64,000 nucleotides of DNA from Sinohyriopsis cumingii (lineage: Eukaryota > Mollusca > Bivalvia > Unionida > Unionidae): contig CM068835.1 of NCBI GenBank assembly GCA_028554795.2, positions 35,544,401 to 35,608,400 on the forward strand, given 5' to 3'. Both the position numbers and the translations under genes were made by a program. How positions within the stretch are numbered: the stretch's first letter is position 1; the number at the start of each line of letters is the position of its first letter. Below are positions 1-64,000 of the stretch, piece after piece. The notes beneath the pieces were generated by a model. The model made no database searches. It was not told the DNA's origin and saw nothing but the letters and a program-made list of their open reading frames with translations.

Positions 1-225
1 ACCAAGCGGAGCTAGCAGTTTTTGAAAGATTCACATCTGGAGTCAGGTCAAGCTGTAAACTCTATAACCCATATTACGCCCATCAATCATACACCAGAAG
101 TAAAGGGAACTAAAGGTTCTTTGAAAAATACCTAATATATACAAGGTCTGTTTTAAATAGCCAACATAACGAGTGAGGAAAGCCGGGGAAATTCTTTCTC
201 TTTAAAATTCTAACCCTTGCAAAAT
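1..225 (+). repeat. Dispersed repeat, copy 1 (runs off the left edge)
   Basis: This stretch is clearly similar, in the same orientation, to 31033-31257. Shared landmarks include the words CTATAACCCATATTA and TATACAAGGTCT. The second copy lies inside the decayed outer Polinton, so the family has moved or been copied after that element arrived. No coding region or terminal inverted repeat is visible in the part seen, so the class is unknown. Confidence 0.7.
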
Positions 226-1940
226 TCGAAACTATAGAGGGGTACCCATATAACGTAACACAGGACAGAAAATTTAATTTGTTAACAAATCTGTACGCGT
301 GTCTATCTCCCATTAATTAGTCTAAAAGAATATTTGGTATATCATGAACATTTTAAAAAAATAAATTTTCCCCAAACATCTTTTTGAAAAGACCCTTTCG
401 GTTTGAAGGAACTAGAAGAAACATTTTCTTCCACAATGAAGACTCGTATTTATAATACACGATCCAGTTATAATACACCCAGAGTGAACTCAAACTCGTC
501 TTGATACAGAATGAGTTTTCTGTACTTTGCTTAGTTCGATAAATCAACCCCCCCCCCCCCATCATTTGATACTGATGGTCGATTTGTTGGTCTGACGTCA
601 CCTGTTTTTTGTGTTTATTTTTTTAAATGTGGAATTTCGCCGCATGCAAATCTTTCCGGAACCCACATGCATACAGTTAAGACAATTACCAGTATTTGGT
701 AATAGTCATATCTAGCGCGAAATTCAAAATGGCCACAGGACAGAGTTTTTTTCTATTCCACGTGAATCGTTAAATATAGAATTTGATCCGGAAATATTAT
801 GCACGTATCGCTGAAAGAACCCTTCGACCGATGGTAGCTCAACAGCCGTGAGAAATACCGTTAAGTTTATAAAATATACATCGATGTTTACAGACGAAAC
901 TGTCTGCAAATAGTTGCAACGTTTAATGAATAGGCGATATCAGCCCCAAGATCATAAGTCAGATTCATTACAAGTGTTGAGCTGATTTTTCGTTCTACAC
1001 TTTGCTGTGTAAAAGACGATATGCCATCCTCCATGTTGTATTTTGCTGGGCAGCGACGCATAACAGCGTATTACATTAGTGTATTTGGTTTTCTTGGAAA
1101 CCATTTTCCTTCATTACTTATTAAAAACTATCCGTCAAACACAATCGCTAGAACGGAACTATATATTTGGCGAATGTTTGTTCTTGTGAAAATAAGTATC
1201 ATCAATTATTCATCATTATAAATAAAACTACGACAGATCAATAACATGTTCCGGTAAAATAGGTCCAATTCGCGCTAAGCTTTTGAAATTTACGGTCCCA
1301 GCCTCATAAATCTTGGATAGGTTTCCGATGTTGTTTATTATTGTGAGCTTTCGCGTTGTCATGTAAATATGCCTGTTTGAATTGTCGACATGAGCTTTGT
1401 TTTAAATGCGGTATATAGGTACGGTTTCTACTTTTCTGTATTGTTGAAATTTAATAAAATATTTATATCTATAATGACCGGATCTTGAAAACTTGTAGAA
1501 TTATGAGCTTTCCCAGAAGTGTCAACCAGCTATGTATGTATGTATGTATGTATGTATGTATGTATGTATGTATGTATGTATGTATGTTTGTATGTATATA
1601 TGTTTACAATTTAATAGAAAATATTGCATGCTTCTATTTAAAAAAATTGTTTCTACCTCATGACGACAGACATCACCGTAATGCTCTTTTGAAATGAACT
1701 TTATTGAATGCGTTTAATAATGTATACATTTCGCAAGTGTTTCAGAGCTTAAAATTTAATTTGCTTATTATGATTCACCTTTTGTCTGAAATATGTCAAA
1801 ATGTTATTTCCCTTATGACGTGAAGAAAATCGCCTTTTCATTAAAAATCCTCAAAAGTCATGTAGAGAAATGTCCTAAAATAACCGTCTGATGCCTTAAT
1901 TGACCTTGACTATATGAGGCTGCATTAGAGATATGACATC
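226..1940. other. Non-coding host sequence
   Basis: AT-rich sequence left of the outer element. I see no convincing coding region. It holds a short C homopolymer near 546-559 and a TATG microsatellite at 1531-1586. Confidence 0.6.
1531..1586. repeat. (TATG)n microsatellite
   Basis: About 14 uninterrupted copies of a 4-bp unit are read directly in the sequence. Confidence 0.95.
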
Positions 1941-3190
1941 CGTAGTTAATGGGGGCTGTTTACGGACAATGGAAATCCCAGTCAAAAAGGGCCTGGGGCT
2001 GTTTACGGACATTGGGAATTTAACATGGGGAAATTAAACATGGGTGGGACTATAGTGGCTCAAGGGACTGGGACTCTCTAGCGTCAATAAATTGGGACTG
2101 TCAAGGCTGAATATAAGCGATTTAGCCTCAATGGGACTTAGTGTTAAAAATGGTTTATCCACTATAGGATCTATGGGAATTTAACATGGGTAATTTTATT
2201 TCCACTCTGGAGACAATGGGAATTTAACATTGGGAAATTTAACATGGAGTGAATGGGGAATTGAACATAGCGACAAGTGATTTGGTCACCCTAGCCTCAG
2301 TAGGACTTTAATGTTAAAAATTGGTATATACGCTCTAGCCTTAAGGGGAATTTAACATGGGGAAATTTATATCCACTCTGGGGACAATGGGAATTGAACA
2401 TAGCTTGGGCCTGTATAGAGACAAGGAATATACTGAGAAAAGGTTGGGCCTGTATAGGGACAAGGAAAGTTTAACATAGGTTGGGTCTGTATACGGACTA
2501 AGGAAATATAATGGATTGGGTCTGTATAGGGACAAAGGGAATTGAACATAGGTATGTATAGTGACAATGGATTGGGACTATATAGGGACAAGGGTAATTG
2601 AACATAGGGATGTAGAGTGACAATGAATTGGGACTATCCAGCGACAATGGGAATTTAACATGGGGAATACAGGACCGGTATTTTGGAGACAATGGGACTT
2701 TCACATGGGAATATTGGACCTGTATAGAGACAATAGGAATGATGACGCCACGGAAATGGACATTGGCAACAATGTCGGCCAGGCGTTATATAAAGTTTTA
2801 TGTCCCGCTCCGTCAGGAGTTATATCAAGTTATATGTTCAGCCCGGCTAAGCGTTATAGCTTTTCGCGGTGATTCACGGACGATGGAAATCTCAGGTTAA
2901 AAGGTTGTGGGCAACTTTGGGGACAATGGGAATTTAACATGGGGAATAAAGTACCGGTACTTTAGGGACAATGGGACTTTAACATGATGATGGGAATATT
3001 GGGTCTTTATAGGGACAGAAAAAATATTGGGTTTGTATAGGGACAATAGGAATAATGACGTCACGATACTGACACTGGCAATAATGTTGCAAGTGGCTGA
3101 CCTAAATCGGGATGATCTGTGACAGTGGAAAAAAATCTATAACGCTTGGCGGGGCGAGACATATAACTTTATAGACATAAAATCACCTAC
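1941..3190 (+). repeat. Left terminal inverted repeat of element A
   Basis: The sequence is the diverged reverse complement of 32423-33356. It is built from many variants of a short unit containing GGGACAATGGGAATTTAACATGG, or a tatagggacaa version of it. The inner end includes a TGACGTCA palindrome at 3057-3064, matched by one at 32508-32515 in the right repeat. Apparent small ORFs here are by-products of the repeat. Confidence 0.8.
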
Positions 3191-3430
3191 CAAACAATCC
3201 ATAGTGATGAGAGTGCTAATCTAAAATAAATTTTTTTATACAAAACAACACATTCATACTAACAAAATCCACGTTATTTACTATCAATACATTGTGGAGA
3301 AGGAATACATTTTTTATGTACAAAACACACCATTACCTACAATCACCTGAGCAAAAGAGTTAGTGGTTGTAGTCACACTACTCCACATTCACACAAAATA
3401 AACACACTGAGCAGGGACAAGGGTTTTTAT
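3191..3430. other. Remnant of element A interior
   Basis: AT-rich sequence just inside the left repeat of A. Around 3357-3397 it resembles the spacers downstream of the small-gene cassettes in B (5640-5690 and 6499-6550), sharing GAGTTAGTG and TCACACTACTC. This suggests A once had the same cassettes. No open gene remains. Confidence 0.5.
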
Positions 3431-3644
3431 GTTAAAGAAAAACCAACCAAACAAACACATACAAACGTACGCGCGCACATAAACAAAATACACACACAAA
3501 CAAAATACACACAGAAACGAACGCGTGCATACAAAACACCCACACACTTACACCCACACAATTTTTTATTAAGGGATAAGGTTTTTAAAGAGAAAATAAA
3601 AACACAGAATCACATACAAACGTACGCGCGCACACAAACAGAAT

Positions 3645-3687
<43 letters not shown>

Positions 3688-4473
3688 AACGCGTGCATAC
3701 AAAACACATGCATACACACTTTTTTGTTAAGTGATAAGCTTAATGTTAAGGGAAAGAAACAAACACACAAATTCATACAAATTTACGCGCGCACACATAC
3801 ACATACGCACACATTTTTGGTCAAGGGATAGGCTTTTTCTTAGGAAAAAACAAACATACACACACAAACTAACGCGTGCATACAAAAACACATACGCAGA
3901 TCATTTTAAGGGATTAACGTTTTGTTAAAGGAAGAAAATGCATACATACGCACAAACACATACAGTCATGCAAACATATGCTAATGCACACACATAAAAC
4001 ACACACAGTCTTTTTTGTGAAGGGATAAGCTTTTTTCTCAGGGAAGAAAACAAACACATACACACAAACAAACAAACGTACGCGAACACACAAACATACC
4101 CACACATACACTTTTTTTCTTAAGGGATAAGTCTTTTGCAAAGGGAAGTAAAAACAAAAACAAACACACACATACAAACGTACGCGCGCACACATACACG
4201 CTAAAACGAACGCGTGCATACAAAACACATACATATATACGTGCGCACACAAACAAAATGCACACACACAGAGAAACAAACGAACGCGTGCATACAGAAA
4301 CAGATGCATACACGCACTTTTTGTTAAGGGATAATCTTTTTGTTAAGGGAAGAAAACAAACATACATACAAGCAAGCGTTCACAAACACATACAAGCACA
4401 CACACAGACAAACACTTTTTTGTTGAGGATAAGTTTTTAGCTAAGGGAAGAAAATAAACACACATACATACAT

Positions 4474-4542
<69 letters not shown>

Positions 4543-4556
4543 AACACACACTACCT
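3431..4556. repeat. CA/CG-rich minisatellite left of element B
   Basis: About eight irregular units alternate a spacer of the type TTAAGGGATAAG (near 3571, 3729, 3823, 3909, 4019, 4121, 4325 and 4423) with (CA)n runs and ACGTACGCGCGCAC clusters. Pure CA runs occur near 3640-3690 and 4476-4540. Cysteine- and valine-rich open frames on the minus strand are produced by the repeat and are not genes. The alternating purine-pyrimidine content is of the kind that can form Z-DNA (inference). Confidence 0.85.
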
Positions 4557-4610
4557 TACAAAGCCAGAGAAACGAAGTGTTTATAGGCACACAAGCAAGA
4601 AAAATACATA

Positions 4611-4943
4611 AGTAGTGAATGGGGATCCTATAGGGTCTATGGGACTTATCATTAAAAATACCCTTGGGACAATATAGGGTCTATGTAAATTTAACATGGA
4701 GAAAAATCGTGGGACAATATAGGGTCTATGGGAATTAACATGGCCAAAAACCCCTGGGACAATATAGGGTCTATGTAAATTTAACATGGCCAAAAAATCC
4801 CTGGGACTGTATAGGGTCTATGTAAAATTGAAACAGGGAGGGACTCTATTTTTTTAAAAAAAAAAAAATAAAAAAGGGGTAGGCAACTGAAAGGCTATCT
4901 CTTTTCGAGATATATGGCTGGCCCTGAAAAGGCCCTTTGGGTT
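4611..4943 (+). repeat. Left terminal inverted repeat of element B
   Basis: It is the reverse complement of 23995-24313 with only a few differences, including a longer A/T run near 4850-4875 and one base in the stem-loop. The outer part holds four variants of a unit of about 55 bp with the core GGGACAATATAGGGTCTATG. The inner part holds a histone-type 3' processing signal that ends the outward-facing gene at 4955-5341. Confidence 0.93.
4896..4935 (-). terminator. Histone-type 3' stem-loop plus downstream element, no. 1
   Basis: Read on the minus strand, a 16-nt hairpin (4920-4935) with a TTTC loop lies 20 nt after the stop of the 4955-5341 gene. A purine-rich CTCGAAAAGAGATA element follows at 4896-4912. 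The stem has one mismatched pair compared with the copy in the right inverted repeat. The layout matches histone pre-mRNA 3' ends (stem-loop, then U7-binding element). Confidence 0.7.
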
Positions 4944-4954
4944 TTCTTCTTCTT

Positions 4955-5341
4955 CTAATTTCTTCTTTTCCTCCACCAATTTCTTATTTTGTCTCCTACA
5001 CTCTTCTTCTCTTTCTTTTTTTTCTTCTCCTCCTCTTCTTCTTTCTTCTCTTCCTCCTCTTCTTTCTTCCTCTTTTCATTTTCTTCTTCTTTTTCAATTT
5101 TTTCGTTCCATGTTCTTATTCTTATCTTTTCCTCTTCATCCTCCTTCTCCTCCTTTATTTCCTTCATTACACCACTTATCATATCCTTTGCTTTTCTTAA
5201 ATTGTTAATTTCCATTTTTACTCTATGCGGACTGTAAGAATAATGGTCTTCATTGAGTCGTACGAGCATTTGTTCTATCATTCCCAAATTGTCAAGGACG
5301 TCTTGCAATGATTGGAATTTATCGAGGTGGTTCGAAGCCAT
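4955..5341 (-). CDS. Small coiled-coil protein of tandem cassette 1
   Basis: A 128-residue protein with an ATG start, of unknown function. The first 60 residues look helical (LQDVLDNLGMIEQMLVRLN). Residues about 60-115 are a long Glu/Lys-rich coiled coil, and the C-terminus is basic and tryptophan-containing (NWWRKRRN). It is the first of three minus-strand cassettes with the same layout: upstream element, TATA-like box, small gene, histone-type 3' signal. The helical N-terminus is loosely similar to those encoded at 5765-6127 and 6631-7008. A TATA-like CTATAAG lies 41 nt before the ATG. The charged region alone could be low-complexity noise, but the regulatory layout supports a real gene. 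Confidence 0.7.
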   Translation of the reverse strand: MASNHLDKFQSLQDVLDNLGMIEQMLVRLNEDHYSYSPHRVKMEINNLRKAKDMISGVMKEIKEEKEDEEEKIRIRTWNEKIEKEEENEKRKKEEEEEKKEEEEEKKKKKEKKSVGDKIRNWWRKRRN

Positions 5342-5381
5342 CTTCTTTGTAGAATGGTTCCAACGACGAACATGGTGGGTT

Positions 5382-5419
5382 CTTATAGTGAAAGCGCGGA
5401 CGTGATGGAAAACATCCCC
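5382..5419 (-). promoter_or_regulatory. Cassette 1 promoter: TATA-like box plus shared upstream element
   Basis: CTATAAG (5382-5388, minus strand) is followed directly upstream by a 29-bp element at 5391-5419. On the plus strand this element begins AAAGCGCGGACGTGA and ends GGAAAACATCCCC. It recurs at 6190-6218 and 7071-7099 at the same place relative to the gene. A related second copy lies at 5462-5488. The factor that binds it is unknown. Confidence 0.75.
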
Positions 5420-5461
5420 CTAAAACATATAATTGATCTTACCTAGATCATGACCGAACAT

Positions 5462-5488
5462 CGCGCGTACGTGAAGGAAAACATCCCC
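5462..5488 (-). promoter_or_regulatory. Second, diverged copy of the cassette upstream element
   Basis: CGCGCGTACGTGAAGG followed by AAAACATCCCC repeats the core of the element at 5391-5419 about 70 bp further upstream of the same gene. Confidence 0.6.
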
Positions 5489-5693
5489 TTACTTTCTCAT
5501 TTCATATAATATAACCTCAACTTTACTCTCTACATACTCTAAGAATCAATAAATAAACCCATAATCTACTATTCACACAAACTTACTTCATCATTTACAA
5601 ACACAAACACACAAACACATACACTTCCACTATTAATAAAGAGTTAGTGTTTATATTCACACTACTCTACCTACACACATTGGCAAATCGATT
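5489..5693. other. Spacer between cassettes 1 and 2
   Basis: AT-rich spacer. The part nearest cassette 2 (about 5585-5693) is closely repeated downstream of cassette 3 (about 6459-6560), with GAGTTAGTGTTTAT and TTCACACTACTCTACC in both. This supports origin of the cassettes by tandem duplication. No gene seen. Confidence 0.7.
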
Positions 5694-5735
5694 GTTATTT
5701 CTTTTCTAGAGTATTGGGTAGCCCTGAAAAGGGCT
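5694..5735 (-). terminator. Histone-type 3' stem-loop plus downstream element, no. 2
   Basis: On the minus strand the sequence AGCCCTTTTCAGGGCT (5720-5735) forms a perfect 6-bp stem with a TTTC loop, 30 nt after the stop of the 5765-6127 gene. It is preceded by AAAAC and followed by ACCCA, as in metazoan histone mRNAs. CTAGAAAAGAAATA (about 5697-5710) lies at the position expected for the U7-binding element. Confidence 0.85.
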
Positions 5736-5764
5736 GTTTTGTTTGGAACATCATGGACACCTGG

Positions 5765-6127
5765 TTAATGGTGGCACCTTCTAGGCCTGGCGCCACATAC
5801 ACATCTTATCCCCCAGTTACTTTTTACCTTTTGGGGGGAGAGAGCAGAGGCAGGATATGTCGCTTCAGAATCCCAATTTTCGCTCTCTGGGATTTTGAAA
5901 TTTCTTCTCTCCTTTTCCTCCTCCTCTTCTTTGTTTCTTCTTTCCTCTTTATATCTTCTTTCTTCTTCTTCTTTATATCTTCTCTCCTCCTCTTCTTTGT
6001 TTCTTCTTTCCTCCTCTCTTATCCTTCCCTCCTCGACAATGGCTTCCGCGGCCAGTTCATTTAATATGCGCCTGGCATATTCCAGATGCACATGAAGCTC
6101 CAACAGTTTCTCAAGTCTCGTGTTCAT
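5765..6127 (-). CDS. Small coiled-coil protein of tandem cassette 2
   Basis: A 120-residue protein from the ATG at 6127; the frame is open to 6151 but with no upstream ATG. Residues 1-30 (RLEKLLELHVHLEYARRIL) resemble the N-terminus of the cassette 3 protein (KLAKLNEAYVNLHRVRHSL), so the two are paralogues. Residues about 35-80 are a repetitive EEERRYKEE coiled coil. The tail holds several Cys and Arg residues. A GTATAAA box lies 54 nt upstream next to the shared upstream element, and a histone-type 3' signal lies 30 nt downstream. Function unknown. The small size and repetitive coil limit homology inference. Confidence 0.72.
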   Translation of the reverse strand: MNTRLEKLLELHVHLEYARRILNELAAEAIVEEGRIREEERRNKEEEERRYKEEEERRYKEERRNKEEEEEKERRNFKIPESENWDSEATYPASALSPQKVKSNWGIRCVCGARPRRCHH

Positions 6128-6180
6128 TTTTTGGTGTTGATCAATCAACAAGGGTAGCTGGACTGCCGAACGAGTTTCAA

Positions 6181-6218
6181 TTTATACTGAAAGCGCGGAC
6201 GTGATGGAAAACATCCCC
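6181..6218 (-). promoter_or_regulatory. Cassette 2 promoter: TATA box plus shared upstream element
   Basis: GTATAAA on the minus strand (6181-6187) abuts the 29-bp element at 6190-6218, identical by eye to the one at 5391-5419. The similarity continues upstream (CTTACCTAGATCAT), so the promoter block was duplicated as a unit. Confidence 0.78.
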
Positions 6219-6560
6219 CTAATAACATAAAATTCATCTTACCTAGATCATAACCAAAAAAACAACAACAACGCGCGGGCCTAAAAGAAACACTCACTCA
6301 CTTTTTTATGCTACCCATCACTATTGTAAAATTTTTGATAAATCACTTCAATAGACTATCCACATACGCAAAGCAATTCAATCTAACTCCAAATATACAC
6401 CTCAAACACCAAAAAACATCATTTTAATCTACTATCCACACCAACTTATGTGAGCGCTTACAAACACAAACACACCAACACATACCTTCACATTTTTAAA
6501 AGCAAGAGTTAGTGTTTATTTTCACACTACTCTACCTACACGCATTGGCAAATTAATAGT
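6219..6560. other. Spacer between cassettes 2 and 3
   Basis: AT-rich, with no gene seen. Its right part repeats the spacer at 5585-5693. Small CAACAACAAC and ACAAACACAAACAC runs are present. Confidence 0.7.
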
Positions 6561-6601
6561 TATTTCTTTTCTAGAGTATTGGGGTAGCCCTGAAAAGGGC
6601 T
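6561..6601 (-). terminator. Histone-type 3' stem-loop plus downstream element, no. 3
   Basis: Minus-strand AGCCCTTTTCAGGGCT (6586-6601) lies 30 nt after the stop of the 6631-7008 gene. It is preceded by an A-rich flank, followed by ACCCC, and then by CTAGAAAAGAAATA (6561-6574). The element is the same as no. 2 apart from one added C in the 3' flank. Confidence 0.85.
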
Positions 6602-6630
6602 GTTTTTTTGTTTGCTATGGCATTCTTTTT

Positions 6631-7008
6631 TTAGTTTCTAAGAATGCGATGTCCTCTGAGGATAGACTTTCTGGCGATAGGTCTGCTTCTTCGGAAAGAG
6701 AAGAAGAACTCTTTGGTGTCGATACGGCAATCGACAAAGCCTCTGTCAGCTTCAGGTTGCTGCTGCTGCTGCTGTTGTTGCTGTTGTTGCTGCTGTTGCT
6801 GCTGTTGCTGCTGTCTCTGAAGTCTGTACTTCTCTGTCCATTCTTCTTTCTCCCTGTTCATTTCTTCTCTGAAGAGTTCTTCTATCAGGTCTTCAGTGAT
6901 TTTTAACATTCTCACATTCTCTATTTCTTCTGGCTTTGGTATCAGACTGTGTCTGACCCTATGCAAATTCACGTAGGCTTCGTTGAGCTTAGCTAGTTTG
7001 GAGCACAT
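6631..7008 (-). CDS. Small polyglutamine protein of tandem cassette 3
   Basis: A 125-residue protein from the ATG at 7008; the frame is open to 7032 without an earlier ATG. The N-terminal helix resembles that of cassette 2. A charged segment (EELFREEMNREKEEW) leads to a run of about 20 glutamines coded by mixed CAG and CAA codons (about 6750-6815). The C-terminus is rich in Arg and Ser. Upstream are a weak TATA-like CTTTAAG and the shared element; downstream is a histone-type 3' signal. Function unknown. The mixed codons suggest the Gln run is not simply a recent CAG expansion. Confidence 0.72.
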   Translation of the reverse strand: MCSKLAKLNEAYVNLHRVRHSLIPKPEEIENVRMLKITEDLIEELFREEMNREKEEWTEKYRLQRQQQQQQQQQQQQQQQQQQQPEADRGFVDCRIDTKEFFFSFRRSRPIARKSILRGHRILRN

Positions 7009-7061
7009 CTTCGTAGGAGGATGAGTCGACAATGGATGGTTAGACTGGGAACAAACCGGTT

Positions 7062-7099
7062 CTTAAAGTCAAAGCGCGGACGTGAAGGAAAACATCCCC
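7062..7099 (-). promoter_or_regulatory. Cassette 3 promoter: TATA-like box plus shared upstream element
   Basis: CTTTAAG on the minus strand (7062-7068) replaces the TATA of the other cassettes. The element at 7071-7099 differs from the other two at only one position by eye (GTGAAGG for GTGATGG). It lies about 60 nt before the ATG, as in cassette 2. Confidence 0.73.
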
Positions 7100-7204
7100 A
7101 CACGGTTTTCGAGTCGCAACGTTCAGTGAGTGTCATGAGAGGGATAGTAAGAAATGAAAGAGCATCAATCCAACATTCTTATAGCTAAACAAACCACAAA
7201 GGCA

Positions 7205-7410
7205 TTTTTTTCAAAACACAACATTTTTTATTCAAAAATCACTTAACACTAAACAACAACAACTCTAACATTTTTTAACAATAATCCAACACTATAACAT
7301 CAAACAATTTTTTTCAAAACACAACATTTTTATTCAAAAATCACTTAACACTAAACAACAACAACTCTAACATTTTTTAACAATAATCCAACACTACAAC
7401 ATCAATCAAT
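7205..7410. repeat. Tandem duplication (about 103 bp, two copies) carrying poly(A) signals
   Basis: Two nearly identical units lie at about 7205-7307 and 7308-7410, just beyond the stop of the protease gene. Each carries AATAAA on the minus strand (7227-7232 and 7329-7334). These are the likely polyadenylation signals for the minus-strand capsid/protease block, in contrast to the histone-type ends of the neighbouring cassettes. Confidence 0.85.
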
Positions 7411-7428
7411 TTTTTCTCAATTGACAAT

Positions 7429-7989
7429 CTACTTTAAACAGGGCTGACAACGTTGTGAATGAAATTGTGATTTCCACTGTTGGAAATCATTAGGCCATTG
7501 ATGGACACTACGTTTCCTAGCTTGAGACAAAAGATAAGCATAATGGTCACAAAACCATCGATCTACTTTCACATCATTTCTAGCAGAAGAACGAGGATCA
7601 AAATGAGTCACTAAATGTTCTAAGGAATAGCCCAGGCTGCGATGATGCAGAAAATACACACAGTACTGTCCACACACCAAGGAATCTGTACCTTGTAATT
7701 TCACATTATTGAATCGGGTGGTTTGAGCATTTCTTCTCATAAAGTCAATGATATCGTCTTCCAAAGGGGGCAATCCGTACGAATCGAAATATTCCACACA
7801 TCCTTCTTGAGGAAAGTAGACGGCTACCCAGTGGGTTCCTGGGAGATGACTGTCGTCTGTGTTGATCACGTAAGCTTGATGGTCTTTAGGTTTGCGATGA
7901 GGGAGTTCATCTTTAGCACAGACGACAGGATTCCAAGAAGACGTATACGAACTGTGGTTCAAAAGGTAATAAAGTTCCCAGGTATCCAT
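7429..7989 (-). CDS. PRO: Adenain-like cysteine protease (Polinton PRO)
   Basis: A 186-residue protein from the ATG at 7989. Family members are maturation proteases of Polintons and adenoviruses (Ulp1/C5 fold) that cut capsid precursors inside the particle. The catalytic residues can be seen: His53 in GTHWVAVYF, Asp69 in EYFDSYG, Gln99 and Cys106 in LQGTDSLVCGQYC. The seven-residue Gln-to-Cys spacing is the same as in adenovirus protease. It is the last gene of the capsid block and is followed by two AATAAA signals. The length is slightly below the 200 residues usual for the family. All catalytic positions are intact, so this part of the element appears undamaged. Confidence 0.92.
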   Translation of the reverse strand: MDTWELYYLLNHSSYTSSWNPVVCAKDELPHRKPKDHQAYVINTDDSHLPGTHWVAVYFPQEGCVEYFDSYGLPPLEDDIIDFMRRNAQTTRFNNVKLQGTDSLVCGQYCVYFLHHRSLGYSLEHLVTHFDPRSSARNDVKVDRWFCDHYAYLLSQARKRSVHQWPNDFQQWKSQFHSQRCQPCLK

Positions 7990-8051
7990 TGTTTTCTGTG
8001 TGGTTTTTTTCTTCTTCACAGGTAATAATACGTCGTCAATTCGATCCTGAC

Positions 8052-8522
8052 TTATTGCTTGAAAATGTCTGACGAATAAACGGTTATTCGTTCTGTTTCC
8101 TCACTCTGATTCAGGAGAGCTTCGATACGATGGATCTCTTGAGTGGTTAATGGTGGACAAGAATGTTCACGCAAGTCTTTATACCACTGGTGCAACACGT
8201 CTTTGTCCTAGATGAGACTCCAAGCTTCGTCCAGATACTCGTCCAATTTTTCTTCTTGACTTAACATCAGGCATTTATCGTGTTGAATTTGACTGGGATG
8301 ATCGTTTTGACATCCATAACAATTTTTCTTGATCAATTCCGTCATTTTGTCGACCAAGTGTTTGGCAAAACAGGAGACTAAATGGGCTTCTTGTTCTGGC
8401 CATCTTGACTTCATTATGATATCTTCTTCGTCTTTGTCTTGGGATTCTTCTTTTTCCAGGGTCTCCTCACATTTCATCTCCAAAGTTTCTCCACTAGGTA
8501 AAGAGGGATAACAGTCTTCCAT
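8052..8522 (-). pseudogene. Polinton-type hypothetical protein with in-frame stop
   Basis: The ATG at 8522 opens a 104-residue frame that ends at a TAG at 8208-8210. The same frame continues without interruption for 51 more codons to a TAA at 8052-8054. That continuation has protein-like composition (short words VLHQWYKDL, LTTQEIHRIEALL). Upstream and downstream parts look like one acidic, helical protein of about 156 residues. The first part includes CYGC and a KLDEYLDEAW segment. It lies between major capsid and protease. Function unknown. The stop is either a disabling mutation or a readthrough site; a mutation is more likely. Confidence 0.65.
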
Positions 8523-8527
8523 GGTTT

Positions 8528-9835
8528 CTAGTAATCTAGAATGACTTCTCTCAAACTGTTGATTTCTATGGTATTATCGAATTCTGCATACAGGATGACG
8601 TTCACTGTCTCTTTCAGTGGTTCTGCAAACTGAAGTTCCACACGAATCTGGCCAGATTTTATAGGGTGGAAATGTCCCTCGTCGCTGCCTTGGTCTGGAG
8701 TGAAATCAAAAGCCCACAAAGCATAGCCTCCTGCATAATCTTCGTACGTAATGCCGTGACTGGTGTTGGTTCCTAACTGTCCGGTGGCTTCGTACAGGGA
8801 CAAGTACGATCTCAAGTAATTCTTCTTGTCAAAGTCAGGTTCGAAAGGTCGGGTACACAAGGTTTTGCCATCGCGACTGACTTCCATTTTCTTCACCTTG
8901 AAGTGTTTAAAGTTGAAAGGATTTTTACCCAAATCTCCGTTGAAGGCTGCATTCTCGACGATACCAATGATTAAACGCTTGGGTAGCTGTCCTTGGAACA
9001 GATGATCTTCGATCATGGAATGATGTCCAACGGGAATGGTGAACGTTTTCACTTCCACGCGTCGTATGGGATACTTGGCGGTCGTTCTGCTCAATGTTTG
9101 ACTGATGTCGTTACCCACTTTAGGTAACACTTCCACGCGTCGTACGTAGAGCCTGGCTACCTCGATGACAGTTTTGCAAGCGTCACTACCTATCAAATGG
9201 AAAGCGGCACTGCTACGATTCAGTCTCAGGCGGACATTCACCCCGTTCAGCAAATATTTCTCTTGCAACCACATGTCCAAATGCAAACGATCCATTAGTT
9301 CTAAACTCTGTCCATCTTTGATTCTGTTTCTTCGTTCTACAAATCCGTCATTGTTGTCTTTGGTAGCAGTAGTTTCGAAATTTTCAAACTTGTCAGCTTC
9401 GTCAGCTTCCCATAGCACACAGGCATTGAGATGAGTGTTCTTGGCATCTATTCCGTACGTCAAGAGATTTTCCAGGTACGCTCGATAAGGGTAAGTATCC
9501 ATGCTGCTGCTGACCAGTTTGTTGTTCAAGTACAAGTCCACTCCGCTAAACAAGGAATGCATGAAATTGTTGACGGGAGCTATTATCTCATCCTTTTCTA
9601 GGGGCGAATTATCCTCATCGACAACTTTGACTTTCAAGTACAAGTAACTGCTATTCAGATCGATGTAATCTTCGGGCTGTCCTTTGATTTCAAACTCGAT
9701 GGGAGCTGAGGCTGTCAATGAGGAGACGGGATGAAATTCCACCCACTGGGATTCTTGCATGGTCATCATGGTGGGGGGCATGGCAAACAGATCCAGTTCC
9801 GTCTTGGAACAAGCGCAAGACTCTCGGTGCATCAT
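8528..9835 (-). CDS. Major capsid protein, double jelly-roll (hexon-like)
   Basis: A 435-residue protein with an ATG start (a second ATG follows at 9832). It matches the invertebrate protein group often labelled F54H12.2-like, which is the Polinton/adintovirus major capsid family. Recognisable stretches are the early EFEIKGQPEDYIDLNSSYLY strand region, a FMHSLFSGVDLYLN segment and a YDFTP-like stretch (ALWAFDFTPDQG) near the C-terminus. The C-terminal part reads IRVELQFAEPL then NVILYAEFDN, as in jelly-roll proteins. It would form the trimeric capsomers of an icosahedral particle. It is followed 6 bp later by the 8052-8522 gene and preceded by the core-type protein. It is intact, and a decayed homologue lies at 31293-32420. 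Confidence 0.88.
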   Translation of the reverse strand: MMHRESCACSKTELDLFAMPPTMMTMQESQWVEFHPVSSLTASAPIEFEIKGQPEDYIDLNSSYLYLKVKVVDEDNSPLEKDEIIAPVNNFMHSLFSGVDLYLNNKLVSSSMDTYPYRAYLENLLTYGIDAKNTHLNACVLWEADEADKFENFETTATKDNNDGFVERRNRIKDGQSLELMDRLHLDMWLQEKYLLNGVNVRLRLNRSSAAFHLIGSDACKTVIEVARLYVRRVEVLPKVGNDISQTLSRTTAKYPIRRVEVKTFTIPVGHHSMIEDHLFQGQLPKRLIIGIVENAAFNGDLGKNPFNFKHFKVKKMEVSRDGKTLCTRPFEPDFDKKNYLRSYLSLYEATGQLGTNTSHGITYEDYAGGYALWAFDFTPDQGSDEGHFHPIKSGQIRVELQFAEPLKETVNVILYAEFDNTIEINSLREVILDY

Positions 9836-9850
9836 TTTTTGTTCTGTGTT

Positions 9851-10267
9851 TCAATAATCGAAAACGTCTAAGTCTCGAACGGTTCTTCTTTTCTTGGCCT
9901 TTCTCGCTTGAAGTCTGGTGAAAGGGTGTTTTCTTCGTCGTCTCTTTCTGCCTTGTCCTTGCTGAATGCCTGACTCGGTAGCGTGCAGAGCATTTATAGG
10001 TGTGTCTCGTCGGCCCAAAATGTCTTTGCCCGTTTGCAGCAAGACATTTTTGCCTGCCCTCATGAAGGCTTCTTTAGGGTTTTGTTTGTCGATGATGACA
10101 TTTTGGAGAAATTCTTTGCCTTGCGTCAGTGCCGCATCTTTCAAGGCGTGCAATCCGCGTGTCACCATCGGTTTCAAGACTGGGGCCACCGAACGAAAGA
10201 CCGATTTTAACATGTCTCCTAAGCCGTGTCCTCGCTGTCGTGCAACCCCTCGGTACACTGGATACAT
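9851..10267 (-). CDS. Basic core/minor virion protein (pVI/pX-like)
   Basis: A 138-residue protein with an ATG start. Residues about 10-30 (RGHGLGDMLKSVFRSVAPVL) form a glycine-led amphipathic helix of the kind seen in Polinton minor virion proteins. Residues about 105-130 are strongly basic (GRKRRRRKHP, RKAKKRRT), consistent with DNA binding and nuclear import. It lies between penton and major capsid, a common position for this protein in the group. Similarity to adenovirus pVI/pX is in composition and layout only. No counterpart is recognisable in decayed element A, where an inserted repeat occupies this place. Confidence 0.7.
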   Translation of the reverse strand: MYPVYRGVARQRGHGLGDMLKSVFRSVAPVLKPMVTRGLHALKDAALTQGKEFLQNVIIDKQNPKEAFMRAGKNVLLQTGKDILGRRDTPINALHATESGIQQGQGRKRRRRKHPFTRLQARKAKKRRTVRDLDVFDY

Positions 10268-10274
10268 GACTTAC

Positions 10275-11213
10275 TTACGAGTCGTGAGAAAACCGTTTTC
10301 GAAAATGGAGTTTCACCGTGACTTTTCCTTTGGTGAATGAAATATTTTGTCCTAAATCTCCTTTTATAGTAATGTTGACCGTGTCCAAATACGACTTGCT
10401 GACAGGCAAATAGTGAGGATGGACAAATTCGCGGTGGACGTGGTAAGTGTTTCCACCTTCCTCGTCAGCGTTCGCGGCAGAATCCACTTTGAAAGGAATG
10501 ACACGCAGTAACGGCACAGAGGTGTGTCCCACCACGTTATACTCCACCACATCGGAGTACACGAACATCAAATTCAGTCCTTGGTTCAGTTCTACCGGGG
10601 TACGAAAATACTTGGCAAAAGTATCGTTGTCAGAAATGACTAGTAATTCGCCTTTTTGTTGTTCTACTATCTTCTTCAGGTTCATGTCACCGCCCAACAT
10701 CTCAAACAATTCAGGACAAAATAAGAAAGACATAACTTTGGGCCCCTCAGGAAATTTTATCAGGAAGCGACGAGCTGTTTTGTGGTACTCCAGGGTGACA
10801 CTTTTTTTGACACTTTCCAAAGCTTTCAGAAACACACCATTAAACCTGGTGGCTATGGTGTTGACCAAATGTTGACCACTAAAATAATAACCTGGGGGAA
10901 TGAACAAGTGATAGTCGGTCCAGTTTGGATTTTGTGGGTTACGGGTTTTCTTGTCATATCTGCTATGGGTATCCATCCACTGTTGCACTTGCTCGTCATG
11001 AACTTGCACCGTAAAAAAATTTTGATTGGGAAGGACATTGAGGACTTGGGTCGGGTGAATCATTTCTACCAAAGCCACTTCCCAATGGGCTTCGTGATCT
11101 AAGGGGATGGCTTGAGGTACTTTGGCCGTGTAACAGCACAACGTGTTATTGGGAAACACCTCCATGGAACTGTCACTGGGTAAGGTCAAGTAAAATTGGT
11201 TTTGGTGACTCAT
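10275..11213 (-). CDS. Minor capsid protein, penton-like single jelly-roll
   Basis: A 312-residue protein. The opening HQNQFYLTLPSDSSMEVFPNN is diagnostic of the Polinton penton-like family, whose members form the capsid vertices. The middle has the aromatic YHLFIPPGYYFSGQHLVNTI segment. The end has VTVKLHFRKRF, a basic terminal strand. The start codon overlaps the stop of the upstream membrane-protein gene (ATGA), so the two are probably expressed from one transcript. It is intact here, with a decayed homologue at 29768-30645. Confidence 0.85.
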   Translation of the reverse strand: MSHQNQFYLTLPSDSSMEVFPNNTLCCYTAKVPQAIPLDHEAHWEVALVEMIHPTQVLNVLPNQNFFTVQVHDEQVQQWMDTHSRYDKKTRNPQNPNWTDYHLFIPPGYYFSGQHLVNTIATRFNGVFLKALESVKKSVTLEYHKTARRFLIKFPEGPKVMSFLFCPELFEMLGGDMNLKKIVEQQKGELLVISDNDTFAKYFRTPVELNQGLNLMFVYSDVVEYNVVGHTSVPLLRVIPFKVDSAANADEEGGNTYHVHREFVHPHYLPVSKSYLDTVNITIKGDLGQNISFTKGKVTVKLHFRKRFSHDS

Positions 11214-11626
11214 AATTCCAGAGTTCTGTGGCTGTCCGAGGGGATATTACTGGACGTCAGAGGCGTGTCTCCGCCCAAAATGGGGTTCTGGTTGTGGTTG
11301 TTGTTGGAGTGGTGACTGGCACTGGCACTGGACACAACGTTCCCGTTCGAGGGGAATTTCAGGGAGGGATTGGGAAGCAGGTAACCGATGCAACTGCTCA
11401 ATAAAATGGTCCACAATTGTTTGTCTCCTTGTTGCAAACTCAAATTGGCGATGGCTGCCCCGATGACACAATACACCACGAAGATTTGGCAGAAAAAGAC
11501 GATTTGCGTTTTAGGCACACGTTCTCCACACCACACCCACAAGGGTTGTTTTTGTAAATCTTGCACAGAAGAACTGGGTGAAGAAGGAGTGGTCGACGTA
11601 GCTGCGTCTGCTGTGTGAAAGGGCAT
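11210..11626 (-). CDS. Two-helix membrane protein of the capsid block
   Basis: A 138-residue protein from the ATG at 11626; the frame is open to 11635 but with GTG there. Two hydrophobic segments are seen: QIVFFCQIFVVYCVIGAAIA and LWTILLSSCIGYLLPNP. The second is a hallmark of a small membrane protein that recurs beside the penton gene in Polintons. The N-terminus is Ser/Thr-rich and the C-terminus Asn/Ser-rich. The role is unproven; a virion membrane or entry function has been suggested only by position. Its stop overlaps the penton ATG, and it starts 6 bp after the integrase stop. Confidence 0.78.
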   Translation of the reverse strand: MPFHTADAATSTTPSSPSSSVQDLQKQPLWVWCGERVPKTQIVFFCQIFVVYCVIGAAIANLSLQQGDKQLWTILLSSCIGYLLPNPSLKFPSNGNVVSSASASHHSNNNHNQNPILGGDTPLTSSNIPSDSHRTLEL

Positions 11627-11631
11627 GATGG

Positions 11632-12744
11632 TCACTTCTTCTTTTTATAGTCGATGACTTGCGAAGCGTCGATCCAAGAATCGAAACTGGGTGGATATCC
11701 TTTCCAACGTACTTTGACTTCTTTAACACGTCGTTTGCCCACTTTACGGGTTCTGCGTTCGAGAATGCTTTCGATGTCGTACACGTCGTCTTCTTTTTTG
11801 GTGACACGTTGTAACTCGGGTAAATAAAACGTTCCTTTGAGTACTTCTCCGTTCATGTCTTCCAATTTATAGACGGTAGGATGACGACCATGCACTCGTC
11901 CAGTGACGCGAAACAATTCGGTCGTCCAGTTAGGTAAGTAACCTTTGTCGAAAGTGCGTTTGGTTTTGCCAATGCGCACCCAATCTCCTACGGTCAACTC
12001 TCCACTTTTCTTGGGGACAGCCCTCGTCGGGGACGTACCAAACAGGCGCTCGAACACCAGCACTTCGTTGTCGGGAGTCACGTCTTGCGGGGCACGTCCG
12101 ATGCTTCGATGGTAAGATTGGTTGTACGCTTGCACCAGGTGCGGTAAGATGTCGATATACTTCAGAGTGTGGTGATGCGTAAAATATTTCCACATGCGTT
12201 CTTTCAAAGTGCGTTGAAAACGTTCCACGATGCTGGCTTTGGTTTCGGGATTCTCGGTGGTAAAAAAATGAATGTCACGTTTCTTTAATTCTTTTTGGAA
12301 AGCTTGGTTTAGAAATTCGGTGCCTTTGTCCGTTTGCCATCGAAGAGGGTGACGACCGCTTTGTTTCAACACCCGTTGTAAGGCTCGCACTAACTCGCTG
12401 CTCGATTTGGAAGTCAAGGGCACGACCCAGGCAAATTTGGAAAAGACGTCGATGACACAGAACAAATATTTGTAGCCACGATTGTAGCTGGCCAAATGAG
12501 AGACATCGGCTAAATCGGCTTGCCATTGATGATCGATGCCTTCCACTCGGGTGCAACTTCTGGCAAACTTGCGTCGAATGGGTTTGTGTAAAGTGTAGGT
12601 AGCTTGTTCTTGTAACCATCGTTGCACTTGAGGTAAACGGAGACTTTTCAGTCGCGTTTTGGCAGCACGATACAATTTTTGAACTCCTGCGTAACCTGCA
12701 GGATGGGAGGGATCGTAGTAAATGCTGGCTAAGACTTTTTCCAT
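11632..12744 (-). CDS. INT: Retroviral-type integrase with C-terminal chromodomain
   Basis: A 370-residue protein that inserts the element into host DNA. The catalytic triad is visible as Asp77 (WQADLAD), Asp139 (QTDKGTEF) and Glu174 (IVERFQRTLKERMW), with retroviral spacing. Residues about 230-315 hold the basic SH3-like region (VGDWVRIGKTKRTFDKGYLPNW). Residues about 321-366 form a chromodomain (YDIESILERR, then VRWKGYPPSFDSWIDA), with the Tyr and Trp residues expected for an aromatic cage. The N-terminal HHCC zinc finger typical of retroviral integrases is not evident. It lies between the membrane protein and the 210-residue protein and is intact. Its decayed homologue is at 28322-29357. 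Confidence 0.95.
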   Translation of the reverse strand: MEKVLASIYYDPSHPAGYAGVQKLYRAAKTRLKSLRLPQVQRWLQEQATYTLHKPIRRKFARSCTRVEGIDHQWQADLADVSHLASYNRGYKYLFCVIDVFSKFAWVVPLTSKSSSELVRALQRVLKQSGRHPLRWQTDKGTEFLNQAFQKELKKRDIHFFTTENPETKASIVERFQRTLKERMWKYFTHHHTLKYIDILPHLVQAYNQSYHRSIGRAPQDVTPDNEVLVFERLFGTSPTRAVPKKSGELTVGDWVRIGKTKRTFDKGYLPNWTTELFRVTGRVHGRHPTVYKLEDMNGEVLKGTFYLPELQRVTKKEDDVYDIESILERRTRKVGKRRVKEVKVRWKGYPPSFDSWIDASQVIDYKKKK

Positions 12745-12765
12745 TTTTTTATGTTGGTTGGTGTC

Positions 12766-13398
12766 TTAATAAGGCACCCACTCTTGGAGGATGCTACTCT
12801 TTTTCTCTTGGGGTATTTTCTTGGATTGCAATGCTTTGCGTGTGCGACCGGCAATAAGTGTCGAAGAGGAGAAGGATGTCTGAGCGGGGGATATCGGTTC
12901 TTGTTTCACTTCTGTCTTCACTTCTGTCTTCACTTTCTTTTTCTCTTGTGATGAAGAAGGGGTGGCCATCATCTTTTTAATCCATCCAATTCTGGAGGTA
13001 GGTGGTGTTGTTAACTTGCGTACTTTTTCTGGTGGAGTTTGAAACCCTTCCTCTTCTTCTTCTCCTTTTTCTGTCTTGACCACTGGTACTGGTACTGGTA
13101 CTGGTGATGGTGCTGGACTTTTCATCAAGGTCTTAAAATCTTTCAGAGTGGGTAGAGCTGTTTCGTCTAAAGCTTTCTGGTGAAAGAGTTGCAGTCGTTG
13201 CAAGAGTTGACCGTACTTTTGCGATTTTTCTGTTTCGGACAAATCTTGGCGATCCATCAAGGACTGCAATTCGTGTTGTAACTGGGACATCTCGCTCAAA
13301 TTGGGATTGGGAGGTAAATGCGGGGTGCGTTGTTCTTGCCACCGATGGTATTCCATCCATCGTTTGTAAGGCACTAAAGCTAGTTTTCGTCCTTCCAT
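12766..13398 (-). CDS. Uncharacterised Polinton protein, 210 residues
   Basis: The N-terminus (MEGRKLALVPYKRWMEYHRW) is followed by a helical region (residues 35-95) with many Gln and Leu residues. Then come a Pro/Val repeat (PVPVPVPVV) and a lysine-rich tail with VKTEVKTEVKQEP. The tail has the look of a disordered, possibly sumoylated segment (VKTE and VKQE match the psi-K-x-E motif). A homologue survives in element A (27640-28318), so it is a conserved part of this lineage and not a random frame. A GATAAAAAGG box lies 44 nt before the ATG. Function unknown; a virion-associated role is possible from its position. Confidence 0.7.
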   Translation of the reverse strand: MEGRKLALVPYKRWMEYHRWQEQRTPHLPPNPNLSEMSQLQHELQSLMDRQDLSETEKSQKYGQLLQRLQLFHQKALDETALPTLKDFKTLMKSPAPSPVPVPVPVVKTEKGEEEEEGFQTPPEKVRKLTTPPTSRIGWIKKMMATPSSSQEKKKVKTEVKTEVKQEPISPAQTSFSSSTLIAGRTRKALQSKKIPQEKKSSILQEWVPY

Positions 13399-13447
13399 GG
13401 GGTTGTCAGGGGTCGATTCTGAGATCTTGGGACTTCCGAGGGCCTTT

Positions 13448-13834
13448 TTATCTTGCTCCCACCAGTCCTCCCAACATGGTTCCCAAGACTCCTTTCAGTA
13501 TGGGACCTAACAAGAGAGGTAAAATGCCTCCACGTTGGACCAACATCTTCTTTTTTTGACGAATGGGAATTTTTTTTCGAACCATTTGGCGAAGAACGTG
13601 ACGATGTTTGCTTAAGCATTGTTTCTGGTGTTTGGACAAAGGAATCGTGCCTTTCAAAACGTTCAAACAACATTCGCACACGGTATCGATGACCTCTTTG
13701 GAGGCCGTTTGAATGAGTTTTTTTCGTAGGGGTGGAGAAGCTTTGGACAGGACAGATAACAGGTCCCCATGTTTGGCTAAACGTGGTGGCAGTCCTTTCC
13801 TTTTCTTTCCTTGGGTTTTTCTGGAGGGTGACAT
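13448..13834 (-). CDS. Basic protein with hydrophobic glycine-rich tail (Polinton virion protein)
   Basis: A 128-residue protein from the ATG at 13834. The frame is open to 13915, but the first codon there is GTG and a TATAAAAAAGG box lies at 13888-13898, 54 nt before the ATG, so the shorter form is favoured. Its pattern is typical of a small basic protein found in many Polintons: LLSVLSKASPPLRKKLIQTA, then ECCLNVLKGTIPLS, then RHVLRQMVRKKIPIRQKKKML, and a LLLGPILKGVLG tail. DNA condensation or membrane interaction have been guessed for such proteins. The decayed homologue in A at 26843-27558 is interrupted by a hAT element. Confidence 0.78.
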   Translation of the reverse strand: MSPSRKTQGKKRKGLPPRLAKHGDLLSVLSKASPPLRKKLIQTASKEVIDTVCECCLNVLKGTIPLSKHQKQCLSKHRHVLRQMVRKKIPIRQKKKMLVQRGGILPLLLGPILKGVLGTMLGGLVGAR

Positions 13835-13887
13835 CTTTGAGTCTTCAGGAGCACCAAAAAACACTGATACCCCTACTTGGTCACAGG

Positions 13888-13898
13888 CCTTTTTTATA
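13888..13898 (-). promoter_or_regulatory. TATA box of the 13448-13834 gene
   Basis: TATAAAAAAGG on the minus strand overlaps the stop codon of the upstream gene (13894-13896) and sits 54 nt before the chosen ATG. Confidence 0.65.
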
Positions 13899-14847
13899 CT
13901 GGAACGCGTCGCCACTGATTGTCTTTACGTCGTATCAGTTTGAGGACAGGCATGACACGTCGTGCAGGGGTACGCAACGGACTAAATCGAGCCAGTTCTT
14001 GCTTGGACAAATCCAGTAAACTTTGTAACATGCCCGATCTTTCATGGACTTTGATTTTGGGAGAAGGTACTTTGTGAGCAGCAGCCACTGCCACTAAATT
14101 GGAGGGTCCTGCCACTGGGGAAGTTCTTTTGGGGGTCATCAACGGAGAAGTTCTTGGTGTGATCAACGTCTCCAAGTACTCTTCAGTTCCTGGTGACATC
14201 AACGGAGAAGTGGATAAACGTGAGGCTGCCGGAGACACAGTCACCGCCGTGGCAGGTCGTGGTTTGCGAGTGTAAGGTTGCGTCCTGGCCGAAGTGCCTC
14301 TCTTGCGACTAGTTTTCTTCTGTGAACTTTTCTTTTTCTGAGGACTTTTTCTCTGTTTCTTTTTCTGGGGGCTTCTTTTCTTTTTCCGGGGTGGTGTCTG
14401 GTAAGAGGAGGGTCCTGCCACTGGAGAAGTTCTTCTCTTTGGGGACCTGGTCTTTTTCTTTTTCTTCTTGGGGCTTCGTTGAACTTTTGTCTTGGGTATA
14501 ACTTTGGGGGCATTAGGATCCCATCTTAAGAGTGAGCGAATGATGACCCCTCCTAGAGTACCGCTCCCTCCAGGTTTCAAAATGATTTGTTTTTTGGTTT
14601 GAGTGTCGATGCGGGGATCGGCCAGTTGGACCAAAGCGACTTTGTTTCGATCGAAAAAGCGTTTGGTTTGATGAGGAATCTGAATGATTCCTTGGAGTAA
14701 TTGACGTGCCGTCACCGTGAACCATCGTAAGACTTCTTTGAGACTAGCTTCTAAGACACGAGCTCGTGTTTGTGGATCTTTTTCTCGACTGATGCCATAC
14801 AAGGCACGAATCAATTTGACGGGAAGATGCGACTGAAGGGACGTCAT
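13894..14847 (-). CDS. Basic, lysine/serine/proline-rich protein (DNA-condensing type)
   Basis: A 317-residue protein from the ATG at 14847 (the GTG at 14853 is rejected). Residues 1-105 form a folded-looking domain (LPVKLIRALYGISREKD, then VALVQLADPRIDTQTKKQI) ending in a glycine-rich LKPGGSGTLGGVIIRSLL stretch. Residues about 115-200 are repetitive SPKKK/SPQKKK tracts like those of protamines or histone H1 tails. The rest is Thr/Ser/Pro-rich with two near-identical RTSPVAGPS words, ending in a helical PARRVMPVLKLIRRKDNQWR. A TATAAAAAA box lies 39 nt upstream. It probably binds or packs DNA in the particle (inference). Homologue in A at 25896-26816. Confidence 0.75.
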   Translation of the reverse strand: MTSLQSHLPVKLIRALYGISREKDPQTRARVLEASLKEVLRWFTVTARQLLQGIIQIPHQTKRFFDRNKVALVQLADPRIDTQTKKQIILKPGGSGTLGGVIIRSLLRWDPNAPKVIPKTKVQRSPKKKKKKTRSPKRRTSPVAGPSSYQTPPRKKKRSPQKKKQRKSPQKKKSSQKKTSRKRGTSARTQPYTRKPRPATAVTVSPAASRLSTSPLMSPGTEEYLETLITPRTSPLMTPKRTSPVAGPSNLVAVAAAHKVPSPKIKVHERSGMLQSLLDLSKQELARFSPLRTPARRVMPVLKLIRRKDNQWRRVPV

Positions 14848-14885
14848 GTTCACACTGTGTGAGACAGACGAAAAAGGGTCTGAGG

Positions 14886-14894
14886 TTTTTTATA
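14886..14894 (-). promoter_or_regulatory. TATA box of the 13894-14847 gene
   Basis: TATAAAAAA on the minus strand lies 39 nt before the ATG at 14847, just past the stop of the ATPase gene. Confidence 0.6.
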
Positions 14895-14901
14895 GATTTT
14901 T

Positions 14902-15645
14902 TTATGGGGAGTGAAATGAAGTCGAGGACGGAGACGTGTACAGGACAGGCCCTCCGTCTTGGCACCAGTGGTGAAACAAGTGGGTACGAAATCGCAAATC
15001 CTCGGGGGTGGTAGGTTTCAAATCGACGAGTAAATAGGCGTGTGGCGTTTGAGTGGCATCGTCGTACGCCTGAGTCAGCCAAGGCGTTCCTAACTGTTTG
15101 GCTAAGACTTGCACTTGCGATTTATCTCGAGGGCTTTTAAACAAGACCACGTAATGCGCATTGAGACTGATGGTGCGATGGGCTTTACTTTGTTGAAACA
15201 AATTTTGGGTGATGTAAACGACACTGGCATTACGGTGATGCCCTTTGCGCGTGAACCACAATTTAATTTCTTCTTCGTCTTCTCCTAACATGTCGTCGAA
15301 AATGACCAAATGGGTTTGACGGGAGTCAGAGACGATGCCGTCGTCTTCTTTAGGAATGCCTTCCACAAACACGATGGAATCGCCTTGACTTTCTCGCAAG
15401 AGGCTGTACGCCGATTGCCACTCTTTGTAACACCACACGATCCGTTGAGGGGGTCGATCGATCAAATGATGTTTATGTTCGATCAAACGTTTGACGAATT
15501 CGGTTTTGCCTGAACCGCTAGGTCCAGCAATGAGCATGTTAAAGGGATGGCGAAGATACAAAGCCTCCCAACTGGCACGATCTAAGTGTTCGTCGATGAC
15601 TTTGACAGTAGAGGAAGAGGGAGCAGAGAGAGCAGAGGTAGCCAT
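14902..15645 (-). CDS. ATP: Packaging ATPase, FtsK/HerA (A32-like)
   Basis: A 247-residue protein from the ATG at 15645; the longer frame to 15684 begins with TTG and overlaps the TATA region. The Walker A motif is GPSGSGKT (41-48) and the Walker B motif LVIFDDML (113-120). A YITQNLFQQ segment (144-152) matches the glutamine-containing sensor motif of the genome-packaging HerA/FtsK superfamily. It would pump the element's DNA into preformed capsids using ATP. TATATAAACT at 15691-15700 lies 46 nt upstream. Intact; decayed copy at 25130-25850. Confidence 0.92.
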   Translation of the reverse strand: MATSALSAPSSSTVKVIDEHLDRASWEALYLRHPFNMLIAGPSGSGKTEFVKRLIEHKHHLIDRPPQRIVWCYKEWQSAYSLLRESQGDSIVFVEGIPKEDDGIVSDSRQTHLVIFDDMLGEDEEEIKLWFTRKGHHRNASVVYITQNLFQQSKAHRTISLNAHYVVLFKSPRDKSQVQVLAKQLGTPWLTQAYDDATQTPHAYLLVDLKPTTPEDLRFRTHLFHHWCQDGGPVLYTSPSSTSFHSP

Positions 15646-15690
15646 GATGTGAGAAGTGTCACTTGTGACACGAAAAACAAACAAGACAAG

Positions 15691-15700
15691 AGTTTATATA
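15691..15700 (-). promoter_or_regulatory. TATA box of the ATPase gene
   Basis: TATATAAACT on the minus strand, 46 nt before the ATG, lies between the ATPase start and the AATAAA of the upstream block. Confidence 0.65.
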
Positions 15701-15704
15701 CTTT

Positions 15705-16007
15705 TTAGAACACGTTTATTGAATGTTTCAAACATGAATACGAAAGACAAAAATACATAAAAGCCAAAGGCTTAAGTACAAGGATAAAAGGCACGATGAA
15801 CATGGAATAAACACAAGTGTCTGTACAACATGTTTTGGGTAATGTTCTAACCAGTTCTATAGTAGGGGGTAAGGTCACACAAGTGTCCTCCCGAAAGGGT
15901 CTTTCAGGCCTGTCCACGACAGTCCTGTCCTGGGTGACGGGTTCTTCTGGCACCGTCACTAACACGGGTTGAAAAGTAACTTTTTTCCTTGAACAACTCT
16001 CGTGCAT
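15705..16007 (-). CDS. Possible small membrane protein, overlapping frame
   Basis: A 100-residue frame from the ATG at 16007. The soluble N-terminal part is rich in Val, Pro and Arg (VTVPEEPVTQDR, then PERPFRED). The C-terminal third is a hydrophobic membrane-like segment (VYSMFIVPFILVLKPLAFMYF) with flanking cysteines. It overlaps the 15904-16227 gene in another frame for about 100 nt, and its end contains the AATAAA at 15714-15719. The non-overlapping part is long enough to suggest real coding. Weak counter-evidence is the lack of any known family. Confidence 0.45.
   Translation of the reverse strand: MHESCSRKKVTFQPVLVTVPEEPVTQDRTVVDRPERPFREDTCVTLPPTIELVRTLPKTCCTDTCVYSMFIVPFILVLKPLAFMYFCLSYSCLKHSINVF
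15714..15719 (-). terminator. Polyadenylation signal of the polymerase/BIR block
   Basis: AATAAA on the minus strand (in TTCAATAAACGTG) lies just upstream of the ATPase TATA box. The equivalent AATAAACGTG is kept in element A near 25066-25075. It probably ends transcripts that come from the polymerase side. Confidence 0.6.
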
Positions 16008-16227
16008 ACTGGGCCACTTCTTGGGTCCAAGCCTCAAAACCCCATTCTTTCCAGGCACGGACATCTGCCCAATGGGGATGTAAGTCACAAGCTACACACA
16101 CATCGTCATACACGTCTTGGGTAGCTAAAAGTTGACGAATCTTTTTTTCCTGTTGAGGTCGAGAAGTATCCAGATGAAACCGCAAGGCTTTGAGCAAAAG
16201 GAGTTTTTCGTGACCATTTAAGGCCAT
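15904..16227 (-). CDS. Uncharacterised protein, 107 residues
   Basis: Starts at the ATG at 16227, which overlaps the stop of the upstream frame in the string ATGGCCTTAA. The sequence is helical at the start (HEKLLLLKALRFHL), has a QEKKIRQLLATQDVYDDVCVACDL segment with a CVAC pair, then a WKEWGFEAWTQEVAQYARELF helix and a basic tail. No family recognised. The tight overlap with 16218-16442 suggests translational coupling or re-initiation. Confidence 0.5.
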   Translation of the reverse strand: MALNGHEKLLLLKALRFHLDTSRPQQEKKIRQLLATQDVYDDVCVACDLHPHWADVRAWKEWGFEAWTQEVAQYARELFKEKSYFSTRVSDGARRTRHPGQDCRGQA

Positions 16228-16442
16228 TGAGGTGGTAAGTACTGATCGTAAAGAGTCCACAAAGAATCGGCTGGTAAACGAAATCCCAGAAAACAAGTCA
16301 CTAAGACACACACCACTTGTCGTCCCAAATTGAATGGATACAGTTCTTGTAATAATCGATGGTAATGATCCACAGTTTGAATATGGTCATTGAGTTCCTT
16401 CCACGGAATCTGTTGAATGACATGTGACATAAACCGTGGCAT
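16218..16442 (-). CDS. Small uncharacterised protein, 74 residues
   Basis: The ATG at 16442 opens a frame of 74 residues with a hydrophobic VVCVLVTCFLGF stretch and a C-terminal SLWTLYDQYLPPQWP. A TATAAAAA string lies only 10 nt before this ATG, too close for a normal 5' end, so a start at the internal ATG (16430) or use of that box for the next gene is possible. It overlaps the 3' end of 16387-16905 by 56 nt. No family recognised. Confidence 0.42.
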   Translation of the reverse strand: MPRFMSHVIQQIPWKELNDHIQTVDHYHRLLQELYPFNLGRQVVCVLVTCFLGFRLPADSLWTLYDQYLPPQWP

Positions 16443-16905
16443 GGCAGCCTGTTTTTATATTCTCTTTTTTTCGGATGCAATACACGTATTTTCTAGCCAG
16501 AGATCTTCGTTCTCTAGTAGGGAATCTAAATCTTGCATACTGTAACCGAAACGTCAGAGTTCGTTTAGAAGTTTCCTCTTCCGCTAAGTAGATTCCACGT
16601 AACAAATGTTGGTAATCCTTTAACTTGTCTTCCTCAATACGTTGCACTAGGTGAATCTCGAAGTAACCATAATTATGAACATGTCGATCATTAGCGACCT
16701 CAAAGTTTTGAACAATATCTGACCATTGAAAGAATTTCTGACGAATCAGTTCTCTTATACCATTCAGGTACCAGTGGTTAAAGATCTGGTGACGTAACGG
16801 ATGCAATTGTTTTTTACGTTTCACTTGTATTTTGACCAGCTCTCGGTAAATCCTTTCTCTCAACTCCACAGGCAAAGCACGAATGTTCTCTTGTAAAGTA
16901 TTCAT
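16387..16905 (-). CDS. F-box-like paralogue 1, 172 residues
   Basis: Near the N-terminus (11-23) is LPVELRERIYREL, which fits the start of an F-box (LPxELxxxI). The neighbouring gene 16920-17303 has LPKELQEKIYKEV in a similar position, so the two are probably paralogues. The rest is basic, rich in aromatic residues and helical, ending with VYCIRKKENIKTGCHATVYV. An F-box would recruit a host Skp1-cullin ubiquitin ligase; this is inference from one short motif. No domain beyond it is recognised. Confidence 0.6.
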   Translation of the reverse strand: MNTLQENIRALPVELRERIYRELVKIQVKRKKQLHPLRHQIFNHWYLNGIRELIRQKFFQWSDIVQNFEVANDRHVHNYGYFEIHLVQRIEEDKLKDYQHLLRGIYLAEEETSKRTLTFRLQYARFRFPTRERRSLARKYVYCIRKKENIKTGCHATVYVTCHSTDSVEGTQ

Positions 16906-16919
16906 GAATAGGTCAGTCC

Positions 16920-17303
16920 CTACAATTCACAAAAGTAATCCACATAGTGAGTAATTTCTGACCACTGCCATTCAGGGTAACGTCCAAGAATATCACTGAA
17001 CTCTTTTGATGTAAACGGTCTAAAGCGATAAAATAGGAGGAATGCACCCTTGACCCAAAGAAATCTAACACACTGGTTGACTTTTTTCACTTTCCTCTTA
17101 TGAATTTCTCGACACAAAAGTTCTACAGTGACCCATTGAGATTTCACTCTGGCAAACCCCTGCCAAACTTCCTTGTAAATCTTCTCTTGTAGTTCTTTAG
17201 GTAATGATTCAATATCGTTTTTGAAATGAAGTTTAAATACTGGTCTCGGTGATGTCCAACATTTGACTCCTAGCCAATCTGGTTTCTTCTTCGTCAACGA
17301 CAT
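16920..17303 (-). CDS. F-box-like paralogue 2, 127 residues
   Basis: Starts with the ATG at 17303, 12 nt after the BIR gene's stop. Residues 34-46 (LPKELQEKIYKEV) repeat the motif of the downstream paralogue. The following part holds VTVELLCREIHKRKVKK and a hydrophobic-aromatic FLWVKGAFLLFYRF stretch. The C-terminus is rich in Tyr and Trp. Both paralogues sit between BIR and capsid-type genes, where accessory host-interaction genes are expected. Function not known. Confidence 0.6.
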   Translation of the reverse strand: MSLTKKKPDWLGVKCWTSPRPVFKLHFKNDIESLPKELQEKIYKEVWQGFARVKSQWVTVELLCREIHKRKVKKVNQCVRFLWVKGAFLLFYRFRPFTSKEFSDILGRYPEWQWSEITHYVDYFCEL

Positions 17304-17314
17304 GGTAAGTTACT

Positions 17315-17953
17315 TCAATGTCTCGGTCCCACTAAGGGTAAGTAATGACAATTCGGTGACCATCGAGCATGTTCTACGTAGGCCGAATCTTGCGGTTCCC
17401 AGTGGTGAAGTGACACACCGCAACTGAAGCACTTGACTTTATCTCCTTCGCCCAAGTAGAAAAATCCGGCTCTGGCTAATTCTTCGGGGGTCGGTCCTCC
17501 CAGATACTTAGGCCATTTTCCTTTGAACGATTGAAGACGATTTTCAAAGTCGCAGTATTCCGACAAACGCACAGGGAACGAATATTCGTCTTTCACAGGT
17601 TCGTTTCGATGAGGGTTGAGTGACATAGGTAGGAGTTTGCTCAGGGCTGGATGACATCCGTAGGGGGGTAGACGTGAAGGTGAACATTCCCCTTTAAAAC
17701 GAAACCCAGTAAAATGTCCAAGAGGACGAGCGGCATCACTTTCGCATCCCACAGGTTTGACACGCACAACATCACTTTCCATGATAGGGGTAGGGACACT
17801 GAAGTTCCCATGATGCTTTACGGCATCGCTCAGGTCACAACGTACAGCATCGTACCCATCGCAAGGCTCACAATCGCATTCCACTTCAGAAGCCTCACAC
17901 TTGAATTGTGCCTTTCTAAACAACTTGTTCTGTGTTTCTCTGAAAGTATTCAT
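17315..17953 (-). CDS. BIR-domain (IAP-like) protein
   Basis: A 212-residue protein with one BIR domain at about 126-206. The zinc ligands are Cys175, Cys178, His195 and Cys202 (CX2C, X16, H, X6, C) in KCFSCG, WEPQDS, EHARW and NCHYL. The conserved Gly/Phe core (AGFFYLGEGDKVKCFSCG) is intact. BIR domains bind caspases or IAP-antagonist peptides and are used by several insect and mollusc DNA viruses to delay cell death. There is no RING, so no built-in ubiquitin ligase. Residues 1-110 are unusual and cysteine-rich, and contain SPSRLPPYGCHPALSKLLP. A TATATAAAAAGG box lies 54 nt upstream. It was probably captured from a host or virus. The domain call is firm; the role is inferred. Confidence 0.9.
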   Translation of the reverse strand: MNTFRETQNKLFRKAQFKCEASEVECDCEPCDGYDAVRCDLSDAVKHHGNFSVPTPIMESDVVRVKPVGCESDAARPLGHFTGFRFKGECSPSRLPPYGCHPALSKLLPMSLNPHRNEPVKDEYSFPVRLSEYCDFENRLQSFKGKWPKYLGGPTPEELARAGFFYLGEGDKVKCFSCGVSLHHWEPQDSAYVEHARWSPNCHYLPLVGPRH

Positions 17954-17985
17954 CTTGTTCGTTCGGTCTTGGTAGTCCCAATGAA

Positions 17986-20985
17986 CTATCGATCTTGCCT
18001 AGGGTTCCTTTTTATATACAGACCAATACCGACGTGACCGTACGGCAACGTAAAGTGATTGGGAAGTCGCACTCGCTTCTGGTATACAATTTGATAGACT
18101 TTTTCCAAGGGTCGACTGACGATGTGGTGAGTGGGTAAACGTACAATCTTGTTCGGTTGATAGGTGGTCACTTTAAAGTTTCCATCCTCTCCCGATTGCA
18201 AGGCTTCTTTCAATACCCCAAAGTTGACCACTCGACTGGTACGATAATTCAGAGTCAGTCCTTTCACTTTGCACGTCGTGTGCACTTCTCCTTGTTTGTC
18301 CCGGTATTCGTAGCCGTAATTTTTGGGACCGCCACTGACGAAACTTAGAATCTTGTCGTCGGGATGTTCGTCTGTCCAGGCTCCTAAACGGTCTCCTTCG
18401 ATGTTAGGGTGATGTTGAATCGGGTGATGGATGTAAATGCAACTGTCCGTGTCAAAGTACAGGACGCGTTCCCCTAACAGTTCTAAAGCTTCGTACAATT
18501 TTAAGCGAGCATGAGCTGTCACGTAAGCCGCAATGATGACATTTCCAAAAGGGTCGTCTTGTACAAAGTCCAGATCTTCTTCGTAATTGACCAAGATCAA
18601 ATTCTCTCGAACGACGTCCACGTGTTTCATGTATTTGGTTTTGTCGTGAATCATCTGGAAGTAGCGGGAAGGTTCTGTCAAATATTCCGTCTTGGGTAAA
18701 CACGGTCGTTGTGCCATTTTACCCCACAAGCAATTTAACATCACTTTGGCAAACGATCGCCTGCCTTCGTTTATCTCGATGTGGTCTAAAGTGATGCCTT
18801 CTTGTTCATAGTATTTCTCTTTGAATTTTATTTGGTCTTCGGGAGTGTGACACCAGGAAGGATAGCCACTGGCTTCTTGCTTCAGTTTCAAAAAGGCATC
18901 CACGTAGTCTGCGAAAATGCCTTTCTGCGTGGGGTCACCCTTGCGGTATTGTTGTGTCTTGGGAAAGTGGCAAATTTCGTACACTTCTAACAGTTGGTAT
19001 CCCATGTCCAGAGCTTTGAACAATTCTACGCTGACCCAGGTTCCCGTCAAGGCCCGTTTTTCCTGGATGTGATGGCAAGGTTGGTCTTGGTTGCACGTTT
19101 CGGCACAAGTACGGCACAAGGGAAACATCAGTTTGCCTTGACAATGGTGAGGTAAGACGGGATGGTATAGGTTCGTGGGAGGCAAAACTTTGCACTTGAT
19201 CAAGCCTTCGTATTGTCGAATGTTTTTCAGGTCGATGTGTTCCGTCAGCAATTGCGGGTGCCCTACGGGAAAGCGACAATATTTGCACACGTAGGGATAC
19301 AGCGAACACACGTCCAAGTATTTGATTTCTTCTCCTTTCTCTTCGTCGGCTTGGTACAGCAAACAGGTGGCATTGGTCCTTCCTCCGTACAAACTATCCC
19401 TCGGGTTCAGAGGGTCCATGAACTGGTAACTTTCCACGAGGCGTTTAAACTCGGGATCGGTTTTCATACGGTGATCGTACTCGTGTTCCCACATTTCCAC
19501 CACTTGGTATCCTTGCTGTTCTAACTTTAGGCGCCGCTGACAAGTGTCCTGGTACAAGTCTTCCATGGTTCGTTGCAAAAACTGATTTTTGGTGCCACGG
19601 TCAGGGTAACAGATGGGACATCCGTGAAATAAGCAACCGTTAAACTCGTACACGATCTTGGGGTTTTCTAAGTCCCAGCCATCGACCGAATACGTTCCGA
19701 TGGTCTTTTCGCCCCCTCCGTTGCGGGCATGCTGAATCCACTTGTCTTCCTTGTCGCACAAGTAATGTAACCAACGTAGGGCTTTGACCGAGTATTGACG
19801 TTTGACAAAGTTTGTCGTTTGAGGACTGATGACAGCCACGGTCTTTTCAGGCATGAATCGTTGTCGGTACACTAAGGAACACGCTTTGGCAATGGTGCAA
19901 GCTTCTTTCAAAGGATCGACCCCTCCGTGTTCCATGAACAGTTCTCGAAATTTTCCACAGCAACGCCGTAAAATGTCCACGTCGGAACGACAATACTTTA
20001 GCATTTCTTCCTGAAAGTCGAAAGGGTCCGAGGCGTGAGCCTGGTACCAAGCATAGAAAGCTTCTCGTTGTTCGGTACGCATGTTGTCGGGGTCGTAATA
20101 GTGAGCCTCAGGTAAATGGGGTAGAACGGCGTGTTGATTGGCTTCCGTATTGAAAAAGTGTGGAAAGTACCCTTTAGCCATTTCTGTCATTCCAAACGTT
20201 TTAGGCATTCGACTCAAAGGCATGGCCAAATAGCTCATCGAATCTTTAAACTGTACTTGTCCCACTTGCATGAAAATGATTTTGGCTCCGTTCAAAGTCA
20301 CTTTAGGACGTTCGGTGCCTTGTTCCGTATAGTACCTCAAAAGAAACTGTCCATCGTATCCGGAGAAATTGTGAGCCATCACCGTGGCATGACGATGACA
20401 ATCTCCGTAAAGTTCGATGTCCTCTTGGCTCCATGTCTTGTCGATCGGGTCTAAGACCCATTGGGCAAAATCGGCTAACGTGTTCGGTCCCCGAAAGATT
20501 TTTTCACGCCCTCCAGGAATCTTGCTACAGTGAGGGCAATGACTGAAGATAGGTTCTTGAATGCACTTCTCGCACGCTCGATGAGCCACGCAGAAATTAG
20601 GAATGTGAATGCCTGTCTCTTGCATGCATTCGAAATCGAAAAAGATGAAATTGCCTTTCTTCTTGTGACCATCCTCTTTCTCTGGTGGGGGTTGGTATTT
20701 TTGCACGTAACATTGGTGTTCCAAGTCCACGATGTGGTGCCAAATGTGACATTTTTTCTTTCCTCGACATACGTGTGCCTTGGTACTATTGGTACGTATG
20801 ACTTGTTCACACGTAGGGCACAATCTCAGGAGTTGACAGCACATTTCTGCTGTGAACCTTGCGTTTTCAGATGTTGTTGGTAACAGGTAGGGCTGACAAA
20901 CGTGCGCAGACAAGTTGAACAAGGCACTGGTTCTTCGCTCAGACAGGGTGAAGAGGCCAAACATCCTGAGCATTTCGATCCACAA
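17986..20985 (-). CDS. POLB: Protein-primed family B DNA polymerase, C-terminal part (frame 2)
   Basis: An open frame of 999 codons. Real homology begins only after about residue 48, where zinc-binding cysteines resume (LCPTCEQVI). Exonuclease motifs: ExoI FFDFE (Asp117, Glu119), ExoII AHNFSGYDGQF (Asp211), ExoIII YCRSDVDIL (Asp335). A cysteine-rich EFNGCLFHGCPICYPDR segment lies near 447-462. Polymerase motifs: A YLDVCSLYP (556-564), B KVMLNCLWGK (747-756), C YFDTDS (843-848). All catalytic acids are present. It copies the element from a terminal protein primer. The first part of the protein is in another frame (20826-22043), so the gene is split. It is followed by the BIR gene after 33 nt. 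Confidence 0.93.
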   Translation of the reverse strand: MWIEMLRMFGLFTLSERRTSALFNLSAHVCQPYLLPTTSENARFTAEMCCQLLRLCPTCEQVIRTNSTKAHVCRGKKKCHIWHHIVDLEHQCYVQKYQPPPEKEDGHKKKGNFIFFDFECMQETGIHIPNFCVAHRACEKCIQEPIFSHCPHCSKIPGGREKIFRGPNTLADFAQWVLDPIDKTWSQEDIELYGDCHRHATVMAHNFSGYDGQFLLRYYTEQGTERPKVTLNGAKIIFMQVGQVQFKDSMSYLAMPLSRMPKTFGMTEMAKGYFPHFFNTEANQHAVLPHLPEAHYYDPDNMRTEQREAFYAWYQAHASDPFDFQEEMLKYCRSDVDILRRCCGKFRELFMEHGGVDPLKEACTIAKACSLVYRQRFMPEKTVAVISPQTTNFVKRQYSVKALRWLHYLCDKEDKWIQHARNGGGEKTIGTYSVDGWDLENPKIVYEFNGCLFHGCPICYPDRGTKNQFLQRTMEDLYQDTCQRRLKLEQQGYQVVEMWEHEYDHRMKTDPEFKRLVESYQFMDPLNPRDSLYGGRTNATCLLYQADEEKGEEIKYLDVCSLYPYVCKYCRFPVGHPQLLTEHIDLKNIRQYEGLIKCKVLPPTNLYHPVLPHHCQGKLMFPLCRTCAETCNQDQPCHHIQEKRALTGTWVSVELFKALDMGYQLLEVYEICHFPKTQQYRKGDPTQKGIFADYVDAFLKLKQEASGYPSWCHTPEDQIKFKEKYYEQEGITLDHIEINEGRRSFAKVMLNCLWGKMAQRPCLPKTEYLTEPSRYFQMIHDKTKYMKHVDVVRENLILVNYEEDLDFVQDDPFGNVIIAAYVTAHARLKLYEALELLGERVLYFDTDSCIYIHHPIQHHPNIEGDRLGAWTDEHPDDKILSFVSGGPKNYGYEYRDKQGEVHTTCKVKGLTLNYRTSRVVNFGVLKEALQSGEDGNFKVTTYQPNKIVRLPTHHIVSRPLEKVYQIVYQKRVRLPNHFTLPYGHVGIGLYIKRNPRQDR
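18007..18018 (-). promoter_or_regulatory. TATA box of the BIR gene
   Basis: TATATAAAAAGG on the minus strand lies inside the 3' end of the polymerase gene, 54 nt before the BIR ATG. It suggests the BIR gene has its own promoter. Confidence 0.7.
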
Positions 20986-22043
20986 TGCTTGTGTTGCTCT
21001 CGATTATTATAACCATGGTCACATTTCTCACAGTAATAACCGTATCCCAGGAATCCGGTGATACTGGTAATGGTATCGAAATGGTCATCGTGATGATAAA
21101 CATGAATGTATTTTCCGTCCTTAAAATCTTGCCCTCGAAACAACAGAGACCCGCGCACTTCTTGAGGGTGCACTTTCAAAGTGTATCGTGGAGCTAGGGC
21201 ATCTTGCAATTTTTGCATCTCAGGAATGCCACAGGGTGTGTCTTTGGACATGCCAGCTTGTCGTAACAGGAGTTCTGCTTCACTTCGTTGTTTGGCTCGG
21301 TCCGATTGTCGAATGTTCTCCCAGTCTCTTTTCCATTCTGCCGTGTCGTTCTTGTTGACATAGGTTCGTCCCACCACGATGGCACGGGCTAAACACATCT
21401 GGTCATGAGGATTGTGAATTTGGACAAGGCTACGCTTAATGCTGCGAAGGTCGTTCACCAATAACATCTTTTTGCGTCCGGTCCCTTGAGGAGGAGAGAC
21501 GTGGGTCATGTCCAATGTGGCTTTTCCATCGGTGATGTCAAACTGGTCATTAGATTGTTGCACGTGTTGAATCTTGTCCATGACTTTGGAAGCGGTCAAT
21601 TCTGCAGGGGTGCTAAACTCGATCCAAACAGGGGATTTCAAACCGTCGTGTTGTATGGAAAGTCTCAAGCGATCGTCTTCTTTGGGTTGACATTGTCGCT
21701 TGAGTGAAGTGAGCAGAGAATCCCACACTCCGGTGATGAACCCTTCTGCTTTCTCTAACGGTACTTCAGCCTTGAAATCTTTAAACTTCACCGTGTATTT
21801 GTAAGCCGTGGTTCTAAATTTTCTAGAGGAGCGCTTTTCCGTCTCTCGAATGGAATAGTAATTTTCAGGGTTGACTAAGGGTGGTGAAATTGGTTTAGAG
21901 GTTTCAAATTCTGGTTCACTCATGTCCTCTTCAAAATCACTGGCATGAATTTGTTCCAAGATTTCAGCCCTGGTACGAGGCGATAGATCACGTTTCTGCC
22001 TCTTACTTTCTTCTTTCTTCTCGAATGAATTAGATCGTTTCAT
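20826..22043 (-). CDS. POLB: Protein-primed family B DNA polymerase, N-terminal part (frame 1)
   Basis: A 405-codon frame from the ATG at 22043. It matches the N-terminal part of Polinton polymerases: MCLARAIVVGRTYVNK (about residues 218-233), CGIPEMQKLQ, then YIHVYHHDDHFDTITSITGF, and cysteine pairs YYCEKCDHGYNN and CSTCLRTF that look like zinc ribbons. It ends in a TGA at 20826-20828. The rest of the protein continues in the -1 frame, with 160 nt of overlap. The frame change must lie near 20826-20870, because the cysteine pattern runs up to there in this frame. Family members usually have one unbroken gene. A CTATAAAG box lies 48 nt before the ATG (22091-22098). Confidence 0.88.
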   Translation of the reverse strand: MKRSNSFEKKEESKRQKRDLSPRTRAEILEQIHASDFEEDMSEPEFETSKPISPPLVNPENYYSIRETEKRSSRKFRTTAYKYTVKFKDFKAEVPLEKAEGFITGVWDSLLTSLKRQCQPKEDDRLRLSIQHDGLKSPVWIEFSTPAELTASKVMDKIQHVQQSNDQFDITDGKATLDMTHVSPPQGTGRKKMLLVNDLRSIKRSLVQIHNPHDQMCLARAIVVGRTYVNKNDTAEWKRDWENIRQSDRAKQRSEAELLLRQAGMSKDTPCGIPEMQKLQDALAPRYTLKVHPQEVRGSLLFRGQDFKDGKYIHVYHHDDHFDTITSITGFLGYGYYCEKCDHGYNNREQHKHCGSKCSGCLASSPCLSEEPVPCSTCLRTFVSPTCYQQHLKTQGSQQKCAVNS

Positions 22044-22177
22044 CTTGAAAGCAAAAAGTCAAATGACTCAAGTTCAAACACCATGAGCTACTTTATAGTC
22101 ATAGCAGACCAGCGTATATAAAAGGGTGTGTGTCTTATCCTTTCACTATTCATTTCACTCTCAAGCCGAGCACAACG
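22044..22177. promoter_or_regulatory. Divergent promoter between polymerase and zinc-knuckle genes
   Basis: CTATAAAG on the minus strand (22091-22098) serves the polymerase (48 nt to ATG). TATATAAAAG on the plus strand (22115-22124) serves the zinc-knuckle gene (54 nt to ATG). The two boxes are under 20 bp apart, so the genes are probably switched on together. Confidence 0.78.
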
Positions 22178-22651
22178 ATGGAAGAGACTAACCAGATGGA
22201 ACGTTTCGTCAGAGCTTTGCGAGGGGTCATTAGAAAATTCTCTTCAGACCAGCCTACGGACTACTCTCCTTCCTTTAGAGATAAAAGTCAAGATACTTGC
22301 TATATCTGTCAGAAGAAAGGGCATTGGTCTTCAGAGTGTCCAGACCGTCAAAAAAGAACAAAAACAGGGACTAAAAAAGACAAAAGTCAAGATACCTGTT
22401 ATTATTGTAAAGAAAAAGGACATTGGTCTCCAGATTGCCCAAAAAAGAAACAAGAGGAATCAGAAGAAAAGAGGAATTCTTCAGAAGAAGAGAGGGATTC
22501 TTCGGAGGAAGAGAGGGATTCTTCTGAGGAAGAAAGAAGACAGGTGAAGAAAAAGAAACAGGAGAAAAAAAGAAAAAGGGAAGAAAGCGAGGAGGAAGAA
22601 GAAGAGGAAAAGAGTGTGACGGTGAAAAAATTCAAAAAACAGAGAGACTAA
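22178..22651 (+). CDS. Double zinc-knuckle (CCHC) protein with acidic/basic tail
   Basis: A 157-residue protein from the ATG at 22178. An in-frame ATG at 22130 lies only 6 nt after the TATA box and is rejected. Two CX2CX4HX4C zinc knuckles lie at 41-54 (CYICQKKGHWSSEC) and 74-87 (CYYCKEKGHWSPDC), each led by KSQDTC, so one arose from the other by duplication. The tail has tandem SSEEERD units and mixed Lys/Glu runs, which look like casein-kinase sites and a nuclear-targeting region. Zinc knuckles of this type bind single-stranded nucleic acid. It is transcribed opposite to the polymerase and ends with AATAAA at 22738-22743. The exact role is unknown. Confidence 0.82.
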   Translation: MEETNQMERFVRALRGVIRKFSSDQPTDYSPSFRDKSQDTCYICQKKGHWSSECPDRQKRTKTGTKKDKSQDTCYYCKEKGHWSPDCPKKKQEESEEKRNSSEEERDSSEEERDSSEEERRQVKKKKQEKKRKREESEEEEEEEKSVTVKKFKKQRD

Positions 22652-22737
22652 ACAAGGAGACAGAAGAAGTCAATGAACTTTTTAATTAAAGTGCTGTGTT
22701 GTGAATTGTGAATTGGATTGTAAAAAATGGAGAAAAG

Positions 22738-22743
22738 AATAAA
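22738..22743 (+). terminator. Polyadenylation signal of the zinc-knuckle gene
   Basis: AATAAA lies 87 nt after the stop, in AAAGAATAAATTAATG. Confidence 0.65.
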
Positions 22744-22885
22744 TTAATGATATAAGGTAAGTGTCTTTGAGTTGTGATTTTAAAATAAGAAGCTACACTC
22801 ACGCACTCATACACAGACACGTACTATAAGGTAAAATGGGTGGGTTATTTTTTTTTTGTGTGGAGTTATTGGCAAATTGAAATTG

Positions 22886-22925
22886 TATTTCTTTTCGAGA
22901 AATGTGGGTGGCCCTGAAAAGGGCC
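22886..22925 (-). terminator. Histone-type 3' stem-loop plus downstream element, no. 4
   Basis: Minus-strand GGCCCTTTTCAGGGCC (22910-22925) has a perfect 6-bp stem and TTTC loop, 22 nt after the stop of the 22947-23528 gene. It is preceded by an A run and followed by ACCCA. CTCGAAAAGAAATA (about 22886-22899) follows at U7-element spacing. This is the best match to the metazoan histone consensus in the window. Confidence 0.88.
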
Positions 22926-22946
22926 TTTTTTGGTGCAGGGGTGAGT

Positions 22947-23528
22947 TTAAGCAATCAACTTTAACTGCCTTAAGCCTTTGCCACGGCCAAGGCCTACTTC
23001 TGGACTACGTAATGTTGATGATGATAATGATTGAGTTGAAATCACTAAGGGTGGTACGGTAGGCTTAGTCACAGGGTTGACGTGTTTAGCTCGGGAAGGT
23101 CGTATTCTCTTCGGTCGTGATAAAGAAGTCTGATACATTTGTTTCAGACTTCTTAACTCCGCTAAAATGTCCAACAGTACCGTGACCGTTTGATTTTCAC
23201 CCTCTTGTTTCTTTGCTGCTACTTCTTCTTCTTGCTGTTGCTGCTGTTGTTTTTTTCTTACCTCTTCTTCTTGCTGTTGCTGTAGGAGAAAAGCCTGTTC
23301 CGCTTCCTTTTGTCGTTGTATAAATTTCTCCAATTCTTCTTTCTGTCTCTGTCTAAAATTCTCCACTTGCGGTAATGAAGAAGGTAACGCAGGTTCCGGA
23401 ACAAATTCTTGCGAGGAGAGAAAATCCACAAAATCCCAATTCACCTCTTCTGAAAGTAAATCCGGGTTCCCTTGGGCGGTCTCCGCTGCTGGTGCACCCC
23501 ATTGGATCGTTTTCTGAGTTTCCGTCAT
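22947..23528 (-). CDS. Glutamine-rich coiled-coil protein with histone-type mRNA end
   Basis: A 193-residue protein from the ATG at 23528. Residues 1-50 are acidic and aromatic (NWDFVDFLSSQEF). Residues about 53-108 are a Gln/Glu coiled coil with two Gln runs (QQQQEEEVRKKQQQQQQEEE). Residues about 115-135 form a helix (VTVLLDILAELRSLKQMY). The tail is basic with RPKRIRPSRAK, a likely nuclear signal. No family recognised. Like the three cassettes at the other end of the element it ends in a histone-type stem-loop, but its promoter is different: it shares a divergent promoter with the 23748-23978 gene. Confidence 0.72.
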   Translation of the reverse strand: MTETQKTIQWGAPAAETAQGNPDLLSEEVNWDFVDFLSSQEFVPEPALPSSLPQVENFRQRQKEELEKFIQRQKEAEQAFLLQQQQEEEVRKKQQQQQQEEEVAAKKQEGENQTVTVLLDILAELRSLKQMYQTSLSRPKRIRPSRAKHVNPVTKPTVPPLVISTQSLSSSTLRSPEVGLGRGKGLRQLKLIA

Positions 23529-23747
23529 GTTGAATCACTGTCGCATAGATTGACTGCACACAAGCGCTAGCAAATCTATATTGACTACGTGACGTCACAG
23601 ACTGCTCTCTTCGGATTGGATGAGGCTGGCTGAATTTTGTAACGCGTGTTCGGATTGGTGAATGAACTCAATCCGTTTCAATCCTGCCTCTGCCTATAAA
23701 TAAGCGCCGTTGACTGCATTGATTCACCTGTTTCTCGGAGCCTCAAG
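23529..23747. promoter_or_regulatory. Divergent promoter with CRE and CCAAT boxes
   Basis: The palindrome TGACGTCA (23590-23597) matches a cAMP-response/ATF element. Two ATTGG words (CCAAT on the minus strand) lie at about 23614 and 23654. TATAAATA (23695-23702) is 46 nt before the plus-strand ATG. A weaker TATAGAT on the minus strand (about 23572-23580) is placed for the leftward gene. Confidence 0.72.
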
Positions 23748-23978
23748 ATGTGGACTGACGTTCAATCTTCAACCCTTGTGTCAACAATGATGTTCAGGAC
23801 GGACATGCTCATGTATGTCCGGTCCAAGTGGACTGTTGTTGATAGGACAGATACAAGTCTATGGATGAGGAGAGTTTATATAGAAAGACAAGGATGTCTC
23901 AAGAGGGTACTTGTGTATGGACCGGCAGTTAGAAGGAGTTTAAGAAGAAGAAGATGTGACAGATGCCATCTATGTTAA
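23748..23978 (+). CDS. Small basic protein next to the right inverted repeat
   Basis: A 76-residue protein with an ATG start. The N-terminus is rich in Met, Thr and Val. The C-terminus is very basic, ending RRSLRRRRCDRCHLC with a CX2CX2C arrangement that could hold a metal. No family recognised. TATAAATA lies 46 nt before the ATG. A histone-type stem-loop (24003-24018), inside the right inverted repeat, lies 24 nt after the stop. It mirrors the outward-facing gene at the left end (4955-5341), so each end of the element closes with the same kind of gene end. Confidence 0.62.
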   Translation: MWTDVQSSTLVSTMMFRTDMLMYVRSKWTVVDRTDTSLWMRRVYIERQGCLKRVLVYGPAVRRSLRRRRCDRCHLC

Positions 23979-23994
23979 TATTAATATTAACATA
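23971..23994. repeat. Perfect 24-bp palindrome at the inner edge of the right inverted repeat
   Basis: TATGTTAATATT followed by its exact reverse complement. It overlaps the stop codon of the 23748-23978 gene and ends one base before the repeat starts. The left inverted repeat has no equivalent. Confidence 0.9.
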
Positions 23995-24313
23995 AACCCA
24001 AAGGCCCTTTTCAGGGCCAGCCATATATCTCGAAAAGAGATAGCCTTTCAATTGCCTACCCCTTTTTTATTTTGTTTTAGAGTCCCTCCCTGTTTCAATT
24101 TTACATAGACCCTATACAGTCCCAGGGATTTTTTGGCCATGTTAATTCCCATAGACCCTATATTGTCCCACGATTTTTCTCCATGTTAATTCCCATAGAC
24201 CCTATATTGTCCCACGATTTTTCTCCATGTTAAATTTACATAGACCCTATATTGTCCCAAGGGTATTTTTAATGATAAGTCCCATAGACCCTATAGGATC
24301 CCCATTCACTACT
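23995..24313 (-). repeat. Right terminal inverted repeat of element B
   Basis: Near-exact reverse complement of 4611-4943. It holds histone-type signal no. 5 at its inner end and three to four GGGACAATATAGGGTCTATG-type units at its outer end. It ends in ACTACT at 24313. Confidence 0.93.
24003..24042 (+). terminator. Histone-type 3' stem-loop plus downstream element, no. 5
   Basis: Plus-strand GGCCCTTTTCAGGGCC (24003-24018) is preceded by CCCAAA and followed by AGCCA, then by TCTCGAAAAGAGATA (24028-24042). The downstream element can also fold as a small hairpin. The stem is perfect, unlike the copy in the left repeat. Confidence 0.87.
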
Positions 24314-24880
24314 CACATACACACAACAAACGTACGCGCACGCATAAAACACACATACACACAGAAAGAAACGTACACGCACTCATACAAATACACACAC
24401 ACACAATCATACGTATGCGCACGCACACACACAAATAAACATGCACACAAACGTACGCACAAGCACACAAACACACATGCACACACAAACTAACGTAGGC
24501 ACACGCCTACAAACACAAATACAAACACAATGAAACGTACGGGCACACACGCAAGCACAAACAAAAACACGCACATACAAACAGACACAAACAAACGTAC
24601 GCGCACGCATACAAACACACATACACACGAACAAACGTACGCGTGCTCATACAAACACACACACAAACTTACGCGCACTCTATAAAACACAGAATAAAAC
24701 GTACGCGCACGCATACATTCACAACTACACATACACTCAAACGTACGCGCACACACACATACAAACACATACACACACAAACTAACGTACGCGCACGCAT
24801 ACAAACACAAATACACACACAAACAAAGGTACGCGCATGCACACAAACAAAAATACAGACACACACTCTCTTACACGGCA
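24314..24880. repeat. CA/CG-rich minisatellite right of element B
   Basis: Repeating ACGTACGCGCACGCAT and ACAAACACACA units. It lies on the same strand as the tract at 3431-4556 but lacks the TTAAGGGATAAG spacers. Both tracts end in similar sequence (CAGAGAAACGAAG near 4565 and 24882), so B probably inserted within or between related tracts of A. No gene. Confidence 0.8.
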
Positions 24881-25129
24881 GAGAAACGAAGAGCTTACAG
24901 ACACACTTCTATTTTTTAACTTACAGACAAAAACACAAAGGTTTTGTACAGTGACTTGTTTATATTCCACTTTGATTGTTTTGATGTGTGTTTTATAGAT
25001 GCACTGAACCCTTTGGCTTTCATGTACTTTCGTCTTTCGTGTTCCATTTTAAAAATGCTTTTGAAATAAACGTGTCCTGAAAACTCTTGTCTTGTCTATC
25101 TTCGTTTCAAAAGTGACATTCCCTGCACT
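24881..25129 (+). other. Element A remnant upstream of its ATPase
   Basis: From about 24945 the sequence matches, in reverse orientation, B at 15650-15860: CCTTTGGCTTTCATGTA, AATAAACGTG and CTCTTGTCTTGT are shared. It therefore holds the end of the overlapping membrane-protein frame, the poly(A) signal and the ATPase leader, without an intact gene. Confidence 0.65.
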
Positions 25130-25850
25130 GTTGCTACCTCTGCTGTCTCTGCTCCCTCTTCCTGCACTTTCAAAGTCATCGACGAAAAGTTAGATCGTGC
25201 TAGTTGGGAGTCCTTGTATCTTTTCCATCCCTTTAACATGTTAACAGCTGGACCGAAAGGTTCAGGTAAAACCGAATTTGTCAAACGTTTGATCGAACAT
25301 TAATAATGGTTGATCAATCGTCCACCTCAACGTATCGTGTGGTGTTACAAGAGTGGCAATCGGTGTACAGTCTCTTGCGAGAAAGTCAAGGCGATTCCAT
25401 CGTGTTTGTGGAAGGCATTCCTGGCGAAGACGACGAGATCGTGTCTGACACCAGTCAAGCTCACTTGGTCATCTTCGGCGACATGTTAGGATAAGACGAG
25501 GAAGAAATTAAACTGTGGTTTACGTGCAGAGGGCATCATCGTAATGCCGGTGTCATTTACATCACCCATAATTTGTTTCAACAAAGTAAAGCCCATCGCA
25601 TCATCAGTCTCAGTGCTCATTATGTCGTCTTGTTTAAAAGCCCTAGAGATAAATCGCAAGCGCAGGTGCTAGCCAAACAGTTAGGATCTCCTTGGTTGAC
25701 TCATGCGTACGACGATGCCACGCAAACTCATCACGCCTATTTACTCGTGGATTTAAAATCCACCCCACCCCCGATTGTTTGCGATTTCGTACCCATCTGC
25801 TTCACCACTAGTGCCAAGACTGAGGGCCTGTCGTGTACATGTCGACATAA
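25130..25850 (+). pseudogene. ATP: Decayed packaging ATPase of element A
   Basis: Homologous to the B ATPase throughout. The start codon has decayed, the Walker A region survives as GPKGSGKTE, a frame break follows near 25300, and a stop falls just after the Walker B region (VIFGDMLG). Long blocks downstream (QQSKAHRIISLSAHYVVLFK) are still readable. Confidence 0.88.
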
Positions 25851-25895
25851 AAAAAAATCTATAAAATTCTCGGACACTTTTGGTCTGTCTCACAC

Positions 25896-26816
25896 ATCGT
25901 CAATAAGGCGTCCCGTCAGTCTCATCTTCCCGTGAAATTGATTCGTGCCTTGTACGGCATCATTCACGAAAAAAAATTCACAAATAAGTGCTCGTGCCTT
26001 AGAAGCCAGTCTCAAAGAGGTCTTACGATGGTTTACGGTGACACCACGTCAATTATGTCAAGGCATCATTCCCATCCCTCACCAAACCAAACACTTATTT
26101 GACAGAAACAAAGTAGCCCTGACGCAACTGGCTGATCCCCGCATAGACACTCAAACCAAAAAGAAAATTATTTTGAAACCTAGAGGTAGCGGTTCTCTAG
26201 AAGGTGTCATGATTCGCTCCATCTTAAAATGGGATCCCAACGCCCCAAAGTCATCCATAAGAAAAAGCCACTCCCCGACCCAAACCTACCAAGAAGAAAA
26301 ACAGCAGTTGTGTCAAGACCAGGTCACACCCCAGAACAAGAAAAGCCCCCCCCCCTCCGAAAATACCACAGAAAGGCCCTACAGTCCGGGTGCAACCTTA
26401 CATCTCCAAACCACGATCTGCGGCGAAGGTGACTGCGTCTCCAGTAGCCTCAGGTTTTTCCACTTCCCCATTGATAGCTATACCAGTCAAACCCAAGTTG
26501 ACACTCGTTCTTCCCCCCTTTGATGAAAAAATAGAAACACGTGTCTCCAGGAAATTCCCCAGCGGAGACATCCTCCTCCTCTTTAGCCGCAGCGGCAGCT
26601 GCTCACAAAGTACCTGACCCCAACATCAAAGTCCAAGAGAGATCGGGCATGTTAAAGAATTTACTCGACTTATCCAAACAAGAACTGTCCCGATTTAGTC
26701 CGCTGATAACCTCTCCACGACGCGTGATGCCTGTCATCAAGTTGATACGACGTAGAGACAATCAGTGGCGACTCATTAAACTGTTAAAAAGACCTATACC
26801 AGACGATAATTATTAG
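25896..26816 (+). pseudogene. Decayed basic DNA-condensing-type protein of element A
   Basis: Corresponds to 13894-14847. The N-terminal domain (ARALEASLKEVLRWFTVT, then VALTQLADPRIDTQTKK) and the C-terminal helix (RSGMLKNLLDLSKQELSRFSPL) are recognisable. The lysine-rich middle has diverged, and the reading frame changes at least twice. Confidence 0.82.
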
Positions 26817-26842
26817 TGTATTTGTGCTCGGGAACCAACAAA

Positions 26843-27558
26843 GATGTCACACACCCTCCAGAAGTCATCCCTCTTCTAAACCCAAAGGAAAGTAAAGGAA
26901 AGGACTTCCTCCTCGTTTAGCCAAACATTGGTACGTGTTGTCCGTCCTTTCCAAAGTCTCTCCACTCATGCGAAAACAACTCATTCAAACCTTCTCGAAA
27001 TACGTAGTCGATACCGTGTATGAATGTTGGCTGAATGTATTGAAAGGTACTACATGTATACCTTTGTCTCAACATCAGAAAGAATGCTTAGCCAAGTATC
27101 GATACGTTCTTCGCCAAATAGTCCAGAAGAAAATACCCATCCGTAGAAAGAAAATGATGTTGATGCAATTTTGCCCATGTTTTTAGGACCCTTGCTGAAA
27201 GGCAGAGGTAGGCAAACTTTCCAGTGCAAGTGCCGCATACACAAATTTACACCTTGTCGCGGGCCGCATAGTTCATTAAGTAAAATAATTGATATTTGAA
27301 ATAGCAAAACAAAAGGTTTTTCTAAATAACATCATAATTAATTTTCATTTGTTAATATGTTGTTAATATTTGAAAACTGAACTTAAACTTCAAAAGAAGC
27401 ACATTTATTTGATAAACAGAGTAACGTAAACAGAGTCAGTGCGAATGATGACTTGTTCCTAGGCCGCATGAAAGCCCTTGGCGGGCCGCATGCGGCCCGC
27501 GGGCCGTAGTTTGCCCACCCCTGTTGAAAGGAGTATTGGAAAAAATGCTGGGATGACT
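26843..27558 (+). pseudogene. Decayed basic virion protein of element A, split by a hAT element
   Basis: Corresponds to 13448-13834. The matching parts are at 26843-27202 and 27524-27558, separated by the insertion at 27203-27523. VLSKVSPLMRKQLIQTFSK is one readable stretch. An early stop lies near 26930. Confidence 0.82.
27203..27523. mobile_element. Non-autonomous hAT-type element, 321 bp
   Basis: The ends are CAGAGGTAGGCAAACT and, reversed, CAGGGGTGGGCAAACT, the inverted ends known for a widespread hAT family whose copies are rich in GCGGGCCGCATGCGGCCC. It is flanked by 8-bp target duplications CTGAAAGG (27195-27202) and TTGAAAGG (27524-27531), the size used by hAT transposases. No transposase gene is present. 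Confidence 0.88.
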
Positions 27559-27639
27559 CATGGGAGCAAGATAAAAAAGGACCAAGAAAATAAAATGGAC
27601 CTTTGGAGTCAAAAGACCTCAGACGTGACTTTTGGAATC

Positions 27640-28318
27640 CAGTAAAAGGACGAAAACTGATTTTAGTGCCTTACAAACGGTGAATGGAATTATATCGTTG
27701 ACAAGAACAACGGACCCCACAAATACCTCCCAATCTTCATTTGAGCTAGGTGTGCCAGTTAAAAAACGAACTACAATCGTTGATGGATTGCAACGATTGT
27801 TCAGAAACGTAAAACCGCAACGGTACGGTCAAGTGTTTCAACTACTTCAACTTTTTCAACAAAAAGCTAAAGACCAAACAGCTCGACCGACTCTGAAAGA
27901 TTTTATAACCCTGATGAAAGTCCATCACCATCACCCCCAGTGACCATGACAGACGCAGCCCCACGGATGCCTGAGGAAGAAGAGGCACGAGAAGCCTTTC
28001 AAACACCGTCAGCAGCTCCCATCCCTAGTAAGACTGCAGCGTCCTTATTAACCCCCTACACCCACACCACAACGAGATGAACTCAAATGTTTGGTTAAAA
28101 GGATGACGTCCACTCCTCCTTCGACAGAATTGAAACAGAAAGAAGGGAAATCAGAAGTGAAAATAAAAACAAGACCAAAGTCATCCCATTAACGCCACCA
28201 CCACCACCACTCACCTAGACTTCTACCCCCGTGACACATCGGACACGTAAAGCCGTTTCCAAACCACCACCTCACCCCCATCCTAAGGAGCATCCGTGAA
28301 GAGTGGGTGATATATTAA
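27640..28318 (+). pseudogene. Decayed 210-residue-type protein of element A
   Basis: Homologous to 12766-13398: an AAGGACGAAAACT start region, LILVPYKR, and QRYGQVFQLLQLFQQKAKDQ are recognisable. There are several frame breaks and stops. Its presence in both elements shows the gene is a stable part of the lineage. Confidence 0.75.
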
Positions 28319-28321
28319 GAA

Positions 28322-29357
28322 AACGGAGAATGTGTTAGCCAGTATTTACTACGATCCATATCATCCTTCGGGGTACGGAGGAGTTAAGAAATTGTATCGT
28401 GCTGCCAAAGACCAACTGAAAAGTGTCCGTTTACCTCAAGTGCAACGATGGTTACTAGAACGCACAATTACACAAACTCATTCCGATTTAGCCGATGTCT
28501 CTCATTTGACTACCTACAATCGTGGCTACAAATATTTGTTTTGTGTAATCGACGTCTTTTTGCCTGGGTCGTACCATTGACTTCCAAATCGAGCAGTGAG
28601 TTAGTGCGAACCCTCATATTGGTGTTGGAATAAAGAGGTCGTCACCCTCTTCGAAGGCAAACCGATAAAGGCACATAATTTCTGAACCAAGCTTTCCAAA
28701 AAGAATTAAAGAAATGAGACATTAGTTTTTTCACCACCGAGAATCTCAAAACCAAAGCTAGCATCGTGGAACGTTTCAACGCACACTGAAAGAACGCATG
28801 TGGAAATATTTTACGGATCAACACACTCTCAAGTACATCGACGTTTTACTGCACCTGATCCAAGCGTACAACCATTCTTACCACGAGAGCATCGATTGTG
28901 CTCCCCGCGAAGTGACTCCCGAGAACGATGTGACCATCTTTGAGCGCCTATTTGGTACGTTTCCGACTGTGCCTGTCCCCATGAAAGGTGGACTGTTGAC
29001 GACCGGAAATTCGGTGCGCACTGACAAAACCAAACGCGCTTTCGACAAAGGATACTTACCCAACTGGAACACCAAATTGTGTCGTGGCACTGGACAGGTG
29101 CGTGGTCGTCATTCAACCGTCTATTAATTGGAAGACATGAACGGGGAAGTGTTAAAAGGAGCTTTTTACTTGCCCGAGTGACAACGTGTGAACAAAAAGA
29201 AGACGAAGTGTACGACATTAAAAGCATTTTTGATCAAAGAACCCGTAAAGTGGGAAAACTTTGTGTCAAAGAAGACAGAGTACATTGGGAAGGATATCCG
29301 CCGAATTTTAACTCTTGGATCGACTCTTCGCAAGTCATCGACTATAAAAAGAAGTGA
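28322..29357 (+). pseudogene. INT: Decayed integrase of element A
   Basis: Corresponds to 11632-12744. LASIYYDPYHPSGYGGVKKL opens it. The regions around all three catalytic acids and the chromodomain (VHWEGYPPNFNSWIDSSQVI) are still recognisable, but there are stops and frame changes near 28580, 28670 and 29127. Confidence 0.88.
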
Positions 29358-29362
29358 CCATC

Positions 29363-29771
29363 ATGTCCTTCAATACAGTCTCAACCACCATATTGACCAC
29401 TCCTTCACCCAGTTCATATGTGCAATATCTACAACAACAACCCTTCTGGGTGTGATGTGGAGAACTTGTGCCTAAAACGCAAATCGTCTTTTTCTGCCAA
29501 ATCTTTCTGGTTCATCGGTGCAGCTATTGACAACTTGAGTTTTCAGCAAGGAGACAAACAATTGTGGATCATCTTACTGAGCAGTTGCATCGGTTACCTT
29601 CTCCCTAATCCTTCCCTGAAATACTCAAACGGTAACAACGAGAGTTTTGCGCCCAACGTCAGTCACTCTCACAACAGTCGCCATCCAAACAACAACAACC
29701 ACAATAACCCTCTTTTAGACACTCCTCTGACTTCGAGTGGCCCTTTGGAGATTAGAACTCAGGAATTATAA
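29363..29771 (+). pseudogene. Decayed two-helix membrane protein of element A
   Basis: Corresponds to 11210-11626. The second hydrophobic segment (LWIILLSSCIGYLLPNP) is conserved. The first segment is interrupted by a frame change near 29480-29500. Confidence 0.82.
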
Positions 29772-30645
29772 GCAATCGATTTTTCTTAACATTACCCAGT
29801 GACAATTCCTTGAATGTGTTTCCCCACAATACTTTGTGTTGTTTCACGGTCAATTTACCTCAGACCATCCAAGTGGATCACAAAGCCCATTGGGAAGTGG
29901 CTTTGGTGGAAATGATTCACCCTACATAAATCAAAAACATCACTGAAATCAAAACACGTTTGAGGTCGAAGGTCTGAACGACCAAGTGCAAAAATACTTG
30001 AACGAAAACGAAACTGTATATGCCTCTATGTAACGACAAGTGTCCCCCGATACTCTACGGTACATCTATATGTTGAAAATTCCCACAGGCTATTATTTTA
30101 GTGGTCAGCATCTGGTGCACACGATTGCTGCGGGATCAATGCGCAGTTTGGCAAAGCCTTGTAGAAAACAAAACAGCCGTCGCCTACTGATGAAATTTTC
30201 GGATGCCGAAACGTTGGCCATTAAATTTTGTCCTGAATTGTTTGACATTTTGGGTGGAGACCTTAAGATGATCAAGGGAAACCACATACCACTTATTGCC
30301 GACAACTTGCACTTTGCGAAATTTTTTAGAATACCGGTAGAACTGAACCAATTACTAATTTGATCTTTGTGCAATCTGATGTGGTTGATGTGGGACACAC
30401 CTCCGTACCGTTGCTATTAGTCATTTATTTCAAAGTGAATTTTTCCACGACTAATGAGCAGGAAAGTGGAAACACCTATCACGTTCACCGCGAATTTGTA
30501 CATCCTCACTATTTGCCTGTCAGTAGGTCGTATTTTGACACTCAACTTTGCTATAAAAGGAGATCTGGGACAAAATATTCAATTCACCAAAGGAAAAGTT
30601 ACGGTGAAACTCCATTTTCGAAATAAATTCTCTACTGACTCGTAA
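29768..30645 (+). pseudogene. Decayed penton-like minor capsid gene of element A
   Basis: Corresponds to 10275-11213. FLTLPSDNSLNVFPHNTLCC, then GYYFSGQHLVHTIA, then YHVHREFVHPHYLPVSRSY are readable in different frames. Confidence 0.85.
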
Positions 30646-31292
30646 GTCATGTATGGGGGCGCTCACCAGTTAGTATGTACTTTTGAGAGAGTGACGTATG
30701 TAAGGTGACGCTGTTTGCATTTAAAACATGCACAGTGGAGAGAATACCAGCATAATACAATGTGGCTGATATTTCTTTGGATATTGTACTTTCGGAAATT
30801 GTACATGATTTAAGCTCACTGGTAACTAAAATGATTGCTCCCTTGTGCTAAAAAATCAGCCTGAATTACACTCTCCGCAGCAGTGATTAAAAAAGGGAAA
30901 ATTAATTTTGCCAGACTAGAAAATACTAGCTTCTGAAAGTGCAATGAATGAATTACCAAATATGTAAAATGCAAAACAAGTTATCGGCTCTTTAATATAC
31001 AATTTACCTCTGAAGTTCAGGAAATGAAAATTACCAAGTGGTGCTAGCACTTTTTTTTTAAATGAACGCATCTGGAGTAAGGCCAAGCTGTATACTCTAT
31101 AACCCATATTATACCCATCAATTATACACCAAGTTAAAGGGAATTAAAGGTTCTGTGAACTATACCTAAGATATACAAGGTCTTTTTAAATAGCCAGTAT
31201 GACCAGCGAGGAAAGACGGGGAAATATTTTTCTTAAAAATATTACCCTCCGAGAATTAGATGTTTGTGATTATTAAATCACAGAGAGAAAAA
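30646..31292. repeat. Interspersed sequence replacing the core-protein gene of element A
   Basis: Non-coding sequence lies between the penton and major capsid remnants, where B has its 138-residue core protein. Part of it (31033-31257) is the second copy of the dispersed repeat at 1-225. The rest may belong to the same insertion; the left edge of that repeat is outside the window, so its full length is unknown. Confidence 0.65.
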
Positions 31293-32420
31293 ATGATGCT
31301 CTGAGAGTCTTCCGAATGTTTCAAGTCGGAACTGGATCTATTTGTCATGCCACCCACTATGATGACGATGCAAGAATTTCAATGGGTAGAATTTCATCCC
31401 ATCTCCTCTTTGACGACCTCAGCCCCCATCGAATTAGAAATCAAAGGACAGCCCGAAGATTACATCGATCTGAATAGCAGTTACTTGTACTTGAAAGTCA
31501 AAGTGATCAAAACGGACGAAACCGATCCGGGAGCCGATGATAGAGTAGCTCCCGTCAACCATTTCATGCATCCCTTGTTCAGCGAAGTGGATTTGTACTT
31601 AAATAAATAAAACTAGTCAGCAGGAGCATGGGTACTTACTCTTACCGAGCGTACCTGAAAAATCTCTCGACGTATGGCCCAAGAGGCCAAGAACACTCAT
31701 CTGGATGCTTGAGTGGTCTGGTAACCTGACATAGCAGGCAAGAATAAGTTTAACGACACAGCCCTGACAGCAGATGACGATCTTCACAATGTGGGCTTGA
31801 ACGACCGTCGAAAGAAAATCCTGGAAGAACGTAGTTTAGAGCTAATGGATTGTTTGCATTTGGACATATGGTTGCATGAAAAGTATTTGCTGCACGGAGT
31901 GGAGATCCGCCTAAGACTGACTTGTAGCAGTACCGTTTTCCATTTTATGGCCCCATGTCAACGAGTACAAAACCATCATCCAAGAAGACAGACTCTACTT
32001 GCGAAGCGTGGAAGTGTTACCCAAAGTAGGAAGCGACATCAGTCACACTTTGAGCAGAACGACCGCCAAGTATCCGATACGACGCGTGGAAGTGAAAACT
32101 TTCACCATTGCCGCTGAACTCCGATCCAAGAACGAAGATCATCTGTTCCAAGGACGGTTACCCATGCGTTTAATCGTTGGCATCGCCAATCCTTTCGAGT
32201 TCAAGCACTACAGAGTGTTCAAGACCGAAGTTAGTTGCGATGGAAAAACCTTGTGTAAGAGACCCTTCGAACCTAACTTTGCTCAGAAGAATTACTTGAG
32301 ATCGTTCTTGTCCCTGTACGAAGCCACCGGACATCTAAGGACCAACACCAGTCACGGCATTTCGTACGACGATTATGCAGGAGGCTAAACTCTGTGAGCC
32401 TTTGATTTCACTCAATGAAT
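31293..32420 (+). pseudogene. Decayed, 3'-truncated major capsid gene of element A
   Basis: Corresponds to 8528-9835 from its double ATG onward. QPEDYIDLNSSYLYLKVKV is intact, and a stop follows the VDLYLNK segment near 31608. Later blocks (LEVLPKVGSDIS type, KNYLRSFLSLYEATGHLR) are readable. Similarity stops near the AFDFT motif, where the right inverted repeat of A begins, so the capsid 3' end, the protease and any small genes have been deleted. Confidence 0.87.
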
Positions 32421-32422
32421 CG

Positions 32423-33356
32423 CCGTGAAAAGCTATAACGCTTGGCGGGGCGGGACATATAACTTTATATAACGCCTGGCGGACATTGTTGCCAATGTCC
32501 AGTACCGTGACGTCATCATTCCTATTGTCCCTATACAAACCCAATATTTTTTGTCCATATACTGGTTGTATATTCCCATGTTAAAGTCCCATTTTCCCCA
32601 AAGTGCCGGTCATGTATTCCCCATGTTAAATTCCCATTGTTGTTAGACAGTCCCAATCCATTGTCACTCTACATCCCTATGTTCTATTCCCCTTGTCCCT
32701 ATACAGTCCCAATGCATTGTTATTATACATCCCTATGTTCAATTCCCCTTGTAGCTGTACAGATCGAATCCATTAAATTTCCTTTGTCCGTATACAGGCC
32801 CAACCTATGTTAAACTATCATTGCCCCTATACAGGCCCAACCTCTTGTCAGTATATTCCTTGTCCGTATTCAGGCCCAAACTATGTTCGATTCCCATTGT
32901 CCCTAGAGTGGACATAAAATTTCCCGTGTCAAATTCCCTTTGTGGCTAGAGTGTATATACCCCTTTTAGCATTAAGGTCCCATTGAAGCTAGGGTGACCC
33001 AATCCTTTGTCGCCATGTTCAATTCCTCATTCACTCCATGTTAAATTTACCCATGTTAAATTCCCATTGTCCCCAGAGTGGATATAAAATTCCCCATGTT
33101 AATTTCCCATAGACCCTATAGTGGATATACAATTTTTTAACACTTAAGTCCCATTGAGGCTAAATCGTTTGTATTGAGCCTACACAAGCACAATCCCTTG
33201 ACGCCAAATAGTCCCAATCACAGTCCCAGTCAATTGAGCCGCTATAGTCCCACCCATGTTAAATTTCTCCATGTTAAATCCCCATTGTCCATAAACAGCC
33301 CCAGGCCCTTTTTAACTGGGATTTCCATTCTCCGTAAACAGCGCCCATTAACTACT
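32423..33356 (-). repeat. Right terminal inverted repeat of element A
   Basis: Diverged reverse complement of 1941-3190. Many TTCCCATTGTCCCTATAC-type units are present, and it ends in CATTAACTACT at 33356. The divergence between the two ends is far greater than in B, so A is older. Confidence 0.8.
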
Positions 33357-34026
33357 GACGCAATATTAAACACATGTAATATTTAAAAGTGAGATAAATT
33401 TCAAAGACATCATTTGATAAAAAATATTTACTAAATTAGAGAGTGGTCAGATTAAACATTTTCAAAAATTCGAAATAAGATTCAAGCAGACGAAGGTAAA
33501 TCTATTAAATGCCAAAAAAATGGGAAGGGGTAAGGATGGAGGGAAAGGACAATGGTCTCACGAACATTTAGCGGAAGCTAATGTGCGGATGTATGATTGT
33601 TTTCTTAATAAGCTTAAATACTTCATCAGTGTCATGTGTTACAATCTCACCATCTTAGGTCACGAGTTTCTAGATCATTTCGGGATTTTCTGCTTTGAAT
33701 CTCAGCTGACTTATACCTTTTCTCGAAGTATCTAAACAAATCAGAACCGCCCCGGGTCCGGCAAGAACACCAGATAAGATAAACAGCTGCTGCCTTGGTG
33801 TCTTCAGTGCATTACATCATTTTAACAAATCTTACTTGTAACTGAACTTGGGTTTGGGGCATTTGAGTTGAAGCAAGCTTTTACACGTAACTTTACTGTA
33901 GCAATGCTTGGCAAGAAAGATATAATTCAGCAAAGACACCGAATTATAAGAAGTGATATTAAAGTAGTCTGATTTTATTGTCTGAACGGCTGTAATTCCT
34001 TCTAACACTCAGCTCACTGAAATAAT
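33357..34026. other. Host non-coding sequence
   Basis: AT-rich flank to the right of element A. I see no convincing gene. Confidence 0.6.
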
Positions 34027-37000
34027 GGACCTCGTCCCAATGATTGTACGCTTAGGTCCACCTTCATGAGCAGAGGAAACTCAAAAGGCTGGTGCTTGAT
34101 TCCACTGCTACAAGATTTCGTTTGAAGACTGCGCCGAGGGATGTCTTTTGTCATGTATTGTAAACTGAATACAGAAAACTACACTTCGATACCAACACAA
34201 AATATAAGCAGTGATTCAGAATTCTATCATAACTTGGGAAGTCTTGGGAAAAAAGTAAAAACAAATATACTGAGGTTATCAACACCATATAAAAATCAAA
34301 GATCTCCGTACTGTATTTTGCCTCTGTTTGTTTTCAAATTAATAACTTCACGCCTTTTGACAGGTGTTGTAGCTTAGATCGTTTTGTAAAATAAATATAA
34401 ATAATATTGATGAAGGGTTTCACTGGAGAAAGAGGGAGTCAACATTAGTCGAAATAGTCACAATCCATAAAATTGACTCAAGGATGCATTCTGTATTCAT
34501 TTTGTATTGGTTTTGAAATATATTTTATATTCTCGATATCGAAATATGGATATATAAAAATGTAAAATATGTTTACATAGTATGCTGATTGTGAAGATTT
34601 CAAAGATCATATTGTCGATAGATAATCGAGAATTATTGAAAAACGATATTAGTCATTCTAAACTAAATGTCCGCACTGTACAGCTTTAGCAAATTCCACA
34701 GAAAGCAATACATATGAAGAGGTAGAGGCATGCCATCGACATTTAGGAGTTTCTTATGGTTTTTAGCTGCACTTTTAGTTCATAATTGGCTATATCAAGC
34801 CGAAAAACTGAAATCCTTCCCCAAGGACACACAGAGACAGCCGTCTTGGGTTGTCATGAGATGGTCTCGAACCCATATACTTTAGTTTACAAATCAGACG
34901 CTTTATTAGGCGAGCTACCATGGCTCCCAATATGAAGAATAAGAACTTTTGATGTAATCGTCAAAGGACCATAGACAAATTGTTGCTGAGGGAGAGTAAA
35001 ATAAAATACAGAAATATTGATAATTATGTTGGACATGGTAAACTGAATCGAATCTCTGAGTTGTAAATTAATTAATATGTTTACGTCAAAAGTAAATGCT
35101 GTTCAAAACAATTATTATTTTCATTGATTTTTAAACTTAAACAAAATGAATAGATGAGACGAGCGTAAATTTCTGCATGAGATAGATTGAGATGGATGTA
35201 CCACTAAGAAAACGGTTGCCTTTCTTCCATAATGCTATAATTTATATAAATCTTTCAAAACTTAAAGGTTGGAAAATTCAAAACGAAATTTTTTCACATT
35301 TAACGTCGTTAATACTTGGTTCATATAACCCTCACAACAAAATAATGTTTTCCTTAAGGATATCGACCTTATTCCTAGTCCAGTTTGACGGTTGTGTTTT
35401 ATGTGCCAGAACCAAAAAAAAAATTAAGACTCAGCTTTTATTTATTTGTAGATTAACTGGTCTAGAATCAATTCTAATTTTTAAAACATTAAGTAAGCTA
35501 ACAACTGTTCAGTTATACTGCATGTACTCTTTCAATTAATTTAAACATTTTATTTAATTTTTGTACGACAGTTTCCTGATAGGCTTTTCACTCCCCACGT
35601 GTGCCGTCAACCAGAATGTGTCTGAAACGACAACGTACAATGCCGTTATGCTGGTATGTTTTTTTTTTTTATAAAGCATCTTAAAGTAGCGTTGTATCCA
35701 ATGTATTTTATTTAAGACTGTATATATAACAGACTATTGAAGCTTGTGTTCTTATTTAGAATGAGAATGCAATGATTCTCCTGAAAGACAGTTTGCCCAG
35801 TATACGAACACTCTACAAGTTGGTTCGGTCGTTCATTTACTGCTGCCTCCCCGAGTACGGATCATTATAACATGTAAGCCAGACAGCTCTCTGAATGTAT
35901 GGTTCGAAAACCTCGGAAGTAACAGATAAAGGGGGGATATAGAAGTAAAGTTACTCGATTGTTAATGGTGTACTTATTTTGGTTTTTGACGTTTCTGTGA
36001 ATGTCACAATCATAACATTGATATAGGGACAGCATACTCAGACCAGCTTTTATATAAAACTTGCATGTACATTTCCGTTATTTATTTATTTATTTATTTT
36101 TATTTATTTATTTAACCAGCTCTATTTACTTCTAAGGTGACTCGTCCATGTCACTTATCTGACTATTTGCCATATTATTCATGCCAAATAGTAGCATGCG
36201 AATAATGTGTCAATCTCAGATTTACTCTTTGTAAGCTGCCATTTTCTCTAGGTTATTTTCCTTTGTCCTAGTTGTCTTAGCTATGCAATAAATACGGTTA
36301 GAATTATCAAAAAGCTGCTTGATAATTTTCTTAGTGCTGATTTACTCCTTGCCAATGTAGGTTACTCCTTGTTTGCTTTTGTGGGATTTTTTGTACTGTT
36401 GTTTTCGAGAATTGTATGTTTTAATGTTTACATAATTCAAATGAAAGCGAAGGGTACTTACTAGGGTGTTATGACTCTTGTAGACAAAAAGTGTGAACCG
36501 GATTAAATGGTATTTATCTTATAATTAATTAAATGGCAATTATTTTTACTAAAAAATGTTGATTGCCAATTACGTGTAATTCCTTATAAGCTAGTAATAA
36601 ATTATCCAATAGGCTGCGACCATTTTTATCTTTGGGAAGGAGGTGGTGGTGGATATTTTATTTGTTTAGTTTCCGGTCCAAAATTTGATCTCATGATCTA
36701 AGCGTCCCATGTAATTTACTGAAAAAAGAACTATTATAAAAAAATGAAAATAAAGAAAATGAAATTCACAACTTGATAGAAACCATCTCCCTAAAAGATA
36801 AAATGGCTAATGCCTTACCGATTACGATTACCCCATGTCTGATTGTATGTGGGAGCGGTTTGAAGTGATTGCATGCGGATGATTAATGCAGCGAAGTGAG
36901 GGAGCACCCTCCAGATTTTAACCATGGCACCACCAAACCCCTTTTTGCGTTAGAAATTTAGATCCTCGCTTATGTATGTGACGCTAAATGCGAATAAGTG

Positions 37001-37070
37001 GGTGACACACGAATCTAATGTCAAGACGACGGTTCCTGGACAGAAACCAACGTTTTATGTCTAAGAAGTA
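34027..37070 (+). pseudogene. Decayed tandem copy of the PAN-CCP gene (5' half)
   Basis: Four blocks match exons of the gene that starts at 40226. These are a shortened PAN block (about 34027-34260, YCKLNTENYTSIPT), a linker block (about 35573-35657), a CCP1 block (about 35763-35930) and a CCP2 block (about 36895-37067). All have lost frame or contain stops; for example, CCP1 has lost its central part. Spacing between blocks resembles the introns of the functional copy, so a multi-kilobase genomic stretch was duplicated. Confidence 0.82.
34735..34925. repeat. Possible SINE-like fragment
   Basis: The stretch with GGTCTCGAACCCATAT and CAGACGCTTTATTAGGCGAGCTACCATGGCTCC resembles the tRNA-like parts of invertebrate short repeats. 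No second copy is seen in this window, so this rests on general appearance. Confidence 0.3.
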
Positions 37071-37460
37071 AATATATTTTTCTTATACAGCATTTCTCGG
37101 TATATTTTTCTCGTTTTATTTTTACCTCCAACGAACTGTCGTGGGATATTTATCCTATGAAAAAGTATTGTATAAATTTCCTTATAAATCTTGGAATTAT
37201 TATTTGCTCATTTTGTCGTAGTATCAAGTAACTGAATTTAAGCATACAAATTTGTGAGAATCCAACAATGGACTTCAAATTTAACAAATTAATATACAGT
37301 CCACCTTATTTTGTCCTGCAACACATTTAACGTATCCAGTGTACCGCGACATTGGATAAATATTTAAAGAGGTAAAACTCTGCTACAATGAAAATAATAT
37401 TAAGCATACAATCCGTTAAACAGTTTTGAAAACTACACTATTAGATTTGTTAATAATGAC

Positions 37461-37680
37461 TTTTTGGGGTTGTTTGGGTTTAAAGCCATTCTTCAACACA
37501 CGATCGGCTATGCATGGCGACCACTATAACTGGTGGAGGAAAAACCCGGAAAACCCAGTAAGAACCATCGACCCGCATATCAATACTGGTCGAGTCTGAG
37601 AACCGAACTCGCGGACAGAGGTGAGATGGCAATTATCGGTAAAGTGAGCGCATCTGACCACTTGGCCAGCCGGGGCCCCA
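37461..37680. repeat. SINE-like short interspersed repeat
   Basis: GGTTGTTTGGGTTTAAAGCC opens the unit. Then come GGTGGAGGAAAAACCCGG, GAACCGAACTCGCGG and CATCTGACCACTTGGCCAGCC, a layout I associate with abundant short repeats of mollusc genomes. There is no open frame. Confidence 0.5.
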
Positions 37681-37716
37681 TAATGACTTTTTAACCGATA
37701 TAGAGCACAGTTTGAT

Positions 37717-38105
37717 ACAACATTCTGGTAAAATGAATTAAACTGTCCAGTATGGTTGGCATTAGTTGGTCGTGTGATATCTTACAACATTCTGGTAAAA
37801 TGAATTAAACTTGTCAGTATGGTTGGCATTAGTTGGTCGTGTGATATCTTACAACATTCTGGTAAAATCAATTAAACTTGCCAGTATGGTTGGCATTAGT
37901 TGGTCGTGTGATATCTTACAACATTCTGGTAAAATCAATTTAACTTGCCAGTATGGTTGGCATTAGTTGGTCGTGGGATAGCTTACAACATTCTAGTAAA
38001 ATCAATTAAACTTGCCAGTATGGTTGGCATTAGTTGGTCGTGGGATATCTTACAACATTCTGGTAAAATCAATTAAACTTGCCAGCTGGTCGTGGGATAT
38101 CTTAT
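37717..38105. repeat. 67-bp tandem repeat, about 5.7 copies
   Basis: The unit begins ACAACATTCTGGTAAAATCA and contains ATGGTTGGCATTAGTTGGTC. Copies start at 37717, 37784 and 37851 and continue at the same step. A single diverged unit lies in the parallel place of the other gene copy (about 43985-44050), so the array grew after the gene duplication. Confidence 0.92.
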
Positions 38106-40190
38106 TGGCATTTAATTAATAATTGCCAGAGTTAATAACAACCGGCATCCAGGTTTCTTGTCTACTTGCAGACACAACACGATTGTTTGAATGTTTAACA
38201 TCATTACCTGGTTGAATAAGCTTGTAATCCAGCCGCCATCAAAATGAATACAATCGAAACTATTTAACATCATTTGTAATAATATCAAAGATCGAAACAA
38301 ACCAGTACCTGGGATATATAACTGGAAACAAATACTTAATTGATAATGGCTCTGAAGAACATACAACGGTATATTAGCGTTTCAGAGGGCCTAAACATTA
38401 TGTTGCGTAAACAGCTTACAAACGTCGTTACAACTATACGATACTGCCAATTAACAGAAAGGTGTCTGATGAAGATATTAAATAAACATTTCTTTCTGTA
38501 ATATGTCTATTTTTACACTAATTAAATGAACCCAAACCAGCCTGAAAAGTGATGTTACACAATATATAAAGTAGAGCAGTTCTATTTCCGGCGAAACAGA
38601 AAAATACTAGCAGGAGTTGAAATAAATAGATGGAATCTCCAAACAAATTGCTGGTAAAACGTTCACTGACCAAACACAATCAATAATACATATGAAATGT
38701 TTGTGATTGTGAAATCAGCTAAACTAGCTGTCATTGTCATGTGTCATCATCCTAGCATTTACATATTTGATGAGCAAATGTAAACCCATTGATGATTTCA
38801 ATGAATTTTATATAGAGTTGAAAGATTACATGACGTGAATAGAATTAGATACTTCAATGGATTTTTATAACATTTCCGTTGGGATTGCCTCACTATAAGC
38901 ATTGAGTTCTAGCTTGGTAACATTCCAACAGATACATTTTGAAATACCAACAGAAGGAAAACAAAGAACAGAAAAAATTCTAAATGAACGTGTACTGGAT
39001 GGTTTGCAATTGATTCACTTTCCCCTTAGCCACTGTTGTGGCAACTGTTGTCATTACTAGAGTGTCTGTTTATTATCTTCTTAAACTTTCACGGAAAAGA
39101 AAATGAGAGAGAAAGCAAAATAAAATATGCGAAAAAATTTCTCAGGATTTGTAAAGCTTGCTGTTTAGAGATCTTTTACATTATATATTCCAACATCTCT
39201 TGTCAATGACATGTTATCATGATTTGTACCTAGTTTTCTAGTTAACATGTATATAGCATTTGACCAGTAAAATTAGTTACTTTGATGTTGAGAATTAAAT
39301 TGGTGAAACGAAGAGCATGACAGAAGATGGTCTGTTTAAAACATCGTTACTTATACCTTAGGGTTTGATATAATTCAACTATCTCTGGTAGAGGTCAATA
39401 AATACAACGCTGAGATTTGTCAACGTCGTATCTCTTTAATTATTCGAATCTACAAATTATGTTTTAATAGTTTCTACAATTCTGGGCTAAAACGAATTTA
39501 TATTCTCTCCCTTCAAGCAACGGCATTGAAATCTCTCACGAATGTGGGGTAGTTTCTGTTTCCTATAGAACATCTTTCCATGAACAATGAAAAATTTAAA
39601 AATGACAGCTTACTCAAAAGTATTGTCCAACAAGGCGGACTTTGATAATATTTATTTTCTTTACAAGGCAATGTATAATACAATGCAATCGCGTGCGCGG
39701 ACAGGAAAGGGTCTAATAGATTTCATTATTTGGAAATTCACAATGACGCAATCGGACGCAATGAACCCGATAACGTTCTCCCTATTGTTTAACGGCACAT
39801 ATGTACCTTGTTGGAAGAACATTGTGCGTCAGTTATCTTTATTTCTAATTAATTACCCGGCATATGTTAATTATTTTTTTTTATTAATCAAACTTTAAAA
39901 TCATACAATTGCTACTCATAAACAAGACCGCCTTTCGTGTTTGCGTACCTTCGGGCATACTAAAATTAAATGGCAATTGGTTTGGAATCTTCTGATGCAT
40001 AACACATTCTGGCAAGATGACAGTGGCAAAATATCACAAAGGTCATTCTCAACTTTACCTAAAAGATGCCATTTCTCTAATTTGTTTTGTGGAAGCTTCC
40101 CAAGAGGAACGTTAAACCTAACTGTATTGATCAGTTGTAGAATACTGATAATATTTCACAACTGATAATCTTCAACACAGGCTACATTTA
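38106..40190. other. Non-coding sequence shared with the second gene copy
   Basis: Patchy similarity to 44050-45330 is visible (for example CATCCAGGTTTCTTGTCTAC against CATTCAGGTTTCATGTCTAC). This marks it as the intron/flank part of the same duplication. No gene seen. Confidence 0.6.
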
Positions 40191-40225
40191 TCAGTGTGCA
40201 TCGTACGAGGCATAACACTATCGCG

Positions 40226-40564
40226 ATGAAACTGAAGAGTGTATGGGTTTGGTTGCCCTGTATGCTTCTGGACCTAAAATATTTCCATGGAGCTCGTCCC
40301 AGTGATTGTATGCCGAGGTCCACCTTCATGAGCCGAGGAGACTCAAATGGCTGGCGCTTGATAGGATTCGTTTTCCACTACTATAAGAAGATTTCGTTGG
40401 GAGACTGTGCCGAGGAATGTCTTCGCCGGACGAACTGCAAATCACTGAACTACAATGTTATTACCATGTATTGTGAACTGAACACAGAAAGCTACACCAC
40501 GATGCCAGCAAATATAAGTAACGATTCCGAATTCTATCATAGCTTGAGAAGTACATGGGAAACG
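40226..40564 (+). CDS. PAN-CCP gene, exon 1: signal peptide and PAN/Apple domain
   Basis: The ATG at 40226 begins a likely signal peptide (KLKSVWVWLPCMLL). The rest reads as a PAN/Apple domain: SDCMPRSTF, then SLGDCAEECLRRTNCKSLNYN, then YCELNTESYTT, with the expected cysteines. PAN domains bind proteins or sugars outside the cell. The exon ends at a consensus donor (ACG followed by gtaaga) in phase 0. The product is a secreted or cell-surface protein with CCP repeats, of the sort used in invertebrate immunity or adhesion (inference). Confidence 0.78.
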
Positions 40565-41624
<1,060 letters not shown>

Positions 41625-41712
41625 GGCAATTTGCTGCTGGGTTTCACACTCCCCACTTGCTCAGTCAACCAGAAGGTGTCGGAAAAAGACCATACAACAT
41701 GTATTTTAGCTG
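41625..41712 (+). CDS. PAN-CCP gene, exon 2: linker
   Basis: An 88-nt exon between a TTGTAG acceptor and a gtatgt donor. It reads in phase 0 from exon 1 and leaves phase 1 for exon 3. The product includes LLLGFTLPTCSVNQKVS. The decayed copy at about 35573-35657 keeps the same boundaries, which supports the exon. Confidence 0.7.
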
Positions 41713-41972
41713 GTATGTTCTTTCCAGACCATCTATCCACATGTGTACAAATGAATTTGCATTTGTGTTCACTTTCATAGTTTTTAATCACTAACAATTC
41801 TCAACATCGAATTTAACACCATTTTCAAACTAAAACAACGCAATAAATCATTAACAAAATATGTTCAAGAAAACCTATTATATTGAGGTCCAAGCGAAAG
41901 TAGGGTTTTAGCCAATAGATTTTATAAAGACTGTATGTATAACAGAATATTGAAGCTTGTGTTTTTATTCAG

Positions 41973-42143
41973 AATGCAATCCTCCTCCTGAAAGACGATT
42001 TGCACAGTACACGAGCACCCTGCGAGAAGTGGGTTCGGTCGTTTATTACAGCTGCCTCCCCCAGTACGGATCGTTGGGTGACGTCACCAGCACATGTAAG
42101 CCAGACGGCTCTTGGAACGCTAGTTCATTCGAATGCTGGAGAA
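41973..42143 (+). CDS. PAN-CCP gene, CCP/Sushi exon 1
   Basis: A 171-nt phase 1-1 exon. The four CCP cysteines are in ECNPPP, YYSCLP, TSTCKPDGSW and ECWR, with the conserved Trp in DGSWN. CCP modules are beta-rich and bind proteins or glycans outside the cell. It is flanked by AG and GTAAGA. Confidence 0.88.
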
Positions 42144-43222
42144 GTAAGAGAGAGTTGGGAATATAGATACGTGGTTCTTGCTTTTCTGCTCTCTTGCGTT
42201 TCATAACATTCTGAAACAAAAATCTCCGATTAGCACAGGTGCATCTGTTTTGTTTTAGGACGTTTTTGCAGGTCTCATACATTTTTCTCTGATATAAGAA
42301 CAATATAGATGTTAGGATCAAACTAGTATAGCCGTGTCTGTTATCCATTTAATTTGTTTGGAAACTTTATTTACTTCAAATCTGATTGATACGTGTCTCT
42401 CGTTTGACTATTGTCATCCTATTAATATAAAATCATTATAATCTTGAAACAAATAATATATCAATGTTAGATTTGTTTAAGGTCCATTTTCTTCCGATTT
42501 ATCTATGCGATTTTTTCGGTTACAATCGTCAAAGAGCTGCTTAATAAATGTCCTTTATCAACCTTGATAATGATGATTTATTTCTTCACAATACATTTTA
42601 TTCCTTGTTGTTTTCGGAAATTAATATGCAACGTTAAATGTAAGTTTCCACACTTTTCGATGCAAGTAGAATGGACAGATTATACTGGCAATTGGTAAGC
42701 TGCAATGATTCCAGCTAGTAAGGTACTTAAATAAGTAGGGTACTATGACTCTTGTAGATGCAAAAATTTTCTGGATTATATGGTATTATTCTTACAATCG
42801 ACTAAATGCTATACATTTGTTCTAAAAATGTTTGATCAACAAATGCTTGCAGTTCCTTAAAAATCAGTACTAAATTGAAGATGCAATCAATTTTATGTTT
42901 GGGGGGTGATGATGGTGGTCGTGGATACTTTGTTTATTTGCTTAATTTCTCTCCACATTTTGTTGGAAACATCTTTCGTCCTATGATATGTATCAATGTA
43001 CCATATTATCTGATGAAAAATGTCTTTAATAAAAAGAAACGTTTCTCGACTTGATATAATCCCTTTCCGTAAAAAAATTAAGTGGTTGATGCCTTGCCGA
43101 TTCCGATTACTCAAGGTTTGGCTATGGGTGGGAATGCTGGGGTGGGGATGAATAACCCAGTTAGATGTGAAAGCAATTATTTAATTTTGCAAAAATATAG
43201 TGTCATGTTGTTTCTTCTGCAG
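42144..43222. other. Intron between CCP exons 1 and 2
   Basis: AT-rich; nothing notable seen. Confidence 0.7.
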
Positions 43223-43393
43223 ATTGCACCCACCCTCCAGTTGTTAATCATGGCACCACCAAACCCCTTTGGGCGTTAGAAACACAGATCCTCTCTTACG
43301 TATGTGACGCTAGTTACGAGGCAGTGGGAGACACAAGGATAAACTGTCAATCTAGTGGTTCCTGGACAGAAATTAACTTTTTGTGTCTAAGAA
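43223..43393 (+). CDS. PAN-CCP gene, CCP/Sushi exon 2
   Basis: A 171-nt phase 1-1 exon. It begins DCTHPPVVNHGTT after the split codon and contains SYVCDASYEAVGDTRINC and SGSWTEINFLC, giving four cysteines and the conserved Trp. Donor GTAAAT. The copy at about 36895 has stops and frame shifts. Confidence 0.85.
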
Positions 43394-46300
43394 GTAAATA
43401 TTGTTTTCTTATAAAGCATTTCCTGGAAAAATATTGTAAATTTTCTATAACGCCAACGAACTAATATGAACCGTATGTCCAGTCCAGCGATGTTAATTTC
43501 CTTTCAAATTTTGGAATTAGTTTTAGTTCACCCACCCTTAATGGCAAGTGAAAATGCGACATGGTCCTGAGTCCGTCGTGTGTCCGTCATCATTAGTCGC
43601 AATCATTAAATTTGTATTCCAGCTTCTTTGTATCGAGAAGATTTGAGTTTGCTGCAATTAAGTCAATATACGCTTAGAAAAGGACATGAATGAAGCAAAC
43701 AAATCACACAATACAATCTGTTTTTAATAGCTTATACTTTTTACGTATGCATATAAATAACAAGGAAACAATGGACATAAATTCAACAGATTAACAGGTA
43801 GTACACCTTATACCTAGCCTGCGCTAAGGTTTAACGCACCAGACATTGCTTATATATTTAATGAGACGAAAATCCACTGTACGGAAAACAACTTTTCAAG
43901 ACACAAGCGATTATACATTTTTGACAACTGTATTATACGATTTGTTTGTAACGGCGTTGTTAACAGATGCAGAACACAGTGTGATATAACACTCTGGTCA
44001 GATCAATGAAACATGTCATTATGGATGGCGTTAGCTGATTGTGGAATATTCTATTGGCATTTAATAAATATCACGGCAGACTAGTAAAATGGGCATTCAG
44101 GTTTCATGTCTACTTTTTAATACAAAAGCTGTTCACTAAATGTTTAGTACAATTGCTTGACGAATAAACTTTTAACGCTTCCACTAACTCAGAAGAGAAC
44201 TGAAACAATTTAACATAAATTTTTCAAAACGTCAACATTTCACCAAATCATAATAGGGGATACTTTAAAAGAAAGAAAATACTTGATTGATAACTGACGA
44301 AACGGCGTATCAGGGTTTCTGAAAGTCTAAACCGGCTTGTGTGTGGAAAGCTTACAAATGTTATAACAAATGAAGCGTAGGAACTGTTGAATAACGGAGA
44401 AAATTGACAGCTGATGAAATTAAATTAATGGTATCAAGTGATGAAAAAAAGGGTGACTTATTTCTTTCGGAAATGAATAAAAACCAACCTGATAAGGAAA
44501 AGAATGGGGCTGCACAGAAGATAAAATAGCTAGAGCCTTATTCATTGAAATTGAACAATACAATCAGGAGTTGAAAATAAGCAAATGGAATCTGCAATGC
44601 GACTACTGGTAAAACATTTGTTGATTAGGACCTAAAGACAAAATGAACGAAGAACGAAGCAAGAAAACCCACGAAATGTTTGTGATCGTGAGGGAAGCTA
44701 AAATATCAAAAGGCAATATCAGATGACATCATTCTAGTATTTACGTATTTGATGAGTAAATTCAAACTCATTGCCAATGTACATGAACTGTATATAGAGC
44801 TCAAAATATGACTTTACGTTACTGGCATAATGTATTTCAATGACTTTCGCTGTCATCTGATTTGCCATGATCTCTGTTTGAATTGAGCGCTATCCTGATA
44901 ACATTCAAACACATACATTTTAAAAATACCAAGGGACAGAAAACAAACATGATGAAGGAATATTTCAAAAATGTATCCTGTATATTTTCCAGTTTATGTA
45001 TTTTCCCTTTGACCACAGTTGTGTCAACTGATGCTGTTACTTGAGTGTCTATTAAATGCGTTGTTAAACGATTCTGGAACAGAAAAGAAGAAAGATTTAA
45101 CTATGACGAATTGCAGTCGCGTGTACTAAAATGTTCGATTTCCTTTGCCTATAATATCGAACGACAAAGCGGACGTAAGCAACCCGATACACTTTTTATT
45201 TATTAACGATATATGTACCCCGTTGACGGAACGGTATGGTTCAGGTATCTTTATAATTCATTTAATACCGGATGTATTATGTTCATTATTTTCTGAAAAT
45301 GTTGAAAATTGTTATAAAACTTTTTTTTTAAAAATCAACTAAATGCTATAAAGATTGTGAGGTATGTGTGTAAACTTAAACAAAACTGAAATCCAAGTTG
45401 ATCTTCAAAATAGTGCTTCTATTCGAAAATACAAAAAGTGGACCTATTATGATTCGATTTTTAAAATGACTAAAGTTTAAAAATAAATAGGTCTTTTATA
45501 CACTCCAAAATTATCGTCTACGCCAGATAAATTGAAACTTAAGTTACAAGCTAAAAATACAAAACGAAGCATTCAAACTACTATTTGATTATATCTTAAG
45601 CCAGTCCGAAATAAGGGAACGATAGAGAAGATTGCACTTTTCCTTATTGCTTAACGCGCAAGAGTATTTGATATGAACTGATGACGTGACTTAGTGCATT
45701 AAAATTTCATACTAAGAAATAACCTTATGCGAGATAACTTAAAATGTAATTCACACGAGACTTCGAATAGGTTGTGGTATATTAAACGACAATCCTTACA
45801 AGAAACAATTGCTCATTCCGCAATATATGTCCCTGGGGTGAACCAGAAACATACAATGATTGTTTCTTACACTGTACACAGTATATGACCATCAAAAGCT
45901 AAACTTTAATAATGTTACACCATGTTATAAATGCAACTTTTTATATTGATGGGAAAACCTCTGCAATCGCTAAAAATCAACAACGAGATTTTCAAGGCGG
46001 TCCAAACGTAACTGTAACTAAGAAATGTGTGATATCACTACTTCACAACTGTTGTATCTCTGGTACGTATTTTGTTACTTTTTATATCACCCACGCTGAA
46101 GTTAAAGTAATATTCCCCAATCCCCAATCTCCATTCCATTATACGTGGTCTCTACCAATGACAGCATCCTCTTAATGTTTTTTCTTTATTTTTCTCGTTT
46201 GTTGTCTTGCAAGTATACAGCAACATGTTTCTGTTGTAAATACGTATAAATTACTGTTTGACATTATTACAATATTGTATATAGTATTTTTCCGTAATAT

Positions 46301-46430
46301 CTCAATCGCATTTTTCAATATTTATGCAATCTAATGCCCTCATTACTTACACCAGCCACGTTATAAAAAGTAAATATTATTGTAAATGAGGACAGATCTG
46401 GAAATAAGCGCATGCTGTTGCTCAATCCTA

Positions 46431-46506
<76 letters not shown>

Positions 46507-46702
46507 CCGGTTTTATGGACTTTCCATGATTACTTCAGCAAATAAACACTATACAAATCATATATAATCGCCAGTACCACACAGAGTTACATTTTGTTGA
46601 TTCATAACCATTTACTTGTTTGTTTATTACCTGATAATCAATGAGAACATTTACATTATTTGCTTGCCGACAGATAAAGATAGTAATAATTTTTCGTGCC
46701 AG
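43394..46702. other. Intron between CCP exons 2 and 3
   Basis: About 3.3 kb, AT-rich, with an (AT)n run at 46434-46503. The stretch from about 43900 to 45330 is related to 37700-39900. No exon recognised. Confidence 0.65.
46434..46503. repeat. (AT)n microsatellite
   Basis: About 35 AT units. Confidence 0.95.
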
Positions 46703-46873
46703 TTTGTGAGAATCCTCCACTCGTACCGAACTCCAGTCCTAATGCCAGCCGAACCCTGGACGGTCGTGCAGTGTCATACACCTGCCATGTGGATTATGTT
46801 GGTTTTGGGAACACGGAGGTACTCTGCCAGCCAGACGGCACTTGGAGCAACTCAACCTACGTTTGCGTTAGAG
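46703..46873 (+). CDS. PAN-CCP gene, CCP/Sushi exon 3
   Basis: A 171-nt phase 1-1 exon. Cysteines lie in VCENPPLVP, SYTCHVDY, VLCQPDGTW and YVCVR. It is strikingly similar to the exon at 62138-62308, differing at a limited number of positions. Donor GTAATA. Confidence 0.9.
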
Positions 46874-48020
46874 GTAATATCCGTCAGTCATTTTTGTTTG
46901 CTTTCTGGTTGTCACAGTAAAGTATGCAAGATGCAAGTATTACTTTGTACAATCAGTCAAAAAACGCCATTTGCCTTTCTCCAGCATACTGCCTCATATT
47001 TGAGGTAGGTAAAACAACTCCAGAGCCTATTTGTACTATCTGACTCTCCTTCTGATTCTACGATCTAGTCGGGGGTGGGGGGTGGGGGGCTGGGTAGGCC
47101 ACGAGACAAAGTGCTCAATAATATTCTTGGACTAAACATTAAATCGGAATTACAGTTAATTCAATCAAGGACATTGTGAATTATATTATGGTAATACATC
47201 AAAAGAATGTTAACACATCATCACATTCCAGGCTATTTGGCATATTAGGACCATCTAGACTAGAGGCACATCAACACATTCAACACTGGAATTTATTTGG
47301 GAAACACCACTGGAATTCATTTGGAACTTTTGGTAGAACTTATAGGACTGTTTGGGATTTAATTCATGATAGAGCAAGTTGCTGTTTAAAATTTCACTTC
47401 GTATTCCAGGGAAATGAATTATTTGTTGAATTCTACAAAACTTGTTTATTCTCACTCTTTTATGTTGCTTAGTTTAAGACCATAGAGTGGGAAAGGTCTT
47501 TTTAGCACTTCAAAACGAATTTTGTGGCAGTAGGGAAAGCGTTGAACATAGTATAAGAAATAGACCGGATGCAACTTATTTACATCACAGCTATATTTAC
47601 CATGGCGACATTCCTAACTTAGTCTATTGACAGGATTAGTTTTAATATACCATATATTTAAATCTGCTTAGTTTATTAGAATAACCTGGTATATATTTTA
47701 TTCACTTGGTGCATTCACTCAAAGCACATTGAAGAGTTTGTCTTCCTTTCAATTTATCATATTTCCTACAATGGACAAATTGAGAAAAAAGGACCAACAG
47801 AATATTGTTTCGGAAATCCACATATGTATACCATTTGAATAAAAAAATTCATTATTATATGTAAATCTATATATACATGCAATGTTGCTTGACTGTTGCA
47901 CACAAAGCTAAAGAAACCGACATAACTGCAAAACGTTACCAGTATGTGCTAGATAGACTGATAGACAAGGCAACATTGTACTCCTCCCACTTTATGGTCG
48001 AACATAGAAGACACACTTCG

Positions 48021-48059
<39 letters not shown>

Positions 48060-49933
48060 AAGCACTGTATATCATGTCTTGTCGGTGACATGCGGATGAT
48101 GACATCTAGTATGTATATAAATGTGTAGTCATAGTAAAAAAAAAATCATCGACTTACAAATTGTATCCACGAACTCTCGATCTGCGATTTGCTTTTCTAA
48201 TCGCGTTGATATGTGACAGTTGTAAGATAGAGCTCTGCAAACTCTACAACATATTCTTTTAGGTAGAACCACATATTGCTCTGCTTTGTAATCGGTTCAG
48301 AACATTTTTCCTCATATAAAACTAGCTTGAATATTGAATGAAAAGATTCAGTGGATAAACTGACAAACACCTGCATCAAACGCACACCTCTTTACGTGTA
48401 TATGTTATTTTGTATTCTTAACAGTGAAGAGTATCCACAGAATGACTGCATGCACCGTTGATAAGTTGGCGGAATTATGTCTCAGTTGAAATCTAATTTA
48501 AAAAACAAACATTTGGAGAAGTGTTTCGGCAAACTATCTTATCCGAGCTGAAATTTTGATTCGAAGTCTAGTTGAGCTTGAGCCTGAGAATGGTTTTATA
48601 AATCAATTTTGTGGTGGCAGTGGCATTTCCACAAACGAAAGAGCAATCGGAAAAGCAGTTTCATCCACTAGTTATTCAAAAATATATATATATGTGTTTT
48701 CTCTGTGTTTTTATATATATATGAAAATCCCTGAACTCTGATGATGGCCATTGTACGATCTTGTTCCTAGTATTTAGGAACAAAAGTATCGTTATTAGAG
48801 TATGCATTGATTTTTGTTTGAATTCACTCTGTACAAATCATGAAATAAGATCTGAAAACGTAGCAATGTCAAAGAAGATCTCAGAAAACCGGATATTCAC
48901 TAAACCGGAAACACGAATTCTCTCTGTTTGTATAAGTAATTGACTAACGTTTATACAAACCAGTTATACGGGAGAAATAAGTAAAAATCTCCAGTGGAAA
49001 TGACCATGACACCCATGGTGCAGTGTGATTGGTCGAGTGAGAAAAGCTCATGAAGTGTTTTTATTTATTATTTTAGGAGATGGTTTTAAAATTTCCATTA
49101 TATTTTTTAATTAATATGTTATTTTCCATAATGCGATTCGTTCCTCATTAATTTCCTTTTCCATTTCTCAAAAATGGTGGGGTTTTGTTTAATGTAGTCT
49201 CAAAACACACGTTAACAAGAATAACCTCTCTATGGAACCTTTTATCGGAATTTATCTATACGAGCATGTTTTTAGTCAATGAAAAGGCATAGTGGTGTGC
49301 TTTTCATGTTGGATGCGCACGATATTGCTCCAAGACATACAACCATGACTTATTACACCAAATGGATACTTAGTCTGCGAGTGAATTAGGCCGTCATAAC
49401 TATTCTAGTTAATATTTATTCTAGTCGAGCTAGACAAATAGTAAAATATTAACAGCTACTATGCCTGACTATCCTGTTGGATGATTCAGAGAGTTACAGT
49501 GTATATTGTTGCATTGCTGTCGAGCCTCCAACCATCTTTAAAAAGTGCTTATAATCGTATTTATACGTTTCAGGAAGGACCAGTCTCATAATGATAGGAC
49601 TGCAGGTAGTTCCTCATATAAATCGAATTTACAAAGAGTGGCTTTAATTTGGGTATTTTTCATAACGTCTATACCCAGCGCAGAACAAAAATATGGGCTA
49701 CGCAAAGTTTAATGGAACAGACACTTGTTGCACGAGATTTTTGCACTTGATGCTTAGGTCTTTTCAAGTTTGCTTGTTTGCGAGTGAAGCAGTCTTATAG
49801 GTATGTCTAAATATCGTTGGAGAAATAGTTCAATGCAAAACTTGTTTGTGGTCACGACTATGACTGGTGACGTCATACTATCCTTCATGTTAATATTTCT
49901 GTATGTAGTCCTGTTTCTTTCGCCTATTTATAG
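46874..49933. other. Intron between CCP exons 3 and 4
   Basis: Holds a G-rich stretch (about 47067-47095, runs of five to six G that could form a G-quadruplex), a (GA)n run at 48024-48058, and blocks related to 62310-63350. For example, GGTGGCAGTGGCATTTCC at about 48610 resembles GGTGGCAGTGGTATTTCC at about 63054. No exon seen. Confidence 0.65.
48024..48058. repeat. (GA)n microsatellite
   Basis: About 17 GA units. Confidence 0.95.
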
Positions 49934-50116
49934 AATGTAAAAATCCACCCACTGTGCCAAATAGTACTCCAAGCGTAACGAAGGCTCTCCATGGAAACTC
50001 GACGGTCTATTCATGCAACGTGAATTATGTTTTATGGCCACCAGGCACGCGTACGGAAGCAAGGTGTGAGTCAGATGGCAGATGGACATTTTTGGCGAGT
50101 TTCTCATGCAAAATAG
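49934..50116 (+). CDS. PAN-CCP gene, CCP/Sushi exon 4
   Basis: A 183-nt phase 1-1 exon that has no methionine-started frame of its own. It reads ECKNPPTVPNSTPSV, then VYSCNVNYVLWPPGTRTEARC, then SDGRWTFLASFSCKI, with four cysteines and the conserved Trp. Acceptor TATAG, donor GTTTGT. It is slightly longer than the other CCP exons. Confidence 0.85.
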
Positions 50117-50903
50117 GTTTGTAATAGCCCAAACTTCGTTATTTGTCTAATTTTGCATGTAAAGCTTGTCTCAACTATCAAGCATAAACGCTTGAATTAT
50201 TTTATTTTCTTAAATTTATTTGATCTACTTAATTTCCTATACTCACATATAGAAGAAGAAGAAGATAAGAGGATGAGAAGAAGAAAGAGGAAACAAAAAT
50301 AAAAAGGACGAAACATTAATTATATCTCTACATTACTACTCGTTAGCATCAAACGGTTTTATGTTGCAAATACTTTCTTTCGAACACTAAATGCAAATTA
50401 AGCATTCCCACCCAAAATCATTGTAATTAATGTGGCTGATTAATATAAATAACTATTGTTTCTACACTAAAATCGACACAGATTGTTTGGTTGAGTTAAT
50501 TTTATTTTTGGGTGATACCCATAAGTTACAGCCTCTATATAGTATTGATTTACACTTAGAGATGGTGAAGTTTTCAAGCGCTTTCTTCAGATTGTAAACA
50601 CGATTGTTTGGGTTTTTCGATTGGGTCAATTCAACTTTTCAGATGCAGTCTATAACTGTACTATGCTCGCTGTCGTATTGTACTGTTTCCTCGTACACAT
50701 CAAGACCACATACATGAGAAAGCATGACCACGAATGCATAATAAATGTCTCGATGAAGTTACTTTTCTATCTACTTAGTTATTTCCCGTCCCAAGGTAGT
50801 TTAATAAATCCAACATTTGAAAAGTATATAAAGAAACTTTTTATATTAGGTCTGATGCCAAAACCCGCGTTTCAACGCACTGTACTCTTTTTTTCATTGC
50901 ACA

Positions 50904-50905
<2 letters not shown>

Positions 50906-50993
<88 letters not shown>
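50906..50993. repeat. (TA)n microsatellite
   Basis: About 44 TA units directly before the palindromic unit. Confidence 0.95.
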
Positions 50994-50997
<4 letters not shown>

Positions 50998-51000
50998 GAA

Positions 51001-51118
51001 CGCTGTATCAATGATATGCCCGGAGATGTATAAATCTTTCATTAAAAGGAAACGAGGCTTGCCGAGTTTCCGTTTGATGAAAAATTTATACAACGAGTGG
51101 TATATCATTGATACAGCG
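51001..51118. mobile_element. Palindromic MITE-like unit, about 118 bp
   Basis: The outer 17 bp (CGCTGTATCAATGATAT) are perfectly inverted at the other end. The inner arms (ATAAATCTTTCATTAAAAGG against the reverse of its partner) pair with a few mismatches around a centre near 51060. It sits in TA-rich DNA next to a (TA)n run, a common landing site for mariner-related elements. No coding capacity. The family is not identified. Confidence 0.6.
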
Positions 51119-51761
51119 TACATACTATACATATATTTTATTTATATCACATACAGATTCACATATTTGCCCTTTGAACGGAGTTAAGATATGCTCTGCC
51201 AACTATGTATTGATCGAGTGAATAATCTCCTCACATCCCTGCTAGTGTGTCAACTACAAAATGTAGTTCTATTCCTTTTCTTGTTGTTCACAATCACATT
51301 TGCAAATTGATAAGTTGGTTGTTTTCATTTTAAGTTTCTGTTTTTATTTACATTAATTAAATCAATATGAAACACTCTTAAGATTTAAACATGAAAGATT
51401 GTTTTATGAAGAAAGTAGAGCACAACGAACACGTTAGCCTTTTGTACATTCTGAACACTCAGGCATTCACGTATTTGCGACTGGAAATTAGCGTGGAATG
51501 GAAATTAAACAAAATGAGAAACCAACAATAGGTAAATAAAACATTGTAATATATTTATAGTTGATCTAAGTTATTATTATGATATAATCAACATTGATAC
51601 TGACCATAACATTCTCTCTTCCCCCTCTTCTTTTCATTTGGACGGTTTGACTTAACTTTACCATTATTCAAGGGTCCAGAGGCATAGTCGTATGTCAGAA
51701 GCAAAAATCCCCAACGCTCGTATTTTCATGGATTTTTGCCCGTATCTTGCTACGATAGTCC

Positions 51762-51795
51762 AGAGAGAGAGAGAGAGAGACAGAGAGAGAGAGAG
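51762..51795. repeat. (GA)n microsatellite
   Basis: About 16 GA units with one CA interruption. Confidence 0.92.
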
Positions 51796-52746
51796 GGGGG
51801 GTGCACTGTTTATACATTTTCATATTTAATTACTAATAATCGAGTTTTAGAATATTTAAGAAACAACAACAACAATAAAGCATTAAATACTGTACACCTC
51901 GTATCCGACAAATTTAACTTAGTGTCGATAGTCTATTGCGACTATGTATCACTGATATAATGAACACTGTAGATGGATCCCGAGAAAAATGTAAACATAC
52001 TATTACAAGGAAACATATTCTTGTACATTACTTGGTGCAAGTTCAGTTTTAAAGTTTTCGTCCAACCCAAAGTGCGTTTCTCTCACTACATATTTCTGTG
52101 TATGTTGCCCCTTATGCATGATAGGGGAAATGTGAACAGAAAAAAGATATGATTGCGATTAAAATGTGTATAATGTTAAATTCCTTTAGAAAACGGAGAC
52201 TATTGATACTTTTTTCATTATTTTCATACGTCGTTAATGATTCATGAGTGGAAATCCATCATTGATCTATAGGCCTGCAGTTGGAAGAATGTTTATATGT
52301 TCGTATTATTGCGCCATGGACGAATAACAATTTGATATACCAGTTGTATTGGTATATCAATTTGCTTTATTAGTGCACTGGATGCAGCAAGGGATCACGT
52401 GTTTTAGGTATTGATTAAGATACACACAATAAACTGACAACGAACAGTGCGAAACTAGTATCTGATTAACCTGAGCGCGTTCGAGCCTTGATGGGTCTAT
52501 TTCAAAGGCAAATACAAAACATAGACAAGATAAACAAATATAACACAGAAACCGTTGTATTTGCAAAACTTTACATGGCTGTTTCTATAGGAATTTAACC
52601 TTTACATTTATTATGTTTCAACTAGGCTATATTAGCTTGTTGCGGATGCTGGAATTTTTATTATTATTCCAGCATTCCAATGGTTTTGAAACAGACGGTT
52701 TGGCGGGGAAAGAAAACCCCGTTGAGGTTGTTTCGGAAAAGTTTTA

Positions 52747-52902
52747 GTCGGAATTTGGCCGATTTCGGTAAATTGTTGGGCAAATGTTTGCTCAAAACCA
52801 GCAATTGGTCGGATTTTGACCGATTTTGGTACATTTTTGGGCAAATGTTTGCTCAAAACCAGATAAGAGGTCGGTTTTTGGCCACTTTTCGGTACATTGT
52901 TG

Positions 52903-52905
<3 letters not shown>
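52747..52905. repeat. Tandem repeat of about 60-70 bp, about 2.5 copies
   Basis: Units share GGGCAAATGTTTGCTCAAAACCAG and GGCCGATTTCGGTA-type words. It is followed directly by a (TA)n run at 52906-52961. Confidence 0.8.

Positions 52906-52961
<56 letters not shown>
52906..52961. repeat. (TA)n microsatellite
   Basis: About 28 TA units. Confidence 0.95.
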
Positions 52962-52963
<2 letters not shown>

Positions 52964-53044
52964 AACAGTTAATTTCATGGTCTCAACACTTACGATTAGC
53001 GTGCATTATTGCTTGAAAGTTAGAAGAAATACAGCTTTGCTGGA

Positions 53045-54480
53045 CGCTGGAATTCAGCAACTCATCTTATAGGGAGTCAATACCAGGTACCTTGTAATTC
53101 TTCATGGCTTTGATAGCTGTTTTGACCTCTGTTTGGGCAGATGGGGTAATATCGATGATATTAATGTCATTTGATGGTGGGGGGTCTGCTGGCGCATCAG
53201 GCTTTGGCTGGATTAGTACTTCTTCGAAGTGATGGACCCATTTCGCAGGCTGCTCTCTTTGCGTTGTTATCGCTCTTCGCTGTTTATCTTTAACTGCCTT
53301 GAAGTGGTTGGGTTTTTCTCCACAGAGCTAATTTGATATCTTGTATATCATGTTCAGTTCACCCTTTGAGGCTGCTTGTTCTGCCTCATTTGACAGTTCC
53401 ACAAAAAGGTTCTTTTATTCTTCTGAGCGCTCTTGTTCACGTCTTTATCCTTCAGCTTTTAATATTCCTGTGCTCCTTCAATCATCCTTAGTTATTTCGC
53501 ACTCAGCAGTTTGTCATTTGGCCTATCTCCTTTCATCTATTCTTTTCCAATTCTCTGATATTAACCATTGCTTTTCTTTCCTTTCTATATCCAACGATTT
53601 TCTTTGCTGCTTTAGAGTATGTATTTTTGATGTTAGTCTATGCACTTTTAATTGTGGTATGGTCTTCCTCATCTTCACTGCCTAATGTTTTAAAACGATT
53701 TTTAAGCTCGATAGTAAAATCTCTCTTTATCTCTGGTGAGCAAAGCTTGCTGATGTCAAACGCTTTTCGCTGTTACTGTGTGGTATGTGTTGCCAGTAGA
53801 TCCAGCTTTATCTTGGTTATCACAAGGTCGTGATCACTGCTGACATCTACCCCGCTATGGACCTTGACATCTTGAAGAAATCTGCGCCACATTCTATCGA
53901 TGACAACATGGTCAGTCTGGTTGATAGTGTGTCCATCTTGGTATTTCCAAGTTAGTTTGTGGATGTCATTGTGCGGGAAGACAGTGCCGCCTATTACACA
54001 GTTGTTGTTGAGGTAGAAGTCCACAAGTCTTTCACCATTATCATTGGTTACTCCACAAACATGTTGCACCATCACGTCCTCATTGTTTGTGTTGTATGTT
54101 CCTACCTTGGCATTCATATCTCCATTTATCAAGAGCATGTCATGTTGTGGGACTTTGGAAACTCATACCAGTCCTCTTTATCTTTCTCTTCAGCCTCATT
54201 TGTTAGGGCACAACTCTGCAAGGTGGTGAGTTCGCAGCAATGGGAGTCGAATCTTACTCTGATAAGTCTGTCGCTGCTGATAAGAGCTACAGCACTGGTA
54301 AAGAATGATTTAGCCATCACTTGTCATCTTGCGTCCTGAACCTGTCCATCTGGTCTCACTGACACCAAGAACATCCAGTTGTAGTTGTTCGTCTCACTTA
54401 TGATTTGTGCCGTTTTTTGATGTTTCAAACATGGTACGGACTTTCATGTACCAAGACGAAACGTAGTTTTGTGTCCTAAA
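53045..54480 (-). mobile_element. Non-LTR retrotransposon fragment with endonuclease domain
   Basis: Minus strand. A readable block at 53773-54138 has GDMNAKVG, then NGERLVDFYLNNNCVIGGTVFPH, then IHKLTWKYQDGHTINQTDHVVI and a SSDHDLV motif. These are hallmarks of the APE-type endonuclease of non-LTR retrotransposons (group often labelled CFDP2-like). Upstream blocks to about 54480 give the domain's start in broken frames. Sequence towards 53045 continues into the linker before the reverse transcriptase and is riddled with stops. It is a dead, truncated copy. Confidence 0.82.
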
Positions 54481-54839
54481 AACTCCTAGTCAAGCCACTG
54501 ACTCTCCGCAAGTGGTTTTCACCAGAAGCTGTCATGACACCTAATAATTTGTTTTATGGGGTGGAATGGCTGGCAGAACGCCCAACCCCCAACACGGATG
54601 ACCAGATGCTGAATGATTAGTCTGTAGAAAATATATGCTGACTGTTTAAAAGGTATCATTGCGCAATGGTCAGTAATTACACACACCCTCTAGTCTCACT
54701 ACCAAGTGTTCTTTACAAAGTGCCTGAGCATGTTGTCTGTTATAACAGAATAAAGCACTTGAATATCTGCCCTATCATATCTGGAAAAAACATACCTTCC
54801 GATAATGACATATCTACGAAACACAACTGTATTGTTGTA

Positions 54840-55545
54840 CTGATAACTGAGGTAAACATTTAGTGAACGGTGACAAAACAGCCATTTTAGTATTAGACTT
54901 TGAAAAAGCGTTTGACACTGTCCTCCACGAATTGTTAAGGGTGTAAACTATTTAATATTTGAATTTCATGCAAAACTTTACGCAGGATAGACTCTTTTTT
55001 GTTTCTGAAAACAATGCATTGTGGTAAATAAGTTCAAATCTGATTGGCCCAAAGTAGCTTCTGGAGTACCTCAAGGCACAGTACTTTAACTTCTGGAGTA
55101 CCTCAAGGCACGGTACTTTAACTTCTGGAGTACCTCAAGGCACAGTACTTTAACTAGTGCTCTTCTCATTGAAATTGCATCCGAAATTCCCTTCTTTGAA
55201 GATGCCTTTTTGCTGCAGATCAATTAAAACCGAGCAGGTTACCAAGATATTACATAATGGCATTCCTAAACTAGGACAGAGGGGACTAAAATGGAGTAGG
55301 CGATTCCAGCCTAAAAATGCAACATAATGCAAGCAATAGAAAAAGAAATGCCTATTTTAGAACGTACTCGTACAGTTTGGGCCCCCTATCCCAACATTTC
55401 AGAAGATGAAATTGAACAGTCCAAAAGCTAAGAGCCAAGTTTATTACATGCAGTTATGACAATACCCCATACCGTATGACGTCATCCTTGAATAAGTTGT
55501 CCTGGAAGCCATTAAAAAGACACAGACTTGAAACTATATTATTAT
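54840..55545 (+). mobile_element. Second non-LTR retrotransposon remnant (reverse transcriptase pieces)
   Basis: Plus strand. LVLDFEKAFDTVLHELL (about 54885-54935) is the reverse-transcriptase motif A region, and SGVPQGTVL (about 55060) is the next conserved motif. AKFITCSYDNTPYRMTSSLN (about 55435-55500) matches the C-terminal part of such elements. Frames are broken and the middle is missing. A 34-bp unit holding the SGVPQGTVL codons is repeated three times at about 55059-55156. Confidence 0.75.
55059..55156. repeat. 34-bp tandem repeat, three copies, inside the retrotransposon remnant
   Basis: The unit TTCTGGAGTACCTCAAGGCA plus CAGTACTTTAAC is repeated with almost no change, so this is a recent local duplication. 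Confidence 0.88.
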
Positions 55546-56749
55546 TGTTTGTACAAAGTTCTTAAAAACAAAATAAAGATATCCTGTCAACATTTATTTA
55601 AAGACAAAAACGTAATAGAAACCAAAATGAATATATTTGTACGATACCTTTGGCAAATAAATTCAGCTTTTCAATTAAAACAAAAATGTCGCTACGATGA
55701 AGCAACGAACTAATCAAAATCAAACTCAACGGCAATATTTTGTGAATGAAAGACTGTTATGACACCAAAACGTATCTTTAATACATACATAACAACTGAT
55801 GTTGATATTATTAATATAAATAATGAAATAAGGTTTATATTTTTTAATATCGTGGGTTACCAAAAAATTACTGTGCCCAGACTTCCTTAATTTTCTTTAT
55901 TCTTTTGAATTTTGAGGGGAGCCACTGTACCCAAGCAATTATTGCGGTCGAGATACTCAGCGAGGCAATTTTATATTTTCTTACTTACTTACTTACTTAT
56001 GCTTAAATTAACGTTGTTTTCCCCAATAAGGCATGTACGACTAGATTATTCCCACAAAGTGTGATACTTAATTGATCTGTGGGAGAAATATGAGCCATAC
56101 CTCACACGCGTTTATGCATACAGAAAAAGCTATTTAATTAGTCAGATTCCGGGGAAATTAAGCCTCATGTGAATTAGTTTAGAAGATGAGTGGGAATTGA
56201 AAGAGACACACTCATACTCATCTCGATACGGTCTGAATCGTATTAAGATGCTCGGTGGAGATTAATACCCCACTCAAGACTCTACGCCTGTTTTGCGCAC
56301 ACACGCTCATCGGGGCACCTGTTTACTAAACGAGTGGTAATCAGCCCACGCAACCATCTTTGAATGTCCGAGCAGCGAAGGTGAAGAGAGGATTCTGATG
56401 AGGGACACCAACGTCAACTGGAACGATACCTGAAACATCGTTGATGTACCTAGTCAAACCATACTTAGTCATTTCAATCGGGTTTCCCAATTGCCAATTC
56501 TGTATAATCTACAATCTTAATTAGAGTCATGCATACCTTTAGGTTGTACGTTTTCGTATCATTCCTAATATTTCGTCAGAAATGTAATAATGTCCGAAAT
56601 TAAGACGAATATTAGGTTAAAGTGACCCAATGAATGCTGTTATTCGTGTTAGGAAAAATTGGTTTGAATTTTGCACGGTGATAAAAGAATCATGATAGCT
56701 TATTCGTATTTCCAAGCCACAATGGAACGTCTGATAATGATGCATTTTG

Positions 56750-57180
56750 GTCAGTAGCCCTTAAAAGGACTCTTAGGACTGCAGTCCGAAAGTTTGGCAA
56801 CGGTCTTGCTCCTCTTTATAATCTGCTGCACTACTTCTTTCCTCGAATGCCTCAAACCCGTGTTGTTCTGTCAGATTTTGAGCGGCTTCGATAAGGGTGG
56901 ACTGGGATTGTTGATGCTTGCTTCGGGGTTTTAAGTTGCCTCCAGGCTAAGTACTTAACTGCACAGCCCAGGAATATATTGTCAGTCTGTTACCTCGCTC
57001 TTTTAAAGCCGGTTCACAGCCTCCAGCTAGTAACCCGAGCCTTACACAGGGCCCTAATGGCCAGTAGTTATCTAGCAGCCATGATGGCGTCGCACCATGT
57101 CTTGCGTGATATTTCCTTCCATCGCGACGTGCTCAGTAGCTTTAACCAGGCGACTATTTTATATTTTCTTTCGATTTTCA
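56750..57180. other. Unidentified stretch, possible old repeat
   Basis: The base composition is higher in G and C than the surroundings, with several short open stretches in both strands. No domain recognised. It could be an old transposon piece. Confidence 0.3.
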
Positions 57181-57706
57181 TATACAGGATGGCACGATAA
57201 ATATAAGCAATGTTCCATGTCTACCATTTTTTAAGATTTCGAAAATTATCTCTGTATCTTTCAGTGTGACGGAGACCATGTCTGGTGTCATTAATGAATA
57301 TCACAGTTGTAACAGACATCTGTGGAAAACCAGCTAAACGTAAAGCCGTGGGTTAGGAGAATTTAGAACACCGGAAGGCTCAAATGAGAAAGACGTTGTC
57401 ATGCAATAGTCCTAATCGTTAGATGCTATGAATATCACGTTAGTTATAATGTTTTAAAATTTATGTATTGAGGAATGCACATTCTTTGATGTGATAATTT
57501 AGTTTAGCAATTAGGCACAACTGCAAGGTTTTGCACGTCTAAAGTAAATAATTTTCGCAGGGTTCTAATGTTTTCTTGGCTCAACTACCTAAGTGTACCG
57601 TCAATAATAATTGCTATTTTGTTTTCGAAATTTATGCAATAATTGTAGAAAGCTACCTTAATATATTTGCATATATTATTTTTATTTTCTGTCTTGCTTT
57701 CATCAG

Positions 57707-57877
57707 AATGCACTGATCCCCCTTCACTAACTTTCGGAACAACCAACGAAAGCTCCGCTCTGGAAGGGTCAATGGTAACCTATGTGTGTGATACTGGGTT
57801 TGATTCTGAGGCTGCTATCAAGAGCATGTGCAATGCAGATGGAAAATGGACCGCGCCAAGTGCGTCTTGTCTTGGCG
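57707..57877 (+). CDS. PAN-CCP gene, CCP/Sushi exon 5
   Basis: A 171-nt phase 1-1 exon: ECTDPPSLTFGTTNESSAL, then VTYVCDTGFDSEAAIKSMC, then ADGKWTAPSASCLGG, with four cysteines and the conserved Trp. Acceptor CATCAG, donor GTGAGT, both good matches. Confidence 0.9.
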
Positions 57878-60800
57878 GTGAGTTAAGTTCGAATACTATT
57901 TATTTAAGTATATTAAAATAATAATTGTTGACTTAAATACGAAAATGCTACCTTAAAGAACATGATCTGTATGTTCAGACTGAATCTTTTAAAAAAGGTT
58001 CAAATTATCACCTCACTCGAATGAAACGAAGAACACTCTTGCCTTAGAGTCTATATTACATATGGCTTTGAAGTAATACTATGTAAAAAAGGCATACAAA
58101 TGTGTATTAAGATGGTATTATTCAAACATAGCTATCGATACGCCTTTCACCTCCCCCCTCCCCCTGAACAGTTGGGTTGTCTTTTATATTGTTGCTCCAG
58201 CAAACTGTTCGGGTAAAAGTGATGCATAGATAGTCAGTTTTATAACACCTTTAGTAGCGATTCCGTGAGTCTCGTGTTTTAGTGTTCCTCACAGCGATCT
58301 GTCATTTCAATACGCAGGTGTAACTCTTTACGTATTTTGTTGCTGGTGATATTTCAAAACATGCGTGGTTGGCAAACAACATTAATGATAAAGAAAAACA
58401 GTACTGAAGATGGTTGGTGAAAAAACATGCTGAGACACAGACGAGTTTCTTTTGAAATGGACGTAGAGCGAGCGTGATACAGACATATCATTTGCGGAGA
58501 AATGTGCAATTGTCAAGTGTTCTTTTTATGGCAGGAATTATCCTGGGCATGCTCTCAATTTCCGTAGGAAAATGCGAAATACGCGGTTAACCAGAAGGTC
58601 CATATTTTGTTCTAGACGGTTGCCATTCTAATCCAGCGTGAATATCTCTCAAGACTGACATATGTTTTGGTAGTTACCAGTGGCGTACCAAGGGTAAATG
58701 GTGCCCGAGGCGACGATAATGGCCCGCCAACGGTTCTCCACCAAATTAATTTTTATTAGCTGTTTCGGTGCCCCAAAATCTCTGGCGCGCCTGACAACTG
58801 CCATGTCCTTCCCCTCCCCGCTAGTACGCTACTGTAGCTAGGCAAGCCGTTTGCCAAATTTATACATACAAGTTTATATATCTCGCCTTACAGAAAAGAA
58901 TGTTTAGTTCTGATTATGCGTCACAGCCCCTATAAGCCATTACAAAACCTCTAAGGTCGTTCTTATTACAGGTTTCACCGATGTAAAGTGTAGAGCCTTC
59001 AGCCAAAATCAAGCATAGTTCTTCGGAAACCTTGTGTAAAAAGACAACGTCTATATGTAAGAATTCAGGGTCAGGGAAAGGTATGCTGTCATGGACATGC
59101 AGACGTATCTGAGGTCACTGAGAAGGAAGTTATAATTAAAGTGATTGATATCGTCCGAAATTGGGAGGCGAAGGGGTGTATTATAGGACACCATTCTTAA
59201 CTGAACCTGGGGATAACTGTGATTTACATTACAAATAGAGGATGCTCCTGTTTTTCCAGCATGCAGGACGATCCCATGGAAATATGTTGAATATACCTAA
59301 CTGATATTCTGATCTCTTCGCTATTTATATACAAGGTACTACTACATTGATTGAGCAAATCAACTGTTATTACCCTCTATTTTAGACCTAAAAGAAAGTG
59401 ATTAAATTGTTTGTTCCAACTTTTCATGGATATTCGCTAACCAATGAAGAATGTTCATTGCATTCAAAAGAAAGTCTAAAAGGAATTAACTGTGTGTGTG
59501 GATCAACCTTTTGGAGTTTTCGTAGCATGCCAAAGGAAAGATGTGCGATTCATCGGCGTCCGAAAATGTGACTTGCACTAAAAGTTCTAGTCATGTCATT
59601 CAGATACAGCTATTTGCAGAAAATGCAAAGTAACCAGTTCTGATTACTATAGTATGTTATAGTTAGTGCTTAAGTGAAATATTCTTGGTGCATCGGACCT
59701 TATAAATTTTATAAAAATGCTCAAAATTATGTAATTTAAAAGGAACCTAGTGTTGTGATGCCTATAAAGCATAGTTTCGTTGTAGAGATAAATGTACATA
59801 TTTTGAAAAGAGGTTTTAAATTGCTTTCATCATGGAAAGAAGCTCATAATGGCGTAATTGTACCGCTGTACACGTACGGAGTATGAGCAAGAGACTTCAG
59901 AATTTTATCTCCCGTTTCTATTTTCTTCGTTGTATTTTGTCGTATTTATAATATGTCACACACACACCCCAAAAAAATCAAATTATCATTAGCTTGCTCC
60001 ACCGTTCTTGCAGTGATTAAATTAAAATTATCCTCTTCAAATAAACAATGAATAATATTTTCCCCAGACTGATATATTCAAATTCCTATCTCAGATGAAG
60101 TCTGGGCGGGTCAGAGCTACATTAACAACATGAATGACAATGCATGTTAAAAGTTAAGTTTTCATTATTGGGTGAAATATAGTCAAGCATTATTTTCAAC
60201 ACTGTTTTATGTAGATCGGTACGCTGTCCCAACCTTAGTGTGACGTGACGGGTTAGTTATGCCGCTACTGTGGTAGGTGTGTTATGGTTGGGGTGGGGTG
60301 CTCCCAATATTCTATTTAATTTATTACCGAAGTCCCACCCAGGCTCGATTTTGGCTGGAAGTTAAATTAGTGAAAAATGGATGTAAAGCTCCGAGCCTCC
60401 AATCAACAATGCCGACTGTTAAATGATTGAATATACAAAAACGAGAAATTCAACGAATAACAATTTAATAACGATTCAATAGTCAAGTGCTTCAAATTTC
60501 CCAAGTACTCTCCTTCCACTCGACCCTGTGATAGCCTATTGCATCATTTGATTAATAGCTTTCCGCCTGTCATTGTATTCTACTCATCTGTGTATTCTTC
60601 TCTCCTATTCCTCCCATATCTTCCCGTTCTCCCGACTTTCCCCTAATTCCTTCTCCACCTCGACTTCTCTATACCTCTCCTCCTTCTCCACTTTCTCCTC
60701 CTAGACTCATTTTCCTCCTCCTTCTCGACTGTCCATACCGACTAGACTTGTCGACCCCGAGTGCTCTGCTAGTCTCATTTCCGTCGCCCCTCTTAGAGAC

Positions 60801-62137
60801 CCGGAACTTAACTGAAAAGGAAGTTCTGTCCCCAAAATGCTTCCTATGAAAACACAAGGACGGTACAATATTTCCCTTAGCCCTCTCATCTCACACTACA
60901 CCCAGCCTATCATCAGATAACGGCTATTACATTTCTTCGGTCAAGTATTCAATCACATCGAGATACTCGTACTTTCTTGTATGGTAAAACAACGTCGTAA
61001 TAACAGCACAGTATCAATCACTTCTCATACATACATCAATAAACTGCGTCACATCAGTACATATTCCTAATCCCATTATACTACACAATATCACATCAAT
61101 CAGACGCATTTCTTTACATTTCAACTCATACAAAGTGCACAAATATTCAAAGATCCACGCTCTGATATGTCCATACATCCATAATAAATAATCTTACACA
61201 CTTAAACCATTTTCCAGATTCACAATTCAAGCATGTGTAAAATCTAACATATCACATGAATAAATGCACTACGAAGTGACCTAATAGCGAATTAAAAAAT
61301 TAATCTGACCACAGTCTAACAATCTACATAATTCTCTACATAATACTCAAGCTCTTTCCTCAAATACTCATGTAAATTAAACACTACAAAGGTAATTCTA
61401 CGTACTAACGATCCTAGTAATTAAATATACATACTACACATAATTACAATTAAAATGCCGTACTATTCTGCAAAAATCGAGCAAATAACTTACTGACCTT
61501 TACGAAGCTTTGTCTTTCCTTATAATCTCCTCTCTAAGTTTTACCGCCAAATTTCGAGTGGCTTCCTCGGAGTAATCCTATATTACTCAACAATCTTCCT
61601 AGGCGAGATTAAATTTTTGCTTGCTAGTTAGAAGTTTTAATTCGGATCGAAATTGTTATCACACCCTCTGTCTCAATTCCGATTTGGTGTCGTGGTGACC
61701 CAATCTAATCACACTTAACGGACAATGTCCTTCTCGCTGTCTGTCCACGTGTGGATGGATTTAGAACACGCCCCGTTCCCCCTCGCGGGTTCCTCTGCTC
61801 TTAGGACTAAGCTGTAGTACATAGGTGGGAAGTCGCTCGATCTAACGCCCGTACCGATCCAAGATGCCGGGTCTTCTCTCTGGTCACGGTAACCTGGCGT
61901 AAGAGATTAATTCTAGCATGGGCCAATGTCCAGACATCAAATCATGGCTTGTAATAATATCTTAGTTTATACACGACTTACGAACTGGGGCTGAGCAAAC
62001 TTGACACTTAGGTTGGGTAATTTCAATTCAGACAGTGGCTCTGTCATTTAATCATTGAGTTCCCTTAAGAAAATCGAAGCTATCACTTTGTTTGTAGACA
62101 TATCTTTTAAGACCTTTATCTCTTCTTTTTTTATCAG
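57878..62137. other. Intron between CCP exons 5 and 6
   Basis: About 4.3 kb. A short element-like unit lies at 58678-58834. A pyrimidine-rich stretch around 60590-60720 is noted without a call. No exon seen. Confidence 0.6.
58678..58834. mobile_element. Possible short hAT-like non-autonomous element
   Basis: The ends CAGTGGCGTACCA and, reversed, CAGTAGCGTACTA form imperfect 13-bp inverted repeats around 157 bp. I do not see a clean target duplication, so this is tentative. Confidence 0.4.
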
Positions 62138-62308
62138 TTTGTGAGAATCCTCCACTGGTGCCGAACTCAAGTCCTAGTGCCAGCCGAACCCTGGACGGTC
62201 GTGCAGTGTCATACACCTGCCATGCGAACTATGTTGGTATTGGGAACAATGAGGTGTCCTGCATGCCAGACGGCACTTGGAGCAAATCAACCTACGTTTG
62301 TACTAGAA
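62138..62308 (+). CDS. PAN-CCP gene, CCP/Sushi exon 6
   Basis: A 171-nt phase 1-1 exon: VCENPPLVPNSSPSASRTL, then SYTCHANYVGIGNNEVSC, then PDGTWSKSTYVCTR. It is nearly a copy of exon 3 (46703-46873). Acceptor ATCAG, donor GTACAT. The gene probably continues past the window. Confidence 0.88.
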
Positions 62309-64000
62309 GTACATATTATAATTCGATCTCTTTTGTTCTTCTACCTGTCATCAAAATCGATTTATGCAAGAATTTGGTATTACTTTGTGACTTTTTCAGC
62401 CAGTGAAATGTCATCATTTGCGTTCTCTAGTGCACTGCTCACCATTTGACGTTGGTAAACACGACCTCTGCCTACTTATACCATTTGGCCCTGGAGTCTG
62501 TCTCGTTTTATACGCATTTTCGATTCGCCATAACGATGATAGCGCCGCCCACTCTGTAAAATAGCGATCCATTTGAAAACCAATGTATGTATTAATGAAA
62601 ATATAAAATATCATACAAAGTACCATGCATCAGCAGAAGAAACAGAAAATGTCAAGAAAATTTTATTTTTTAAAATGTTGAAGTGATGACTATTAGAATG
62701 TATATATGTTATATAGTGGCTATCATTAAGGTATTAGAACTGGTCTAACAAGCCAGGTGAGAAGCTTACAGCCTGCTTGTGATGACGAAATAAATTCACA
62801 CCTAGCCAGTGATAGCAATGGCTGCCACCTGTTAAAGTTTCTTTGATGGGGGTGAGTGTAGACGGCAATCCATCTATTCTTATTGAACTCAACTTTTGTT
62901 TTGAAATTTGACTCGAAAACATGTTACGTTAACAATTACTGTGCTAGATCAACTGATTCAGTCCTTAAATTGATATTTATTTCAGTTACAATTTACGGAT
63001 CATTTGGAAACGGCGGTAAAAGCAAGAACACGCGTTTTAGTAGGAATCTTCTGGTGGCAGTGGTATTTCCTAAAAACGAGAGATCCACAAGGAGAAGTAG
63101 TTTCATTCACTAGTTATTTTGAAAATGAATTTTTGACTCTGTATATTTATGAAAATCCACCAACATTGAAGATAATCACTCGGGTATTAAGAAACTAATA
63201 CATCTTATGTAGCGCGTGCATTGATTGTTGTTTGAATTAATTCGTATAAATCATAGAAAAATATCATTTAAAAAATGTTACAGAGTGAATCAAGCAGAAG
63301 ATCCTGGCCTTAGCCAACTATTTTTGAATAAACCTGAAATATGCATTTATTCTGTTTTTAAGCGTAACTGACACATTAACAGCAGACCTAAAACACCAAC
63401 ATGAGGTAGTAACACAAAAGCAAACAGTGGCATAAACTGGTCACATCTGAAGAAAAAATCCCAATCTGAATAGTTCCAAAGAAACGAACTAGTTACCTAT
63501 ATTTAATGTAAGAGGACATGCCATGGTCACTTGGTAAGAAAGGTAGACAGTCTGCCCAGGCCCCACAGGTCAAACAGGATCAGATATAGTTAAAAACTTG
63601 TTACTCATACTCGCTTAACCACCTGCCTTCTTGGTTACTTATTCTTGAGACTCACATAAGTAGATAAACTGCCATCGGGTACCTGCCTTCTTGGTTACTT
63701 ATTCTTGAGACTTACATAGGTAGATAAACTGCCATCGGGTACCTGCCTTTTTGGTTACTTATTCTTGAGACTTACATAGGTAGATAAACTGCCATCGGGT
63801 ACCAACCAGATGCAAAGTGGATCGTTCTGCTGACATGAGTAGATCTATCTGTCCAAATCACTTCTTCCTTCCTTATGCACGATATGTAGCAAATTGTGCA
63901 GAAATTAGACAGTTCAGTTCCATGATTCATAGTGGTCTTCCGGAACACACTAATTGAAATGATTTGATACGCCTTTTGGTTCACATTTACATTTCCAAGA
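62309..64000. other. Intron or downstream sequence after CCP exon 6
   Basis: The part up to about 63350 is a diverged duplicate of 46874-48900. A 60-bp tandem repeat lies at 63621-63800. No further exon recognised before the window ends. Confidence 0.6.
63621..63800. repeat. 60-bp tandem repeat, three copies
   Basis: The unit ACCTGCCTTCTTGGTTACTT continues to GCCATCGGGT; three copies differ at a few bases only. Confidence 0.95.

What the first reader, a model, noticed from the sequence alone, without database searches (positions are those of the whole stretch)
4896..24042. A Polinton whose small genes end in histone-type mRNA 3' processing signals
Five small genes of element B (stops at 4955, 5765, 6631, 22947 on the minus strand and 23978 on the plus strand) are each followed after 20-30 nt by a hairpin of the form GGCCCTTTTCAGGGCC or AGCCCTTTTCAGGGCT. 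It has an A-rich 5' flank, a TTTC loop and a 3' flank of ACCCA or close to it. A purine-rich (T/C)C(G/T)AGAAAAGA-like element with core GAAAAGARATA lies about 10-17 nt further on. That is the full layout of metazoan replication-dependent histone pre-mRNAs (SLBP stem-loop, U7 element). I know of no report of Polintons using it. It would give non-polyadenylated mRNAs made mainly in S phase, when the element's DNA could replicate.
Basis: partly seen in the sequence, partly recalled or inferred. Interest (0 to 1): 0.92.

Follow-up and report, generated by a model that had tools for sequence, protein, structure and literature searches.

The report
Polinton genes with histone-type mRNA ends
A virus-like mobile element in an animal genome ends five of its small genes with the same RNA signals that its host uses to finish histone messages, which suggests that it borrows the host's histone mRNA machinery for part of its own gene set.

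Summary
Confirmed and strengthened. Element B (4611-24313) is a Polinton. Five end-proximal small ORFs are followed, 19-29 nt after the stop and in sense, by an Rfam Histone3 hairpin, with GAAAAGA 13 (once 14) nt beyond. Two of the five reach Rfam's gathering score. No such site in 500 shuffles. One H3 and one H2B gene of the host carry the same hairpin, the same 13-nt spacing and TCTAGAAAAGA. The best 30 of 75 Histone3 matches scored in the 2.9-Gb host genome all lie beside homologues of these Polinton genes, none beside a core histone. The signals outlast gene divergence. A neighbouring gene has a poly(A)-type hexamer in 27 of 28 mostly young copies and no hairpin. A distant Polinton contig shows the same layout; six other partial contigs do not. 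I infer SLBP/U7 processing of the end-proximal genes. S-phase timing is untested; neither U7 nor SLBP was found in the assembly. The listings of ten literature searches showed no precedent.

The parts
4611..24313 (.). Element B, a Polinton; ends AGTAGTGAATGG.../...CCATTCACTACT, flanked by tACATA / cACATA (5 of 6 bases alike, possible target duplication)
4611..4944 (+). left terminal inverted repeat (93% to right); contains a histone-type signal
23994..24313 (-). right terminal inverted repeat; contains a histone-type signal
4955..5341 (-). small gene g4955, 128 aa, charged
   Evidence: homologues
4895..4940 (-). histone-type 3' end of g4955 (one non-pair in stem), 24.1 bits
5765..6127 (-). small gene g5765, 120 aa
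5695..5740 (-). histone-type 3' end of g5765, AGCCC..GGGCT form, 31.0 bits
6631..7008 (-). small gene g6631, 125 aa, Q-rich
6562..6606 (-). histone-type 3' end of g6631, AGCCC..GGGCT form, 29.3 bits
22947..23528 (-). small gene g22947, 193 aa, predicted single long helix 53-136 (mean pLDDT 68.1); 20 database homologues
22886..22930 (-). histone-type 3' end of g22947, 41.2 bits
23748..23978 (+). small gene g23748, 76 aa, basic C-terminus
23998..24043 (+). histone-type 3' end of g23748, 35.6 bits
23529..23747 (.). divergent promoter region of g22947/g23748 with CRE-like site, two ATTGG (CCAAT) boxes and TATA, kept in copies
5391..5419 (+). motif shared upstream of the three left genes (others at 5460, 6190, 7071)
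22178..22651 (+). neighbouring zinc-knuckle-like gene (my reading of its C/H motifs) without hairpin; A[A/T]TAAA within 200 nt of the stop in 27 of 28 rows
7429..7989 (-). adenain/S273R-like protease; AATAAA at 7334 and 7232 downstream
8528..9835 (-). putative major capsid protein (32% to the L005 counterpart; fold not verified)
11632..12744 (-). integrase (rve + chromo)
14902..15645 (-). A32-like packaging ATPase
17315..17953 (-). BIR-domain protein
17986..20973 (-). DNA polymerase B (DNA_pol_B_2)

Best explanation
Element B belongs to a high-copy Polinton family whose end-proximal small genes end in working host histone-type 3' processing signals, while at least one neighbouring gene appears to use a poly(A) signal. 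Shown: the signals match the Rfam Histone3 model and the host's own H3/H2B 3' ends in stem, spacing and downstream element, sit in sense 19-29 nt after stops, and stay conserved among diverged copies. Inferred: host SLBP binds the stem-loop, host U7 snRNP pairs with the CT(A/C)GAAAAGA element, CPSF73 cleaves a few bases after the stem, and the mRNAs end in the stem-loop without poly(A). As with histones, that would concentrate production and stability of these small (putatively early or regulatory) proteins in S phase, when element DNA can be copied.
For: Five Histone3 matches, all in B; 0 in 500 shuffles. Host H3 (35.9 bits) and H2B (38.2 bits) have the same stem, 13-nt spacing and TCTAGAAAAGA. 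The 30 fetched loci (best 30 of 75 matches scored) all hold homologues of these Polinton genes and none a core histone. In copies picked by protein only, the hairpin passes (six standard pairs, at most two departures from consensus) after g22947 in 29 of 30, one of them the window's own copy, and after g23748 in 28 of the 29 scorable there. In 13 g5765 copies (hairpins not used for picking) mean pairwise identity is 0.94 for the stem-loop and 0.98 for GAAAAGA against 0.59 for third codon positions; in 14 g22947 copies 0.96 and 1.0 against 0.81. Neighbour gene g22178: poly(A)-type hexamer in 27 of 28 rows, hairpin in 0 of 28. Distant Polinton L005: hairpin 28 nt after the stop of a zinc-finger ORF, element at 13 nt, 35.8 bits, in a separate PolB clade.
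Against: No RNA data. U7 and SLBP were not found in the host assembly; the tool's control genomes did not ring for these two families either, and the host's histone ends imply that both exist. Flanks are fairly conserved too: 40 nt after the element 0.89 in g5765 copies, stop-to-stem stretch 0.91 in g22947 copies; third positions of the low-complexity g5765 genes may look too diverged through misalignment. Poly(A)-type hexamers lie 110-455 nt past three of the five stops, so back-up polyadenylation is possible. Of the 28 g22178 rows, 25 are near-identical young copies, and one of the two diverged ones (L043) has no hexamer. Six of seven Polinton contigs from contaminated MAGs show no Histone3 match (partial contigs of 3.6-12.7 kb). 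The other 45 of the 75 genome matches were not looked at.
Confidence: 0.86

Rival explanations
1. Same signals, different benefit: the histone-type end mainly gives short, fast-exported, SLBP-translated mRNAs independent of poly(A), without meaningful S-phase gating.
For: Nothing here shows cell-cycle control of these genes; SLBP also promotes export, translation and stability (PMC7614891, passages).
Against: SLBP is raised before S phase in systems studied, so some gating would be expected. The divergent promoter has CRE-like and CCAAT-type boxes, which are not specific to S phase.
Confidence: 0.3
2. Passenger: a histone 3' end was captured once and copied within the element, without present function.
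For: The TIR pair and the 5.7/6.6-kb pair are duplicates; many copies are young.
Against: Stem-loop and element are more conserved than third codon positions; stems occur in G-C and A-T outer-pair forms that keep pairing; they follow several gene families and recur in distant L005.
Confidence: 0.05
3. The hairpins work as DNA or generic RNA hairpins (replication or packaging sites, or hairpin-guided polyadenylation as recalled for mimiviruses), and likeness to histone ends is convergent.
For: Two copies lie in the terminal repeats.
Against: Full match to the host's histone layout including the 13-nt spacing and downstream element; all five in sense after stops.
Confidence: 0.05
4. Dual fate: histone-type processing in S phase, polyadenylation at downstream sites in other states, as reported for some human H2A genes. 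Compatible with the best explanation.
For: A[A/T]TAAA lies 110, 260 and 455 nt past the stops of g6631, g22947 and g23748; PMC9756948 (passages).
Against: None within 500 nt for g4955 and g5765.
Confidence: 0.3

Closest known systems
Metazoan replication-dependent histone mRNA 3' ends (Rfam RF00032 Histone3; SLBP, U7 snRNP)
   Same: 6-bp stem, 4-nt TTTC loop, A-rich 5' flank, ACCCA-like 3' flank, purine-rich downstream element at the same 13-nt distance as in the host's H3 and H2B
   Different: Serves non-histone genes of a mobile virus-like element
Polintons/Mavericks and adintoviruses
   Same: PolB, rve+chromo integrase, A32-like ATPase, protease, terminal inverted repeats; PolB near oyster sequences, and 44% to a coral adintovirus
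   Different: Histone-type 3' ends on end-proximal genes; the listings of ten searches of the paper library showed no report of this
Viral histone genes (for example bracovirus H4; recalled, only a search listing seen)
   Same: Virus-borne sequence linked to histone biology
   Different: There the gene is a histone; here no core histone was found in the 30 fetched loci with such signals

Membership tests
Histone-type (SLBP/U7) 3' end | 6-bp stem with 4-nt loop matching RF00032 | tested here: met
   Two of five above the gathering score, three below it at 24-31 bits; one stem has a non-pair
Histone-type (SLBP/U7) 3' end | A-rich 5' flank and ACCCA-like 3' flank | tested here: met
   AAA or AAAAC before the stem; ACCCA or ACCCC in three, AGCCA in the two TIR copies
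Histone-type (SLBP/U7) 3' end | purine-rich downstream element at the host's own histone spacing | tested here: met
   13 nt in four of five, 14 in one; 13 in the one host H3 and one H2B gene read
Histone-type (SLBP/U7) 3' end | placed shortly after a stop codon, in sense | tested here: met
   19-29 nt; H3 28, H2B 34
Histone-type (SLBP/U7) 3' end | complementarity to the host U7 snRNA 5' end | tested here: inconclusive
   U7 not found; only indirect, through likeness to host histone elements
Histone-type (SLBP/U7) 3' end | host encodes SLBP | tested here: inconclusive
   PF15247: 14 candidates scored, no match at E 0.001, controls silent; a laxer search did not complete
Histone-type (SLBP/U7) 3' end | mRNA ends at the stem-loop, no poly(A), S-phase expression | not testable with these tools
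   needs RNA
Polinton | DNA_pol_B_2 and rve integrase | tested here: met
Polinton | packaging ATPase and adenain-type protease | tested here: met
   Pox_A32 E 7e-8; protease like S273R E 2.5e-4, adenain only E 0.23
Polinton | double jelly-roll major capsid protein | tested here: inconclusive
   candidate homologous to the L005 one; model too poor, no relevant PDB match
Polinton | terminal inverted repeats | tested here: met
   93% over 334 nt
Polinton | 6-bp target duplication | tested here: inconclusive
   flanking hexamers tACATA/cACATA differ in one base, in CA-rich sequence

The most novel reading that the evidence does not exclude
Molluscan Polintons run a two-class gene programme: end-proximal regulatory genes are made as non-polyadenylated, SLBP-controlled, S-phase mRNAs, and other genes are polyadenylated, so a virus-like element reads the host replication state directly through the histone mRNA pathway. 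With 150 or more copies of such a gene, it may also compete with the host histone genes for SLBP and U7.
Probability: 0.5. Interest if true: 0.92.

Novelty: new variant of a known kind. Interest (0 to 1): 0.86.

Why it matters
Histone-type 3' ends are, as I recall, treated as a near-exclusive mark of replication-dependent histone mRNAs. Finding them on non-histone genes of a mobile DNA element suggests that the pathway can be borrowed. It gives a concrete, testable link between Polinton expression and host S phase, and warns that poly(A)-selected RNA-seq may miss these transcripts. In this genome the 30 best-scoring Histone3 matches all lie in Polintons, so annotation by that model alone would mislead.

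Tried and rejected
Chance: rejected. IMG/VR pattern hits L001-L003 sit right beside betaproteobacterial tmRNA genes and are unrelated. Viral contigs gave no usable animal Polinton: searches found none, one remote locus (L004, 28% identity), which had no hairpin in the script scan. U7: the pattern gave 39+26 matches against 46+50 for its reversed control, so no excess; the tandem C10 array and L089 were looked at and rejected because no strong 3' hairpin follows. LxCxE motifs were looked for by eye only; none noticed, not a tool result. E2F reading of the GCGCGGACGTGA motif: orientation does not fit the consensus that I recall. The capsid fold could not be confirmed. Older relative A around B: no Histone3 match and no hairpin-plus-element site there. 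Histone3 control in the genome tool: 1 of 14 control genomes (Lactococcus lactis) rang, below the cut-off. Rows dropped: L012 (23% identity, archaeal MAG) was left out and had no hairpin. One search scored only matches reaching within 12 residues of the C-terminus. One search used only loci with both gene starts within 600 nt. L014-L043 were picked by Histone3 score, so their seed hairpins say nothing on conservation; seeds were left out for g5765 and g22947 but not for g23748, whose stem identity of 1.0 is not used. The window's own copy recurs as L044.
Full report
WHAT IS THERE. Element B spans 4611-24313 with inverted repeats 4611-4944 and 23994-24313 (93% alike). It carries an rve+chromo integrase, A32-like ATPase, BIR protein and DNA_pol_B_2, a protease resembling S273R and a capsid candidate homologous to that of another Polinton. 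It appears to sit inside remains of an older, inverted relative. Rfam Histone3 gives five matches in the 64 kb, all in B: 41.2 and 35.6 bits (above the gathering score of 34) and 31.0, 29.3 and 24.1 bits (below it). Each lies in sense 19-29 nt after the stop of a small ORF, with GAAAAGA 13 nt (once 14) beyond the stem. GAAAAGA(A/G)AT occurs five times in the window, always there. None of 500 shuffles of B held one such site (the pattern was fitted to the five). The five are about three independent occurrences, since the two outer ones are in the TIRs and two others lie in a duplicated stretch.

THE HOST'S OWN SIGNAL. The window lies in a 2.905-Gb assembly. Its histone genes form tandem arrays with a unit of about 8.3 kb. 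The 3' ends of two genes of one array were read; I identify them as H3 and H2B from the Pfam match and their last residues. They have GGCCCTTTTTAGGGCC and GGCCCTTTTCAGGGCC, 28 and 34 nt after the stop, each followed at 13 nt by GAAAAGA within TCTAGAAAAGA. The Polinton versions read TCTAGAAAAGA (5.7 and 6.6 kb) or TCTCGAAAAGA (the others). What recognises the host histone element should therefore recognise the Polinton one. U7 itself was not found and SLBP gave no match at E 0.001, with silent controls for both families, so these are gaps and not evidence of absence.

COPIES. The genome search for Histone3 scored 75 of 589472 candidates; all 75 exceed the cut-off and are dispersed. The 30 fetched loci all contain homologues of g4955, g5765, g22947 or g23748, and none a core histone by tblastn; the other 45 were not examined. 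Independently, a search with the 193-aa protein returned 150 matches (the cap), 95-100% identical, all but one without a stop. Of the 30 fetched (one is the window's own), 29 have a passing hairpin after g22947; of 29 scorable g23748 copies in them, 28 do. Among diverged copies the hairpin and GAAAAGA outlast the genes: in 13 g5765 copies 0.94 and 0.98 against 0.59 for third codon positions, in 14 g22947 copies 0.96 and 1.0 against 0.81. The surroundings are not free either: stop-to-stem 0.80 and 0.91, 13-nt spacer 0.85 and 0.85, 40 nt after the element 0.89 and 0.80. Outer stem pairs occur as G-C and A-T, and G-T variants appear. Some copies have damaged stems (L014, L015, L017, L020, L031, L033, L054, L063) or changed elements (for example L016, L025, L037, L039, L042, L043).

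TWO CLASSES OF GENES. The gene that converges on g22947, a zinc-knuckle-like ORF at 22178-22651, has A[A/T]TAAA within 200 nt of its stop in 27 of 28 rows and a hairpin in none. Of these rows 25 are near-identical young copies; of the two diverged ones, L036 has the hexamer and L043 does not. The protease gene is followed by AATAAA at 7334 and 7232. The hairpin genes are the small ORFs near the ends. g22947 and g23748 share a divergent promoter region: in 47 rows (the window's copy twice) a CRE-like site is found in 47, two ATTGG boxes in 46 and TATA in 46. The three left genes share the motif AAAGCGCGGACGTGA(T/A)GGAAAACATCCCC upstream. g22947 has 20 database homologues and is modelled as one long helix (mean pLDDT 68.1, pTM 0.25).

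ELSEWHERE. A scan of GTDB contigs found Polinton-type PolB at eight loci in bacterial or archaeal MAGs; I read seven of them (L005-L011) as animal contamination and left out L012. One of the seven, L005, has a Histone3 match of 35.8 bits, 28 nt after the stop of an 89-aa C2H2 ORF near a repeat-rich end, with AAAAAGAG at 13 nt. The other six have none. The nearest named relatives of its PolB include Gigantopelta, Mercenaria and Mactra, those of the window's PolB are mainly oysters. In a midpoint-rooted tree of 46 polymerases the two lie in separate clades of 17 and 16 with support 1.0 each. Both hosts are probably molluscs; this is inference. Database protein P0131 reads on past the usual C-terminus into residues that fit a translated hairpin and element (my reading), a hint from another dataset.

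MECHANISM. From published biology (PMC7614891, passages; PMC9756948, passages): SLBP binds the stem-loop, U7 pairs with the downstream element, CPSF73 cleaves between them, and SLBP takes over roles of poly(A) and is raised before S phase. Shown here: the cis-signals, their likeness to the host's, placement, conservation, and restriction to some genes. Inferred: cleavage, lack of poly(A), S-phase timing. I put 0.86 on authentic histone-type processing and about 0.5 on a functional S-phase programme.

LITERATURE. Ten searches of the open PMC library were made. Polinton with histone stem-loop, Polinton with SLBP, and adintovirus with polyadenylation and histone each gave 0 papers. The others listed 10 of 10, 12 of 12, 11 of 11, 4 of 4, 20 of 29, 20 of 41 and 15 of 118 papers; no listed title or abstract start reports this. 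Only listings were seen, apart from passages of the two papers above. Most subscription papers and bioRxiv preprints are not covered.

Noticed in passing
L005:7189-7695: A Polinton on a contig of a Bacteroidia MAG encodes a TATA-binding protein homologue (PF00352, E 1.2e-27).
   Followed up: no
window 1942-3173 and 24991-33355: Remains of an older related Polinton in inverse orientation appear to surround element B (77-84% for the larger pieces).
   Followed up: partly
window 23529-23747: Divergent promoter region with CRE-like site, two CCAAT-type boxes and TATA, kept in nearly all of 47 rows.
   Followed up: partly
window 5391, 5460, 6190, 7071: 29-nt motif upstream of the three left genes, four times in the window with up to three mismatches and nowhere else in it.
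   Followed up: no
window 17315-17953: BIR (inhibitor of apoptosis) domain gene next to PolB.
   Followed up: no
G000, many contigs: Histone genes in tandem units of about 8.3 kb, mostly on high-numbered contigs; the Polinton gene g22947 has at least 150 near-identical copies.
   Followed up: partly
G000:C10:118969412-119022052: Tandem array, mostly spaced 2588 bp, carrying an Sm-like AATTTGTCTAG site, not U7-like.
   Followed up: partly
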